Below are positions 1 through 64,000 of a stretch of DNA of 64,000 nt, piece by piece. Location: contig NC_049988.1 of the NCBI RefSeq assembly GCF_000003815.2, positions 12,957,926 to 13,021,925 on the forward strand, given 5' to 3'. The stretch's first letter is position 1. Each line of letters starts with the position of its first letter. A program made the position numbers and the translations under genes. The notes under the pieces are model-generated. The model saw only the letters and a list, made by a program, of their open reading frames with translations. It made no database searches and had not been told where the DNA came from. Origin of the DNA: Branchiostoma floridae. Lineage: Eukaryota > Chordata > Leptocardii > Amphioxiformes > Branchiostomatidae.

Positions 1-27
1 TGTTGTAGCCTAATGGTTATATTTTCC

Positions 28-169
28 GAAGTGACACTAGTGGGGTAGCCATGACAGTCTGCAGAAGGGAAGCTTCTTAGATATTTGTAAAAGTGGCACC
101 AACCATGACTTTCAAAGTTGCCAACTTGGTAAGTTTTACAGGTCTATAGCTACCACACTAGTGCCACTT
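28..169. repeat. short foldback repeat
   Basis: The ends at about 28-49 (gaagtgacactagtggggta) and 148-169 (taccacactagtgccacttc) are imperfect reverse complements around an unrelated centre. This looks like a small foldback (MITE-like) element. No target duplication is clear and the superfamily is unknown. Confidence 0.5.
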
Positions 170-260
170 CGTGCACCTCTTAAATCCAGAAATAAAGGAC
201 TTTTTGATACCAAGTTTTGTCGCATGTATTCTTGTCAATGTTTATGTAGTCTACTTCTTA

Positions 261-939
261 GACCCCGTTCACACTCAAAAAAATGAAGCGGCTTCAACGT
301 CGAAGCCGCTTGATCCGGATCGTTTTCTTGAGTGTGAACGCTCCAAGCGGCTTGGATTTTCACCGATCCGGCTCGTTTGCAATCCATCCCTGGGAGGTAG
401 TTTGAGACACTTGTGAACAAGCCGCTTGGTTGAAATCGCGAGTGTGAACGCAACGCGGGATAGATTCTATGCAAATTTCCGACTTGCCCCCTGTTGGAGG
501 TTATATATCCAGGTATCGGGAGCAGGAACACACGCCACACTGACAGGTTTGCTCACGTTACTGATTTTTGTGCCCAATGATAATGTCTGGAAAGATAAAA
601 AATCGCTGTAGGGTCAAGGCAAGTGGAATGGGAAGCAAACAAAGCTTTTTTTATCACGCGAAGAGAGAGGAAGCACAGCAAGCTAAAAAAAATCACAAAA
701 AACAAGCATATCTTTGAACAGCCTTCTCTCTGGATCATGATATAAGACTATTAAGAGTGGGTTTGAGAAAACCTACAAACAATGTTGTAAAAAAGTATAC
801 CTGAAGTCCAGGTACGGAATTGTGTGCGATTAATCGGATTGTCTGAAATGAGTGTGAACGTAATTTTTTTGAAGCGGCTTGCCCGTTGAAGCGGCTTCGA
901 CGTTGAAGCCGCTTCATTTTTTTGAGTGTGAACGGGGTC
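261..939. mobile_element. MITE-like element with perfect 51-bp terminal inverted repeats
   Basis: Bases 261-311 and 889-939 are perfect reverse complements (51 of 51), starting GACCCCGTTCACACTC. TA dinucleotides flank both ends (259-260 and 940-941), consistent with a TA target duplication. The ends also contain nested inverted GAAGCGGCTTC/GAAGCCGCTTC motifs. GAGTGTGAACG recurs inside the ends as subterminal repeats (near 329, 441, 849 and 925). The 580-bp interior shows no transposase, so this is a non-autonomous DNA transposon. The identical ends suggest recent mobility. Confidence 0.85.
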
Positions 940-1144
940 TAAAAGTTTAAGTCTTGGGTGTTTCACCCTATCACGTATTTGCAGTTTGGCAAGGATGTAA
1001 TCCATATCCATAGAATTTATATGCTATGGCCAATGAGATTCTTTTTAACTTCATTGCTGTGGTCCAAGCCTCTAGGTGTGTACCATGAGAAAATATCTTC
1101 GTACCAAACATTCTTCAATTAGTAACACGGTCACTAGTCTCTAA

Positions 1145-1214
1145 CGGGGATTTAGGCTGAATTTCCTCGGCGCTGCAAGCTTGTAACACCGCCTGACCAA
1201 CTAAGCTAACCCCG
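1145..1214 (-). repeat. tRNA-derived SINE head or tRNA pseudogene
   Basis: Read on the minus strand this begins CGGGGTTAGCTTAGTTGGTC and ends AAATCCCCG. The start resembles a tRNA acceptor strand followed by an A box (TAGCTTAGTTGG). The B-box region (GAAATTCAGCC) departs from GGTTCGANTCC, and a cloverleaf is only partly possible. I call it a tRNA-like relic rather than a working tRNA. Confidence 0.35.
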
Positions 1215-2939
1215 ATGAATTGATCATATTTAAAGGGGCTGAGACAAAATTTTCGTGGGGGCATGTCGGCCCTAGTGCCGAATTCGAAGAACTTGACCGT
1301 ATGGGCCCTGGAAAAAGCATGTGTATATTGCCATGTATAGAACTCTTTTACGTAATACTAAATGTTATATATACAAAATATCTTTTGATATTGATAACTC
1401 ACATCAAATGATATATAAGTAAGAAGAAATTTAAAGAAATAGCATCTGTTTTTGCTATAAGGAATAACGTTTTATTAAGTATTAGCAACTCTAAAAACAC
1501 TCGACATATTCACTGCACTTCAGGAAGTCACGATAAGGAAGTCCCCTCTTTGTAATACGGAAATGACGTTATGATAAACATTTGTACGTGCACTTGAAAG
1601 TGAGGAAGTTAAATAAGAGCTTCACTGTTTTGAGTTGTAGAAATGACGTTTAATTACGAACTTAAACGTCACTAGAAAGGCCGACATTTGCTTAAGAGCA
1701 AATACAGCATATTTCAGCCATACCCCTTCCCACGCAACATTGGACTGTTCCAAATCACCCCTGCGCAAAAATGGAACATCATCTTAACAGTACATTATCC
1801 CCCAAAGTGGACTGGTATTGTGAATTGATTCCAGGTAAAAACAGAGCTTGCTTCTATTTTTCAGAAAATGACAATAATCACACCTTCCATTCAGAAAATT
1901 TTCATCATGACTGAAAATTGTTGAATGACTTCATGTAATGTCATTAACAATTTTCAGTACGATACCTAGGTGTCAGTTTAAAAAAGTATAAGCTCCTTGT
2001 GATGTTGGTACATTTATTATTGCAGTGAACTTTTTTTATTCAAGTAGGGCATACGATTTAATAATTATCAAGCAGATGCAGGTACTGTAGGAGCGTTTTT
2101 TTTCTTCAAGCTGTAAAACTGTTAAACTGTTTTACTTTGTATGCAATCAGCCATCGAGCCTATTCTTATTTTAGTTTAACAACTTCCTGCCAGACCCGGA
2201 AGATACGATTGAACCTTGTTCGAGGATTTATTTTCGTCTGTCTGGTCAGTCTGTTCATAACCTGGCGCTGAGAGTGTTTTCTTGGGCTGAAACTCTGGCA
2301 GTTTAAAGTTACTTACAATTTAAATGTTCAAAGTTTATGTCAAACAACAACAGCACTAGGAACACATGCATTTGCTCTGGAGAAAATACAGCAGTTTTCG
2401 CAAGTTCCAGTCCAGTGATAGAAATGTGGCCACTATAGACAGGTGGTCACTATAGAGAAAATGCTGATCTATTGACTAGAGATCATTAATCATATAAACA
2501 TTGCACAGGTAAGCCAATTGTTTAGATGTACAATTAAGTTCAAATAATTCTGAAGAGAAATATTGATGAGAAAATAATCATTCTCGCCACTGTCTAACTT
2601 ATAATTACGTATCAAAACTAAACGCAGATTTTCTAACTAACGCACCTTTCGCCGACTTCATCAAAGGACCGCCGGCTATCAATCAAACACGGCTGTTGAT
2701 TAGACTTAGAAGTTAGAGTTTCAAACAGTCATGTGCTGTGTGCCAGTTGACAGCGAACTTCATGCTACGTGATGTTTTACATTGCTTGGACCTTCTTTCC
2801 TACAGCGGTGCTTCTACAAAATATTTAGACTGTAACACTGAGTCCCACATGTTTTATAGAATAGAATTTGACGCAGAACAGCGTTTTTTGCTGGGTATTT
2901 TTCTTGAAACATGTCCGTGGGAAAATCAGCGAGGCGGCG
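1215..2939. other. no gene seen
   Basis: AT-rich sequence with stop codons in all frames. The longest open frames are under 90 codons and resemble nothing I recognise. A few oligo-T runs are the only visible structure. Confidence 0.5.
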
Positions 2940-2944
2940 ACGTA

Positions 2945-3540
2945 GGGATATCAGACCGTCAACAAAAGTCGCACGGCGGCTAACGGCGCAGCGAAGATAC
3001 TAGCGCTATAAATAAGCGCTTCAACTAAGGATGGCAACCCGTACAATATTTTTGTATACTGTTGAGCTAAGTAAAGTTTGTTGTTTATGAGGTTTTAGTT
3101 GTCTTTGAAGCTTTGACCCGAAATATTTTAAAGTCAAACTGCTGAAGAGAAGTAAGTGACTGCTACGATTATCGTAGATATGGCCCTAAAAAAACTGATA
3201 AAAGAAGCCTTCTCAATAGTCTAAAATGCAAGAGCTTCCGGGGGGGCTTCGCCCACCTGGGTCTCCCCCCACAGTGGCCCTGCCCCTGGACCCCGCCAGG
3301 GACATTCGGCGGCCCCCGGACCCCTGTCCGACGCTTTGAAAAAATCCTGGTGAGAAGTCTGTACGGCCTGAGTCTTCAAGTTAACGTATTGTGTGGTCCC
3401 GCTTATGAATATTAATTAGCCTTCGCTTTCCTCTTCGCTGATTGGCTGAACCATTAATTGAATTAACTCTTCCTGCCGGCTAGATGCAGGTGCAGATGTC
3501 GGGTCTGTGGGGTGAACGTCCGAAAGGTCATGGCATGGAG
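2945..3540. repeat. interspersed repeat, copy 1 of a local duplication
   Basis: The segment starting at the 'cagaccgtcaac' motif (about 2955) runs through 'gcttcgcc' and 'cttcgctgattggct' (about 3436). It is repeated in the same orientation and order at about 3702-4164. The two copies differ by many substitutions and small indels, so the duplication is old. Between them lies a diverged piece of the 163-bp repeat (the 'accagggtacagggg' motif near 3670). No coding capacity is seen. Confidence 0.65.
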
Positions 3541-3701
3541 AACGAAAGAAAACAAATTTCCCCTAAAAAAAGTGCTATAATTAAGCCTTTTACAGTACTT
3601 TATGCCAAAAATTTTACTTGGATCATTTTACCAACTATCTTATGCCTATCTATACCAAATGTTACTCATACCAGGGTACAGGGGTGCAAAATATACCGTT
3701 A

Positions 3702-4164
3702 TAAGACCGTCAACAACAGTCGCACGGAGCTAACAGCGCAGGGAAAATACCATCGCTAGCGTTTCAACTTCGGATAACAAGTTATAAGTACTGTTGAACT
3801 CAGTAACGTTAAAGTTTGTTTTTAGTTGCCTTTGACGGTTTGACCTGAAATAGTGTTACGCTAAACTCCTGAAGAGAAGTTAAGTGACTGCTGCGATTAT
3901 CATAGATATGCCCCTAAGAACTGATACAATATAAAGCCTTCTGAATAGTCTAAAATGCGAGAGCCTTAGGCGGGCTTCGCTCCCCCAGGCGGGAACACTG
4001 CTATATACGGGATCATGAGGCCCCGCTTATGAATATTAATTAGCCTTTGGCCTCCTCTTCGCTGATTGGCTAGGTCTTTGATTCAATTAACTCTCCGGCT
4101 GACGCGCACAGGTGTGGCTCTGTGCGGGGTCACGGAAGGTCACGTCAGGAGGCCAAAAGAAGAC
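3702..4164. repeat. interspersed repeat, copy 2 of a local duplication
   Basis: Diverged direct copy of 2945-3540, cut off by the 423-base gap at 4165-4587. It shares the order 'gaccgtcaac', 'gaagagaagt', 'gactgctgcgattatc', 'gggcttcgct' and 'cttcgctgattggct'. The gap hides the junction with the tandem repeat downstream. Confidence 0.65.
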
Positions 4165-4587
4165 NNNNNNNNNNNNNNNNNNNNNNNNNNNNNNNNNNNN
4201 NNNNNNNNNNNNNNNNNNNNNNNNNNNNNNNNNNNNNNNNNNNNNNNNNNNNNNNNNNNNNNNNNNNNNNNNNNNNNNNNNNNNNNNNNNNNNNNNNNNN
4301 NNNNNNNNNNNNNNNNNNNNNNNNNNNNNNNNNNNNNNNNNNNNNNNNNNNNNNNNNNNNNNNNNNNNNNNNNNNNNNNNNNNNNNNNNNNNNNNNNNNN
4401 NNNNNNNNNNNNNNNNNNNNNNNNNNNNNNNNNNNNNNNNNNNNNNNNNNNNNNNNNNNNNNNNNNNNNNNNNNNNNNNNNNNNNNNNNNNNNNNNNNNN
4501 NNNNNNNNNNNNNNNNNNNNNNNNNNNNNNNNNNNNNNNNNNNNNNNNNNNNNNNNNNNNNNNNNNNNNNNNNNNNNNNNNNNNNNN

Positions 4588-5105
4588 CTGTCAAATTTCA
4601 GCTCATTTGGTTGTAATACCAGGGTACAGGGGCCAAAAGTGTCCTTTTTTGGTCAAAAATTGGTCAAAAAATCGCAAAAATAAGCATTTTGTTGTACTGT
4701 ACACCAAAAGTGTTATTGAATTTATATGAAGGGATTATCAAGGCACATCTCTGTCAAATTTCAGCTCATTTGGTTGTAATACCAGGGTACAGGGGCCAAA
4801 AGTGTCCTTTTTTGGCCAAAAATTGGTCAAAAAATCGCAAAAATAAGCATTTTGTTGTACTGTACACCAAAAGTGTTATCGAATTTATATGGGGGCATTA
4901 TTAAGGCACATCTCTGTCAAATTTCAGCTCATTTGGTTGTAATACCAGGGTACAGGGGCCAAAATATACAGTTTTGGTCTAAAATTGACCAAAAAATCTC
5001 AATAAAATCATTTTAGAGGCAGATATGAAAAAACTGAGAAAAAAGCATCAAGGTATTGGCCCATTCTACCCCTGTGCCAAATTTCAGGTCATTCGGTCCA
5101 GGAAC
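4588..5105. repeat. tandem repeat with a 163-bp unit
   Basis: 'ctgtcaaatttcagctcatt' recurs at 4588, 4751 and 4914, exactly 163 bp apart. Each unit contains 'accagggtacaggggccaaa' and 'gttgtactgtacaccaaaag'. The last unit degrades after about 5040, where 'aaatttcaggtcattcggtc' appears. The array probably continues leftward into the gap. A single diverged unit is present near 3560-3700. Confidence 0.85.
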
Positions 5106-5134
5106 GGCGGAGATGAATCACTTTGAAGATTTGA

Positions 5135-5220
5135 CAGGAGAAAGAAGAAAGAAAGAAAGAAACATTACGAATACAATATATTTCACCATACTATGTATGG
5201 CTGAAATATAATTAATATGA
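5135..5220. repeat. GAAA-rich tail of an interspersed element
   Basis: 'gaaagaagaaagaaagaaag' is followed by 'attacgaatacaatatattt' and a short palindrome (tatttcaccatactatgtatggctgaaata). This arrangement looks like the 3-prime end of a transposed element. Family unknown. Confidence 0.4.
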
Positions 5221-5468
5221 GAAATTACTTAGCACTACTAGAGGATTAGTACATGTAAGAAAGACTTTCCTTTCTTATATTCCTGACAATATTCATAAGT
5301 CCATATTGTATTGTCATATACTGGAGAACTTTCAATGTCAACACGGTATTGTGTCACTATGGCATAAATTATAGAAACCTTCTGAAAATGGCTGAAATAT
5401 TTTTTCTCGTTCTATCTTTTAAGATTACGAAATATAACTTCTATGCTCGTATAGTCTCAATGCTTTGA

Positions 5469-5690
5469 TAACGCTAATTCACCTTTATTCGCCGGGTAAC
5501 CTATATCATTTGTACTAGAAAACAGGATATTTAGCAATATCGTCGACGGACGGTGATATTAAATTGCTTTTTTTTTTCACAATATAATGCATTTTGAGAC
5601 CACAGTCCATCAGCTTGATATCCCAAAGTACCCTGGTGTCAAAATACTACGGATAAAGGTAACCCGACGAATAAAGGTGAACTAGCGTTA
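5469..5690. mobile_element. foldback MITE, family 2, copy A
   Basis: The ends TAACGCTAATTCACCTTTAT (5469) and its near reverse complement ending at 5690 (gaataaaggtgaactagcgt) define a foldback element of about 220 bp. Related copies lie at 8828-9036 and, degraded, at 13595-13800. Inner sequences near the centre (cgacggacggtg and relatives) are also partly inverted. It carries no transposase. Confidence 0.8.
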
Positions 5691-5910
5691 ATTGGTTTTT
5701 CAAAAGCGCCAAAACTGTGTTAAAGTTTCTTTTTTTTACACTTCGCTTCAGTGCAGAAACAAGTGCGACGAGACTTAGTACTTAGGGCATAGACGCCTCT
5801 CTTTAATTTTCCTCTTGAATATAGTGTTACGATAACAAACAGCCACACAAAGACCTTTGGCAAACAAACCATGGAAACATGGCGGCTCACTTACGTACTA
5901 CTTCTCTCTG

Positions 5911-5915
5911 ATTGG
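5911..5915. promoter_or_regulatory. inverted CCAAT box upstream of the first WBP1/VOPP1-like gene
   Basis: The motif 'ctgattggtc' contains ATTGG, an inverted CCAAT box, about 60 bp before the start codon at 5977. The spacing suits a TATA-less promoter. The same short motif also occurs inside repeats at 3440 and 4060, so chance is possible. Confidence 0.35.
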
Positions 5916-5973
5916 TCGAAACCACCGAACCGATGTTGACACAGGTCAAGCGAAAAGGAAACGGACAAAAGTC

Positions 5974-5984
5974 AAAATGGCGGA
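5974..5984 (+). promoter_or_regulatory. YY1-like element overlapping the start codon of copy 1
   Basis: AAAATGGCGGA contains the core AANATGGCGG of the YY1 site, with its ATG used as the start codon. The second intact paralogue has AAGATGGCGGC at its start (16144). YY1 sites over the first codons are common in TATA-less animal promoters; function here is inferred. Confidence 0.4.
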
Positions 5985-8900
5985 CTTCTCGCAGGTGTTA
6001 GTCGCACACTCTGTTCTACTTTTCACATCCTTACAGGTGAGTTTTCTTCTTCATACGATGATATTCGACCAAATATATAGACATAAGTCGTAGCAATCGA
6101 AAAGGGTAGTTTAGAAACTTCTATGGCATAATAATCTTGCATTATGTGGCTTCAAAGTTGTTACAGGGTGTTATGCAAACAATAGAGAATACTATAATGT
6201 ACCGCCACTACGTGCCAATACACAAGAAGGGATCGTGTTTTATGTGTACGTGCGAAAACTCATATTTAAGACAATCTACGATTGTCGTCTCTAAAACCTG
6301 TAGTTTCTTGGTTGCATCGTGAGAGCTGTTACTAGCTGTTACTGGTAAACTTAGACTTGTGGTAAAGTTTGCTGCAAACACCTTTGTTCGGGACTTAAGT
6401 CGGTAATGACGATTGCTGTATTGTACAGTGAGGGTCAACGTCCGAGACCTTTGTCTTGCTGTATTCTTGTGTTTATAGATCTTATCACCGTTTTGTTTGA
6501 CGATTTCCGGGCAACGTAGGCCAAGTACTAGCGTATACAGTTTATCAAGTGTACCAATATAAGCGCAGGTTGGACTAATACGTAAAAACACTATCCCCAT
6601 CGGTATATATCTATGGCGTAGTTATACTTGTCTAATGTTGTCCTGCAATTTCAAAGTTGTAGAATTTCAAGAAGACTTTGATAGAACCAACCGCTTACAA
6701 GGATCTAAACCAGCCTTGTCAGTAATAAGTACAGCTCAATTTTCTAACTAAAACACATTTGTACGAGTATTCTAAGAATATCATGCAAGGAACCTTTAGG
6801 GGATCATTCTAAGAAGCTTCTTATACCTGCCTAGCTATCGTAAGCTTATTTTCTTGTTTTAGCTATCATAAGATTAGCTTCTTTTTTTCAGACTATGGCT
6901 TCTACACTGGCCACGAAAGGCTTCTGGTGTAAACAATGAGTTGAGTTTTGAGTTGAGTTTATGTGTCTTATATTAAGAAGAGAAAGGGGAACCGCCTTGT
7001 TTACATAACTCTTGCTTCCTGATAAAACTGGTAAAACCGGCTTTCGGGACCAGGAGAAAAGTCTTAATTGTCGTTTCTAAGGCAGCACGTTAAGTAATAC
7101 TGTACATAAACTTTTAAAGTAGGGTTTTTGGTTTGATTTTATCGGTGTGCCTGTATGAAAATCTTGGACGACATGGCAGTTAACTATTAGGGCGATTTGG
7201 ATTTAGGGCGAGCTGTTCTGCAACCTTTCTAAGCATAACCAGTAAGTTTTAGATACTCTAATTTTTAAGGCTACAATTTCATTGTGTTGAGCTATTCCTA
7301 AAAGATAAAAAAACACGGTATCTAGGTTACGCCCTTGTCAGCTAATTGTTTCATCCGATCCGTTTTCAAAGTTGTTCACATGCAACCGTCTCAGACATTG
7401 TACAAACATGCACGCACTGAGAAGCTTTGTGAATACGTCGTTGATGATCGCGAGAGCGAATCTGATCCAATTTGCAAACATGTCGGAATAAGGCCATGTA
7501 GATACAGTTATATGGATGGCATCAGCGCTCGCATCAATTTTCGGCCGTTTACAAAAAAAAAAAGTTTCAAGCATCATTTAATAATATATAAAGTAGCTAC
7601 GAAATGGGCAGATGTATGCCCTATAGCTAGATTTAGAAAACAATTCTGGAAACGAATACTACTGTCATAGAATGACAAGGTCATTTTCAGGGTCAAAGAC
7701 GAAGGTGGAAAAGAACAAAAATTGAGAAAACATTGTTGGTATACCAATCCCCATGCTCTTTGTGTTTTTTCATTTGTTCAACCTTCCTACAGCAGCTGAC
7801 CACTTAGATTTTATAATGAAGTCAAGTTTTTATGACCAAATTATTTTTCTTATTCGCACGCTCGCATTAGTTTAGGGGTTCCAAGGGTATGTCATCCACA
7901 TAATCAATTCAACCTTACCCCGTAAATTACATTTACGTGAGTTGTGGCGTTGAGCCGCCATATTGTATGACGTCATTGGCACCCAAGCGGTTCCATGCCG
8001 TGACTGTTACTTGTAATATATTTGACTATTGTGTAGTTTTAACGTGACCAATGGTTGTGTACCCAAAATATTTGTAAGAACAAGCACACATACAGAGGTT
8101 AAGGTGTAGGCCCAGATATCAATTTGTAACTAAAAGGTGTATCAAAGTAGTTATTTAAGTTAGACATTTACCAAAATGTTTGTGTAGTGGTATACATGTA
8201 AGTAGTAAATTGTCGCCTATGTATTAGGATTTACGTACGTATATTGACTTGACTATAAGATCCCTTTTCAGTCTTTCTAATAAAGCCATGTTGATTTGAT
8301 TATATGTATGAACTCTTGGGAAGCTCAAAACAGATGTGAGCGTGCGAATAAAAGAATTGGTCAGAAAAAAAAGGTTTCATTATAAGCTGTAAGTTGTCAG
8401 AAAATTTTTATAAATGGCTGAATACAAAGAGTATGGTATACCTAAAAATACGTTCTTCGTTTTGTTTCTTTCACATTTTCTTTGACCTTAAAATTGAGCT
8501 CGACATTCTATTACATTAGTATACGTTTTTGGTATTTTTTTGCAATCTACGGTATATTTTGCAGCTTCTTTGTACAATTTGCGGTTTGTTGAAAACGTTT
8601 TTTTTTGGGGGGGGGGGGGGGGGGGACGGCCGATACTTGATGATGCCATCCACATGATCATAAGAACATGGTCTAATATAAAAACACCTCAAGGTTACGC
8701 TAATTAAAACAAAAACAAAAACAGAAACGATGTTCATTCTAATAGGTTTTAAAGACATTTTCTTCAGACGCATTGTACAGGTACAATTGACGTTCAGGTC
8801 CTAACCAGTACTTCGAATATTTGCTGGTAACGCTAGTTCACCTTTATTCGTGGAGCAACCTATATCCGAAGATAAGAAATAGGGATATCCAGTCGAAGGA

Positions 8901-9453
8901 CGCTGGTGTCAAGCTGCAATGCTTTGAAAATGTTGCAATTTGAAACCAACCGTCCGTCGACTGGAAATACCTAAATACGCTGTTTTTAAAAACAGCGTAT
9001 GTAGGTTACCCCACGAATAAAGGTTAACTAGCGTTACATAAATGTGCTGGATACATAGCCTTCGAAAGGTCTACTGAGATGTTATAATATCCCTGTCACA
9101 TTTGGCGAAAATTACCATATTCTTCGATGTGTTACAACAGGTTCAATGTACCTTGAACCTTGAACTTTGAACTTTGAACGTGGATATCAAATCTAGTCAT
9201 TTTATATTAGCACGATTTGAATCTCGCATTGACAATTCCTCTTCTTTTCACCCCTTAGATTGTTTTTGGAGGCGAATATTGCCCAAGAAATGGCGATAGA
9301 GAGACATAGTAAGTGTTTGAAATTCATCTTTATATTGTATATCTATACTTTTCTATACCAAAGTCATTTTCAATTAGTCAGTGAAACAGATTTAAGCACC
9401 TGATCTTATTGACAAGTTCCTGGACCTACATTACATAATTAAAGAAAGAGAGA

Positions 9454-9549
<96 letters not shown>

Positions 9550-10893
9550 CAGGCAGACAGACAGATAGAAATTGCACCGAATACGCTAACTTTGACGTAT
9601 ACATTCCTATCCTAAGTACGAGATTTATATTTTATTTTGTATAGTTGCTGTAGTAATATATGTAGTATAAGTCATGGTGAAATTTGCAAAATGCTAGATA
9701 TTGAATCACACGCATGTAATTGCTGAGTATTCAAGTTGTCTAAACGTCTTTCAGTGCAACTATTCATTTCTTTTAACTGACTCTATCTATATTTTGTAAT
9801 CCTCAGTTGTTCCGGGTTTTGCTGTGGAGAGAGGGAGACACAGTGTTGTTCTTCGTTCATCTCTAGTTACTGGTATTTCTGGTACGTACACTAAACCATG
9901 GTGTCAATGCTACAGCACCGCTTAGCGGTTTGTTTTCATACTGCAGGTTTGAACTCAAAGCAAGAACTCTACTCTAGTGCTTTTGACATTTTCCGTAATG
10001 TTGCGTTGATCTATGGTGAAGAAAATAACATCATATTCTGTCGGAGGATATTTGTCATCATTCAAATTTTTATGCTTTTATTTTGTTCTATATGAAAATC
10101 CTAGTCTTACGTACTAAATTATACTTTTTTTTGTTGATCTCTAGGTTCTGTTTGATCGGTTTCTTCCTGATGATGTTGATCGGTGTGATGTACGCGTGCT
10201 GCCGGCAGAGTAAGTCCCGACAGACCGTTAGCACCACCAACACGAGCGGGGGCAGTCCGCCCTACTCCCCGAGAACATATCCGGACGGAGTCGGTGAGTA
10301 GAATGCATACCACATGTTTGTAACGGATCAGTTACAAACGTCACATAATATATCGGGTTACAGTAGCATATCTACGAAAGACCATAGCGACAGTTTGTGT
10401 TACCTACGCAACGAATTTGTTTGGGTAGGCGACGAAGTTGTTCTTGTGGGCCTTAGTGCACAGAGGAAGTTTTTGAAGGTCGTTGACAAGTCATTCAGAA
10501 ACCAGCTATCTTGCGATGGGGAGTTTTTGATGTTGTTATTGTTTATGACAAAAGCTCCTCGTTGAAACCTACCGAAAATGAGAAAACAAAAGTGAACTTG
10601 CCTTTGTAGTTTTGTTACTTTTATAACTCCTTTACTCATTATATGAAAGTAGAATATTATCTATCTATGATGCATTCTAACTGGCTGGGGTCTTTTTGTC
10701 TCCCGTTTTAGGTTATTCCTCCCACACGGGTGCAGTAACGCTCCCCCCACCGTACCCGTTCGGCCCGGCACCCCCAGTGAAACCCCCACCCTACTCGGCC
10801 TCGGACCCCCCGCCCCCCTACAGCTCAGTCGGCGATATACACTCCGTCAGCAACTCTGGTGTAGTCAACAACAGTTTTGTGCACCAGCAGTGA
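5977..10893 (+). CDS. WBP1/VOPP1-like small type I membrane protein, copy 1 (five exons, 171 aa)
   Basis: Exons are 5977-6036, 9259-9308, 9807-9881, 10145-10293 and 10712-10893. All introns are GT..AG and the frame is open throughout (516 nt with stop). The product has a signal peptide (residues 1-20), then a short cysteine-rich lumenal segment (EYCPRNGD, YCSGFCCGE, TQCCSS). The WYFWF motif follows at about 59-63, running into one membrane helix (about 60-80) that ends in ACCRQ. The cytoplasmic tail is proline-rich with three PPxY motifs (LPPPY, KPPPY, PPPPY). This order matches the WBP1/VOPP1-like family, whose PPxY tails bind WW domains such as those of NEDD4-type ubiquitin ligases and whose members sit in endolysosomal or Golgi membranes. 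Those roles are family knowledge; orthology to one vertebrate member is not established. The start is the first ATG before the signal peptide. The last residues are repeat-derived (see 10857-11185). An AATAAA lies at 11803. Confidence 0.85.
7492..7914. mobile_element. foldback MITE, family 3, copy A (in intron 1)
   Basis: The left end GGCCATGTAGATACAGTTAT (7492) is the inverted counterpart of the right end near 7888-7914 (gtcatccacataatcaattc). Internal 'cgctcgcat' motifs recur inverted. The same family appears more cleanly at 20405-20867. Non-autonomous; no coding capacity. Confidence 0.65.
8284..8672. mobile_element. foldback MITE, family 3, copy B (in intron 1)
   Basis: The left end 'aagccatgttgatttgatta' and the right end 'gatgccatccacatgatcat'..'acatggt' are inverted relatives of the family 3 ends. 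The interior includes a T8 run followed by about 25 G (8602-8626), a homopolymer where sequence accuracy is doubtful. Confidence 0.6.
8828..9036. mobile_element. foldback MITE, family 2, copy B (in intron 1)
   Basis: TAACGCTAGTTCACCTTTAT at 8828 is mirrored by 'ataaaggttaactagcgtta' ending at 9036. The central 'gtcgaaggacg' and 'cgtccgtcgac' are also inverted, so nearly the whole element can fold on itself. About 209 bp. Confidence 0.85.
9441..9549. repeat. (GA)n microsatellite
   Basis: Over 100 bp of almost pure GA dinucleotide in intron 2 of the first WBP1/VOPP1-like gene, followed by a short (GACA)n stretch. Confidence 0.95.
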
Positions 10894-11185
10894 TGACGTG
10901 TACACTTATAGTGACTGTGTGCACCAACAATCATGACGTAGTCAACAATTCTTTGCACTAAAAGTCCAAAAGTGATGACGTTTCTTATATAATGTACAGC
11001 AACAATGATGACAACACCAACTGTTAATACACGACGTAGTCAAGATGTAGTGCACATTTACAATGATGACGTATGCAACATCAGTCATGTGCACCATTAA
11101 GTGATGACGTAGCCAACGACAATATGTGCACTAAAAGCGTTTATGTAGGTGCTGTAGATATGATCACCAGCACCAGTGATGACGT
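10857..11185. repeat. degenerate 35-40-bp tandem repeat spanning the stop codon of copy 1
   Basis: The last coding bases (gtagtcaacaacagttttgt, gcaccagcagtgatgacgt) are the first unit of a degenerate repeat that continues in the 3-prime UTR. Later units contain 'gtgcaccaacaatcatgacg', 'gtagtcaacaattctttgca', 'gtgcaccattaagtgatgac' and 'caccagcaccagtgatgacg'. Each unit carries TGACGT, half of a cAMP-response element. Confidence 0.7.
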
Positions 11186-11802
11186 CACGTGTACTGGGAG
11201 AAATTTCCCAAGTGAATTATGACGCAGTGAAAAATGTGTACATTGTGATTTATGTATATACACTTACCCGAAATTCTTTATATTACATAAAACACGACAT
11301 CGTTCTTGTTTATGGGAACAAAAAAAAGACTTATGTAATGCTTACTAGTATTACCTGAGTGACTTCTCAATTATGTAGCTTTTGGTAAAAATTGTGCCTA
11401 AAAATCTATTTCTAAACGGAATTGTCATGCTAAGAGGTCTTTGCCTTCAATTTGAAATAATTTTACACACAATGCTCATAGCGTAAACAAATTTAGGCAA
11501 CAGGAAGAATTGAAAATTTTGGCTGGCATTTTCGGTATTTCATAGCAAAAAGACACCTTGTTAATTCAATATGTTTCAACATAACGGACTTTCCAACCGC
11601 AATTTACCAATTTTCTTTATCTATAAATTCGATGAACTGTTTTCAATACCATATTGTACATATTTGGAGAGGCTATTACAATAGCTTTACTCCCGTGTGT
11701 TTATATTTTCTACATTACACAGATTTTATATTTGTTAATACGTGCTTGTAAGTATGCGTCACCTATAAGTGATAGAGCTGAATTCACATGTTTGGGCTTC
11801 AA

Positions 11803-11808
11803 AATAAA
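11803..11808 (+). terminator. polyadenylation signal, candidate for copy 1
   Basis: AATAAA about 900 bases after the stop codon, followed by TG/T-rich sequence (ttgagcttgtatctttat). It is the first clear canonical signal after the gene. Confidence 0.4.
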
Positions 11809-12274
11809 GTTTGAGCTTGTATCTTTATAAGATATAAGAATGCCTTTTGTTATTCTTTCCATAGAAGAACACATTGGTCATTGCACTATTTACTTATATC
11901 GGTCTGTGTGCTATGATACCGCCACATGAAAAAAATACATTAGTTCAAAGTAATTGAAAGGGATGTGCCATTCCAACATCAGTAATCTTGATGTCTATAC
12001 ATTCCAGATAGCTAGGATGTTATAAATAAAAGGTCTCACCGTCTTCAAAATCATATCCAGTTGCTTGAGTAATTGCTATTTGACGCCTCTATAACTTTTT
12101 TTATTATTAATGTGGCGATAATTTTGGACCTGATGGAATTATGGGAGTTGATGTTACAGGATTCGAATAACGTTTGGTGAAGCGAAGGCTGTATCCAATG
12201 TTTTTATTCATTACTAAAATATCAGACAAGATTTCAACAGAATCCTCCTGACATTTACGCTTGACGGTCTTGAC

Positions 12275-12288
12275 GCGCCACCTAGCGG
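12275..12288 (-). promoter_or_regulatory. CTCF-like motif
   Basis: On the minus strand this reads CCGCTAGGTGGCGC, close to the vertebrate CTCF core CCGCGNGGNGGCAG. It lies between the first gene copy and the decayed second one. A single short match can arise by chance. Confidence 0.25.
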
Positions 12289-12530
12289 ACTTTGTAAGAG
12301 CTGCAGCCCAGCTCTAGCGTGTCATCTCCAGACACATCCAAGTGGCGAAGCGGAATGCAGTAGTGACACACCAAATGCTAGACACAATTGAATTAGGTCA
12401 TGTGCTCATGGTAACAACAGAACGTTATTTGGGGAAGGGCCAGGCAAAATTATCGGGGAAGAGATACAAATAGACTTTACTTTACAGTGGAAGGATAAAG
12501 AAAAAAATCAGGTGGCGCAAAATGGCTGAC

Positions 12531-12535
<5 letters not shown>

Positions 12536-12569
<34 letters not shown>

Positions 12570-12573
12570 AGAC

Positions 12574-12604
<31 letters not shown>

Positions 12605-12605
12605 G
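12536..12605. repeat. (CA)n microsatellite
   Basis: About 70 bp of CA dinucleotides interrupted by GAGAGA. Confidence 0.95.
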
Positions 12606-13321
12606 GGCAGACGAAGAATATTTGCACATTGTTGACTAATTTAAACCATTTGGGGACGAATGAAAGATTTAATGCAAAACACTAAGAACACGAGGTCGAA
12701 AAGTGCAGAGAAAACCGATTGCCAGATTTTTTTATGTATCCGTGACTGCCACGTTATCTATATAACACACCAGCTTCGCAGGCACGTGGCGCGGCAGCAG
12801 CTGGTTACATTACGCTGAACGACCTGTCACACCATAATCTTTGCACATCTGACTGCAAATAGCGTTGAAAAAGCTATCTATTGAGGTTGCTCATGCTCTA
12901 ATTGATGCCGTATATTCTGATATGCCAGGCTAAGAGACAAATAATATCAGTCGACTTTATTAAAAAGAATAAACTTAATTTTCACAAGCACATTACAAAA
13001 TGTTCAGGGCCACCTCTATGAAAAGGAAGTGCGTCTAAGCTCTTTACTAGTACCTGAATCAATCAGTGACCTGAACGGATGAACCAACTAGTGCAAATCT
13101 TCGCCTGTCGCCACACACAATGTGTTGCGCTATGCATGGGCAAGTTTCTAAGCGATGGTGTGGCTGCCCCAACATAACATACCAGAAGACAGCTAGAAGG
13201 TAAAAGATATTGGAAGAGCGCTACCTTACGAAGGTATTCAATTGTGTAACTGCAACATAATGATTGACTGAAAGTGGACATCTTTTATTGGAGGCCGTGA
13301 TTTGACATGCAGTCGATGCCC

Positions 13322-14947
13322 TGGTATTTCTGGTAAGCAATTTGGTCTTAACAGGGATAGATATAGAGCATTGTCATGACACAAATTTATCTTTGAAAAG
13401 ATTCCTAAAGTTGTTTGTTTAGGAGAGATAAAAGGTCTCTACCTATGACCCAAAGCAGACCAAATCATCCATGTAGGACTATAATGTACGAACTGATATA
13501 GCGTTATCAATGCTATGTGTGGCTCAAAATGTAGGATAGAGTAGCAGTGTACATGTGCGTTATCACCCCCACATTGTATGCAATGTTATTTAGCTGGCTA
13601 GCATTTATCCGTTGTTTCTAAAACGGGGATCTTGGGTATATCAAGTCGACGAACGGTGCAATGTTTTGAAAATTACTGCAATATTTGAAAATATTGAAAT
13701 TTGAAAACGACGTCCGTTGACGTCATATCCCTAAATACCCTGTTTATAAAACCAACGAATATACTTCCCCCCCCCCCCCCGATAAAGGCGAACTAGCAAC
13801 ATGATAAAACAAGAGCTATAAAAGATGGAGGTTTGCTGCAGTGCCTTAGAAAGCCACTAGGAGGCCCATTGTCGACTTAAACCTTAATTTTCGAATACAC
13901 CTACCAAATACTATCAGGAACCATTCACGGCTTCTTGAGTTATGCTGATAACAGAAAGACTCACACACACAGACAGACATACACACAAACACGCTAATAA
14001 TATAACACTAGTTCTGATGAATGTAACTATTAACTGAGTCCTATATGGGATACTTTTAACGTGAGTTTTTATTTTGTTTGTAATACTTTCTTATCTGACC
14101 CCAGGTTTGGACTCTCTCTAGGACTGGTACTGATGGTTGCCCTCATCCTCTACTGTCGACAGAGAAAAATAAAGGCCAGGCTTCCGAAAGTTTCTACCAC
14201 AACAGTTCACGCTGTTGGAATATCATTCACTGAGCATCCAAAGGGAGCCTTTGGTGAGTTAAAATGATAACCATTTTGCTTGAGAATAAACCGGTTTTTT
14301 TTGTGCTATATCAAGTAGTTATTGAAATCGCACACACTGTAAGACAATCTGAGCTAGTGCATAATACATTGTGGTATTATGTCAAAAATGTACGTCCGTA
14401 GAGTTGATTATTTTGGTTACAAATAAACTGTATCTTGTTGTTGCTCTATAAATCAAGTATTGGAGTCATCTTCTCTGTGACACAGTTTGAGCTAGTGTTT
14501 GATTCTATGTAAGCAATGCGTAGGAAACTGCATTGAGGGCAGTATGACAGATTTATAACTTGTTAACAGTTCTTGTCTTGACTTTATGCTCGATTTTCAT
14601 AACAATGACTTCACCTTTGATATGTTACCCATAATGCATTTCGCTGGACATGCGTACTAAGCGTTAGGAAAGACCTTATTCAAAATATAGTATGGTTATA
14701 TATTAATACCAAGTTTAAAGTTATTTCAAAGATATGTATTTGAAATAGAAAACGCATAGGAATTTTAACTTATAAACACATTATGTTATTCTATCATGTA
14801 GTTCACCCTCGTCGAGAGGAAAATGTGCTCATACCGAGTGTCACGTTCCCCTGCCGAGACGCCTGTAATCCGCTAGAGGACGCCATTGCACCGGGCAGTA
14901 CAGGACACCACTGGAAGAAGACGAGCCCTCACATCACCAGACTTTGA
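13322..14947 (+). pseudogene. WBP1/VOPP1-like copy 2, front end lost or broken
   Basis: Three pieces match the neighbours. At 13322-13332 'tggtatttctg|gtaag' reproduces the WYFW exon end and donor. At 14105-14253 an exon of 149 nt, the same length and phase as exon 4 of copy 1, encodes FGLSLGLVLMVALILYCRQR and a basic stretch. At 14802-14947 a last exon ends in ITRL and a stop. Reading back from TGG, a TGA occurs 8 codons upstream (13298-13300), and no CC-motif exon or signal-peptide exon is visible before it. The last exon lacks PPxY motifs. The 3-prime exons themselves are open, so a gene with a new, unrecognised 5-prime end remains possible. AATAAA follows at 15182. Confidence 0.65.
13595..13800. 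mobile_element. foldback MITE, family 2, degraded copy C
   Basis: The inner inverted motifs of family 2 (gtcgacgaacgg and ccgttgacgtcatatccc) and the right end 'gataaaggcgaactagcaac' are present. The left end is eroded and a run of 14 C interrupts the right side. Confidence 0.5.
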
Positions 14948-15181
14948 TTCAAATACTTTGCTCGTCTTTCCTGTTATTTATCAAACGTTCAAGAGTTTTG
15001 CATACGCCTACGTTAAAACGCTAAGAGATTTCTATATGATTGAAGGTCTCCGGATTGTACAAAATATGTTGTTTCGCTACATGAAATGATTTAAATTTCA
15101 TTATAACGGTCTATTTGTCGCTAAAGGTGACAACTTGTATAATTTGCGGGTTACTCCTATCTTTTTGCTCGCTCTAATTAC

Positions 15182-15187
15182 AATAAA
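15182..15187 (+). terminator. polyadenylation signal, candidate for copy 2
   Basis: AATAAA about 235 bases after the stop codon at 14947, followed by a T/GT-rich stretch (ttattttgtgtgatatgtta). Confidence 0.4.
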
Positions 15188-15308
15188 TTATTTTGTGTGA
15201 TATGTTAACGTTGCGGTGTAGTGTTTTATTTTCTCAAAGCACTATGATCAAAGAATTTTCATATATGTGAAACTAGAAGTAAGGGTCACCCGCACTAGAT
15301 AGCTTTAT

Positions 15309-15348
<40 letters not shown>

Positions 15349-15514
15349 GGTTGAAAAAAAAAAATATATATATAACGGTTTAGAAATACAGAAGCTGGTG
15401 TGTTACGCTGAATGGCGGTTATATCATATAATAGTATATATAACGGCCAAGCAGATACAGAAGCTAGTGTGTTCCGTTGAAGGGTGGTTATAAGGGCTTA
15501 GCAATGTTGCTGTG

Positions 15515-15830
15515 TTAGTCAAGTCAAAGTCAAAGTTCCTTCCCACGCCTGATGGCGCATAGGGCGGCGCCAATCTCCGTTTCAGTAGCCCTGGGCCAGA
15601 CAACTTTTGTGCAATCACTACAGCAGGGGGCTACTTCACTGGCTATGGTGTGTGTTCAACTAGCCTCCATGCTCTTTCCCGAATGCTGAGTGCTATATAA
15701 AGCACAGAAAGCAGCATGTACCATTTTCAAAGTCTTTGGTATTACTCGGCTGGGGATCGAACTCACCACCTACCAAATGCAAGGTGGTGAGTTCCACACG
15801 GCCATTGTACCGGTCATTGTTAGTCAAAGG
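15515..15830. repeat. interspersed repeat (SINE-like), copy 1
   Basis: This shares a diverged block with 37450-37640: 'gccctgggcca', 'cactacagcagggggcta', 'agcatgtaccattttcaaag', 'tctttggtat' and 'cggct'. The 'ggggatcgaactcaccacct' part resembles the RNA polymerase III B box context seen in tRNA-derived SINEs. Ends are not resolved. Confidence 0.5.
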
Positions 15831-16143
15831 GTAGTCGATTTTGGCTGTACAATACAGTCACAGATACTAGCATTTGACCTTTAAACTTTCCACGCGAGTA
15901 GTGGACCCTAAAAATCCCTAGCAGCAATGTTTATGTTGTTGTCATAGTCTGCTGCTCCACAATGTACGACCTACAATTGCGTCATCGTCACCCAATATGT
16001 GATTGTCATGCCTATCACGGCCGACTGGTGGCGTTACGGACGATAAAACAGAGGGACCTGATGCTCCACTGAGCTTTTGTGAATAAGGAATGGGAGCACT
16101 CTGTTGCCATAGCTACCAGGACATCCGACTCGTCTGATAAAAC

Positions 16144-16154
16144 AAGATGGCGGC
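16144..16154 (+). promoter_or_regulatory. YY1-like element overlapping the start codon of copy 3
   Basis: AAGATGGCGGC is a close match to the YY1 core AANATGGCGGC, with its ATG as the start codon, exactly as in copy 1 (5974). Conservation across paralogues whose signal peptides otherwise differ argues for function. Confidence 0.5.
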
Positions 16155-19100
16155 GACAGAGCCAGTGCATCTGACAACCATCCTCGTTTTCTTTGCTGGG
16201 ACGTTACTACAGGTGAGAGTAAACAACATAATCCCCCAAAAGAATTATCAGTTCTAGCTAATAGATGTAGCAGTTTTCAAAGACATCTTCTCTTGATGTG
16301 CAATTCTGTGTAAATGGATCCACATGCCAGTTCATTGCAACTGTGTCGTATGCCAATGAACCATTAAAAACACGAATACTACTATACTGACCGACAAGAA
16401 GTTGTTACAGCTTATCCTTGATTGTCATAGAAATTTACAGAGTATAAAGAACAACTGTTGCTACGAGAACTATTCATGTACAACTTTTTCTAGTTCATTT
16501 AATATAGAGAAACAATATTAGCTAGTTAGCTGAACGTATCATAATATTTACACTCGAGGTTGGAGTAAGAAACACAAAAGCCGTTTACAAGCAATGTTGC
16601 CATTGGGTTTAGGTCTTGCCTCTAGTTACCTGCGATTCGTTCTTTAAGTTGATCTAGCCCTCGCTTATCTTGTAAGACACAAAATAAGAAGGAAGTAAGA
16701 CGAAACACTTCGTCTTGAAGACACTCGTGTTGGGTTACATGATGATCAGTCAGCTATGTTAAGACAACACTTAAGACGCTAACGGGAACTAGAGGTGAAC
16801 ATTTCAGTGGAATTCATCTCCTATAAGTAATTGTAGTTTCTTTATCATATCTAATGTAAACATGGTTTTGGGGTTGTCTTTTTCAGAAAGTCGAAGGAGA
16901 CGAATATTGCCGGACGTCAAGGGGTGGTCACGTGACGTATTATGCGTAAGCTTTGTTTATAATTTTTTTCAGTATCATTAACAGTGCATAAAAGACTTCT
17001 GCGGTGCCCCAAATCTTTACGTTTCATTGGCACCGCAAAAACTTTTTAAAAAATTGAAAAAAGGCCACTTAACGATTTTGAGTTATAGGAGCTATTGAGC
17101 GCACCTAAAAGAAAGTGACGTGACACAAAACCTGGCCACACGCATTGATGCGTTAGGTTGCGGTCGTATAGTGTTTCTGTTAGGTATGCAAGAATCCTTC
17201 TGCCATGACTGTGCCATTGTGTACACATTTAGATGCGGTGAAAGAATACCTATGGTGCATTGCGACGATTAACGATGAGGAATTTGCATCTCCACAGTGA
17301 TATCAAAATAGACGTTCCGCTGTAGTACATTCAAAAACCGCTAGGGGGGGTAACCGAAGCACCTCCTTTGCCTAGCCGACATCAACTACCATGCCCGACA
17401 CTATACAGATTTATTCATACCTTCTGGATTCATGCATAAAACAACAAAATACAATAAAATAACCATCGAGTATATTCATAACCTACTAGGTAAAGAAAAC
17501 ACTGTATTTTGCTAAAGAGGATAAAAAAGGCGGAAAATTATCCTGAATTCTCTCTCTCTCTCTCTCTCTCTCAGTCAGTCTTTACAGATAATGAATCTGC
17601 ACAAAGGAAGTAACAGCAATGAAGACTACAGTACAAATATACAATAAAATACAGAATAATGCTCAGTCAGCCAACACATAGGCTGAATTTCCTGAACTAC
17701 ACTGATAAGAATTAAGAAACATGTCTAGCATTTTACGTGGTCAAGTATTACCTCACAAAAAAACAACAACTGCTTATTGGTTCAATGATAACAATATTCA
17801 ACATTTATTGGGATGAATAGGTATGGGGTACATATACATGTTTTTCTTTTCGCTGCATGCGTAGCCCGGTGGTTAAGCTAAGGGCACAACCCGCCATACG
17901 TGCAGATACGTGCTGTCTACGTGCCAAAACGTGGGCGATCTTTTGGGATCCTTAAGTGGTAAGCACCGCCTCCGTACGAACTTGTAGGGAATCCGACGGA
18001 TGTTGGAGCACGCAGACACGCCGTAGAACTTGACGTGCGGGCAAAACTTTGTGTGCCATCGGGTTGCGGATTCGCCCCTCGTACGTATCAGTACGGGCGA
18101 CCTGCTTGCCCTGTACAGTCTGAACGTTTTCAGAAATACCTGGCGGACGTGGCCTCCAAAAAATGAACGGACAAATTACAGGTACGGCGGGTTGTGCCCT
18201 TAGCTTTAACGGCCTTACAACTATAACGTCTCAAAGCATGTTTTTTATCATTTTTTATTTTGTCTTAGTTGTTTCGGGTATTGCTGTGACGGGGTCTGGT
18301 GGGAGGAACAATGCTGTGTCATCATTACACAACTCTGGTATTTCTGGTAAGTAGAATATAGTTTTTTTTCTATGTTTAGTTTGTAAGACAAACAGCTGGT
18401 ATTTGGCACTGTACGTGTGGTTAGGCCATGTTGATTTGATTACATGGCCTAACCATGTAACCATTTGATTACTTGACTTCATATAGGAACCCCAATACTG
18501 ATGCGAGCGCGGGAATAAAAAATACCGACATTTTTTCAGTCGTTTGATGAAAAGCAAACTTCTGGACACACCTGACAAGACATCAACATTTCCCACACCC
18601 TTTATAATTAAGTTTAGCTCATGTTGCAAAGTTGCAGTTTTTAAAAATACTTTAAGCCATATCATTTAACGGAGTGTGTGTGTTTGTGTGTCCGGATATT
18701 TGTGGTCAGCATAACACAAGAACCTCTTAATGGATTAAAATGATATTTAGTATGTGGGTAGGGGTTGGGAAGACGAAGGCCAAGGGTCGATTTTTGCCCC
18801 CCCCCCCCTGGTGTGAAATTTGTACTACAGAAGAACTTCGAATTTTTGTATCTTTTGATATAGACATGCTATGATGGTCTTGCTTTTTTCCACTATAGGA
18901 TCGGGCTATTCACCGGCGCTGTGATCCTACTAGCCTTAGTGTCCCTTCTTTGTTGGAGGCTGAAGAGAAAAGCACGTGTGGAGGTTTCGACGACTACGGA
19001 CGTTGTAGACTCAGATACAGGTGGGTGCGATGTCAGCACTAGTGATTGCATTAAATATTAATTTTACTTGAGCTAGTTTAACTGTAATATCCAACTTTAA

Positions 19101-20078
19101 AAGTTAGACTCAACCAAATTTTCGACTGAACAGCACCAGTCTTTGTCAAGGAATGAACAATCAATTGTTGTCGTGACGCCACGTTCTGCCGATAAAGCAC
19201 GTGACTCAGTAACGATGGGCGCCATAGACTTCCTGCAACTTATGATCCACTGCTCACTGAGTCACGTGTTTTGTCTGTAAGCGTGACGTCACGGCGGCAG
19301 TGGATTGTTTAATCCTTGACAAAGGCTGTTCAGTCGAATATTTGGGTGAGTCCGATTTTTGTGTTGGATATTACAATTAATTACTAGCTCAAGAAAGACT
19401 TTTACCAGCACTGGTGAACGTTCAAGTTATCACAAGTATAATCTGGATATTAACATGTTTTTTTTTTAATCTACAACGAAGGTATTTATAAAATATATCG
19501 ATATTTCTGTGAACGTCTGTCACCTTCCTCATATCATACTGGTTTTATGTCAATGTTTATTACCTACCTTTAGTTATTACACATTATATGTGTGCCAATA
19601 CATTACTATATATCACCATCTTACTTACATTTGCGTTTCAATTATGATTAGTTGATAATAATAACCTGTCAATGTGTTCAATTTATTTTACAAAGTAACC
19701 CTATATTTCTACCACCTAGATCTCCGAAACAGAGCTGCAATTCCAACCAACCAACAAGCGCACTTCATCCAGCCCCCTCCATACGACCCGAAAAACTACT
19801 ATAACGATCCGCCNNNNNNNNNNNNNNNNNNNNNNNNNNNNNNNNNNNNNNNNNNNNNNNNNNNNNNNNNNNNNNNNNNNNNNNNNNNNNNNNNNNNNNN
19901 NNNNNNNNNNNNNTCCCCTCCACCAGTAACGTACCACCATGATCCTGCTGTACCAACCTCCCGTCCCCCATCGGGGGCTTCCCCACCCCCTCCGTACTTA
20001 CACCCAGCCGAGGGGACGAGGCCGAACCTACCAGGACAAACCGTCCAAGAACAGCGCTGTGAAGACGAGTCTACCTGA
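16147..20078 (+). CDS. WBP1/VOPP1-like small type I membrane protein, copy 3 (five exons, gap in last exon)
   Basis: Exons are 16147-16212, 16887-16945, 18269-18346, 18899-19020 and 19720-20078, with the same intron phases (0,2,2,1) as copy 1. The signal peptide is residues 1-22. The cysteine-rich segment has DEYCRTSRGG, CFGYCCDGVW and EEQCCVII, then LWYFW (about 64-68). One membrane helix (about 69-87, IGLFTGAVILLALVSLLCW) is followed by a basic stop (RLKRKAR). The tail carries two visible PPxY motifs (QPPPYD, PPPPYL), and more could lie in the 100-N gap at 19814-19913. The frame is open on both sides of the gap, but the gap length is probably nominal. By family knowledge this is a WW-domain adaptor of endomembranes; exact orthology is open. 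AATAAA follows at 20214. Confidence 0.85.
17553..17580. repeat. (TC)n microsatellite
   Basis: Short CT dinucleotide run followed by 'cagtcagtc', in intron 2 of copy 3. Confidence 0.9.
17876..18205. mobile_element. non-autonomous PIF/Harbinger-type element
   Basis: The ends are AGCTAAGGGCACAACCCGCC (17876) and its perfect 20-base reverse complement ending at 18205. Both sides are flanked by TTA (17873-17875 and 18206-18208). A 3-bp TTA/TWA target duplication is the hallmark of PIF/Harbinger transposons. At 330 bp it encodes nothing. It sits in intron 2 of copy 3, ending 63 bp before exon 3. Confidence 0.8.
18424..18537. repeat. family 3 MITE fragment
   Basis: GGCCATGTTGATTTGATTAC is followed by 'gatgcgagcgcgggaataaa', the family 3 terminal arrangement. 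The other end is missing. Located in intron 3 of copy 3. Confidence 0.6.
19045..19410. mobile_element. foldback element in intron 4 of copy 3
   Basis: Left-side motifs 'tgagctagttt', 'tgtaatatccaac' and 'cgactgaacag' reappear inverted on the right as 'ctgttcagtcg', 'gttggatattaca' and 'actagctcaa'. The arms enclose GC-richer sequence with 'cacgtgactcagt' and 'actgagtcacgtg', themselves inverted. The exact ends are uncertain. Confidence 0.7.
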
Positions 20079-20213
20079 TAGAAGTGTATATGCTGCAATC
20101 GTGATCACTATAATTAACATTAATGTAAGAAAAATTAACAATTTCGTTTCAAGCAAACTTAGAAAGATGATGTTACCACTTCCCATCATGCACCAACCCT
20201 TAGCATTCTGGTA

Positions 20214-20219
20214 AATAAA
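20214..20219 (+). terminator. polyadenylation signal of copy 3
   Basis: AATAAA 136 bases after the stop codon at 20078, followed by 'ggggttcgattttgattcgt', a G/T-rich region. Confidence 0.55.
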
Positions 20220-20404
20220 ATGGCGGCGCATTAAAAACGGGGTTCGATTTTGATTCGTATATGTTCGCCACTTATATGATCTAGTGATCGTCTGCTGTTG
20301 TTATGCTCCGAACTTTGCCAAAATATGACTGCAACTGTATGAATTCGGCATCGCATTGGTGCAGAGTTAGGGTACTGTGTTGTTTACCCTTTTTTTCTGT
20401 ATAT

Positions 20405-20867
20405 GGCCACGTTGATTTGATTATATGGATGACATCCGCGCTCGCACCAATTTTCGGCCATTTCCAAAAAAAAAAAAAGTTTTCGACCACACAATAGATT
20501 GTGCAAAGCAGCTGTAAAATGAGCACAAATATTCCGTAGATTGAAAAAAAGTATCAGAAAACAGATAACAAATGCCATATATAGAATGCCAAAATGAATC
20601 TTAAGTCAAAGAATAAGATGTGAAGGGACGGAAAGAAAAAAAAAATCTATTGTTGGGGGAGGTACCAGTACAGAAAATTCAGGTCCAGAGAATCATGGTA
20701 TACCATACTATGTGTGTTTAGTCCATATGTTCAACCTTCCTGGCCACTTTGATTTCATACTGAAGGCAACTTTTTTTTTTGGCCAAACTTTTTTTTTTTA
20801 TTCGCTCGCTCGCATCAGTTTTGGAGTTCCCGGAGGATGTCATCCATATAATCAAATCAACATGGCC
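20405..20867. mobile_element. foldback MITE, family 3, best copy
   Basis: GGCCACGTTGATTTGATTAT (20405) and its near reverse complement ending at 20867 (ataatcaaatcaacatggcc) bound 463 bp. 'cgctcgcacc' and 'gctcgctcgcatc' lie internal to the ends, beside oligo-A/oligo-T runs. TAT flanks both ends, so a TA or TAT target duplication is likely. Related pieces are at 7492, 8284, 18424 and 26290. Confidence 0.8.
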
Positions 20868-21977
20868 TATCTAAATAAAAAAATAAAAATAAAAAGAGCT
20901 GCGGTATAAATAAGTTGAAGTAAAAAAATGTAAGTGAAAATGTTTGCTTGGTATTTGTACTAAGTACATACAACAAACGTACATTATGCTTTTAAAGCAT
21001 TGTTTTGATACGTTACATTAAATTCACAGACTATACATATTGTCTTGTCGATTACAATCTGTAAATTGTGTATATTGATAAATGTAAACGCCTTGTGTGC
21101 ATTGTAACAACAATTTTATTCATCTAGTAGTACTATTCAATACGTTTTACTGATTTATTTCTGGACTCCACAAAGACAAATGTATTCAAAGTGACATAAT
21201 GAAAATCTTGAATCATGTCAAGATTTAACGTAATATTTTTTCACTGAGCAATTATATGTGCCACTCCGCTACACCACCGACTTAAAATAACTCTATCTAA
21301 TACATGAAAAGATGAATCATTAGCGGTACAAAATATAAATCTAAATAACAGAATTAATATCGTAATTCTATCAATTACTAGACTCTTTATGAACTGTCAA
21401 AACCTATATAGAATATGGTACAAGTTTGTTAAACACCACGCACCAAGAAAATGATATATATGAATGTGACACACAACGTACCTAATGTAAGAATAAAACA
21501 AATTTAAAATGATCACCATTCTGTACAGTTTAAAACCATGTTACAAATTCACACCCGATTTCGAAATTCCTACATTTGATTTCATATAAAAATCAAAAAC
21601 AGTTGATCAATTCCCTCTTCTTTCACCTATGACATTTCTGAAAGATTATAATTACACACAGCTTTACGTTGGTATTGAAGGACATATGTCATTACAAATG
21701 TGATTATATAGCTATTTAATGCAAAGCTTGGACTATTCCTTGACAGTCGACGCACACTCGGTGGTTTATTCGATAGTAAAAGATTACTGACATGTCATCG
21801 TAAACACCGGAAACGTGTGTTATTAGTAATCGGAAATTAAAGGATAGTGAACAAACCGACTGGCATTAGAAAAACGTACGGACAAGTCATCTCTTCATAC
21901 AGAGAAACATAAAACAATTCTTGAATGTAAGTTCATCTTTGACGGTAGTCAACATTATGTTACAGTTTTAAAAACCC
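20868..21977. other. no gene seen
   Basis: Very AT-rich DNA without open frames above 65 codons. No repeat that I could pair with another part of the window. Confidence 0.5.
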
Positions 21978-22840
21978 TATATCCGTACACAAAATAAAGC
22001 GCTTACCAACAAGCTTTCGATCAGTCCTCTGATCCTCTTCAAGTTGAAATGACCCAGAGCCTAAGTCACACATCAAGAACGGAAGTGTGACGTCAGCAAA
22101 GGGTCAAAGGTGCTTGGCAGCCCACCAACCTTCCCTCAACAGAGACGGGGCCGATACCGACTGCCAAGCACTCGCGCTACAGTTGCAACCAGGGTGCGAC
22201 ATAGACGATCCATCGNNNNNNNNNNNNNNNNNNNNNNNNNNNNNNNNNNNNNNNNNNNNNNNNNNNNNNNNNNNNNNNNNNNNNNNNNNNNNNNNNNNNN
22301 NNNNNNNNNNNNNNNNNNNNNNNNNNNNNNNNNNNNNNNNNNNNNNNNNNNNNNNNNNNNNNNNNNNNNNNNNNNNNNNNNNNNNNNNNNNNNNNNNNNN
22401 NNNNNNNNNNNNNNNNNNNNNNNNNNNNNNNNNNNNNNNNNNNNNNNNNNNNNNNNNNNNNNNNNNNNNNNNNNNNNNNNNNNNNNNNNNNNNNNNNNNN
22501 NNNNNNNNNNNNNNNNNNNNNNNNNNNNNNNNNNNNNNNNNNNNNNNNNNNNNNNNNNNNNNNNNNNNNNNNNNNNNNNNNNNNNNNNNNNNNNNNNNNN
22601 NNNNNNNNNNNNNNNNNNNNNNNNNNNNNNNNNNNNNNNNNNNNNNNNNNNNNNNNNNNNNNNNNNNNNNNNNNNNNNNNNNNNNNNNNNNNNNNNNNNN
22701 NNNNNNNNNNNNNNNNNNNNNNNNNNNNNNNNNNNNNNNNNNNNNNNNNNNNNNNNNNNNNNNNNNNNNNNNNNNNNNNNNNNNNNNNNNNNNNTGATCA
22801 AAAGCTTGTGTATAAGCGCTTTATTTTGTGTACGGATATA
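21978..22840. mobile_element. foldback element with 45-bp inverted ends, interior in a gap
   Basis: TATATCCGTACACAAAATAA.. at 21978-22023 and 'ttattttgtgtacggatata' ending at 22840 form inverted ends of about 45 bp with a few mismatches. A short direct echo 'gatcagtcctctgatcctct' follows the left end. Bases 22216-22794 are unknown. The right end provides AATAAA in minus orientation (see 22820). Confidence 0.75.
22820..22825 (-). terminator. polyadenylation signal of the SEA-like gene, inside a transposon end
   Basis: The minus strand reads CACAAAATAAAGCGC, with AATAAA 49 bases after the stop codon at 22874. The motif is part of the terminal inverted repeat of the foldback element. Confidence 0.5.
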
Positions 22841-22873
22841 CGGTCTTAAAATTGTAACATACTAAGATATTCT

Positions 22874-25800
22874 TTACAACTCAGCATCGAACTCTTCTTC
22901 GTGTCGTACCAGTGTTGACTTGTCTGACTTAAATCTGATGTAACAGGCAGCCACTATGACTAGAACTACAAAAACCACCACCATGCTCACAATAGCTACT
23001 GCGGGGCCCCAATATGGCAGTTCAAAAGGCGGTTCGGTCGGTTCAGGAATTGTTGGCATCCAGAAATACACGCCTTCATCCCCAACCAGAAACTTTCCCA
23101 GCATGCCAGAGTCTGACAAACTCCCGAGGAGCACTGCGGCGGCGGCCGTCCCGTTGACGTCACTTCCGTTCACATTCTTGCTCAGGACCAACCGGAAGTT
23201 GACGGTGAAGCTGACGTTCTCGACTTCGATTCGTTGAAAGATGGGGGCCAGTTCGCTGTTGGTGCCGTTGAAGGATTCGACGAGTAACGCTGTCATCTCG
23301 TTCTGTAGGTCGGTGAGACGTGAGCCGTTTTCCTCGCGGGCGCTAACGGATCCCACTAGCTTTTGGACGGGCATGGGTGGTGGTGCAGGGACGGTTGGCG
23401 CATGCGTACTGCCCGCTGCGGTGGAGGCGACTTCTGTCATGACTGCTGTAGTGGTGTTCTGAGACTGCGCAGTAGTGATCACCATCAGCAATACTGTGAC
23501 AAAAAAAAGCCAACAACATTGTTTAGTCAACCATTCACTTCTCGTGATGTAATTAAACTGTGTTGCGTACAATACATTTCAATGAATGAGAATTGCAACA
23601 TCTTCAGAATTGCAACATCTTGAATGCAAGGATTGAGAAAATGAACAGTTTAATTAAGCAAAGGTGACTGATATTGCAAGAAAGATAAAAGTCTGCTTAA
23701 AACATATGCAACTGAAATACTGCTCGAAACATCAGTTTCAATCTGAAGATAAAAAGTTCTTATTTGCTAGTTTTCGTGACCGATCTTTTGACCTTTTTAC
23801 CCAATAAAACTGAATTCCTTTGGAATGCATCTGTGGATTGACGCAAATGTTATGTTAGATTTATCTACTCCAAAACAGGCCCACCCCTGAGCGTCGCAAA
23901 GAAAAGAATGTAAGAATTCAGTAGACAACTCTTTCAAAATCTAAAAGATCTGAGGGACAACGAGTCGACAATGGGTGTTCTAACTTGTATTTTCAACCCT
24001 CCCCCATCAAACATTTGGTACAGCCCGAAACGATACCTGCATTTCCCCATTTGTATCATAATCGGTCACTGCAGGTGCCCCCCTCCCCCTAGAATAATCC
24101 TCAAACCAAGGTCTGTGTACACAACACTACAATAACGTTCTATATGGAGATGCCCCTCTATCAACAAGCCCACGCCTACAAGTAAATATAAACAGGGATA
24201 TACAAATAACAGGTAGCAGTATTACCGGGCTGTATTCTTATTAGTCAGCCAAACGTGCCTTGAGGCGGTTTCTCCTCAAATATAGGCCGAGGTAAAATGG
24301 CGCCTTTCTGCCTCGTCTATTTCACCCAACGTAGACGCTTCAATGTGTCATAGTCTGAGGCTACTTCTGTGGTTTTCCAAAGGTATTCCACCCAGGTCAC
24401 ATTCCAGATAATCCACGATCTTCGGGCGTATTGATGGAAGGTCGGCCATATTTGAGATCGACAGAGGGTTGTGTGTATTTTTCACCTGAAAACCGTCTCC
24501 GTCACATATAAGCCGTCCTTTATACCCTGTACAATTGTTGTGCAATGAAATTATTATCATAAGCGAGGCTCGGGCGATTGCCGCAGAATCGTCGTCCGAT
24601 CGATTTTCGCCAAATGTGACAGGGGTTTACTGGTTGCGGTCACCGATTCGTCGTACGATTGTCGCGCGACCGCAAACTGAATGCATTAATTCTTGGAACA
24701 GTTGTGTACATGTCGCACAAAAATAATCTGTCTTGTTAGGAAAATCACGTCTTTATCTTTAAATTTATAGGTGGTTTGTTCTCTGTCACAATCTGATTCA
24801 CACAGTCATATTACGACAACAAAATGGCGCATCTGCCTATGACGAACGTACAACTGTCTATGATAAATGTAAATAAATCAACGTATATTCTTTGAAGAAA
24901 ATGAGCTCTGTTTATGCATTCAAATTTGTTGGCAAGTGGTCTTTCATATAAAAATGGACGCCAGGGGACACAAACCAGAGTATAGCATATCAAGAAATGG
25001 CGGGGGTGTGGTGGGGTGGGGGGTTGCATAACAAGACCATCCACCCTACTCTCCAAGCAGAGGTTAGGCTCCGGCTGTTTTTTTAACGTTTCTTTAGTCG
25101 TTTTTATCGGGCTTTCTATTTTGTCATTTTTTTGCTGTGTTAGGCCGGACCTTATGACAAAATAAAAAGCCCGATAAAAACGACTGTCACTAAAAAACGT
25201 TAAAAAAACAGCCGGAGCCTAACCTCTGCTTGGAGAGTACATCCACCTCGATAGAGAGACAGAGACTCACATACCCATAGCCAGAGATATATTTCTAATT
25301 GCTGGCGAACCCTGCTTTTGTCCTGATGAGATTTTAAGATGTGCAGCTNNNNNNNNNNNNNNNNNNNNNNNNNNNNNNNNNNNNNNNNNNNNNNNNNNNN
25401 NNNNNNNNNNNNNNNNNNNNNNNNNNNNNNNNNNNNNNNNNNNNNNNNCAGGTATGCTTGTTCAAGAGAAGCGAATTTCATCGCGCTCTGCTTCCCAATG
25501 TTGGTACAGGAAGTGTACATGCCATAGTTTGTAGTTCTCGCGGACTGGTACGAAAACTATGGTCACGGAGAATTTGTGTTAAGCAGACTGCGTAATTCGT
25601 TAAGCTGTCTAGGACTTTGCTGTGATTGGTTGCTGTTCAACCGTCTAGTCTTACAAAGTAACGATCTAGTTTCAAAATTACGAAAAGCCTTTAGTCTTTA
25701 ATTTGAGGAAGGAAAGAGCTTTCATATGTTTTTCAACGACATTGCTATAAGCTATTTTTGCAGACGTTTATGTCAAAGAAACCAAACTTGGTTTGTCACG

Positions 25801-26024
25801 TTGGAACAAAAGTTTCTGTCTCTTTTTCTTTCTCAGTTTTTCTGGTGTTTCTTTCGCCCTCCCTTACTGTCTGTCTCTCTCCCTCTCTCTCCTTTTCCCT
25901 CTCTCATTCAATCTTTTTGGGGACCGTTGACTAGATACCATGGGTTGGATGTCTACTCACCGATTGCTATCATGTTCAGCATTGGCAGCTTGCCACCCCA
26001 CCGAAAGCACAATGCGTTGTCCAT
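22874..26024 (-). CDS. SEA-like type I membrane glycoprotein (two exons, 227 aa)
   Basis: Exon 1 is 26024-25961 and exon 2 is 23493-22874 (minus strand). The donor is G|gtgagt and the acceptor is a T-rich tract ending cacag at 23494; the frame joins in phase 1. The spliced N-terminus (residues 1-30, core LNMIAIVLLMVITTA) is a good signal peptide, so the frame open upstream of 23493 is probably intronic. A Thr/Pro-rich stretch (34-65) is followed by a domain of about 95 residues. It has an SEA-like pattern: an amphipathic LTDLQNEMTALL helix, then a IEVENVSFTVNFRLVL strand pair without the GSVVV autocleavage motif. One membrane helix lies at about 186-207 and the 20-residue tail ends in EEEFDAEL. 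NGS, NGT and NVS sequons fit extracellular exposure. SEA domains occur in mucin-like surface proteins; the assignment is from pattern only. No specific family is recognised. Confidence 0.7.
23574..25046. other. intron of the SEA-like gene, no further exon seen
   Basis: AT-rich with short C-rich runs. A GC-rich patch at 24560-24670 (cgattcgtcgtacgattgtc and similar short inverted pieces) may be a repeat fragment. The phrase 'cacatttggcgaaaat' recurs inverted at about 9097 and 24605. Confidence 0.4.
25047..25239. mobile_element. 193-bp foldback MITE in the SEA-like gene intron
   Basis: TACTCTCCAAGCAGAGGTTA (25047) is mirrored by 'taacctctgcttggagagta' ending at 25239. The inverted match extends about 75 bp into each side with small indels, leaving a loop of about 20 bp. 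The flanks are CATCCACCC (25038-25046) and CATCCACCT (25240-25248), a 9-bp target duplication with one mismatch. Nine bases suits a Mutator-like origin. Confidence 0.8.
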
Positions 26025-26032
26025 GTTCAGTC

Positions 26033-27528
26033 CTGTGTGAAAAACAAAAACAAAGAGGCAGAGCATAAACCATCGATTAGTTACAAAGGCAATCACTATC
26101 AGTTAAATAAGAAAATCCAAAACTTCTACAAAAATTAACAACTCTATATGCCGTATATCGCAAAAATTAAAAAAAATCTGCTACAAATGTCATTGAATGC
26201 CATAGTCAGTCTCAAAACCAAAGAAAAGAATGTAAGACAACAAAATAAGGAATCTATTGTATATGTTTGGTATACAATATTCTGTATGTTCAGTATTTGT
26301 TCAACCTTTCTGACCACTTAGAAACTAACTTAGATGTTGCAACTTTTTTTTTGTCCAAGCTGTTTTTTTTTGCACTCTCGCTTCAGTTGTGGGATCCTTA
26401 TAATTAGAGGATGTCATTAATATCAACATTACTTAATATCCTTTGGGGAAGTTCCTTTTTTAGAGTTACATTTAATTCTTAGTCACAAAAATGAGATTTA
26501 GTGCCAGAAAAGAATAAAAGAAAGGGTTCCGTGTAAGACCTCTTTCTTGTTTGCTAAGCCATTAGGAGATTTTAAAAAAAGATTAAGAGAAAGACAAAGT
26601 AAGTCAAATTTAAACTACATGCAAAGGATAAAAAAGCACCCCGCCAAGCGATTGGCCTAATTTGAGGATTATACGTAGGTCCAATCATTAGCCTTCTTCT
26701 CTGACCGATGCTTAATCAGCTTTCGTCTTTGTTATGTACACAGTGATTGGCCATTATCAGATACAATTACGACTTTGCTGTCTTTTGAAAAATACTGATA
26801 TCCAACGGCTTCATTTGCTGAGGAAAATACCGATGCATAAGCCGGAAAAAGCACTTAATTCTTTTTATTTGTCTGTTTGTGTTAAGTCATGCGGAAAACA
26901 GCTGTTCAAATGAGAGTTTCGTGAATGAAAGAAAGTGGTACAATATAAACGAACACGTAAAATATAAACGTATTTTTATAGGGTTTATATAAGTACGCAC
27001 CCTTTAAATTACTTTACTGTCATTTGTTTGGCAACTTAACTGCGCCTTTAACATGCCTTGAATTCGCCAACAAAGAGAAAATTGTTGCAAAATATGTAAA
27101 CAAAACTTAAATGACCACACCCAAGTTACTAGTGACGTAGTTATTTGCTGGGTGGGTAGCGTTTTGGAAGTTCCATTCTTTCAACAGGTCATACAACTCA
27201 AACTGTTGAAGTTTTCAAACTCTAGCTTGTACCAAACAAGATAAATTTTGTATTGTGGTTTAGTGTGAGAAGGTTTTAAGTAGTTGAGTGAAGTTATGTA
27301 ACGATTGGTGTAACATAATCCAACCATGCTTTGTATTTATGATAAAGCCGATCATATTCTACTACAAAGAGATTTGTGTATTTCACAAATCCGTGTCTAA
27401 TGCAAGCCAGTTTAAAGTCTACCCGTACGTACTTGTACTGGTTACACCTACTTAGAGTGTACGAGTCGTGTTAAGTCACGTAACAGGTAAAGGGAACGCC
27501 GTGTTCGGTCGTTGACCTATTACCATTG
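26033..27528. other. no gene seen; degraded family 3 MITE near 26290-26420
   Basis: AT-rich. 'tcaacctttctgaccactta' and 'gcactctcgcttcagttgtg' match the right half of the family 3 element in degraded form. Nothing else is recognised. Confidence 0.4.
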
Positions 27529-28094
27529 TCAAAATCTCTCAACCGTTTGGTGTGCTTCGAACTCATAACATTTACAGCGATTGTTAAGAACTATAGTGAC
27601 ATTCTCATTAAATCTCTTCACAAATGAATCAAATGCAGTTTTAGAAACTTCTAGAAAGGTTTCATATACGTATACAGGTAAGCTACAGTTTGAAAAGTGG
27701 GTTTGTTTTTTGTCTGGTGGTTTCAAATTCACGTTGTAAGTCTAGAACTGGTCCGACGGGTTTCTCAACAATGACAGCATTGTGGTATCTCACCATGAAG
27801 CTTCCTATAGCTACATAGTTCACGGCTTTACAGTGAGTGTTGCAAACTGTAACGTACCTGTATCGGTGAGATTCCTCGCTTGGTTGTTCTGTTTTCTGGA
27901 AAGAAAACGCAGTAAACGCACCGGTGCAGGTTTTGACAAACAGGTGAGGTCGGTCAGCCGACACCTAACGGTCAATTTGTTGTCGTCCTTTGTGTTGTTG
28001 GGGACGGGGAAGTGGGATCGGGTTTCCTGGCTTATTGTTGACGGCCTGCTGAGCTTATTGGAGCGTTCCATTTGCCAAACAGGTGGAGGTAAGT
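27529..28094 (-). other. possible coding remnant, unidentified
   Basis: The minus strand has overlapping open stretches with protein-like composition (frames containing NTKDDNKLTVRCRLTDLTC, EKPVGPVLDLQREFETTRQ and LPVYVYETFLEVSKTAFDS). Possible splice borders are present (tttctttccag near 27896; acag|gtacgt near 27858). I recognise no domain and could not build one consistent gene model. The upstream side is lost in the gap at 28098. Confidence 0.15.
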
Positions 28095-29033
28095 TGTNNN
28101 NNNNNNNNNNNNNNNNNNNNNNNNNNNNNNNNNNNNNNNNNNNNNNNNNNNNNNNNNNNNNNNNNNNNNNNNNNNNNNNNNNNNNNNNNNNNNNNNNGCT
28201 TAACATATAACAGTCAGTTGCAAATAACTTGGGATGTTCTGCTATACTGGCAGAGGCACATAGTGAGGGTAATAGGTGAAACGAACTATCAAGTGACCGC
28301 AACGCCCTGAAGGAATAACTTCACAGATGGTGAAGGACTCAGTCTGTAACAGTCAATGACTCAGTCTGTAACAGATGTATACAGTCAATGTGGGGTGTAG
28401 TCTCGTAGATACATATGGCACAAGAGGAGTTCATACGTGTGCAGAAGAATTGTAGTTCGTGCATTGAATTCGAACCCTCCCCGTTTGTCGGAGCGTCCGA
28501 CGCCCGGGGATGCGTAGAAGACGTTAGATGACCCTCAGAGATGTGTGACGCGAGAAGAAGCTGGCCTCCGGTGCAGCAATCTTGTACACGCCGAAACGCG
28601 GCTCAGAGAAGCAGGGTTGTTGGATACCTGTCTACCTACGTCTTGAGAGGAAAAGCCGTCATGAGGCTTGTCACAGCTTTTAAACCCGGCGACCAAACGC
28701 ATTTGAGTAGAGACTGTCCTTAGAGAGTCGCGGAGCAGCAACTGGTAGACTTGAACGGCTGATCATAGGCCAACTTTCATGAGGAAACACTGTNNNNNNN
28801 NNNNNNNNNNNNNNNNNNNNNNNNNNNNNNNNNNNNNNNNNNNNNNNNNNNNNNNNNNNNNNNNNNNNNNNNNNNNNNNNNNNNNNNNNNNNNNNNNNNN
28901 NNNNNNNNNNNNNNNNNNNNNNNNNNNNNNNNNNNNNNNNNNNNNNNNNNNNNNNNNNNNNNNNNNNNNNNNNNNNNNNNNNNNNNNNNNNNNNNNNNNN
29001 NNNNNNNNNNNNNNNNNNNNNNNNNNNNNNNNN

Positions 29034-32000
29034 TTGGCTGGCTACTCCTGTGCGGAAGCCTTTCCATAGGAGTGTCGCTGTATAACTGGCTGGCAAACTC
29101 CTGTGGAGGAAACATTGTAGGATTGTCACTGTTGCACACCTGGCAAGCGAACGTCGGTGAGGAAACGCAGTCCGAAGGAGCGTCGCTGATGAACTGACTA
29201 ACTCTATGAGGAAACACTGGTCAGGGGAGTGTCCGCAGGAGTGGCACAGTATGACTGGCAAACAAACTCTTGTGAGGAGACTAGGTCCGTGGGAGTGTCA
29301 CTATGTAATAGCTGACGAGCTACCTCCTGTAAGGAAGCACTGTCCGTAGGAGTGTAACTGTTGAACTTGTGAACTAACTCCTGTGAGTATGATGCGCGTA
29401 GGAGTGTCACTGTTTAACCGGCTAGATAACTCCTGTGAGGAAAACTCTGTACGTAGAAGTGACACTGTTTAACTGGTTAGCTAACTCCTGTGAGGAAACT
29501 AGGTCCGTAGGAGTGTCACTGTTTAATTGTCTAGCTAACTCCTGTGAGGAAACACTGTCCGTAGGAGTGTCACTATTTAACTGGTTAGCTAACTCCTGTG
29601 AGGAAACTAAGTCCGTAGGAGTGTCACTGTCTAACTGGTTAGCTAACTCCTGTGAGGAAACTAAGTCCGTAGGAGTGTCACTGTCTAACTGGTTAGCTAA
29701 CTCCTTTGAGGAAACTATGTCCGTAGGAGTGTCACTGTTCAACAGGCTAGCTAACTCCTGTGAGGAAACACTGTCCGTAGGAGTGTCACTATTTAACTGT
29801 CTAGCTAACTCCTGTGAGGAAACTAAGTCCGTAGGAGTGTCACTGTTTAACTGGTTAGCTAACTCCTGTGAGGAAACTAAGTCCATAGGAGTGTCACTAT
29901 TTAACTGGTTAGCTAACTCCTGTGAGGAAACTAAGTCCGTAGGAGTGTCACTGTTTAACTGGTTAGCTAACTCCTGTGAGGAACCACTGTCCGTAGGAGT
30001 GTCACTATTTAACTGTCTAGCTAACTCCTGTGAGGAAACTAAGTCCGTAGGAGTGTCACTGTTTAACTGGTTAGCTAACTCCTGTGAGGAACCACTGTCC
30101 GTAGGAGTGTCACTATTTAACTGTCTAGCTAAGTCCCGTGAGGAAACTAAGTCCGTAGGAGTGTCACTGTTTAACTGGTTAGCTAACTCCTGTGAGGAAC
30201 CACTGTCCGTAGGAGTGTCACTATTTAACTGTCTAGCTAACTCCTGTGAGGAAACTAAGTCCGTAGGAGTGTCACTGTTTAACTGGTTAGCTAGCTCCTG
30301 TGAGGAACCACTGTCCGTAGGAGTGTCACTATTTAACTGTCTAGCTAACTCCTGTGAGGAAACTAAGTCCGTAGGAGTGTCACTATTTAACTGTCTAGCT
30401 AACTCCTGTGAGGAAACTAGGTCCGTAGGAGTGTCACTGTTTAACTGGTTAGCTAACTCCTGTGAGGAACCACTGTCCGTAGGAGTGTCACTATTTAACT
30501 GTCTAGCTAACTCCTGTGAGGAAACTAAGTCCGTAGGAGTGTCACTGTTTAACTGGTTAGCTAGCTCCTGTGAGGAACCACTGTCCGTAGGAGTGTCACT
30601 ATTTAACTGTCTAGCTAACTCCTGTGAGGAAGCTAAGTCCGTAGGAGTGTCACTGTTTAACTGGTTAGCTAACTCCTGTGAGGAACCACTGTCCGTAGGA
30701 GTGTCACTATTTAACTGTCTAGCTAACTCCTGTGAGGAAACTAAGTCCGTAGGAGTGTCACTGTTTAACTGGTTAGGTAACTCCTGTGAGGAACCACTGT
30801 CCGTAGGAGTGTCACTATTTAACTGTCTAGCTAACTCCTGTGAGGAAACTAAGTCCGTAGGAGTGTCACTGTTTAACTGGTTAGGTAACTCCTGTGAGGA
30901 ACTATGTCCGTAGGAGTGTCACTGTTCAACTGGCTAGCTAACTCCTTTGAGGAACCACTGTCTGTAGGAGTGTCACTGTTTAACTGGTGAGCTAACTCCT
31001 GTGAGGAAACTATGTCCGTAGGAGTGTCACTGTTTAACTGGCTAGCTAACTCCTGTGAGGAAAATTCTGTCCGTAGGAGTGTCGCTATTTAACTGGCTAG
31101 CTAAACTCCTGTGAGGAAACACTGTCCGTAGGAGTGTCACTGTTTAACTGTCTAGCTAAACTCCTGTGAGGAAACACTGTCCGTAGGAGTGTCACTGTTT
31201 AACTGTCTAGCTAACTCCTGTGAGGAAATTAAGTCCGTAGGAGTGTCACTGTTTAACTGGTTAGCTAACTCCTGTGAGGAAACTAAGTCCGTAGGAGTGT
31301 CACTGTNNNNNNNNNNNNNNNNNNNNNNNNNNNNNNNNNNNNNNNNNNNNNNNNNNNNNNNNNNNNNNNNNNNNNNNNNNNNNNNNNNNNNNNNNNNNNN
31401 NNNNNNNNNNNNNNNNNNNNNNNNNNNNNNNNNNNNNNNNNNNNNNNNNNNNNNNNNNNNNNNNNNNNNNNNNNNNNNNNNNNNNNNNNNNNNNNNNNNN
31501 NNNNNNNNNNNNNNNNNNNNNNNNNNNNNNNNCTGGCTAGCTAACTCCTGTGAGGAAAACTCTATCCGTAGGAGTGTCACTATTTAACTGGCTAGCTAAA
31601 CTCCTGTGAGGAAACACTGTCCGTAGGAGTGTCACTGTTTAACTGTCTAGCTAACTCCTGTGAGGAAATTAAGTCCGTAGGAGTGTCACTGTTTAACTGG
31701 TTAGCTAACTCCTGTGAGGAACACTGTCCGTAGGAGTGTCACTATTTAACTGTCTAGCTAACTTCTGTGAGGAAACTAAGTCCGTAGGAGTGTCACTGTT
31801 TAACTGGTTAGCTAACTCCTTGAGGAAGCTATGTCGGTAGGAGTGTCACTGTTTAACTGGTTAGCCAACTCCTTGGAGGAACTATGTCCGTAGGAGTGTC
31901 ACTATTTAACTGTCTAGCTAACTCCTTTGAGGAACTATGTCCGTAGGAGTGTCACTGTTGAACTGGCTAGCTAACTCTTGTGAGGAAACTAAGTCCGTAG

Positions 32001-32390
32001 GAGTGTCACTGTTTAACTGGTTAGCTAACTCCCGTGAGGAACCACTGTCCGTAGGAGTGTCACTGTTGAACTGGCTAGCTAACTCTTGTGAGGAAACTAA
32101 GTCCGTAGGAGTGTCACTGTTTAACTGGCTAGCTAACTCCTGTGAGGAAGCTATGTCCTTAGGAGTGTCACTATTTAACTGTCTAGCTAACTCCTGTGAG
32201 GAACCACTGTCCGTAGGAGTGTCACTGTTCAACTGGATAGCTAACTCCCGTGAGGAACCACTGTCCGTAGGAGTGTCACTGTTTAACTGGATAGCTAACT
32301 CCCGTGAGGAACCACTGTCCGTAGGAGTGTCACTGTTCAACTGGCTAGCTAACTCCTGTGAGGAAACTATATGTCCGTAGGAGTGTTAGC
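29034..32390. repeat. 54-bp minisatellite array (arm 1)
   Basis: The unit is 54 bp, recognisable by 'ccgtaggagtgtcactgttt', 'aactggttagctaactcctg' and 'tgaggaaactaagt'. Two main variants alternate over much of 29900-30900 (..ctggttagc..gaaccactgt / ..ctgtctagc..gaaactaagt), giving a 108-bp dimer. Units degrade towards both edges, where single-base deletions break the 54-bp register. A 226-base gap (31307-31532) lies inside. Because 54 is divisible by 3, long frames are open on both strands. Confidence 0.95.
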
Positions 32391-32524
32391 CAGCTGTGAG
32401 GAAATAAACCGCTGGGGTTACACTTGGCGAGCCAACTCCTGTAAGGAAACACTGTCCGTAGGATCCAACATTTCAAACCCGGAGAGGAAACACTGTCCAC
32501 GAAACCAACTGTGGGTACAGGAAC

Positions 32525-32716
32525 ATGGCAAAATACGAGCCGGCGGTGTCAGTCTTCGCTGGATATTGGCAGACATATTATCTCAATATGGCGAGTCTAG
32601 TGTTCGTTGGCGCACAGAAGGACTCAATTAGACAGGGGGTCTGGATGGTGTTGACAGTCGCAATCCTGACCCTACCAATCTTGTTAGGTAATCCCGTACG
32701 ACAGAGGTGTTTATAA
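32525..32716 (+). other. 63-codon frame with a hydrophobic segment, arm 1 copy
   Basis: MAKYEPAVSVFAGYWQTYYL begins the frame, and GVWMVLTVAILTLPILLG near the C-terminus would be a membrane helix. The arm 2 copy (55674-55865, minus) differs by one residue. It sits at the inner edge of the minisatellite. Nothing similar is known to me and translation is unproven. Confidence 0.2.
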
Positions 32717-32880
32717 TAATGAAGGGTCACGGTGTAGAGATCGTAATGAAGTACGTCTGCCCGAGCGGAAGGACCCACTCNNNNNNNNNNNNNNNNNNNN
32801 NNNNNNNNNNNNNNNNNNNNNNNNNNNNNNNNNNNNNNNNNNNNNNNNNNNNNNNNNNNNNNNNNNNNNNNNNNNNNNNN

Positions 32881-33621
32881 AGGAGGGTCACCCGTGCCTT
32901 TATGTACACATTTCAATGTGCCAAGGCTTGGCCTGCGTCTCCCCAAGACAACATATGACGGCGCAGACAGCGCAAGGTAGGAACTTGTACGGCAGGTTTT
33001 CCCTCTTTCTCTGTGTTTTTAGGGTCAGTTGTTGAAACCGTTGTGATCTAACTACACGAAGAGGTATTTTCTTACCTAAAGTATAGGAGTGTTGCCGGAA
33101 ATCAGGCTAAAATTTATTTGGGAACTTATACAGAACATCAAACTCCAGTAAAAAATGTAGATTAAAGTGTGCTACAAGATCAGTCTTACTTTTGCTCCAT
33201 TTTGCAGAATTATCCCAGGAGTAAGGTTTACAGGATCACGATATGTTATTCACTAGATAACAGCCTGTGAATAATGTAATTTCTTTTTTATTCACAAGAA
33301 CGTCCAGTCAATTCATCTCTAATAGTTCTCCACTCGAATGAGGACTTGTTTTTGCCTGCTCAACGTATCAAAAGCAAATCTAACATCTATGAAAAGTAAC
33401 ATTATTTACGTGATCATATTTTTACTGCAATAATGGGCATTATAAACTGTCAAAGTGTAATGTAACATTTAGTCCAGTATTATTTTCTCATTGTAAATTA
33501 TTTCCTTGTCACTATAACATTACAGGTTGCCTGCAGACAAGACCACTGGCAGGTTAAATCAGGCCTCAGAAAAGTGCTCCTGTCTGTTTAAATTCTGCTG
33601 AAGGTAGTCCAAGAAGCAGAC
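32881..33621. other. upstream region of the oxygenase-like gene
   Basis: No gene is seen. A splice-acceptor-like 'cattacag' at about 33526 precedes 'gttgcctgcagacaagacca', so the last 90 bases before the start codon may be the 3-prime part of a leader exon. No TATA or CCAAT box stands out. Confidence 0.35.
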
Positions 33622-36600
33622 ATGAAGATAACTCAAGTGTTAGCAGTGCTATCTGCAGTTCTATTGGCCCACTGTACACAGTTTGAGGACATGGACAAGA
33701 AAATATTTCAGGGTGAGGATGGACAGTCAGTCGTTGTCCTGGACAATGTCTTGTCAAAAGCCGCTGTGGATGCGTTGTACCAGTACACTTACTCAATGTT
33801 TGCCCAGTGGGAGTACACACACGTCACCTCATCACCGGAGATGTTTGAGAAACCTCCTTTCATATCCCCGCTGTCGGGAGAGATGATCATGAAGACGTCG
33901 TTATGGGAGGCAGTCGAAGATACCTTGGAAAAGTTGGCGGGGAAACAGGAGTACTATCCGTACGACATCCACGCGACAATTCTGCGTAGATATGACAGGC
34001 TACAGCCAAAGGTTCACTGTGAGGAAGGGGAGTTCATGGCAAAAATGTACCTCAGTCACTACGTTGGTAAAAACGACTACGGTCACCTGACGCTGTACAA
34101 TGGCAAACACGAAAATCTTACGGAAACCTTGACAGCTGTACACCCAAAACATGGTCGTTTGGTAATTTGGCCATGTGCCGTGCCAGCAATTGAACATCCT
34201 CCCTCCATGGGATACAAGCAGATGATACATGCGCTAACTCTGAAGATAACTACAAGCAAAGAAAAGTTTGGGGAGTACGAGAAAAAGGTGCAAGGGTTCA
34301 AGTTGCTGAGTGGTGAAAATGAGAAAGCTCCCTTTGCTTTGAGTCAAGGAGTAAAATTACAGAAGGAAGTCACAGACTTGGACTTGGACAAGTTGCAGAC
34401 GCAAAGGTGTGTATAAGGAAAAATTCGCTTTTTCTAGAGTGCCTTTTTAATAAACTGGTATGTTAAAACATCAGATAGATTTACAGTGTGAATGTCATAT
34501 ATAGACTAGACAACTTTTACCTTTTTTGTTATCAATTGTCCCAATGCAGTTAGTCTTGGGTAACATTATGAGTTTGAGAATCTTTAAAGGCAGAAAACAT
34601 GTTTTAAGACCAGTTTTGCACAGAGGTTGACTGTTAAAAGGCATAAAATGGTATCATGTTGAACAGTCAGCTTGAATACCTCAGAATCTTTGAGATGAAA
34701 AATGTTGATCATTGTGTGGTGTTGCCTATGATGGGCGGAGGTATGTAAACCTAAGGAAGCTTTGTCAAACAAACACTGTTCAGAACTATGTTTAGCTGGT
34801 AAACTCTGTGGGGTGTTGAATAACTCTAGTCAGTGACAGAAAATCCACATACAGTTGTATATTATAAAAAACTAAAGTCATGCTTCGGTTGCACCGAAAG
34901 GAAGATGCAGTGAGCTAATACTGAATTTGCTCTCAAGATGTGACAAACCACCAAATCATATAATGATTATTATACTATGATATTGGAGCTTGTCACTGAA
35001 ATGGCAATACCTATTTTGTAATTAATAATATCTAATTCGACAAACCATGAAGTGTCATTGCTACTATCTAACCTGACTGATGAGTTTTGTCTTGTTGTAG
35101 GTTCTATGACAGTAGAGGGCGTGTGATCGCGGTCTATGATGGTGTGTTTGGAGATGAAGACCTGGAGTCCCTCCACTCCTACCTGAACAGCATGTTCCAG
35201 AACCTGATATTCAGCCCACATGACACTGAGCTGTTAGAAGACAACGACAACGTCCAGTGGATCACAAACTTTAATGTATGGCACACTCTAGGGTCTGCCT
35301 AAACACCTCAAACTATCTTAAATGGCTCTAACATGCTGTGTACATGGGGCTATGACCTTGTGTGACGCTCAGAATACTGTCGTCTGTAGACTAAAGAAGG
35401 CATCAAGAACTTCTCCATGCAGACTCCTAACACAGACGATCCAACATGATGGCCAGACATTGCCTCGATCTTGAAACTGGCAGACAAACTACAAACGTTG
35501 AACTTGCTGCATTTTTTAAATTCATAAATGTATAAGCAATCATTCAGAGTGCCACACAAGGTTGTTGCATTGAATACACTGCATATTAGAGCCATTTAAG
35601 GTCATTTGAGGTATTTAGGCAGACCACAAACTCTACAACTGTCTAGATATGACAGAAAAACAATTATTATCCGAGCAACAGTTGATAATATCATGAAACT
35701 GTCTAATGAGAAAAGTTATTTTTCACATTCGGCATTTACTACAGCCCTACTGATATGACAAACTTTGAAATTTGCATGACCCTCCCACAAGGCTTTAGAT
35801 AAGATCATGAATCCTATTTCTTGTTATTATTGTATATATAGGACTCCATTGTGTTTATCAATATCACACACAGGTTGAGAGTTTTGTGAAGAGTAGGGTG
35901 TGGAATGTTGTCAGCCACGTTGCAGACCACGTTAGCAACGCGACAAACTGGTATCCGTACGACGTGGCGATGAATGTGATTCGCAGCGCAGACTACACCA
36001 GGATCCACGAGGACTGTGAGGTTCATGAGTTTGAGTACACCTTCCTGCTGTATCTCAACAAGGACTGGGAGGTGAGTTCATCATTGTGACATCTATTAGC
36101 CTTTGGGTGATCGGACCCGCAGTCGGGCTGGTACCTTGCGTGATAAGGAATACAACATGTTGTATTCTATATGTAATGTCATAAGTATTGACTGAGTACA
36201 AGTGTATTTACCATAGCCATTCCCTTAGAAGTTAAAGCACAGTGTCACACAGTTATACACAATGGTAGGCTGAGTAAGAAGCTAATAAATGCTTCCTTTC
36301 TTCCCAGTCCAACAAGTACGGAGAGACGGTGTTTGTAGAGCAGGTTAGCGATGACATGTGGCACGGCAAGCTTGGACCGGGGAGCGAGCAATATGAGATG
36401 GTGGCTGCAGTACGACCGCGCTACGGCAGGATTGTCATTTTTAGGGTATGCTGCGTTTATGTCATTTTATTTATAGAATTTATGTTTGTTGATGTCCCCA
36501 CAATCATTATGTTGATCATTATGGCATAGTCTTTATCTAACATCCTATCAGAAGCTAGGTACTCATTTTAACCTGAGTGAAGTGAGGAAAGTTGTGTAAA

Positions 36601-37867
36601 ATGCCTTTCCCAAAGGAACAAGATTGGTGACACGGCATGGTTCAAACCCGGACCTCTTGGGACTGAGCCCAATGCACTGCCGATTATGCCATGTAATCTC
36701 ACTACTGTCTATGTTTTAGAATAAAACTGTAACGTTGTGATCTTTGGGTTATTTCTTTCATGTAATGATCATCACAATTTAGAAAAGCAGGCTAATATTG
36801 TTGCTAAAGGCTCAGGCTGTGTTCTTTGTTTTATCCTAGAACATCATTCCGCACTCCGCGCGGCCTCCGGTCGGCACGTTTGACGGAGCCCGCTACACTT
36901 TCGCGGTGAAAGTCTCCCAGACGCGTACGAGAGCAATGGCCAAGACCCTGCGGGAAAGCCTGGAGTTCGGTGGAGAGGGGCAGGAGGAACTTGTGGAACA
37001 ACTCCTGAGGGGAGAATTTGATCACCCAAGACAAGGTGGGCTATGTAGTCTCATATAATCTCCAGGCAGATCTACTAGTGGCATAAGGAGTTTAGCTAAA
37101 ACACTCGGTGGTTCTGAACACTCCTTGGCTAGCTAAACTCCTTAATATGCCACCAGTAGATCTGCCTGGAGATTAGTCTCATATTTTATCCATGCAGATC
37201 TTCGATTTCCTGTGGTAAAATCATTGCTACCGAATAAGGCTGCTGTGGCTCATTGACACAGTAACAATTTTGCCACAAGAAGATTTTGGAGATAACTCTT
37301 TTTCAGTGTTTACAAGTTACAGTGAGGCATAGTCACATGAAGAACTCATTGATTATCTCTGCCCAGGCTAAAAAGTTAAAGCTAAAGTTGCCCAACATGA
37401 CAGAACAAGGAGGCAAGGACGCCATCCTCCCTGATCAGAAGATGCATTGGGCCTGGCACCTATCTCAGTGTCAAAGCCCTGGGCCAAGCACACATAGGCG
37501 CAAACACTACAGCAGGGGGCTAGTCCACTGGTAGTGTAGTGTGTTTAGCTTCCATACTCTTGTACCATGTACCATTTTTAAGAGTCTTTGGTATGACCCG
37601 GCTACAGCATCCAGTCTGCCTTGGTGGACCTGACTGCACGTTGCTTAAATTCCGAGATCAAGGAATCTGGTGTATCACGGTCGTAGCCTCTTTGCCCAGG
37701 CACTATGACTAAAAGTGTAACCTCTCACAAGTTGTTTGTTTGTTTGTTTACCAGATGTACCAGCTGACTTCTTGGACAACAAGCTACAGGAGACACAGGA
37801 ACATAAGAAGAACTTCATACAGGAAATCCGAGAAAAGGCAGAGGACATGCTGATGGCTAAAGCTTAG
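33622..37867 (+). CDS. secreted protein with two prolyl-4-hydroxylase-like 2OG-Fe(II) oxygenase domains (six exons, 534 aa)
   Basis: Exons are 33622-34406, 35101-35275, 35874-36071, 36308-36445, 36840-37035 and 37755-37867. All borders are GT..AG and the joined frame is open. A signal peptide (1-20) points to the secretory pathway. Domain 1 (about 35-215) lies entirely in exon 1; domain 2 (about 265-460) is split over four exons. Domain 2 shows the fold's signature: H365-E-D367 (HxD), PRYGRIVIF, H437 in IIPHSARPP, and R450 in GARYTFAVK, fitting iron and 2-oxoglutarate binding. Domain 1 is a diverged repeat: WYPYD matches YYPYD, and PKHGRLVIW matches PRYGRIVIF. However, the metal motif is H132-C-E134, H192 is kept, and the basic residue is not evident. 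The C-terminus (about 500-534) is charged and helical. Prolyl-4-hydroxylase family enzymes hydroxylate proline using 2-oxoglutarate and O2; the substrate here is unknown. The start is the first ATG, directly before the signal peptide. Confidence 0.85.
36590..36695. repeat. SINE-like fragment in intron 4 of the oxygenase-like gene
   Basis: 'tgcctttcccaaaggaacaa' and 'ggttcaaacccggacctctt' followed by 'gcccaatgcactgccgatta' resemble the tRNA-like B box and trailing part of common invertebrate SINEs. A related piece is near 62395-62500 (gatttgaacccaggacctct). Ends unresolved. Confidence 0.4.
37056..37175. mobile_element. 120-bp hAT-type MITE in the last intron of the oxygenase-like gene
   Basis: TAATCTCCAGGCAGATCTAC (37056) and its near reverse complement ending GGAGATTA (37175) form arms of about 44 bp. 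The flanks are identical 8-mers, GTCTCATA at 37048-37055 and 37176-37183. An 8-bp target duplication is typical of hAT transposons. The insertion lies 20 bp after the exon 5 end. Confidence 0.85.
37450..37640. repeat. interspersed repeat (SINE-like), copy 2
   Basis: Diverged relative of 15515-15830, sharing 'gccctgggccaagcacacat', 'acactacagcagggggctag', 'tgtaccatttttaagagtct' and 'ttggtatgacccggct'. It lies in the last intron of the oxygenase-like gene. Confidence 0.5.
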
Positions 37868-40800
37868 CTGCTAGATATAGAATACAACACGGTGTATTCT
37901 GTATCACCCGTGGTACCAGGCTAATGGCGTAGGATTGCCCAAAGGCCGGAGGGCTAGGACCACAGGTGATTCGAAATACATCTTGTATTTTCATCTATGT
38001 CAAACCCACCTGAGAGAACACAATTATCATGTTTTGATGCAGAATGCACCAGAAGTTTCGTGCCCTGGAACAAAAATTGTTCAACAGCAATTCCAACGTT
38101 CGAATCAAGTATCAAATTTNNNNNNNNNNNNNNNNNNNNNNNNNNNNNNNNNNNNNNNNNNNNNNNNNNNNNNNNNNNNNNNNNNNNNNNNNNNNNNNNN
38201 NNNNNNNNNNNNNNNNNNNGTATGACAATTTAATTTTGTGTATTGAATGGATTAAACAAAATGCAGATCTACGTATAATGACATAGCTAGAACTTTCAAA
38301 ACGCGAATTTTAAAAGTGAACTTTTTGCGATAGTGTAAACGTTAGGGCGAAATGGACCATTCAAATTCAGTAAAGTGTCTGCGGCGGATTTTTGCCTAAC
38401 CGCCGCCCATTCGTAAGAATGCTAGTGGTCGTCGGTGGCCAGACCACGGTTAAAAAAGAAATCAACGAGCAAAACAAAGAAACACCTACCGTCGTGCTCA
38501 TGATGCTACGATTGTCTTCAGAAGTCCACAAAGAGATAAACAGAATGATATAGTACGGAAAATCCCAAACGTCGTCTTAGCGCAGGGTGGGTGTATACCG
38601 CACGCTGTGCACTTGTCTTCCTGAACTAACCGACTGGGACCTCTCCCTCTGCATAAGTAGCTAGCTGCGAGGACGTAGCCTTAAGGACTTCAAATAACCA
38701 ACCACGTCACTGCGAGCAGCAATCATGTGGGGCTGAGGTGGCCTTAACGGGCCAGATCATCTACATTCGTGTGTTCGCGGATCATTGTTAGGCAATATGT
38801 TGGTCTTAAATAAACAACACAACAAATGGAAAAGAATAAAGCTCTCCATGTCTTAATCAAAATAGGGAAACTGAAAACTTTACGAGAAATCTGAGACAAC
38901 TACACGAATTTTGTTGCAAAACTTTATCAGTTTTTTGCCTTAACAAGATCTTTTATCTTTCATGTCCTCTGACGAGAGATTTTCTCCAAGGGATGGTTCA
39001 CCCAACCCAACTCCTACAACATCTAACCCACCCAATTGCCTACACATTCTTAACAAACTCGCTGCCAACTAAATCATTAAAATCCTAGTGGCGCGACTGA
39101 CTCGTGCCTCATCCCCCTCAGAACGCATCCACTTCAAAAATGCAGGATACGTTCATAGCTACCATGAAATTGGACAGTGATTTGGTGATACAACAAGTTG
39201 TTTGAATTGTAATATAGTGGCGTGTACAACACGCGTTAAATTGATTCGTACGTAGACTGCCTTGGCTGAGGGTGTATCGTCATGATCAAAATTACAAGAC
39301 TTGTGCGTTTTTGCTCCACAAAAAGTCATAACGCTATTTCACTTTCCCAACCAGCGACATTAACGTTAAACAAACAAGTACATTAATCTGGCCTCGTCAA
39401 CAACATAGTATCCCGGGCAGTTCAAGAATGGGCGACAGCCCGATCGAACATTTGTCAATGTCTGTTCGAGGAAACGCTGTTAGATTCAAGCTTCAAGCGT
39501 CAGAGCCCTGCCATTAGATCTTCAAGAATCAATCGGAGATACACAGACTACTCAAACTCAAAGCCATGCCCTCGTTGTTTACAAAACACACGAGTAAGAA
39601 CACGTGGTGGGCTTCATTCATTACTTTGATTTACGTGTATCAAGCCCCCCCCTCCGGTCCCTTGTGACAGTAAAATATTCCACGTGATGCTCACCTTGAG
39701 GTTTACTCTAAGACCTAAGGACAGATGTCTCTTTTAATGCCGCGAGGTTATAAAGTCCTTGATTCATCGTACGATGTTGACGCAGTAGAATTTTCTAGCA
39801 GGCTGTGATATAACCAACCGCCGAACAGGACTTAACACATCCCTTTCTTTTCGTTACAAGACCTCTAGCTGCGACACATACAAGGCTTTCCCGAGAATAC
39901 CCCGTTTACAATGGTACGGCGAATGGGACCGGGCCCTTATTGGTTCACGTCCATATTGTACACGCCCGTTGAGCAGTTGAGTTAATCTCCAATATTTGGT
40001 GGTGCCACACTAAATTCAAATATATACAACAAGGAACAAAACATATATCTATTGGATATTATTCCAACAGGGCAGTTCACCAGCGTACAGGATCATTTAA
40101 CCACTCTTATCTACGAAGACATGCACATAAAAATTCCCCAAATACTTCCAATATATGGACAGAAAATAAAACGTTGCAATATATGCCGTTGTTGGGCTCA
40201 GGACGCTTCCTACTGGCCAAAGGAGAATAAACAGCATACCAAGTCGTCTTGAGGATTGCACTTACAGATACATTGTATCTAAAAGAAATCCTAACAGTTC
40301 GTCTTGGCGTTTCTTTAAGATCAACATTGATATTAAAGGTCATGAGGCCCAGGGTTTGGCGGCAAGAGTAAGACCGTCCGTTTTCGTTCATGGCCTACAA
40401 GGCGTCTTTCATCATAGCTGTCTAACAAGGTCCGCTGTTATACTTGACGTGTAGGGATTAAACTGAGTTACATTGATGCATACTCGAGACCAGGTTTACA
40501 AGGGATTAGTATATCGTATATGTCTACATGAAGACGAGAGCAAAAACGCCATGTAAGAGGGGCAAAGGCGGTAATACTGTGATGCCTCGCTTAGTGACTG
40601 GAACAATGACAAATTATGTTCTGTTCGAATCCGATTTTGAGATGTCTGTTAGTTTTTTTTTCTCTTCTGTCAGAAGAACACCGGAACTTTGAAAAATGAT
40701 CCTTTCATTCTACCGTGACGCAACATCAAACATGCTACATCTTAGAAGGAAACAAGACCTGCCCACATACAGAATATTAATACAATCCACCCAGGCATTC

Positions 40801-42260
40801 TCGAGTTTTGCTGGTCTTCTACAGACATACCTACATGCAGACATACATACATACATATATACATACAAACACCACCAAAACATAACCTTATTGGCGAAGG
40901 TATTATAGATTTAAAAATACGTTAACCGAAATTCACGTTATCAAAATAACCGTTACTTACATGAGTTTTTTTTTTTGGGGGGGGGGATGCGTTTTATCGT
41001 TTTCCTAATCCTCTACAATATACTTTTATTCGTGCCGTGTTTTACAGGTACAAGCTGAGCTTATAAAGCTATATCCTTTCGACAGTCGTATTACACCGAC
41101 CGTCTTTGCTAAATTTGGCCATAATCTTGGCTAACTCTCACGGGGGAGGAGTACTTCAACACTGAAACACGGCCACGTTAGGAGTAGACGATAAATAACG
41201 ATTATCCGGTTTTACAGCTGCACACAGTGTGGTGCGAGAGGAAGTGGTGGTACAGTATACACTTGATGTTCGGACTGTCTGGAGAAAACCTTGGCTCAGT
41301 TCCCATTGGAACCCAGCCATATAGCCACTCATCAACTACTGAGGAAGCTTTGGTGCATAGATGTCATTCCATCGCGCTCAGATCAGGATATCGCGTTCGG
41401 CTTTAGGGGCTCCGTGCGACTAAGGACATCAGTATGTGCAGAGTCTCTTCATGCGTGTTTCCGATAGCTTCTGCGGGTTCAACATTTCTCCTGACCTCAG
41501 TGTGGCAGTGTTCTTCGAATACTTCGTCACATGAGTGTTGTGGTTGTATATGTGTGTACACGTGTGTGTAAGAAGGTGTCACGTCCTGCAGCTGTAAAGC
41601 GTAGTTAGCCTCGATAGCCAGGCGCTGCCACGGGCATAGTGTAGGTGTAGGATTAATGTCAGAAAAGGCCGGCTGTCAGAAAAGGCCAGCAATCAGCGAC
41701 CCGGTACAAAAAGAAATGGCCAGCAAAAGTGTACTATGAGCCAAAAAAGGCCATAGAGAGCCTGCTATGGAGGCTACGCATCAACATGTACATTCTACTT
41801 TTACATGCTATCATATGTTTCCTTAGAGAATTTGTCAAAGCATTTACCATGCAAGGCTCATTACATAAAACATAAGCCTGCACAAATAGTTGTTTGGCAA
41901 ACGGAGTGCAGCAGCAGCCTTCATTGTGAAATTTCGCTTTATACGAAAATATGCAGAAAATGACAATTCTATTTGGCTGATTAACGTTACATGGGTGGTG
42001 TATAATACTCTTCGTCTTAACAAAATTAAACATAGCATGTTAAGAATGCGAACCATATGAATGGCTCCAACACCATATACACATGGCTTAAATTGACAGA
42101 AGACTTTGTTCTCACTGAGTTAATGTTATCATTACAAAATACTGGATGGCCTTCCTTCGGATCTGGTTACTTGAAATAAAAACACTTGACAGAAGATTTG
42201 TTTACAACAACAATTCGGTAGCCACAAATAGTTGTTTGGCAAACAGAGAAAGCATGCCGG
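37868..42260. other. no gene recognised
   Basis: Downstream of the oxygenase-like gene an ATTAAA at 38251 may be its polyadenylation signal, though a gap (38120-38219) intervenes. 'gaatacaacacggtgtattc' at about 37880 echoes 'gaatacaacatgttgtattc' at 36149, a short palindromic repeat. A CATA-rich microsatellite is at about 40825-40870. Open frames are all under 100 codons and unconvincing. Confidence 0.4.
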
Positions 42261-42263
42261 TGT

Positions 42264-42365
42264 GACAGCGATCTCGCCCCCCCCCGCGATCTCGCCCCCA
42301 CGGGGGGCGAGATCTCTAGCGTTTTCACCCCCCTCTGGTGTTTTCGCCCCCCCCTAGAGATATAG
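42264..42365. repeat. C-rich palindromic low-complexity block
   Basis: Alternating 'gcgatctcgccccc', 'ggggggcgagatctctagcg' and 'ttttcacccccc' pieces related to the larger block at 44414-44800. Self-complementary and dominated by C and G homopolymers. Confidence 0.7.
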
Positions 42366-42435
42366 TGTTTGTTTTCTAGAGAGAGAGATAGATTTTTATT
42401 TATAGAGAGGGGGTGATAATTATCAATGTATATTT

Positions 42436-42442
42436 ATGTATT

Positions 42443-42511
<69 letters not shown>

Positions 42512-42620
42512 TTTTGTATATATATATACTTATATATATAGGGTTTACAAGGGAAATATATATACTTTTGTATATATGTACTTATAGATATATACTTATA
42601 GATATATGTATATATACTTT
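42436..42620. repeat. (TA)n microsatellite with TATACTTTTG variants
   Basis: More than 70 bp of TA dinucleotide, then several 'atatacttttgtatatata' units. A long Tyr/Ile frame across it is an artefact of the repeat. Confidence 0.9.
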
Positions 42621-44413
42621 TGTATATATTTACCTACTTTTTTACATAGCCTTAAGATACTTAACTTGCAGCTTGTTACTGCATATTAATCGAGCTACCT
42701 GGAACAATATGGTACTTGGATGTAACGTATATAGTGTGTTACCTGGTATCTATATATACGTGACACCTTAGTATGTTAAGATGAGATACAGTACCTGTGA
42801 AGCCGATCCTACCTGGTTGGGTGCAAGCACACTTTGCATTGAAATAGAACAGATACATTTTTGTTGTGAATTTGTGGTGACTTTTATTAACATCACGAAC
42901 GTATATTAACATATGCATATCAACACACCTGTTGCTGAGTTGTAACAAAACTGGTAAATATTTGCCAATCAGCACAGAGGTATACACACCTGTCTATGAG
43001 TTGAAACAAATTGTGCTGTTCAAAACTAACAGTTTTGACAGTCTCACACTAAACCAGCCCTGCAGTTCAAAAAATATAGCCTTCCTGTGCGAAGGTAACA
43101 AGCTGCTAGGGGACCCAAACATACACCACTTGCTGTCGACCCCATGTGCTATCTAACGCTAAAAATTAAAAAGCATGACAACAGCACGTCCATAACTCGA
43201 GATATCCATATCGGAAGTTCCGCTGCAATAACAAGCCGCTAGGAGGCACAAAATGCAGGCGGTCTTGAGTGATGGCGCTTTTCCACAAATACACACAGAA
43301 TTCGAAACGCTACCCAAAATATAAAGTGAAACTTCTTGGCGAAGGTAACAATAGGAACAATGCAGTCGTAGATTTGAGCAAAACTGCACAGTGCAGTGTG
43401 GTGATTAGGGTCTCAGACATGAAGTAAAGATATTGAACGTAGCGTATGGGGTTAACACTTTCCTCTTTGAGCCCAAATTGAGGATATTTGCATCATTCTC
43501 GGAGCGAACCTAGTATTAAATGTTTGTATCCATTATCTTTAAGATTATTTGTAAACCTTATATAATACTTGTACAGTAACTTTTATACTTATCATCTTGT
43601 AAAAATGATGCGGAATAGAACGTATGGTATACAGAATATTTTGCACAATGTTTCTGTACCTGTGTTTGTTGGTTAGTCTGTCGACCAAAATAGCATAATG
43701 GATCCTATACTTATATCACGTCAATGGACGTCATTGTTGGCTGACGAAATGATTTCATTCTCAAATATATTTCATAACTAATTATTTTTCATAGATAACA
43801 ACATGTGCTAATTACAGACACATGTATGTAATCTGCTTGTGTCACTGAAACAGAACTTCCCTTTTTTCTTTTTACCTTCACATACCATGATATAAGGGAT
43901 AAGTGGCATGGGCTTTACGAAATGACATGCAAAAATGCAAATTAGCACATAATGTGCATGATTCAGGAGACGAATATGTAATTCTAGTGTTTCCATGTTG
44001 TGACTTTAATACACGTAATCTATGTAATTTAAAGGTTATGGAAGGTGAAACATATCAGATAATGATTATGAAAATGAGATTCTGATTTGCATAATTAATG
44101 TCAAAGTACAAAAATTCTAAAGTGCAATGTGCAAATTAATTGTGCACCACTATGTATAGATTGTGCAAATGCGCAAGTCATTTTCTTAATTCAGGACAAA
44201 ATGTCATCATAAAATGCAGCTAAACGAAAGTATCTGCACACGTGTTAACTTAAACGTGTCAATTACAGCTTCATTTGCATAATGAATGAGACTAGATGAC
44301 ACTATAAATCAGCAAGAGCTAAAAATATTTAATGGAGGTATGATGTGATTTGTACGAAGCAAAAGTAATGTAACTTATAGGTTAATTGGAGATGCAAATC
44401 ACTAGAAGGATGC
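42621..44413. other. no gene seen
   Basis: AT-rich. Two related phrases, 'gcgaaggtaacaagctgctag' near 43090 and 'ataacaagccgctaggaggc' near 43230, suggest fragments of one interspersed repeat. No plausible exon. Confidence 0.4.
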
Positions 44414-44800
44414 AAATCACTGGAAATCCCTAGCGATTTCGCCCCAAGAGGGTAAGGGGGGCGAAAACACTAGTGATTTCGCCCCGGGGGGGGGGGGGGG
44501 CGATATCACTAGCGATTTCCCCCCGGGAAGGGGGGGGGGCGAAAGCACTAGCGATTTCCCCCCGGGGGGGGCGAAATCACTAGCGATTTCCCCCCGGGAG
44601 GGGGGGGGGCGAAATCACTAGCGATTTCCCCCCGGGAGGGGGGGGGGGGAAATCACTAGGGATTTCCCCCCGGGGGGGGGGCGAAATCACTAGCGAATTC
44701 CCCCCGGGAGGGGGGCGAAATCACCAAAAGGGGGTTCCCCCCCGGGGGGGGCAAATATCCGGGGGGGGGAAAAAACCTGTTAAACCGGGGCCCCCCCCGT
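44414..44800. repeat. tandem repeat with alternating poly-C and poly-G (about 37-45 bp unit)
   Basis: About eight units of the form 'aatcactagcgatttccccc' followed by 'cgggagggggggggg' and 'cgaaatcactagcg'. Each unit can form a C/G hairpin, and the G runs (6-12) could form quadruplexes. Register and homopolymer lengths drift. The last 60 bases before the gap at 44811 look like sequence breakdown. Confidence 0.85.
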
Positions 44801-44910
44801 TTTAAAAAAANNNNNNNNNNNNNNNNNNNNNNNNNNNNNNNNNNNNNNNNNNNNNNNNNNNNNNNNNNNNNNNNNNNNNNNNNNNNNNNNNNNNNNNNNN
44901 NNNNNNNNNN

Positions 44911-47900
44911 TCATATCGGGAGGGTAGGGGCTCAATCACAAAACAGCAAATTCCAGCAGTGTTGCGCAATGAACAAAAGAAAACAACGAAAAAAAAGAAG
45001 GCAACAACAATTCCTAAGTAGAATCGTATATGGAGGTACATGTATACCCTTATGCTACATAGAACGATGCGACAAACGCACGACGGATATATGAAATACG
45101 AGCGACAGATATACGACAGACGCACGACAGATGTCCAGCAGGCATGGCAGATATTACAGATACATGTGCGAAGCATCCTAGACAATACATCTCATCATAT
45201 AAACGCAGTGCGAAAGTTGCATGATAATTCCAATGAAATTCTTTTACAAAACATACTGACTGAGATTCTGTGAAACTCTTATTAAAGCTCACAACAGCCG
45301 CACCATTCCATTGCCTTTGTGCTTGACAACATGTGAAAATGACAAAAAGTAAAACAAATGTTTCTGTTTTCTCTTACATCAACTTTCTCAAAACGAGTGA
45401 ATCTGTATGTGTCCAGTGCAACACTGTGTCTTCAGACAAAGTAAAATATGCAAAACACGGCAGTAAAACACCCCCGTAAGACTTCCAGACTTGCCCATGT
45501 TGAGCAAGGTTATCAAAGAGATTACATGAGAGAACATGAACGCTGTCCATCTATCTGCTAGCACCAAGTTTGGTGTCTGGCCAGGGTCGTGTATATGTTA
45601 TTTTCAGACGAAAATATCGACAGTTATGTTGATAGAGGCAATATGTCCCTGGCACTACGTGCCAGTTCTCAAACAAATATGAACTCCCCTTTAAGTTGGC
45701 ACAGCAACAAGAGGGGTCGTGTCTAGTTCATGCCAATCATGGGCACAGTTTTGGTTTATGCGACAAAAATACATTTACCATGACAAGATTATTTCAGTTC
45801 AAGGTCAAGTCAACCGGCGTTTACAGCTGTTCTGATCATTCTCGCTAGGAGGCTCTTCTACTAGGTGAATGTCAATCTGGAAAACTTTTATGTCTGCAGC
45901 ACACCAGGGAGGTTTTATGAGACGTCATATGAGACCTTGATATAACGTTCCTGAGCACACACGCTATTTTCTTTTGCACAAGAGCTTGTAGGGATCGACG
46001 GCATATCATACTACTAGTACCTAGAAATTTTAGACTCTCGTTCTACAGAGATTATTCTTCCAATACATCACCANNNNNNNNNNNNNNNNNNNNNNNNNNN
46101 NNNNNNNNNNNNNNNNNNNNNNNNNNNNNNNNNNNNNNNNNNNNNNNNNNNNNNNNNNNNNNNNNNNNNNNNNNNNNNNNNNNNNNNNNNNNNNNNNNNN
46201 NNNNNNNNNNNNNNNNNNNNNNNNNNNNNNNNNNNNNNNNNNNNNNNNNNNNNNNNNNNNNNNNNNNNNNNNNNNNNNNNNNNNNNNNNNNNNNNNNNNN
46301 NNNNNNNNNNNNNNNNNNNNNNNNNNNNNNNNNNNNNNNNNNNNNNNNNNNNNNNNNNNNNNNNNNNNNNNNNNNNNNNNNNNNNNNNNNNNNNNNNNNN
46401 NNNNNNNNNNNNNNNNNNNNNNNNNNNNNNNNNNNNNNNNNNNNNNNNNNNNNNNNNNNNNNNNNNNNNNNNNNNNNNNNNNNNNNNNNNNNNNNNNNNN
46501 NNNNNNNNNNNNNNNNNNNNNNNNNNNNNNNNNNNNNNNNNNNNNNNNNNNNNNNNNNNNNNNNNNNNNNNNNNNNNNNNNNNNNNNNNNNNNNNNNNNN
46601 NNNNNNNNNNNNNNNNNNNNNNNNNNNNNNNNNNNNNNNNNNNNNNNNNNNNNNNNNNNNNNNNNNNNNNNNNNNNNNNNNNNNNNNNNNNNNNNNNNNN
46701 NNNNNNNNNNNCTATGAAACGAGAGAATCTTTGCATTCAGGACTAAACCAGACCCTCCTGATCTAAACAAAAATCGTAGCTGCTGGTCACGAAAAAGAAG
46801 TGATACGATAGGCTTTGATGGGCTTAGCCTCAACAACTGAGCTAATACGGGTCAAGCCAGATAGAACATTGTTTAGGTACACGTCATGTACAGCCTATGT
46901 GTAAACATCGGTTCCGTTCTGCGAAGATCCGACAGCTGAGGCAGGTGTACGGGTCCTCTTCGGACCGCTATAAAGAGATTAAGGAGATCGACCAATGACA
47001 GCACGGCAATTAGCGGCTCGACCAATGAGAGAGAGTCGCTGCATGTAACGTCAAATGTCAAAGATTAAAAAGGCATGCGGTTTTCTCTGGGTTGCTGTAA
47101 ATTTCGACACGATGCGTTTAAGTTGCAGAAAAACAAACTGAAGATGGGGTATCATTCCGCATGTTTATCTATTACGTATTGTATTTCATTAAAAATGTAT
47201 GGTATTCATGTTATGATTTCATTTGTCTATGACATTCATGTCGTAATGTCACTAGTTATTCTTCTTTAATCATGTCACTTTTACGCTGTAATTGTGACAC
47301 CTGTTGACTGTTTGACCCTGTTTTGTTACTTAAATATGTATCTACATCAGGGCAAGATGTGGTCAAACTTTGAGAATGTTTGTATCCACTACTAACACTA
47401 TCCTCAGTTTGTAGGTAAATATTTTGCTTAGCATACAAGACTCGTCAGTAGATTGGCCCTGACCCAATACTGTCGTCCCATAACCTACATTCCAAGGCAA
47501 CAAAATTCCTGTTAGGAAACAAATGCACATAAGGGGGAGGGGCATCAGCCAAACGACTTTGTAAGGGGAAATTAGGCGGGTATTTCGTCCTCACGGAATG
47601 GCAACAACTGTGGAAACAGAGAAGACAGGGACGATTGACTTTGATTGAAAATCGACCCCTCCTCCCTAATCAACCGCCTAGAATAGCACGCCTGTTGACC
47701 TACTTCTAGAGGAGAGCATTGTGGGACGGTTACGTCATCCTACGTGAGAACACGCGCATTCAGCTCAGGCAAGATACAGTACATCCGACTGATAGCGGTG
47801 CTGCTCTGTGTCAGAATGATCTAATCGTATCAACGGATGTCAGATTTAAACAGCAGACACACAAATCATTGGACAAAGTACTTTGCGGGGAGCATATCTA

Positions 47901-50900
47901 ATTTTGACACTTCTTTTGAGAAAAAGGGACTCATAATCTTTCTAACACAGCACGACTTATCCGTCAGTCCTTTCATACATATATCTACCAGTGAAACAAT
48001 CATGACCTACGCCCATGTACTGCATAGTTTGGTGGGGTGGGAGTACACGGGTTATCTCAATATCATGGTTTCTCTACCCCTCCGCCATGACCGCTTGTGG
48101 TATGTCCCCAAGCCAATATCGTCTGCAGGGTCAGGTGTAGATAACGCAACAAAAAATGTTATCTATCCAACGGGGATACGGGTCATTTCCGACGTTCCTT
48201 ACCTTTCAGATACAGTATATCCGGTATGAAATACTGCACATTGCATGCATAGTGTTATTCGCACTACTTCATGTACTGTAAGAAACAAAACTAGNNNNNN
48301 NNNNNNNNNNNNNNNNNNNNNNNNNNNNNNNNNNNNNNNNNNNNNNNNNNNNNNNNNNNNNNNNNNNNNNNNNNNNNNNNNNNNNNNNNNNNNNNNNNNN
48401 NNNNNNNNNNNNNNNNNNNNNNNNNNNNNNNNNNNNNNNNNNNNNNATAATCTATTGAGATTTCTTTACCAATGTCAAGCAGTTTTAAACAATCAACGAG
48501 ATGTCGTTAAGCGGAGTTTGATATTAAAAATGAGTTAGTGTTGACATTGATTTCTTTTCAACTTGTAAAAAATGAAATCTGATAAGAGTAGTTGTATGCA
48601 CGAAAACGACCCCTTCAATTTTTGAATATGGAACAGTCCATATCATGCGAGACAAGTTTGTGAATGATTCAATCAGACGAGACTAACGTAACATCAATTT
48701 GTCGCGGTAAAACTCGTTTGCAGATATTTGGTATCGAATGAGGGCAATTCATGTAAGACGACCGTCTGTGATTGTTGAATTGATTTTTCTGAAACGAAAA
48801 TCATCATACGCTACAACAAAATTGTAAGTGCATATGATATTCTGGGTTTTCCTTTCTCATGAAAAGGCGGGGCAGGCAGAAAACGCTACGGTCTTACCCT
48901 CTCAATATCTGCTTGGAGATCAGATATCAACAAGCGCTGCACGTTTTACGGCACGCCTAAATGTCGTCTTGACCTAGATAATTGCCAGTCCTCTGAAAGG
49001 AGGTTAGGTCATCACGCATCTGTTGACAATTATCTACATTATGGGTCGTTAACCTCAGGTGAGAAAGCAGATACCTACAATACATTGGGGTCACTAAAAA
49101 TCAAAATGCGCTTTTCGCCATTTGGTAACAGTTGCTGGAGATTTGGCCATGGATAACAAATGCCCCCCCCAAAAAAAAATCAACCGAAAAAAATATTGGC
49201 ACAAAAAAGGGACGTCCACGTAACAAATTTCAACTAAAATATGCAGATATTGTGTGCATTTCACCCCATCAATATAAAAAGGAACCCCGTTTAAAACAAG
49301 GATGTGCTGTGTATGTCGGTGCACCTTTTTCAACCACACAAGAACGGGAACGCCACGTGCTTTCCGAAATAGGATCACATAGCCGTTGGGAATTCAATTT
49401 TCATTAATTCAATTCCGGTATTAAATCCTTAAGATGACAATTTATTTAATTTCGAGAGATGTCCCAGAAAGCTGGTTTGAGGACATTTGAAATTGCACCT
49501 GCGACATAACACCTGTTTCTGTCAGTAAATACAAACAACACACGGACTTACGACTCTCGTCGGCATTATCAACACTCTTCAAAACGTTTATGTAGAAGCA
49601 CTTTTTTGTCAGACGCGAGCCGCCCGTGCGGGTGACCTTTCAGATCAATTGAGAACTTTTTCAAGTGGAGATATTGTTCAGTCAAACATGTCTGACTCGA
49701 CAAGCTAGTCTGGTGTGGTGTTGTGGCTTCAAAAACATGGCTCGTTATCACCCCCCTCCCCCATTCCCGACAAAGACCACGTTGTGTTCGTCTGTAAGTC
49801 AACGCGGCTCAGCTCAGACGTGACGTGACCAGGGAATAAGGGTGCAGACAGAAAAGAAACGATCTTTATTCTTGTGCCACTTAACTTTTCCGGACGGACT
49901 TATTTGGCGAGGACCCTGCTAGCCTGTTTTCTCTCGACCAAGCATGTCATGGCCGCCTGGCAAACAGGCATGTGAGGCTCCACGGTTGTGGGGTAATCTC
50001 CTGTATGGAGTACTGAGTACTGTCTCACAATAAGTCTGGCATCAAGGCTATTATGAGAAAAAGTGGAAGTTTATGACAGGCATCACCGCACTTATACGCT
50101 TGTCGCAAATTCAGACCACAGATCAGATCACATTGCTCTTGCATGTCGTTTTGAATATTTGTCATACTCGTCAACATACCAAATTTATGTACATACACCG
50201 CATGAGTCATAATCTTTTCTTATCAAGTTACTAGCTCAATGATAAAGTTAAAGGAATGAACAGTAATCAATGCAACATGTATGATGCAACGTTGCAACCT
50301 TAACGTTTTTTTCTCGTGCGCCATTGACAGATTTTCGTAGATTGGGTGTGACGAGTAGTGTCAAAGTTCGCTTCAGATGATGCCCCCTATCCACTTAAAT
50401 CGATAATACATGATCGACCCCCTCCCCAATGACATGGAGAAATACTTTTGACCATGCCTCACCCAGTTGCATACTACATGGCGAACAAACTTTGTACGCA
50501 ATTCATCATCGTGTGTAACCCAGATATTTCATGTTCGTGACGGCTTTCGTGTGTTAATCGTGTCTGACTACGTGCTGAGCTAACTCGCCTTGTACTGCAG
50601 CAAAATAACAGTCACCACCGCCACATGCCTTTCAAACGCAATAATGCGAAATACAGACTTCGTACTCGTGTTTTTTTGCCCACATACCAAAGCAATGAGG
50701 TCTTTTGATAAGCTCCCTTCACATGTAAACAGAAGTTATACGCAAAAACAGTTGGCAGAGCTCTATTGAAATCTAGTGATTCATGTTACATGTGCCGGAG
50801 GGCTGGAAATTCATGTGTTGCTTGTACACTTGCATATATAATTGTGTTAGCCTTGGCTCAAACCGTTTATGTATCACACACATGTTTAATAGCGCTCAAA

Positions 50901-51583
50901 GTAGTCGGGCGTTTACTTACCACGGTGTCCCCAGTCTGCTTTACGCTTACAACTTGCACGCTGCCGTCATCTTTCTTCTTGTTCCTTCCGCCCAGGCTGA
51001 AAGAGAGTTTGTTCCCCATGTTGGCTGCAGAATGGAGGTCACCTCGCCTTCCAGTCTTCTGTAAACACTGCTGTCTCTCTGTCCTGTCGTCAGCGCCGGT
51101 CGGGGTCGTGTTACGGACTCGTCAGTCGGTCGGCCCTTTCTTCGCCCCTCGCAAGCCTAAGGCTGGTCGGCTTTCAAAATCCGTTTTTGGCGGAGGCTTG
51201 GAAGAAAGAGTTAATGGACTAGCCCGTTATGTTTCCAGTCTGAATCTTAGTGTGACGAGTCTGTTCTCACTGGAAAGCGTGGTGAAACTGGTCGCTGCCC
51301 CTCCCCGACACACACACATGCGCACGCCCGATCCAGAGGTTCTGTCTCTCCGCACAGGTGACGAAACGATGCGTCAGACCTCGTCACTGATTAAACCAAA
51401 TTCATAAACCCTGGGTTATCGCTGCTTGGGGCATGTCCATTTCTTCACAGAGGGCTGAAAAACCAAGTTATCAAAAAGCAGGATGGATGATGGGCAAGTG
51501 GAAAGAATTTGTGCCATCTAAATCACGTTGGTCGTACTACAGTTGCGACATTGTGATCATAGTGGTTTGAGGTAGAGCAAATG
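44911..51583. other. no gene recognised
   Basis: Two gaps (46074-46711 and 48295-48446) interrupt this stretch. Paired CCAAT motifs (gaccaatgacagcac, gaccaatgagagag at 46990-47035) could belong to a promoter without an identified gene. 'gccgtcatc', then 'ccacggtgtccccag' near 50910-50940 reads as a donor (ggggacaccg tggtaagt) on the minus strand, but no coding exon could be attached. Confidence 0.35.
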
Positions 51584-53690
51584 TTACACAGTGCCTCGAG
51601 GGNNNNNNNNNNNNNNNNNNNNNNNNNNNNNNNNNNNNNNNNNNNNNNNNNNNNNNNNNNNNNNNNNNNNNNNNNNNNNNNNNNNNNNNNNNNNNNNNNN
51701 NNCTTGGCGAATGCCTTTCTTTAAGGGAAAGAAGTCAGATAACCATCCTCTATTACTGATGGTGCTACTAATGTCATTATACATGCATTTTATTGCACTG
51801 ATAAACGAGGGGCCAAAGTTAAATTTTTCTAGAACCTTCCACATAAATTTTCTATTCAAAGTGTCAAAAGCTTTAGTAAAATCCAGGAATATTACTGCTC
51901 CAGGGATATTTTGAGTTTTAGCATATTCAATAACATCATTAATTAGTCTTACATTTTGTCCAATGAATCTACCCTTGATATAAGCTGTTTGGTCATTATT
52001 AATCAACTTGTGTAAAACTTTCTTAAGTCTGTTGGCAAGAACAAAGGCAAATATTTTATATTCAGTGTTGAGAAGGCTAATTGGTCTCCAATTGTCTAGG
52101 TTGTGGCGTTCATTTTTTTGTGTATTAACCTTAGCATTGCACGTCTTTGCAAAACAGACATTTTACCTTCTATCAATGTTTCCTGAATAGAATTATAAAC
52201 TAGGTCTCCTATATAGGGCCAAAACATCTTAAAAAATTCTGAGGGAATGCCATTAAGGCCAGGGCTTTTGTTTTCTTTCATAGAGAAAAGGGCATCCTTA
52301 CATTCATCTTTAGTAATTGGTTTATCTAAGCGTACCGTAGTCTAAAGGGCACAATATATTTTCTANNNNNNNNNNNNNNNNNNNNNNNNNNNNNNNNNNN
52401 NNNNNNNNNNNNNNNNNNNNNNNNNNNNNNNNNNNNNNNNNNNNNNNNNNNNNNNNNNNNNNNNNATCTGAGTCTCTACTAATCTCTCTCCCATCAATGG
52501 ATAACAAGTTAATATCCTTGTCACTTCCTCTTTTCTTTTCCAAGTTTAAGAAGTACTTAGTAGGTTTTTCCCCCTCTTCTCTCCATTTGGCTCTAGCTCT
52601 TACATATGCTCCATGTGATTTTTTCATATAAAGGTCTTCTAATCTAGATTGTGCTTGCTTGTAGCTAAGTACTAGTATATGGTCATTAGTGGGATTATTA
52701 TCTATTTCACTTTGAAGGGAAGATAGTTTTTTCTCTTGAACCTCTCTATCTGTTCTCTGCTTTCTCTGGCTTTCTTGGCTCCATATTGTTTTGAAAACTC
52801 AGTTACTTTAATCATACATAAATCTAGTTTATCTCTATTTGATGTAGTGGTCTTATTACTCTCTTGTTGAATTAAGTTACAGATTTTCTCAAAGTATTCT
52901 TTGTCTCTTAATAAATCTACATTTAATTTAAAGTTCCAGGGCCTCTGGCACAGTTATGGAATTTGAGTTTTAGAAATATAGCTTGGTGGTCAGTAAGTAT
53001 TGCAGGTCTTATATCACATTTGCCAATTTTTCCTACAAGGGTCTTGTGAATTAGCCAAAAGTCTAGTCTACAGGCTACATTTTTTGTAAGGTTACGCCAA
53101 GTAAACTGTCGGGTGGTGGGGTTAACTAACCTATAGGCATCACATATTTCTAATCTAGAACATAGCTTTTTCACAACTTTAGCAGACCTTCCTGCAGTAT
53201 CTAGTCTACCCTCCCTTTTTATCAAATTCAGGATTCAATTCACTGTGAATTTATATCTCCACCACAAATTAGGTTAGTGGGGTCTAAGCTACTTAACCAA
53301 TCTGACAGTTTCATAATAAAGGTATTTCTTTCTTTAACTCTATTTGGGGCATAAATGTTAACTAAGCAAAACTCTGTATCATCAATGGTGCATTTCAGTA
53401 GAAGGGTTCTTCCATTATTGTCTTAGGTACTTACAGTCTACTAACATAAAATTGGCTGAAGGCTTAATCAATATTGCTACCCCCCTGCTACAATTAGATC
53501 CGAAGGCTTGAAAACAAGGGCCTTGCCATTCTCTAGATAAAACATCTCTTGTCTCTGCAGTGAAATGCGTTTCTTGAAGGAAAACTATGTCAGCCTTTTG
53601 GTTTTTTACATATGATAACGGGAGGGGGCCATACTTCGACACCCGTTCTAAGTGGATGCGCATGGCTTTTGTCAATGTACATTTTACAGT
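51584..53690 (-). mobile_element. broken LINE retrotransposon, L1/Tx1-like, minus strand
   Basis: From 53675 down: an APE-type endonuclease fragment (KADIVFLQETHF, 53675-53415), its C-terminal part with RLDFWLIHKT and TDHQ (53225-52923), and the linker RAKWREEGEKPTKYFLNLEK (about 52590). Then come reverse-transcriptase start motifs NKSPGLNGIPSEFFKMFW (about 52270) and DQTAYIKGRFIGQN, and VIFLDFTKAFDT (about 52000-51880). Stops, frameshifts and two 100-N gaps (51603-51702 and 52366-52465) separate the pieces, and the catalytic YxDD part is absent. The clade call rests on the RT motif style and is tentative. Non-functional. Confidence 0.9.
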
Positions 53691-53699
53691 GAACTCATC

Positions 53700-54357
53700 A
53701 AAAACAAGTTAAGATCTTGTATACATCCATATAACTGTTATTGAAGCTGTACAGATATATATTTCATTTCACAGCAGCGTTCCGCACTGTACTTTGACAG
53801 CGCACGAAACTTACGGCAGGTTTTCGGCTTGCGTCCTAGCAGAACGTTCCAACACAAACAAGACTGGCAATAAAAATGTATTATTGCCATGACGACGATT
53901 GAGGGTACAACAATACAGCTCAAATCAGAAATAGACTGGAACTTCCCTGTCGCACTATCCCTGGCACAATATACTAGCCCACCTGTAACACAAACCTACA
54001 GCCAGCAGAAATGTACTATCCCCGGTACAGCACAATGGTCTGCCAGTGACCTAAACCTACAGCTGAGCACTACAGAATTATTTCCTGTCTGCCTGTGGCG
54101 TATGGCTTGAACAAGCTCTAGAAAAGAAAATGTATCCTTCATAACATAACATAACAACCAAGACAACGTGATCCATTGTGCAGAGTTCCCTGTCTAGTTT
54201 CAAAGGACAAATTCCTCCAGGGAGCAAGTGTGACCTACATTCCACCATTGCATACCAGAGATACATCTGGAACAGATTTGGGGGGGAGGGCTTGCATACC
54301 CAGCATACTGCATTCCTGTGGAAATGCCTGTGCAATTCCTAGAATTTTTGCAGACTG
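53700..54357. other. no gene seen
   Basis: Sequence upstream of the LINE with respect to the LINE's own direction. No internal promoter or target duplication was found. Short open frames only. Confidence 0.4.
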
Positions 54358-54449
54358 AATGCAAAATATACCACTTGACGACTCCCCTGAGGCGTCGTCA
54401 ATGAATGCAAAATATACCACTTGACGACTCCCCTGAGGCGTCGTCAAAA
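54358..54449. repeat. 46-bp tandem duplication with a hairpin
   Basis: 'tgaatgcaaaatataccact' followed by 'tgacgactcccctgaggcgt' and 'cgtca' occurs twice back to back with no difference. Inside each copy 'ttgacgac' and 'gtcgtcaa' flank a 10-bp loop, so each can fold. Confidence 0.9.
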
Positions 54450-54968
54450 AGGGGTCCAAAGTCCGACATAGTAACAACCAGACCATCGCCGTGCATTTTT
54501 AAACAACTTATGCAAATAGAATAGCACTAAAAGTCTTCATTATAATTTTTTTGTACCAAATATGGGTCATATTTTGTAATACGCGACTTATTCAAATACG
54601 GTGTGTTAAAACGTTTACCTCTCACGGTGAGACCAACTTGCCGCAAAACGGCAGCGCATTGTTACGTTAGACTGTGATGGCATTTTCGCTTTTCGGCTTC
54701 CTTGATTGCCTTTTCATCCTGTCTTTTGGCAGCAGCAATGGCTACAGGATTTTTTAGTCGGTAGGGATCGATTTTTCTTGAATGTTTGTCGCTCGACGGA
54801 CGGGTTGACTGAGTTCAACGTGTTGAGCATCGCTCGCCCGCCTTCGTGCGTGATAGTAAAATGGCGGGGCCCCGACTGCGTGAACATTGTGGCATCATTT
54901 TAGCTCCGTTTATCCAACCCAGTTAAAGGCAGAACAGAACACAGGTATTATTTTTAGGAAGGCTAATA

Positions 54969-55126
54969 GGAAATATGTGAGCGTATGCGCAGATCACATT
55001 AGTTAATTAGCGCCTCGAACGCTGACCTCACGTGACACAACCAGCAGCCCCCGCCAGGGAGGCCAGTCGCGTCAGGATGCGCTCGTCACGTCATCAGCAA
55101 ATCTTACTGTAGCGTAAATGTTTCAC
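54969..55126. repeat. 158-bp direct repeat, copy B1
   Basis: From 'ggaaatatgtgagcgtatgc' to 'agcgtaaatgtttcac'. It is repeated, apparently without change, at 60764-60921. The two copies lie on either side of arm 2, in the same orientation. The sequence is GC-richer than its surroundings (gcagcccccgccagggaggc). Confidence 0.9.
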
Positions 55127-55342
55127 GGTATCCCCGGCCCACGGCTTGTCGATGAGCCTTGCAAGCAGGCGACGATTCAGTCGTGGTGTCCCCAGTTCGT
55201 GTTTTGAGGCCGGGATTCTGATAAACTTGATTCTCTTCCTCAACACCGGGCACATGCGGACGTGCCGGACGATCTCACCAGTCACGGGTGACCGTCGGTT
55301 TTTCACGTCGCCTTCGCCGTCACTCATCCCAAGATTCGCCAT
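55094..55342 (-). other. unidentified 82-codon open frame
   Basis: Begins MANLGMSDGEGDVKNRRSP and contains VRHVRMCPVLRKRIKFIRI; basic overall. The last 14 codons lie in the 158-bp repeat B1. Composition is protein-like and the region is GC-rich, but other frames here are also open. Could be a first exon, a transposon fragment or chance. Confidence 0.2.
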
Positions 55343-55673
55343 TCACTCAGAAGGTGTCTCATGCCTGTGTAGTGAATCCTACTCTTTTCTTCCCGGACCA
55401 TCCTGCAGCGGGCGTCATGACTGAATGGAACCCTTCCTCTAGTGGCCTTCACCCCGCTCGCGCAAGTGGTAGGATCCAACCCGCGGCTGCCGGACTGCAG
55501 TAGTAGACCACCCACCGGGGTTGTTTACTGTTAACTCCAAGCTCGCAAAACCGTAAGTCACGCCAGTTCGGACGTTCTTTACTCACTACATAACTTTACT
55601 GGTGGATCCTAGATCGTGGTCCCGCTCGGGCAGACGTACTTCATTACGATCTCTACACCGTGACCCTTCATTA

Positions 55674-55865
55674 TCATAAACACCTCTGTCGTACGGGATT
55701 ACCTAACAAGATTGGTAGGGTCAGGATTGCGACTGTCAACACCATCCAGACCCCCTGTCTAATTGAGTCCTTCTGTGCGCCAACGGACACTAGACTCGCC
55801 ATATTGAGATAATATGTCTGCCAATATCCAGCGAAGACTGACACCGCCGGCTCGTATTTTGCCAT
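55674..55865 (-). other. 63-codon frame with a hydrophobic segment, arm 2 copy
   Basis: Same frame as 32525-32716 with Ser for Phe at one position (NMASLVSVGA). Here it is open upstream to 56018 through degraded minisatellite units (SVGVLASCEE, RANSCKETLSVG). A tail of the repeat frame is thus possible, but the frame is broken before the main array. Confidence 0.2.
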
Positions 55866-55989
55866 GTTCCTGTACCCACAGTTGGTTTCGTGGACAGTGT
55901 TTAACTCTGGGTTTGAAATATTGGATCCTACGGACAGTGTTTCCTTACAGGAGTTGGCTCGCCAAGTGTAACCCCAGCGGTATATTTCC

Positions 55990-58900
55990 TCACAGCTGGC
56001 TAACACTCCTACGGACATATAGTTTCCTCACAGGAGTTAGCTAGCCAGTTGAACAGTGACACTCCTACGGACAGTGGTTCCTCACAAGAGTTAGCTAGCC
56101 AGTTAAACAGTGACACTCCTACGGACTTAGTTTCCTCACAAGAGTTAGCTAGCCAGTTCAACAGTGACACTCCTACGGACATAGTTCCTCAAAGGAGTTA
56201 GCTAGACAGTTAAATAGTGACACTCCTACGGACATAGTTCCTCAAAGGAGTTAGCTAACCAGTTAAACAGTGACACTCCTACGGACATAGCTTCCTCAAA
56301 GGAGTTAGCTAACCAGTTAAACAGTGACACTCCTACGGACATAGTTCCTCAAAGGAGTTAGCTAACCAGTTAAACAGTGACACTCCTACGGACTTAGTTT
56401 CCTCACAGAAGTTAGCTAGACAGTTAAATAGTGACACTCCTACGGACAGTGGTTCCTCACAGGAGTTAGCTCGCCAGTTGAACAGTGACACTCCTACGGC
56501 CATAGTTCCTCAAAGGAGTTAGCTAACCAGTTAAATAGTGACACTCCTACGGACAGTGGTTCCTCACAGGAGTTAGCTAACCAGTTAAACAGTGACACTC
56601 CTACGGACTTAATTTCCTCACAGGAGTTAGCTAGACAGTTAAACAGTGACACTCCTACGGACAGTGTTTCCTCACAGGAGTTTAGCTAGCCAGTTAAATA
56701 GTGACACTCCTACGGATAGAGTTTTCCTCACAGGAGTTAGCTAGCCAGTTAAATAGCGACACTCCTACGGACAGAATTTTCCTCACAGGAGTTAGCTAGC
56801 CAGTTAAACAGTGACACTCCTACGGACATAGTTTCCTCACAGGAGTTAGCTCACCAGTTAAACAGTGACACTCCTACAGACAGTGGTTCCTCAAAGGAGT
56901 TAGCTAGCCAGTTGAACAGTGACACTCCTACGGACATAGTTCCTCACAGGAGTTACTAGTAGCTAACCAGTTAAACAGTGACACTCCTACGGCCTTAGTT
57001 TCCTCACAGGAGTTAGCTAGACAGTTAAATAGTGACACTCCTACGGACAGTGGTTCCTCACAGGAGTTCGCTAACCAGTTAAACAGTGACACTCCTACGG
57101 ACTTAGTTTCCTCACAGGAGTTAGCTAGACAGTTACATAGTGACACTCCTACGGACAGTGGTTCCTCACAGGAGCTAGCTAACCAGTTAAACAGTGACAC
57201 TCCTACGGACTTAGTTTCCTCACAGGAGTTAGCTAGACAGTTAAATAGTGACACTCCTACGGACAGTGGTTCCTCACAGGAGTTCGCTAACCAGTTAAAC
57301 AGTGACACTCCTACGGACTTCGTTTCCTCACAGGAGTTAGCTAGACAGTTAAATAGTGACACTCCTACGGACAGTGGTTCCTCACAGGAGTTAGCTAACC
57401 AGTTAAACAGTGACACTCCTACGGATTTAGTTTCCTCACAGGAGTTAGCTAGACAGTTAAACAGTGACACTCCTACGGACAGTGGTTCCACACAGGAGTT
57501 AGCTAACCAGTTAAACAGTGACACTCCTACGGACTTAGTTTCCTCACAGGAGTTAGCTAGACAGTTAAATAGTGACACTCCTACGGACAGTGGTTCCTCA
57601 CAGGAGTTACCTAACCAGTTAAACAGTGACACTCCTACGGACTTAGTTTCCTCACAGGAGTTAGCTAGACAGTTACATAGTGACACTCCTACGGACAGTG
57701 GTTCCTCACAGGAGCTAGCTAACCAGTTAAACAGTGACACTCCTACGGACTTAGTTTCCTCACAGGAGTTAGCTAGACAGTTAAATAGTGACACTCCTAC
57801 GGACAGTGGTTCCTCACAGGAGTTCGCTAACCAGTTAAACAGTGACACTCCTACGGACTTCGTTTCCTCACAGGAGTTAGCTAGACAGTTAAATAGTGAC
57901 ACTCCTACGGACAGTGGTTCCTCACAGGAGTTAGCTAACCAGTTAAACAGTGACACTCCTACGGATTTAGTTTCCTCACAGGAGTTAGCTAGACAGTTAA
58001 ACAGTGACACTCCTACGGACAAAGTTTTCCTCACAGGAGTTAGCTAGCCAGTTAAACAGTGACACTCCTACGGACAGTGGTTCCTCACAGAAGTTAGCTA
58101 GCCAGTTAGATAGTGACACTCCTACGGACAGAGTTCTCCTCACAGGAGTTAGCTAGCCAGTTAAATAGCGACACTCCTACGGACATAGTTTCCTCACAGG
58201 AGTTAGTTAACCAGTTAAATAGTGACACTCCTACAGACAGAGTTTTCCTCACAGGAGTTAGCTAACCAGTTAAACAGTGACACTCCTACGGACAGTGGTT
58301 CCTCACAGGAGTTAGCTAGCCAGTTAAGCAGTGACACTCCTACGGACCTAGTTTGCTCACAGGAGTTAGCTAGCCTGTTACACAGTGACACTCCTACGGA
58401 CATAGTTTTCCTCACAGGAGTTAGCTAACCAGTTAAACAGTGACACTCCTACGGACATAGTTTCCTCACAGGAGTTAGCTAGCCAGTTAAATAGTGACAC
58501 TCCTACGGACATAGTTTTCCTCACAGGAGTTAGCTAGCCAGTTAAATCGTGACACTCCTACGGACATAGTTTTCTCACGGGAGTTAGCTAGCCTGTTAAA
58601 CAGTGACACTCCTACGGACAGTGTTTCCTCACAGGAGTTAGCTAGCCAGTTAAATAGTGACACTCTTACGGACTTAGTTTCCTCACAGGAGTTAGCCAAC
58701 CAGTTAAATAGTGACACTCCTATGGACATAGTTTTCTCACAGGAGTTAGCTAGTCAGTTAAACAGTGACACTCCTACGGACAGTGTTTCCTCACAGGAGT
58801 TAGCTAGACAATTAAACAGTGACACTCCTACGGACAGTGTTTCCTCACAGGAGTTAGCTAACCAGTTAAATAGTGACACTCCTATGGACATAGTTTTCTC

Positions 58901-59780
58901 ACAGGAGTTAGCTAGTCAGTTAAACAGTGACACTCCTACGGACAGTGTTTCCTCACAGGAGTTAGCTAGACAATTAAACAGTGACACTCCTACGGACAGT
59001 GTTTCCTCACAGGAGTTAGCTAACCAGTTAAATAGTGACACTCCTACGGACAGTGTTTCCTCACAGGAGTTAGCTAACCAGTTAAACAGTGTCACTTCTA
59101 CGTACAGAGTTTTCCTCACAGGAGTTATCTAGCCGGTTAAACAGTGACACTCCTACGCGCATCATACTCACAGGAGTTAGTTCACAAGTTCAACAGTTAC
59201 ACTCCTACGGACAGTGCTTCCTTACAGGAGGTAGCTCGTCAGCTATTACATAGTGACACTCCCACGGACCTAGTCTCCTCACAAGAGTTTGTTTGCCAGT
59301 CATACTGTGCCACTCCTGCGGACACTCCCCTGACCAGTGTTTCCTCATAGAGTTAGTCAGTTCATCAGCGACGCTCCTTCGGACTGCGTTTCCTCACCGA
59401 CGTTCGCTTGCCAGGTGTGCAACAGTGACAATCCTACAATGTTTCCTCCCAGGAGTTTGCCAGCCAGTTATACAGCGACACTCCTATGGGCCGTGCTTCC
59501 TCACAGGAGTTAGCCAGCCAATTAAACATTGACACTCCTACGGACCGTGTTTCCTTACGGGAGTTAGCCCGCCGAGTGTTAACCCATAGGGCTCCGACGG
59601 TGTCTCCTCATAGTAGTTCCCTCGCGATCGCCAAGTGCTATAGCGTGACACTCCTTCATCACGGATGTTCGCTCGCTAAAGTGTCCAACATTGACCCTTT
59701 TACGGACAGTGTTGCCCCACTGGAGTTCGGTCTTCTGGTGTTCAAGATACGCCTACGGACAGTGTTTCCTCATGAAAGTT
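55990..59780. repeat. 54-bp minisatellite array (arm 2)
   Basis: Roughly 70 units, mostly 54 bp, keyed by 'agttaaacagtgacactcct' and 'acggacttagtttcctcaca'. A stretch of about 370 bp is repeated exactly 540 bp apart: landmarks at 57134/57674 (acatagtgacac), 57314/57854 (cggacttcg) and 57421/57961 (cggatttag). This is a ten-unit higher-order repeat. A second, 162-bp (three-unit) duplication occurs at about 58712/58874 (ctatggacatag). Edge units are degraded. Confidence 0.95.
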
Positions 59781-60661
59781 GGCCTATGATCAGCCGTTCA
59801 AGTCTACCAGTTGCTGCTCCGCGACTCTCTAAGGACAGTCTCTACTCACGTGCGTTTGATCGCCGGGTTTAAAAGCTGTGACAAGCCTCATGACGGCTTT
59901 TCCTCTCAAGACGTAGGTAGACAGGTATCCAACAACCCTGCTTCTCTGAGCCGCGTTTCGGCGTGTACAAGATTGCTGCACCGGAGGCCAGCTTCTTCTC
60001 GCGTCACACATCTCTGAGGGTCATCTAACGTCTTCTACGCATCTCCGGGCGTCGGACGCTCCGACAAACGGGGAGGGTTCGAATTCAATGCACGAACTAC
60101 AATTCTTCTGCACACGTATGAACTCCTCTTGTGCCATATGTATCTACGAGACTACACCCCACATTGACTGTATACATCTGTTACAGACTGAGTCATTGAC
60201 TGTTACAGACTGAGTCCTTCACCATCTGTGAAGTTATTCCTTCAGGGCGTTGCGGTCACTTGATAGTTCGTTTCACCTATTACCCTCACTATGTGCCTCT
60301 GCCAGTATAGCAGAACATCCCAAGTTATTTGCAACTGACTGTTATATGTTAAGCGTTAAGGTGCACCCCGTCCTTGTCGTTTTAGCCGATAGGTACGCCT
60401 TCTTTTCTTATCTAGTAGCCTATAGGTATGTATGCCTCGGACTTGTCTAGTTCACCTAGTACATGCGTGCCCTGTTCTTGCTAATTACTAGCTAGTTGAG
60501 TTAATATTTCGAGTACTAGCTAGTTGAGTTAATTTTTCGAGTACGATTGAAACTTGATTCTCGCCTCTACACTTTGTTAGCCGTCTGCCTTGCGCTCCCT
60601 CCACGCCTCTGCTCTCTCCACTCCAAACACCTCACTCCTCCTCCCTACGGGCTTGGTCCTG

Positions 60662-60763
60662 GTGGTTCTCAATGTTTGATTGCACAATGCATTAAAACTC
60701 TACCAAGCCCATTCCTTCTCCGCCTCATTCAATCCGGCATGTAGTGTGAGAGAGCAGATAATT
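60662..60763. repeat. 102-bp direct repeat, copy A1
   Basis: 'gtggttctcaatgtttgatt' to 'gagagcagataatt'; repeated without visible change at 60937-61038. Confidence 0.9.
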
Positions 60764-60921
60764 GGAAATATGTGAGCGTATGCGCAGATCACATTAGTTA
60801 ATTAGCGCCTCGAACGCTGACCTCACGTGACACAACCAGCAGCCCCCGCCAGGGAGGCCAGTCGCGTCAGGATGCGCTCGTCACGTCATCAGCAAATCTT
60901 ACTGTAGCGTAAATGTTTCAC
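60764..60921. repeat. 158-bp direct repeat, copy B2
   Basis: Identical by eye to 54969-55126. It lies exactly between copies A1 and A2 of a 102-bp repeat, separated from A2 by 15 bases (ccgcccacccaccac). Confidence 0.9.
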
Positions 60922-60936
60922 CCGCCCACCCACCAC

Positions 60937-61038
60937 GTGGTTCTCAATGTTTGATTGCACAATGCATTAAAACTCTACCAAGCCCATTCCTTCTCCGCCT
61001 CATTCAATCCGGCATGTAGTGTGAGAGAGCAGATAATT
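60937..61038. repeat. 102-bp direct repeat, copy A2
   Basis: Second copy of 60662-60763. The A1-B2-A2 order implies a templated duplication event. Confidence 0.9.
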
Positions 61039-61736
61039 AACATCATTTCTATGTGTGGTGGTATTTTTTCACATGTCGTATTTTGCGAAGAATAATTCAA
61101 GAGTTTCCGGCCATGGTCTCGATACGTTCGCTCGTCAACTTGCACGGAAGGCGTCAAACTTGAGCAAGTTTTCAAGTCAATCGTTATCTGTGGGACTTGC
61201 TAACTTCGACACATACCCCGTCTTTGTAGTTATTTACAACAAGGTTTAGTCTACAGCTAGTGTACTTCTCATGTGCAGGCATCTATGCATTTCTCCGCAA
61301 CAATGATTTTTAAAACCTGTCGAAATTTGGACCCCTGTCGAAGTATGGCCCCCTCCCGTTAACAATGACCTTCTTTTGTTTTTTTCAAGCAGTCCACGGA
61401 CATTTAGTGATAGTAAAGATATATCGTTGGAACTAATATCAGAATTCTGTACCTTTTGTTGTTGTTTATGTGCAGTGCACTTTGGCCTAACGTCGTCACG
61501 GCCGTTCCAAGGACGTTACATCAACGTCCTTGGCCGTTCATAAAGTCTATAGCCATAAGTCCGGTAACCGGGTTACGGCAACCTAACCGGGTTACGGTCG
61601 CATTTGTCTCGTCACGAAAATGCAAATGAGCAAACGCCCGATTTGACGACCACGAAATTGGAATATGACCTGACGGTGCGACGTTGCACGTGAGTTGCCC
61701 AGTCCAGGCACGCGAGAAAACCAAGAAAGCCCCACG
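61039..61736. other. no gene seen; two small palindromes
   Basis: 'ccaaggacgttacatcaacgtccttgg' (61507-61533) is a near-perfect hairpin. 'accgggttacgg' occurs twice at about 61565-61600. No exon-like sequence. Confidence 0.45.
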
Positions 61737-61745
61737 ACGTATGTC

Positions 61746-62054
61746 GGGTTCGCTTAAAAGGCTGGGCTGTCTACCAGGCCAGGCTACCTGGCCTGTCTAC
61801 CTGGCCTGGCTATCACGTCAGGCTACTCAGATCCCCCCATTCATAGCCCCATCATATGGCATTCAGCTGATTGACAGGCATAGTAATTGCTAATCTCCCG
61901 TCACTGCAAGTGACCTGAGGTTGGCCTGTCCACCTCTGGCTGGGCCCTTCGGGAATGTGTCTGGTAGGACTTCCTTGCAGCGTTAGGAACACAAGTACCA
62001 GTACTGACTGTTTGTGTATGTTTGTGTGTGTGTAAATGTGTGTGTGTACATGTA

Positions 62055-62089
<35 letters not shown>

Positions 62090-62797
62090 ACGGGCTTGCC
62101 AGCAACAGAAATTTGTTTCTTTATCGAATATCTATCTTCTAGAACAGAAACCATCTCAGCTCGTGCAACAAGAAGGAAGAGCATAAATCACTGTAAAGCT
62201 AAATGTACTGACCCAGGGGGGGGGGGTATAATTACATGTATCTCCTTGTTCTCTATGCTAGTATGCCATGTTGACATACACAATCTCGGTAGTCACATAG
62301 CCTTTTTGAGGCTGTGGATTGTTATCCAATGTACAATTTTTTGTGTCCAGGACAGAGCCCAATCCTCTCATTCCACTGCCAATAATCACTCCAACCCCCT
62401 TGTACAATTTGGAGTGGGGAAAGTACTGTACAGCACAGATTTTGTGCCAAAGGATTTGAACCCAGGACCTCTGTTTTCTAGGTCTAAACCCTAAAGCATT
62501 TACTCAACACAGTACTCAGGTACAGTACTTGAATGTGTTCCTGACATGCTGCAAGGAAGGCCTACCACTACCAGACACATTCCCGAAGGGTCCAGCCAGT
62601 GGTGGACAGGTTAACCTCAGGTCACTTGCAGGGTTAAAGATTAGCAATTACTATGCCTGTCAATCAGCTATTTTGGCAGAATGCCATATGATTGGGCTAT
62701 GAATGGGGGGATCTGAGTAGCCTGACGTGATAGCCAGGCCAGGTAGACAGGCCAGGTAGCCTGGCCTGGTAGACAGCCCAGCCTTTTAAGCGAACCC
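61746..62797. mobile_element. 1.05-kb foldback transposon with 9-bp target duplication (Mutator-like)
   Basis: The element starts GGGTTCGCTTAAAAGGCTGG and ends with its reverse complement at 62797. The inverted arms extend about 250 bp each with several indels (61746-61995 and 62528-62797). ACGTATGTC flanks both sides (61737-61745 and 62798-62806), a perfect 9-bp target duplication as made by Mutator-like elements. The arms contain nested 'ctaccaggccaggctacctg' repeats. The centre has a (TG)n run (62018-62084) and a SINE-like piece; no transposase. Confidence 0.85.
62018..62084. repeat. (TG)n microsatellite
   Basis: TG dinucleotide run with interruptions inside the foldback transposon. Confidence 0.9.
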
Positions 62798-62806
62798 ACG
62801 TATGTC

Positions 62807-62985
62807 TGTGATTCTGCTGTGCAACTGACAACTTACAATTGACGAATCGCTCGGCAAAAATTATGCCACACGACGTATGTCTTCTGCTGTGCAACTGACA
62901 ACTTACAAATGACGAATCGCTCGGAATAAATGATGCCACACGACGTATGTCTATACTTCTGCTGTTCAACTGATTTGCACAGAAT
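62807..62985. repeat. 70-75-bp tandem repeat, about 2.5 units
   Basis: 'ttctgctgtgcaactgacaa' begins at 62812 and 62882, with a diverged third start (ttctgctgttcaactgattt) at 62957. Each unit ends 'atgccacacgacgtatgtc'. The neighbouring 1-kb transposon inserted into this same motif. Confidence 0.8.
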
Positions 62986-63388
62986 GAAATGCCCTACCCT
63001 TTGTGACTCGGGCAAAAATTGCCCAACCTGTGAAATAGCTGCTTTGGTGCTATTTGGTGAGAATTTTGAAAGATTTGTCAACTGTTGTTTTTGCAGTGGT
63101 CCCGAATTTGCATTCAAATTTGAGAGGTCTGATCCTATTGTCCCTTTCCAAAATCTGTTGGTTTAGGCACCTTTTGAATTTTTCTGTTGTTTTTCTCCCA
63201 AAGTCCACCGAAAAGTGTTACTCTGTTTGGCACAAGTTGGGTCTCGGATTGCCATTTTGGCACATTTTTCCAAACCATGGCCGACAAAACGCTTCCGTAT
63301 GACCCAACTTACGACAACTTTGTTGCCTTTCCAAAATTGGCTTGTATGTGTGAGTTTTGAGACCATGGTACCCTTCTCTCCCACCCAG

Positions 63389-63785
63389 GATGACCCGGAT
63401 TACAACCAGTGGAACGACCGACCCCGTCGGCCGGGTCGCCGTAACCGGCGTCAAGAACATTCCTTTTCAGAGAGTCCGGTACTCAGTTACGTCTGGGGAG
63501 GAGTTTTCCCAGGGCACCTGTTCTGAGTCTGTTTCAGGTTCCGACCAGCAATCTGTTGAGGAGAATGACCAGGGCGAGGCGACCGTCTTGAAGGCTCCTG
63601 GTCAGCCGAGGCAGAGACGGCCAGCTAACCTGGACCAGGACATCTCCTGTGACTACCCGACGTGTCCCGACGATTCCGACACCGAGAAAGACGAGAGGCC
63701 ACCGACGAGCTATGCTGCTGACGTCCCGACCGCGACTACACCGCCGCAGACCGATGTGCATGGAGGACTTCGCTTTGGATTCTGA
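63389..63785 (+). CDS. possible terminal exon, unidentified Ser/Asp/Glu-rich protein
   Basis: After an acceptor-like 'ctctcccacccag' (63388) a GC-rich region stays open to a TGA at 63785. The frame contains NIPFQRVRYSVTSGEEFSQG, an acidic stretch (DDSDTEKDERPPTSYAADV) and ends GGLRFGF. Higher GC than the surroundings and low-complexity acidic/proline composition suggest coding. A second frame (DDPDYNQWNDRPRRPGRRNR) is open for 45 codons from the same acceptor, so the phase is unsettled. No domain is recognised and upstream exons were not found; it could also be part of a retroelement. Confidence 0.3.
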
Positions 63786-64000
63786 CTAGGATTATATAGA
63801 CTTAACATAGTGTGTTATTGTTTAGTTGTGTTGAGCAAAGACAGACCACTTTGTGTCTTGCGGTTCTGATGGTGCAAATCATTCGGCTGGGTGTGCTGGT
63901 GCATTGGTTGTTGTAGATTGTGTTGGTTCCTGTTTCACCTGTAAATCACCGTGGCTAGGTCCCCCGGAAGTTAAGGTCATATGAAGATTTTTTTTAGTGT

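Follow-up and report, generated by a model that had tools for sequence, protein, structure and literature searches.

A stretch of 64,000 nucleotides of Branchiostoma floridae DNA (hereafter, the window) contains two blocks in opposite orientation, 23 kb apart and each built around an array of 54-bp repeats, and the question raised by this locus is whether these blocks are the arms of one giant inverted repeat or have separate origins. A sequence-only reading proposed either a giant foldback transposon or a misplaced haplotype, and described inverted copies at 28198-32780 and 55614-60354, each with a 54-bp array. Our alignments bear this description out, with one edge of arm 1 (28198-28793) matching the reverse complement of arm 2 (60354-59759) at 99.33% over 596 bp, the other edge (32386-32768 vs 56003-55622) matching at 97.9% over 384 columns, and with arrays of about 58 and about 66 units. 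Among the array units that could be aligned whole between the two arms, 28 of 45 are at least 98% identical. The blocks, their arrays and the adjoining gaps are as follows.

28098..28197, no strand: 100-N gap, which would contain one end of the arm 1 element if arm 1 were a real insertion here
28198..32780, minus strand: arm 1, the interior of a second copy or of an allele of the arm 2 element, without ends, between 100-N gaps
29230..32386, minus strand: 54-bp array of arm 1, 58.3 copies (TRF), with a 226-N gap (31307-31532) inside
32781..32880, no strand: 100-N gap, which would contain the other end of the arm 1 element if arm 1 were a real insertion
56003..59568, plus strand: 54-bp minisatellite array of arm 2, 65.7 copies (TRF), with unit types that alternate in part

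A further gap of 240 N (28794-29033) lies immediately outside the arm 1 array. The earlier reading also stated that arm 1 is bounded by 100-N gaps exactly where its homology to arm 2 ends; the gaps are present, but this limit is not set by arm 2, since arm 1 simply stops and the element in arm 2 continues for 653 bp and 684 bp past the arm 1 homology, to termini at 54969 and 61038. Arm 1 therefore breaks off at 100-N gaps approximately 0.65 kb short of the element ends, and its own ends are missing from the assembly. What the earlier reading overlooked was the transposable element itself: arm 2 belongs to a 6,070-bp element with split direct repeats (SDR), the parts of which are listed below.

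54969..61038, plus strand: complete non-coding SDR element, 6,070 bp, A1..B1A2B2 topology, with exact termini that recur elsewhere in unrelated flanks
54969..55126, plus strand: A1, left terminal repeat, 158 bp, 158/158 identical to A2
55127..55621, plus strand: Lout, left internal non-repeated part, 96-98% in the copies at C10:17.3M (C10b), C4, C1 and C17
55622..56003, plus strand: left edge of arm 2, common to arm 1, found at full length at 6 places in the 513-Mb genome
59759..60354, plus strand: right edge of arm 2, common to arm 1, found at full length at 5 places in the genome
60355..60661, plus strand: Rout, right internal part, missing from arm 1
60662..60763, plus strand: B1, 102 bp, 102/102 identical to B2 and directly adjoining A2
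60764..60921, plus strand: A2, 158 bp, identical to A1
60922..60936, plus strand: spacer between A2 and B2, 15 bp, identical in C4 and C1
60937..61038, plus strand: B2, right terminal repeat, 102 bp, identical to B1

The order of the element is thus A1, then a unique part, the 54-bp array and a second unique part, then B1 joined to A2, 15 bp and B2, with the repeats exact to the base; sequence comparison did not find Lout in arm 1. The same arrangement, with A1 at one end, B1-A2-B2 at the other, A1 equal to A2 and B1 equal to B2, is present in the window copy and in the copies at C4:15.77M and C1:14.92M. We consider it highly probable that a complete element of roughly 6 kb with split direct repeats has arm 2 as its interior, and hold with similar confidence that both blocks are interiors of a single non-coding SDR retrotransposon family with Ngaro/PAT-like ends, this confidence applying to the element and not to the interpretation of arm 1.

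The family has at least four placed copies in addition to arms 1 and 2, and at each of these places (C10:17.3M, C4:15.77M, C1:14.92M and the left half at C17:3.88M) the block is single, with no inverted partner among the matches listed. Three copies (arm 2, C4 and C1) are complete at both ends, with termini GGAAATATGT...GCAGATAATT, and the left terminus is common to five copies, with C10b and C17 contributing at their left end only; the C10b copy can be read as far as A2, where a gap follows, and the C17 copy lacks the right half. At all of these ends the flanks are unrelated, and no target-site duplication was visible by eye in the 30 bp flanking each side of the copies, so that exact common termini without such a duplication are found for arm 2, C4 and C1, and at the left end for C10b and C17. 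Ngaro elements likewise typically lack a target-site duplication.

These observations bear directly on the proposed giant foldback (FB/TU) transposon covering 28198-60354, which we regard as extremely improbable. Long inverted arms that hold short tandem repeats and enclose a loop do speak for such an element, and the likeness to Drosophila FB and sea-urchin TU elements, i.e., inverted arms that contain tandem repeats, is superficial; unlike those elements, the arms here are two separate element interiors with no bounding terminal inverted repeats. The element around arm 2 has exact split direct repeats of its own, the same block is solitary elsewhere, the ends of arm 1 are contig ends, and the loop contains a likely oxygenase frame (a weak Pfam match, below the cut-off) and a piece of LINE reverse transcriptase. 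We accordingly rejected FB/TU as a candidate, in that no long terminal inverted repeats surround one unit, the element ends are direct, and single copies occur at 4 places. The apparent giant inverted repeat can be explained without any foldback, which is a caution for annotators of repeats. A non-autonomous Helitron or Helentron with an internal minisatellite is also very improbable: internal tandem repeats can occur in non-coding elements of this class, but Helitrons are not known to carry repeats in A1..B1A2B2 order with no differences inside a copy.

The origin of arm 1 is a separate question. Our slightly preferred interpretation, from comparison of the sequences, is that arm 1 and arm 2 are two alleles of one locus, of which the assembler would have output arm 1 as a separate branch and then set it 23 kb off in the wrong orientation. 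Three derived sites join arm 1 to arm 2, with none conflicting, and because of this arm 1 is more likely to be a misplaced allele than a second insertion; in addition, the arm 1 contig ends inside the element, and its position is 23 kb from arm 2. At the left edge, arm 1 has 5 mismatches to arm 2, 4 to C10:17.3M and 5 to C17, i.e., it is no nearer to arm 2 than to C10:17.3M, and the case for allelism therefore rests on the three sites, at two of which C17 has no comparable sequence. Exact unit variants shared with arm 1 (units of at least 70 bp or containing N excluded) number 19 of 50 in arm 2, 11 of 40 in C10:17.3M and 8 of 26 in C17; since these fractions favor arm 2 weakly, we place the allele slightly lower, at a little better than even. 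The misplaced haplotype suggested earlier is thus the best account of arm 1, given the derived sites and the contig ends inside the element, but falls short of proof.

Two other origins must be weighed against the allele. Arm 1 may be a true second insertion, in opposite orientation and 23 kb from arm 2, with its missing ends of approximately 0.65 kb lying in the 100-N gaps, which are probably gaps of unspecified length judging from their uniform size. The existence of the other placed copies and the near-equal distance of the arm 1 left edge from the C10:17.3M copy and from arm 2 are consistent with this, but in a genome of 513 Mb it would be coincidental for two of six places to fall 23 kb apart, the three sites unite arms 1 and 2, and none of the 22 A matches listed is adjacent to arm 1; we consider a second insertion rather unlikely. 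Somewhat more doubtful is that arm 1 is an allele or collapsed branch of another copy (e.g., C10:17.3M or C17:3.88M) attracted here by its repeat content, for which the left-edge distances to those copies are as low as that to arm 2, the right half is missing from the C17 copy, and the shares of common unit variants are similar, but the three sites tie arm 1 to arm 2 and none ties it to C10:17.3M or C17.

Returning to the element, we found neither a reverse transcriptase nor a recombinase within it, nor gag or RT/RNase H, and outside the array no open reading frame exceeds 117 aa, the longest having no Pfam match. The element thus lacks the RT/RNase H and tyrosine recombinase by which a Ngaro/PAT-type retrotransposon is recognized, and because no coding domains were found we file it as non-coding with SDR architecture and not as an autonomous member. 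With no reverse transcriptase or recombinase inside, we infer that the family is non-coding and mobilized in trans. The array was considered as a protein-coding sequence and rejected: an open frame runs through many units on each strand (498 and 495 aa), yet shuffling a 54-mer of equal base composition left both strands open in 66% of the 5000 trials. Differences between units, counted for units of exactly 54 bp, fall 35/58/58 by codon position in arm 1 (40 units) and 35/74/75 in arm 2 (45 units), so that the third position is not favored. Rfam gave no match in the 64,000-nucleotide window at the gathering threshold, and the left edge, as expected, had no match in a plasmid collection.

Our genome listing contained at least 22 A and at least 30 B places, of which we examined the window copy and 23 stretches (L011-L033), leaving out weaker places, and no autonomous partner with the termini of the element was found. 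Pfam searches of 20 open reading frames beside related A or B places identified no reverse transcriptase and no recombinase. In L024, where we suspect a host NXPE-type gene, the same searches matched NXPE4_C, Neurexophilin and, more weakly, GDSL lipase; in L030 they matched HIT, and other matches were weak and below or near the cut-off. At least 51 tyrosine-recombinase domain matches are present in the genome (49 of those listed without stops); none of the 51 listed comes within 200 kb of an A or B place, the smallest distance among them being 215 kb. Stretches of 3.5 and 4.0 kb at two of the recombinase genes, taken without the upstream sides, contained no A- or B-like ends.

Within each copy the repeats are identical, with 0 differences between A1 and A2 in all four copies and between B1 and B2 in all three testable copies; between copies, A differs by 0-5 and B by 0-4. 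Because A1 equals A2 and B1 equals B2 within copies that differ from one another, the rebuilding of the A and B repeats in each round may be recorded in this family, and gene conversion could alternatively be the source of this identity. In the proposed cycle, an RNA copy of the element would be reverse transcribed by enzymes from an autonomous relative, the B1-A2 joint would serve as the template for rebuilding a circle in which the B end is joined to the A end, and the circle would be inserted by a tyrosine recombinase without a target-site duplication. The array would be carried along with the element, and its length would change through gain and loss of units. The complete elements measure 6,070, 5,299 and 5,282 bp. 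With the array taken out at its TRF borders, 2,504, 2,507 and 2,611 bp remain, i.e., the non-array length is near-constant and the array length variable.

In this family a non-coding SDR retrotransposon has a minisatellite as its main content and disperses it. A bolder reading, which we consider rather unlikely, is that the minisatellite replaced a coding interior and that mobile arrays were seeded genome-wide by reverse transcription and tyrosine recombination, the array being retained in every copy for a role in transcription, packaging or the formation of circles. At C1:16.48M and C12:5.49M, related A or B ends lie close to arrays of other, unrelated kinds, a hint that minisatellite capture may have recurred, and at C7:10.6M Rout is joined to sequence with no match to the element. 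In the open literature, most subscription journals being outside the scope, we found neither this combination of a minisatellite with a non-coding SDR retrotransposon nor, by phrase, non-autonomous Ngaro/DIRS elements.

Among known elements, TOC1 of Chlamydomonas has split terminal repeats, no obvious reverse transcriptase and internal tandem repeats, and by this general description is like the family here, although its host is unrelated and its unit is about 76 bp as opposed to 54 bp. SIRE, in the part of the published account available to us, is a truncated, non-autonomous relative of VIPER equal to the A2-B2 region of a split-repeat element (PMC6681497); it is like our family in being a non-autonomous derivative of such an element, but is a short A-B unit for which that part mentions no internal array. 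Split direct repeats are also present in PAT, Toc and VIPER-type elements, the members of which are, in the sections consulted, classified by coding domains (PMC4157794, PMC6681497), and because the family here has no coding sequence it is indistinguishable from these types and cannot be placed phylogenetically. Ngaro and PAT are told apart by whether a methyltransferase domain is present and by RT/YR phylogeny, both of which call for coding sequence. Excerpted descriptions of Ngaro (DIRS order) give A1-[interior]-B1A2B2 split direct repeats, a length of about 6 kb and isolated A-B units (PMC8547959, PMC9210276), all of which are shared with our family, whereas gag, RT/RNase H and a recombinase were not found here and the interior is mainly a 54-bp minisatellite. 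Ngaro-like elements and relics are reported in amphioxus, according to an excerpt of that study (PMC2632668), and a solo A-spacer-B unit at C2:7.866M that is close to our family (A 88%, B 86%) matches the isolated A-B units that the Ngaro excerpt describes (PMC8547959).

The main result of our analysis is a non-coding family of elements with the Ngaro/PAT architecture and an interior that is largely minisatellite. Self-comparison outside the tandem arrays revealed that arm 2, the second of the two inverted minisatellite blocks in the window, has two sets of direct repeats around it, and a base-by-base reading showed A1 to equal A2 at 158 of 158 positions and B1 to equal B2 at 102 of 102. A2 starts exactly at the end of B1, and 15 bp separate A2 from B2. 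Since these split direct repeats flank it, arm 2 forms the central part of a 6,070-bp element (54969-61038), laid out as follows.

54969-55126, A1
55127-55621, left internal part
55614-60354, arm 2, with its left edge at 55622-56003 and its right edge at 59759-60354
60355-60661, right internal part
60662-60763, B1
60764-60921, A2
60937-61038, B2

The two inverted blocks are present as the sequence-only reading described them, with matching edges and 54-bp arrays. In arm 1 (28198-32780, minus strand), 28198-28793 is 99.33% identical over 596 bp to the reverse complement of 59759-60354, and 32386-32768 is 97.9% identical to 56003-55622. By TRF, the array runs to 58.3 copies in arm 1, where one N gap interrupts it, and to 65.7 in arm 2; unit-by-unit alignment gave 45 pairs, of which 28 reach 98% identity or more, and whole-unit gains and losses between the arms. 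The proposal that the blocks form a giant foldback transposon is unsupported, arm 2 belonging to the middle of a split-repeat element.

A separate 1.05-kb element at 61746-62797 has terminal inverted repeats of ~280 bp that are 87% alike by self-comparison, and is bounded, as seen by eye, by a 9-bp direct repeat (ACGTATGTC, 61737-61745 and 62798-62806), an arrangement known from Mutator-like miniature elements. Both arms contain 26-bp tandem repeats (61762-61812 and 62731-62781), so a small foldback-like element is present in the window.

Our search of the genome containing the window (513,431,437 bp, 431 contigs) identified at least 22 matches to A and at least 30 to B. The left edge is full length at 6 of its 24 matches, the remaining 18 being fragments of at most 51 bp, and the right edge at 5 of 7, the other two being 73% fragments.

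Places of the family (C, chromosome) and the edges present
Window, arm 2: left and right edge
Window, arm 1: left and right edge
C10:17.317-17.321M: left and right edge
C4:15.769-15.774M: left and right edge
C1:14.920-14.925M: left and right edge
C17:3.878M: left half only

In all four places outside the window, the 54-bp array follows A1. In the three elements that have both ends, the total length is 6,070 bp (window), 5,299 bp (C4) and 5,282 bp (C1), and the non-array part, by TRF borders, is 2,504, 2,507 and 2,611 bp, so the array accounts for most of the length difference. The C17 copy stops inside its array (~8206 of C17:3872000-3881500) and passes without a gap into other sequence, which reflects either truncation of the copy or a join made in assembly. 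The same stretch contains (739-1323) a 163-bp array similar to one at 4588-5014 of the window, so a dispersed tandem family may exist.

Five copies have the same left terminus, GGAAATATGT, and three the same right terminus, GCAGATAATT; the flanks of the copies, inspected by eye over 30 bp on each side, bear no relation to one another, and no target duplication is visible. A1 matches A2 without a difference in 4 of 4 copies, and B1 matches B2 in 3 of 3 testable copies, B2 of the C10 copy falling in a gap. From copy to copy, A varies at 0-5 positions and B at 0-4, with no difference in A or B1 between the window and C10 copies. Such identity inside differing copies would be expected of young insertions, each rebuilt from one template, and gene conversion could also cause it.

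Outside the array, the longest open frame is 117 aa and has no Pfam match; both strands of the array have open frames, as chance alone would predict, and the differences among units show no preference for third codon positions. With no coding capacity found, the family would then depend on enzymes supplied in trans. The tyrosine-recombinase model PF00589 has at least 51 matches in the genome, 49 without stops, so such recombinases exist there. Among the matches listed, the shortest distance to any A or B place is 215 kb; sequence retrieved at two recombinase loci contains no A/B-like ends, and Pfam found no reverse transcriptase or recombinase domain in 20 ORFs beside related A/B ends. The window itself has a LINE-like reverse transcriptase fragment (RVT_1; 51700-52798, minus strand), interrupted by 100-N gaps.

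Other A- or B-type ends were also observed. At C1:16471000-16480500, a 120-bp A fragment (4651-4770) directly adjoins a 100-N gap amid blocks of another minisatellite, CACTCT-like and with a 10/95-bp unit. The stretch C12:5490500-5500400 (4582-6104, 7290-7420) has a 111-bp tandem array and, 1.2 kb further downstream, a B-type end (86-88%); the two could belong to a further split-repeat element with a minisatellite of its own. Three C19 stretches (0.38, 0.41 and 0.86 Mb), each with one B-type end, have pieces of 1.7-3.3 kb in common at 95-98%, representing segmental duplication or misplaced alleles. At C4:19755500-19765400, an NXPE4_C frame (3093-3881, minus strand; weaker GDSL lipase match), with a Neurexophilin frame upstream, ends beside an A-B type end; it is probably a host NXPE gene, and is of note because some Ngaro elements are reported to carry an SGNH hydrolase frame (PMC9210276).

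Arm 1 consists of three contigs separated by sized gaps of 240 N and 226 N, and the 100-N gaps reported to bound it are indeed in the sequence; arm 2 lies in gap-free sequence from 52466 to the window end. Arm 1 contains the element middle only, missing 653 bp and 684 bp at its two ends (A1 and the left internal part at one; the right internal part, B1, A2 and B2 at the other). We consider a second insertion of the element unlikely. On chromosome 7 (C7:10595200-10605000, ~4767-5154, minus strand), the right internal part and most of B are joined to non-element sequence, pointing to a sister family whose core differs. This junction is at most two bases from where arm 1 ends; assembly paths may thus part at this point, which would plausibly explain why the contig ends. 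A branch of another family copy, which we rate as less likely still, would fit the left edge of arm 1, with 4 mismatches to the C10 copy and 5 each to C17 and arm 2; the right edge is nearest arm 2 (4 mismatches versus 6). Three sites (left 10, right 305, right 526) group the two arms together, none groups either arm with C10 or C17 against the other arm, and left 356 groups C10 with C17, the C17 comparison covering its left edge only. Exact unit variants in common with arm 1 (arm 2, 19/50; C10, 11/40; C17, 8/26; C4, 1/47; C1, 1/42) point weakly to arm 2. Together with the 23-kb placement, these sites and variants lead us to favour, short of proof, the earlier suggestion of a misplaced haplotype: slightly more probably than not, arm 1 is arm 2's other allele, output by the assembler as an alternate branch.

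The nearest precedent of the window family would be TOC1 of Chlamydomonas, in which tandem repeats lie inside a split-repeat element. In the open literature, a scope that excludes most subscription journals, we found no papers joining split direct repeats and minisatellite and, by phrase, none on non-autonomous Ngaro/DIRS. Amphioxus is reported to have Ngaro-like elements and relics, one with an unusual split-repeat arrangement (PMC2632668). Two loci look like the isolated A-B units described for Ngaro (PMC8547959): C2:7.866M, with a solo A-spacer-B (A 88%, B 86%), and C2:23.67M, with a deletion derivative. The window element itself has the A1-interior-B1A2B2 order of split direct repeats known from Ngaro, PAT and VIPER elements (PMC8547959, PMC9210276, PMC4157794 and PMC6681497).
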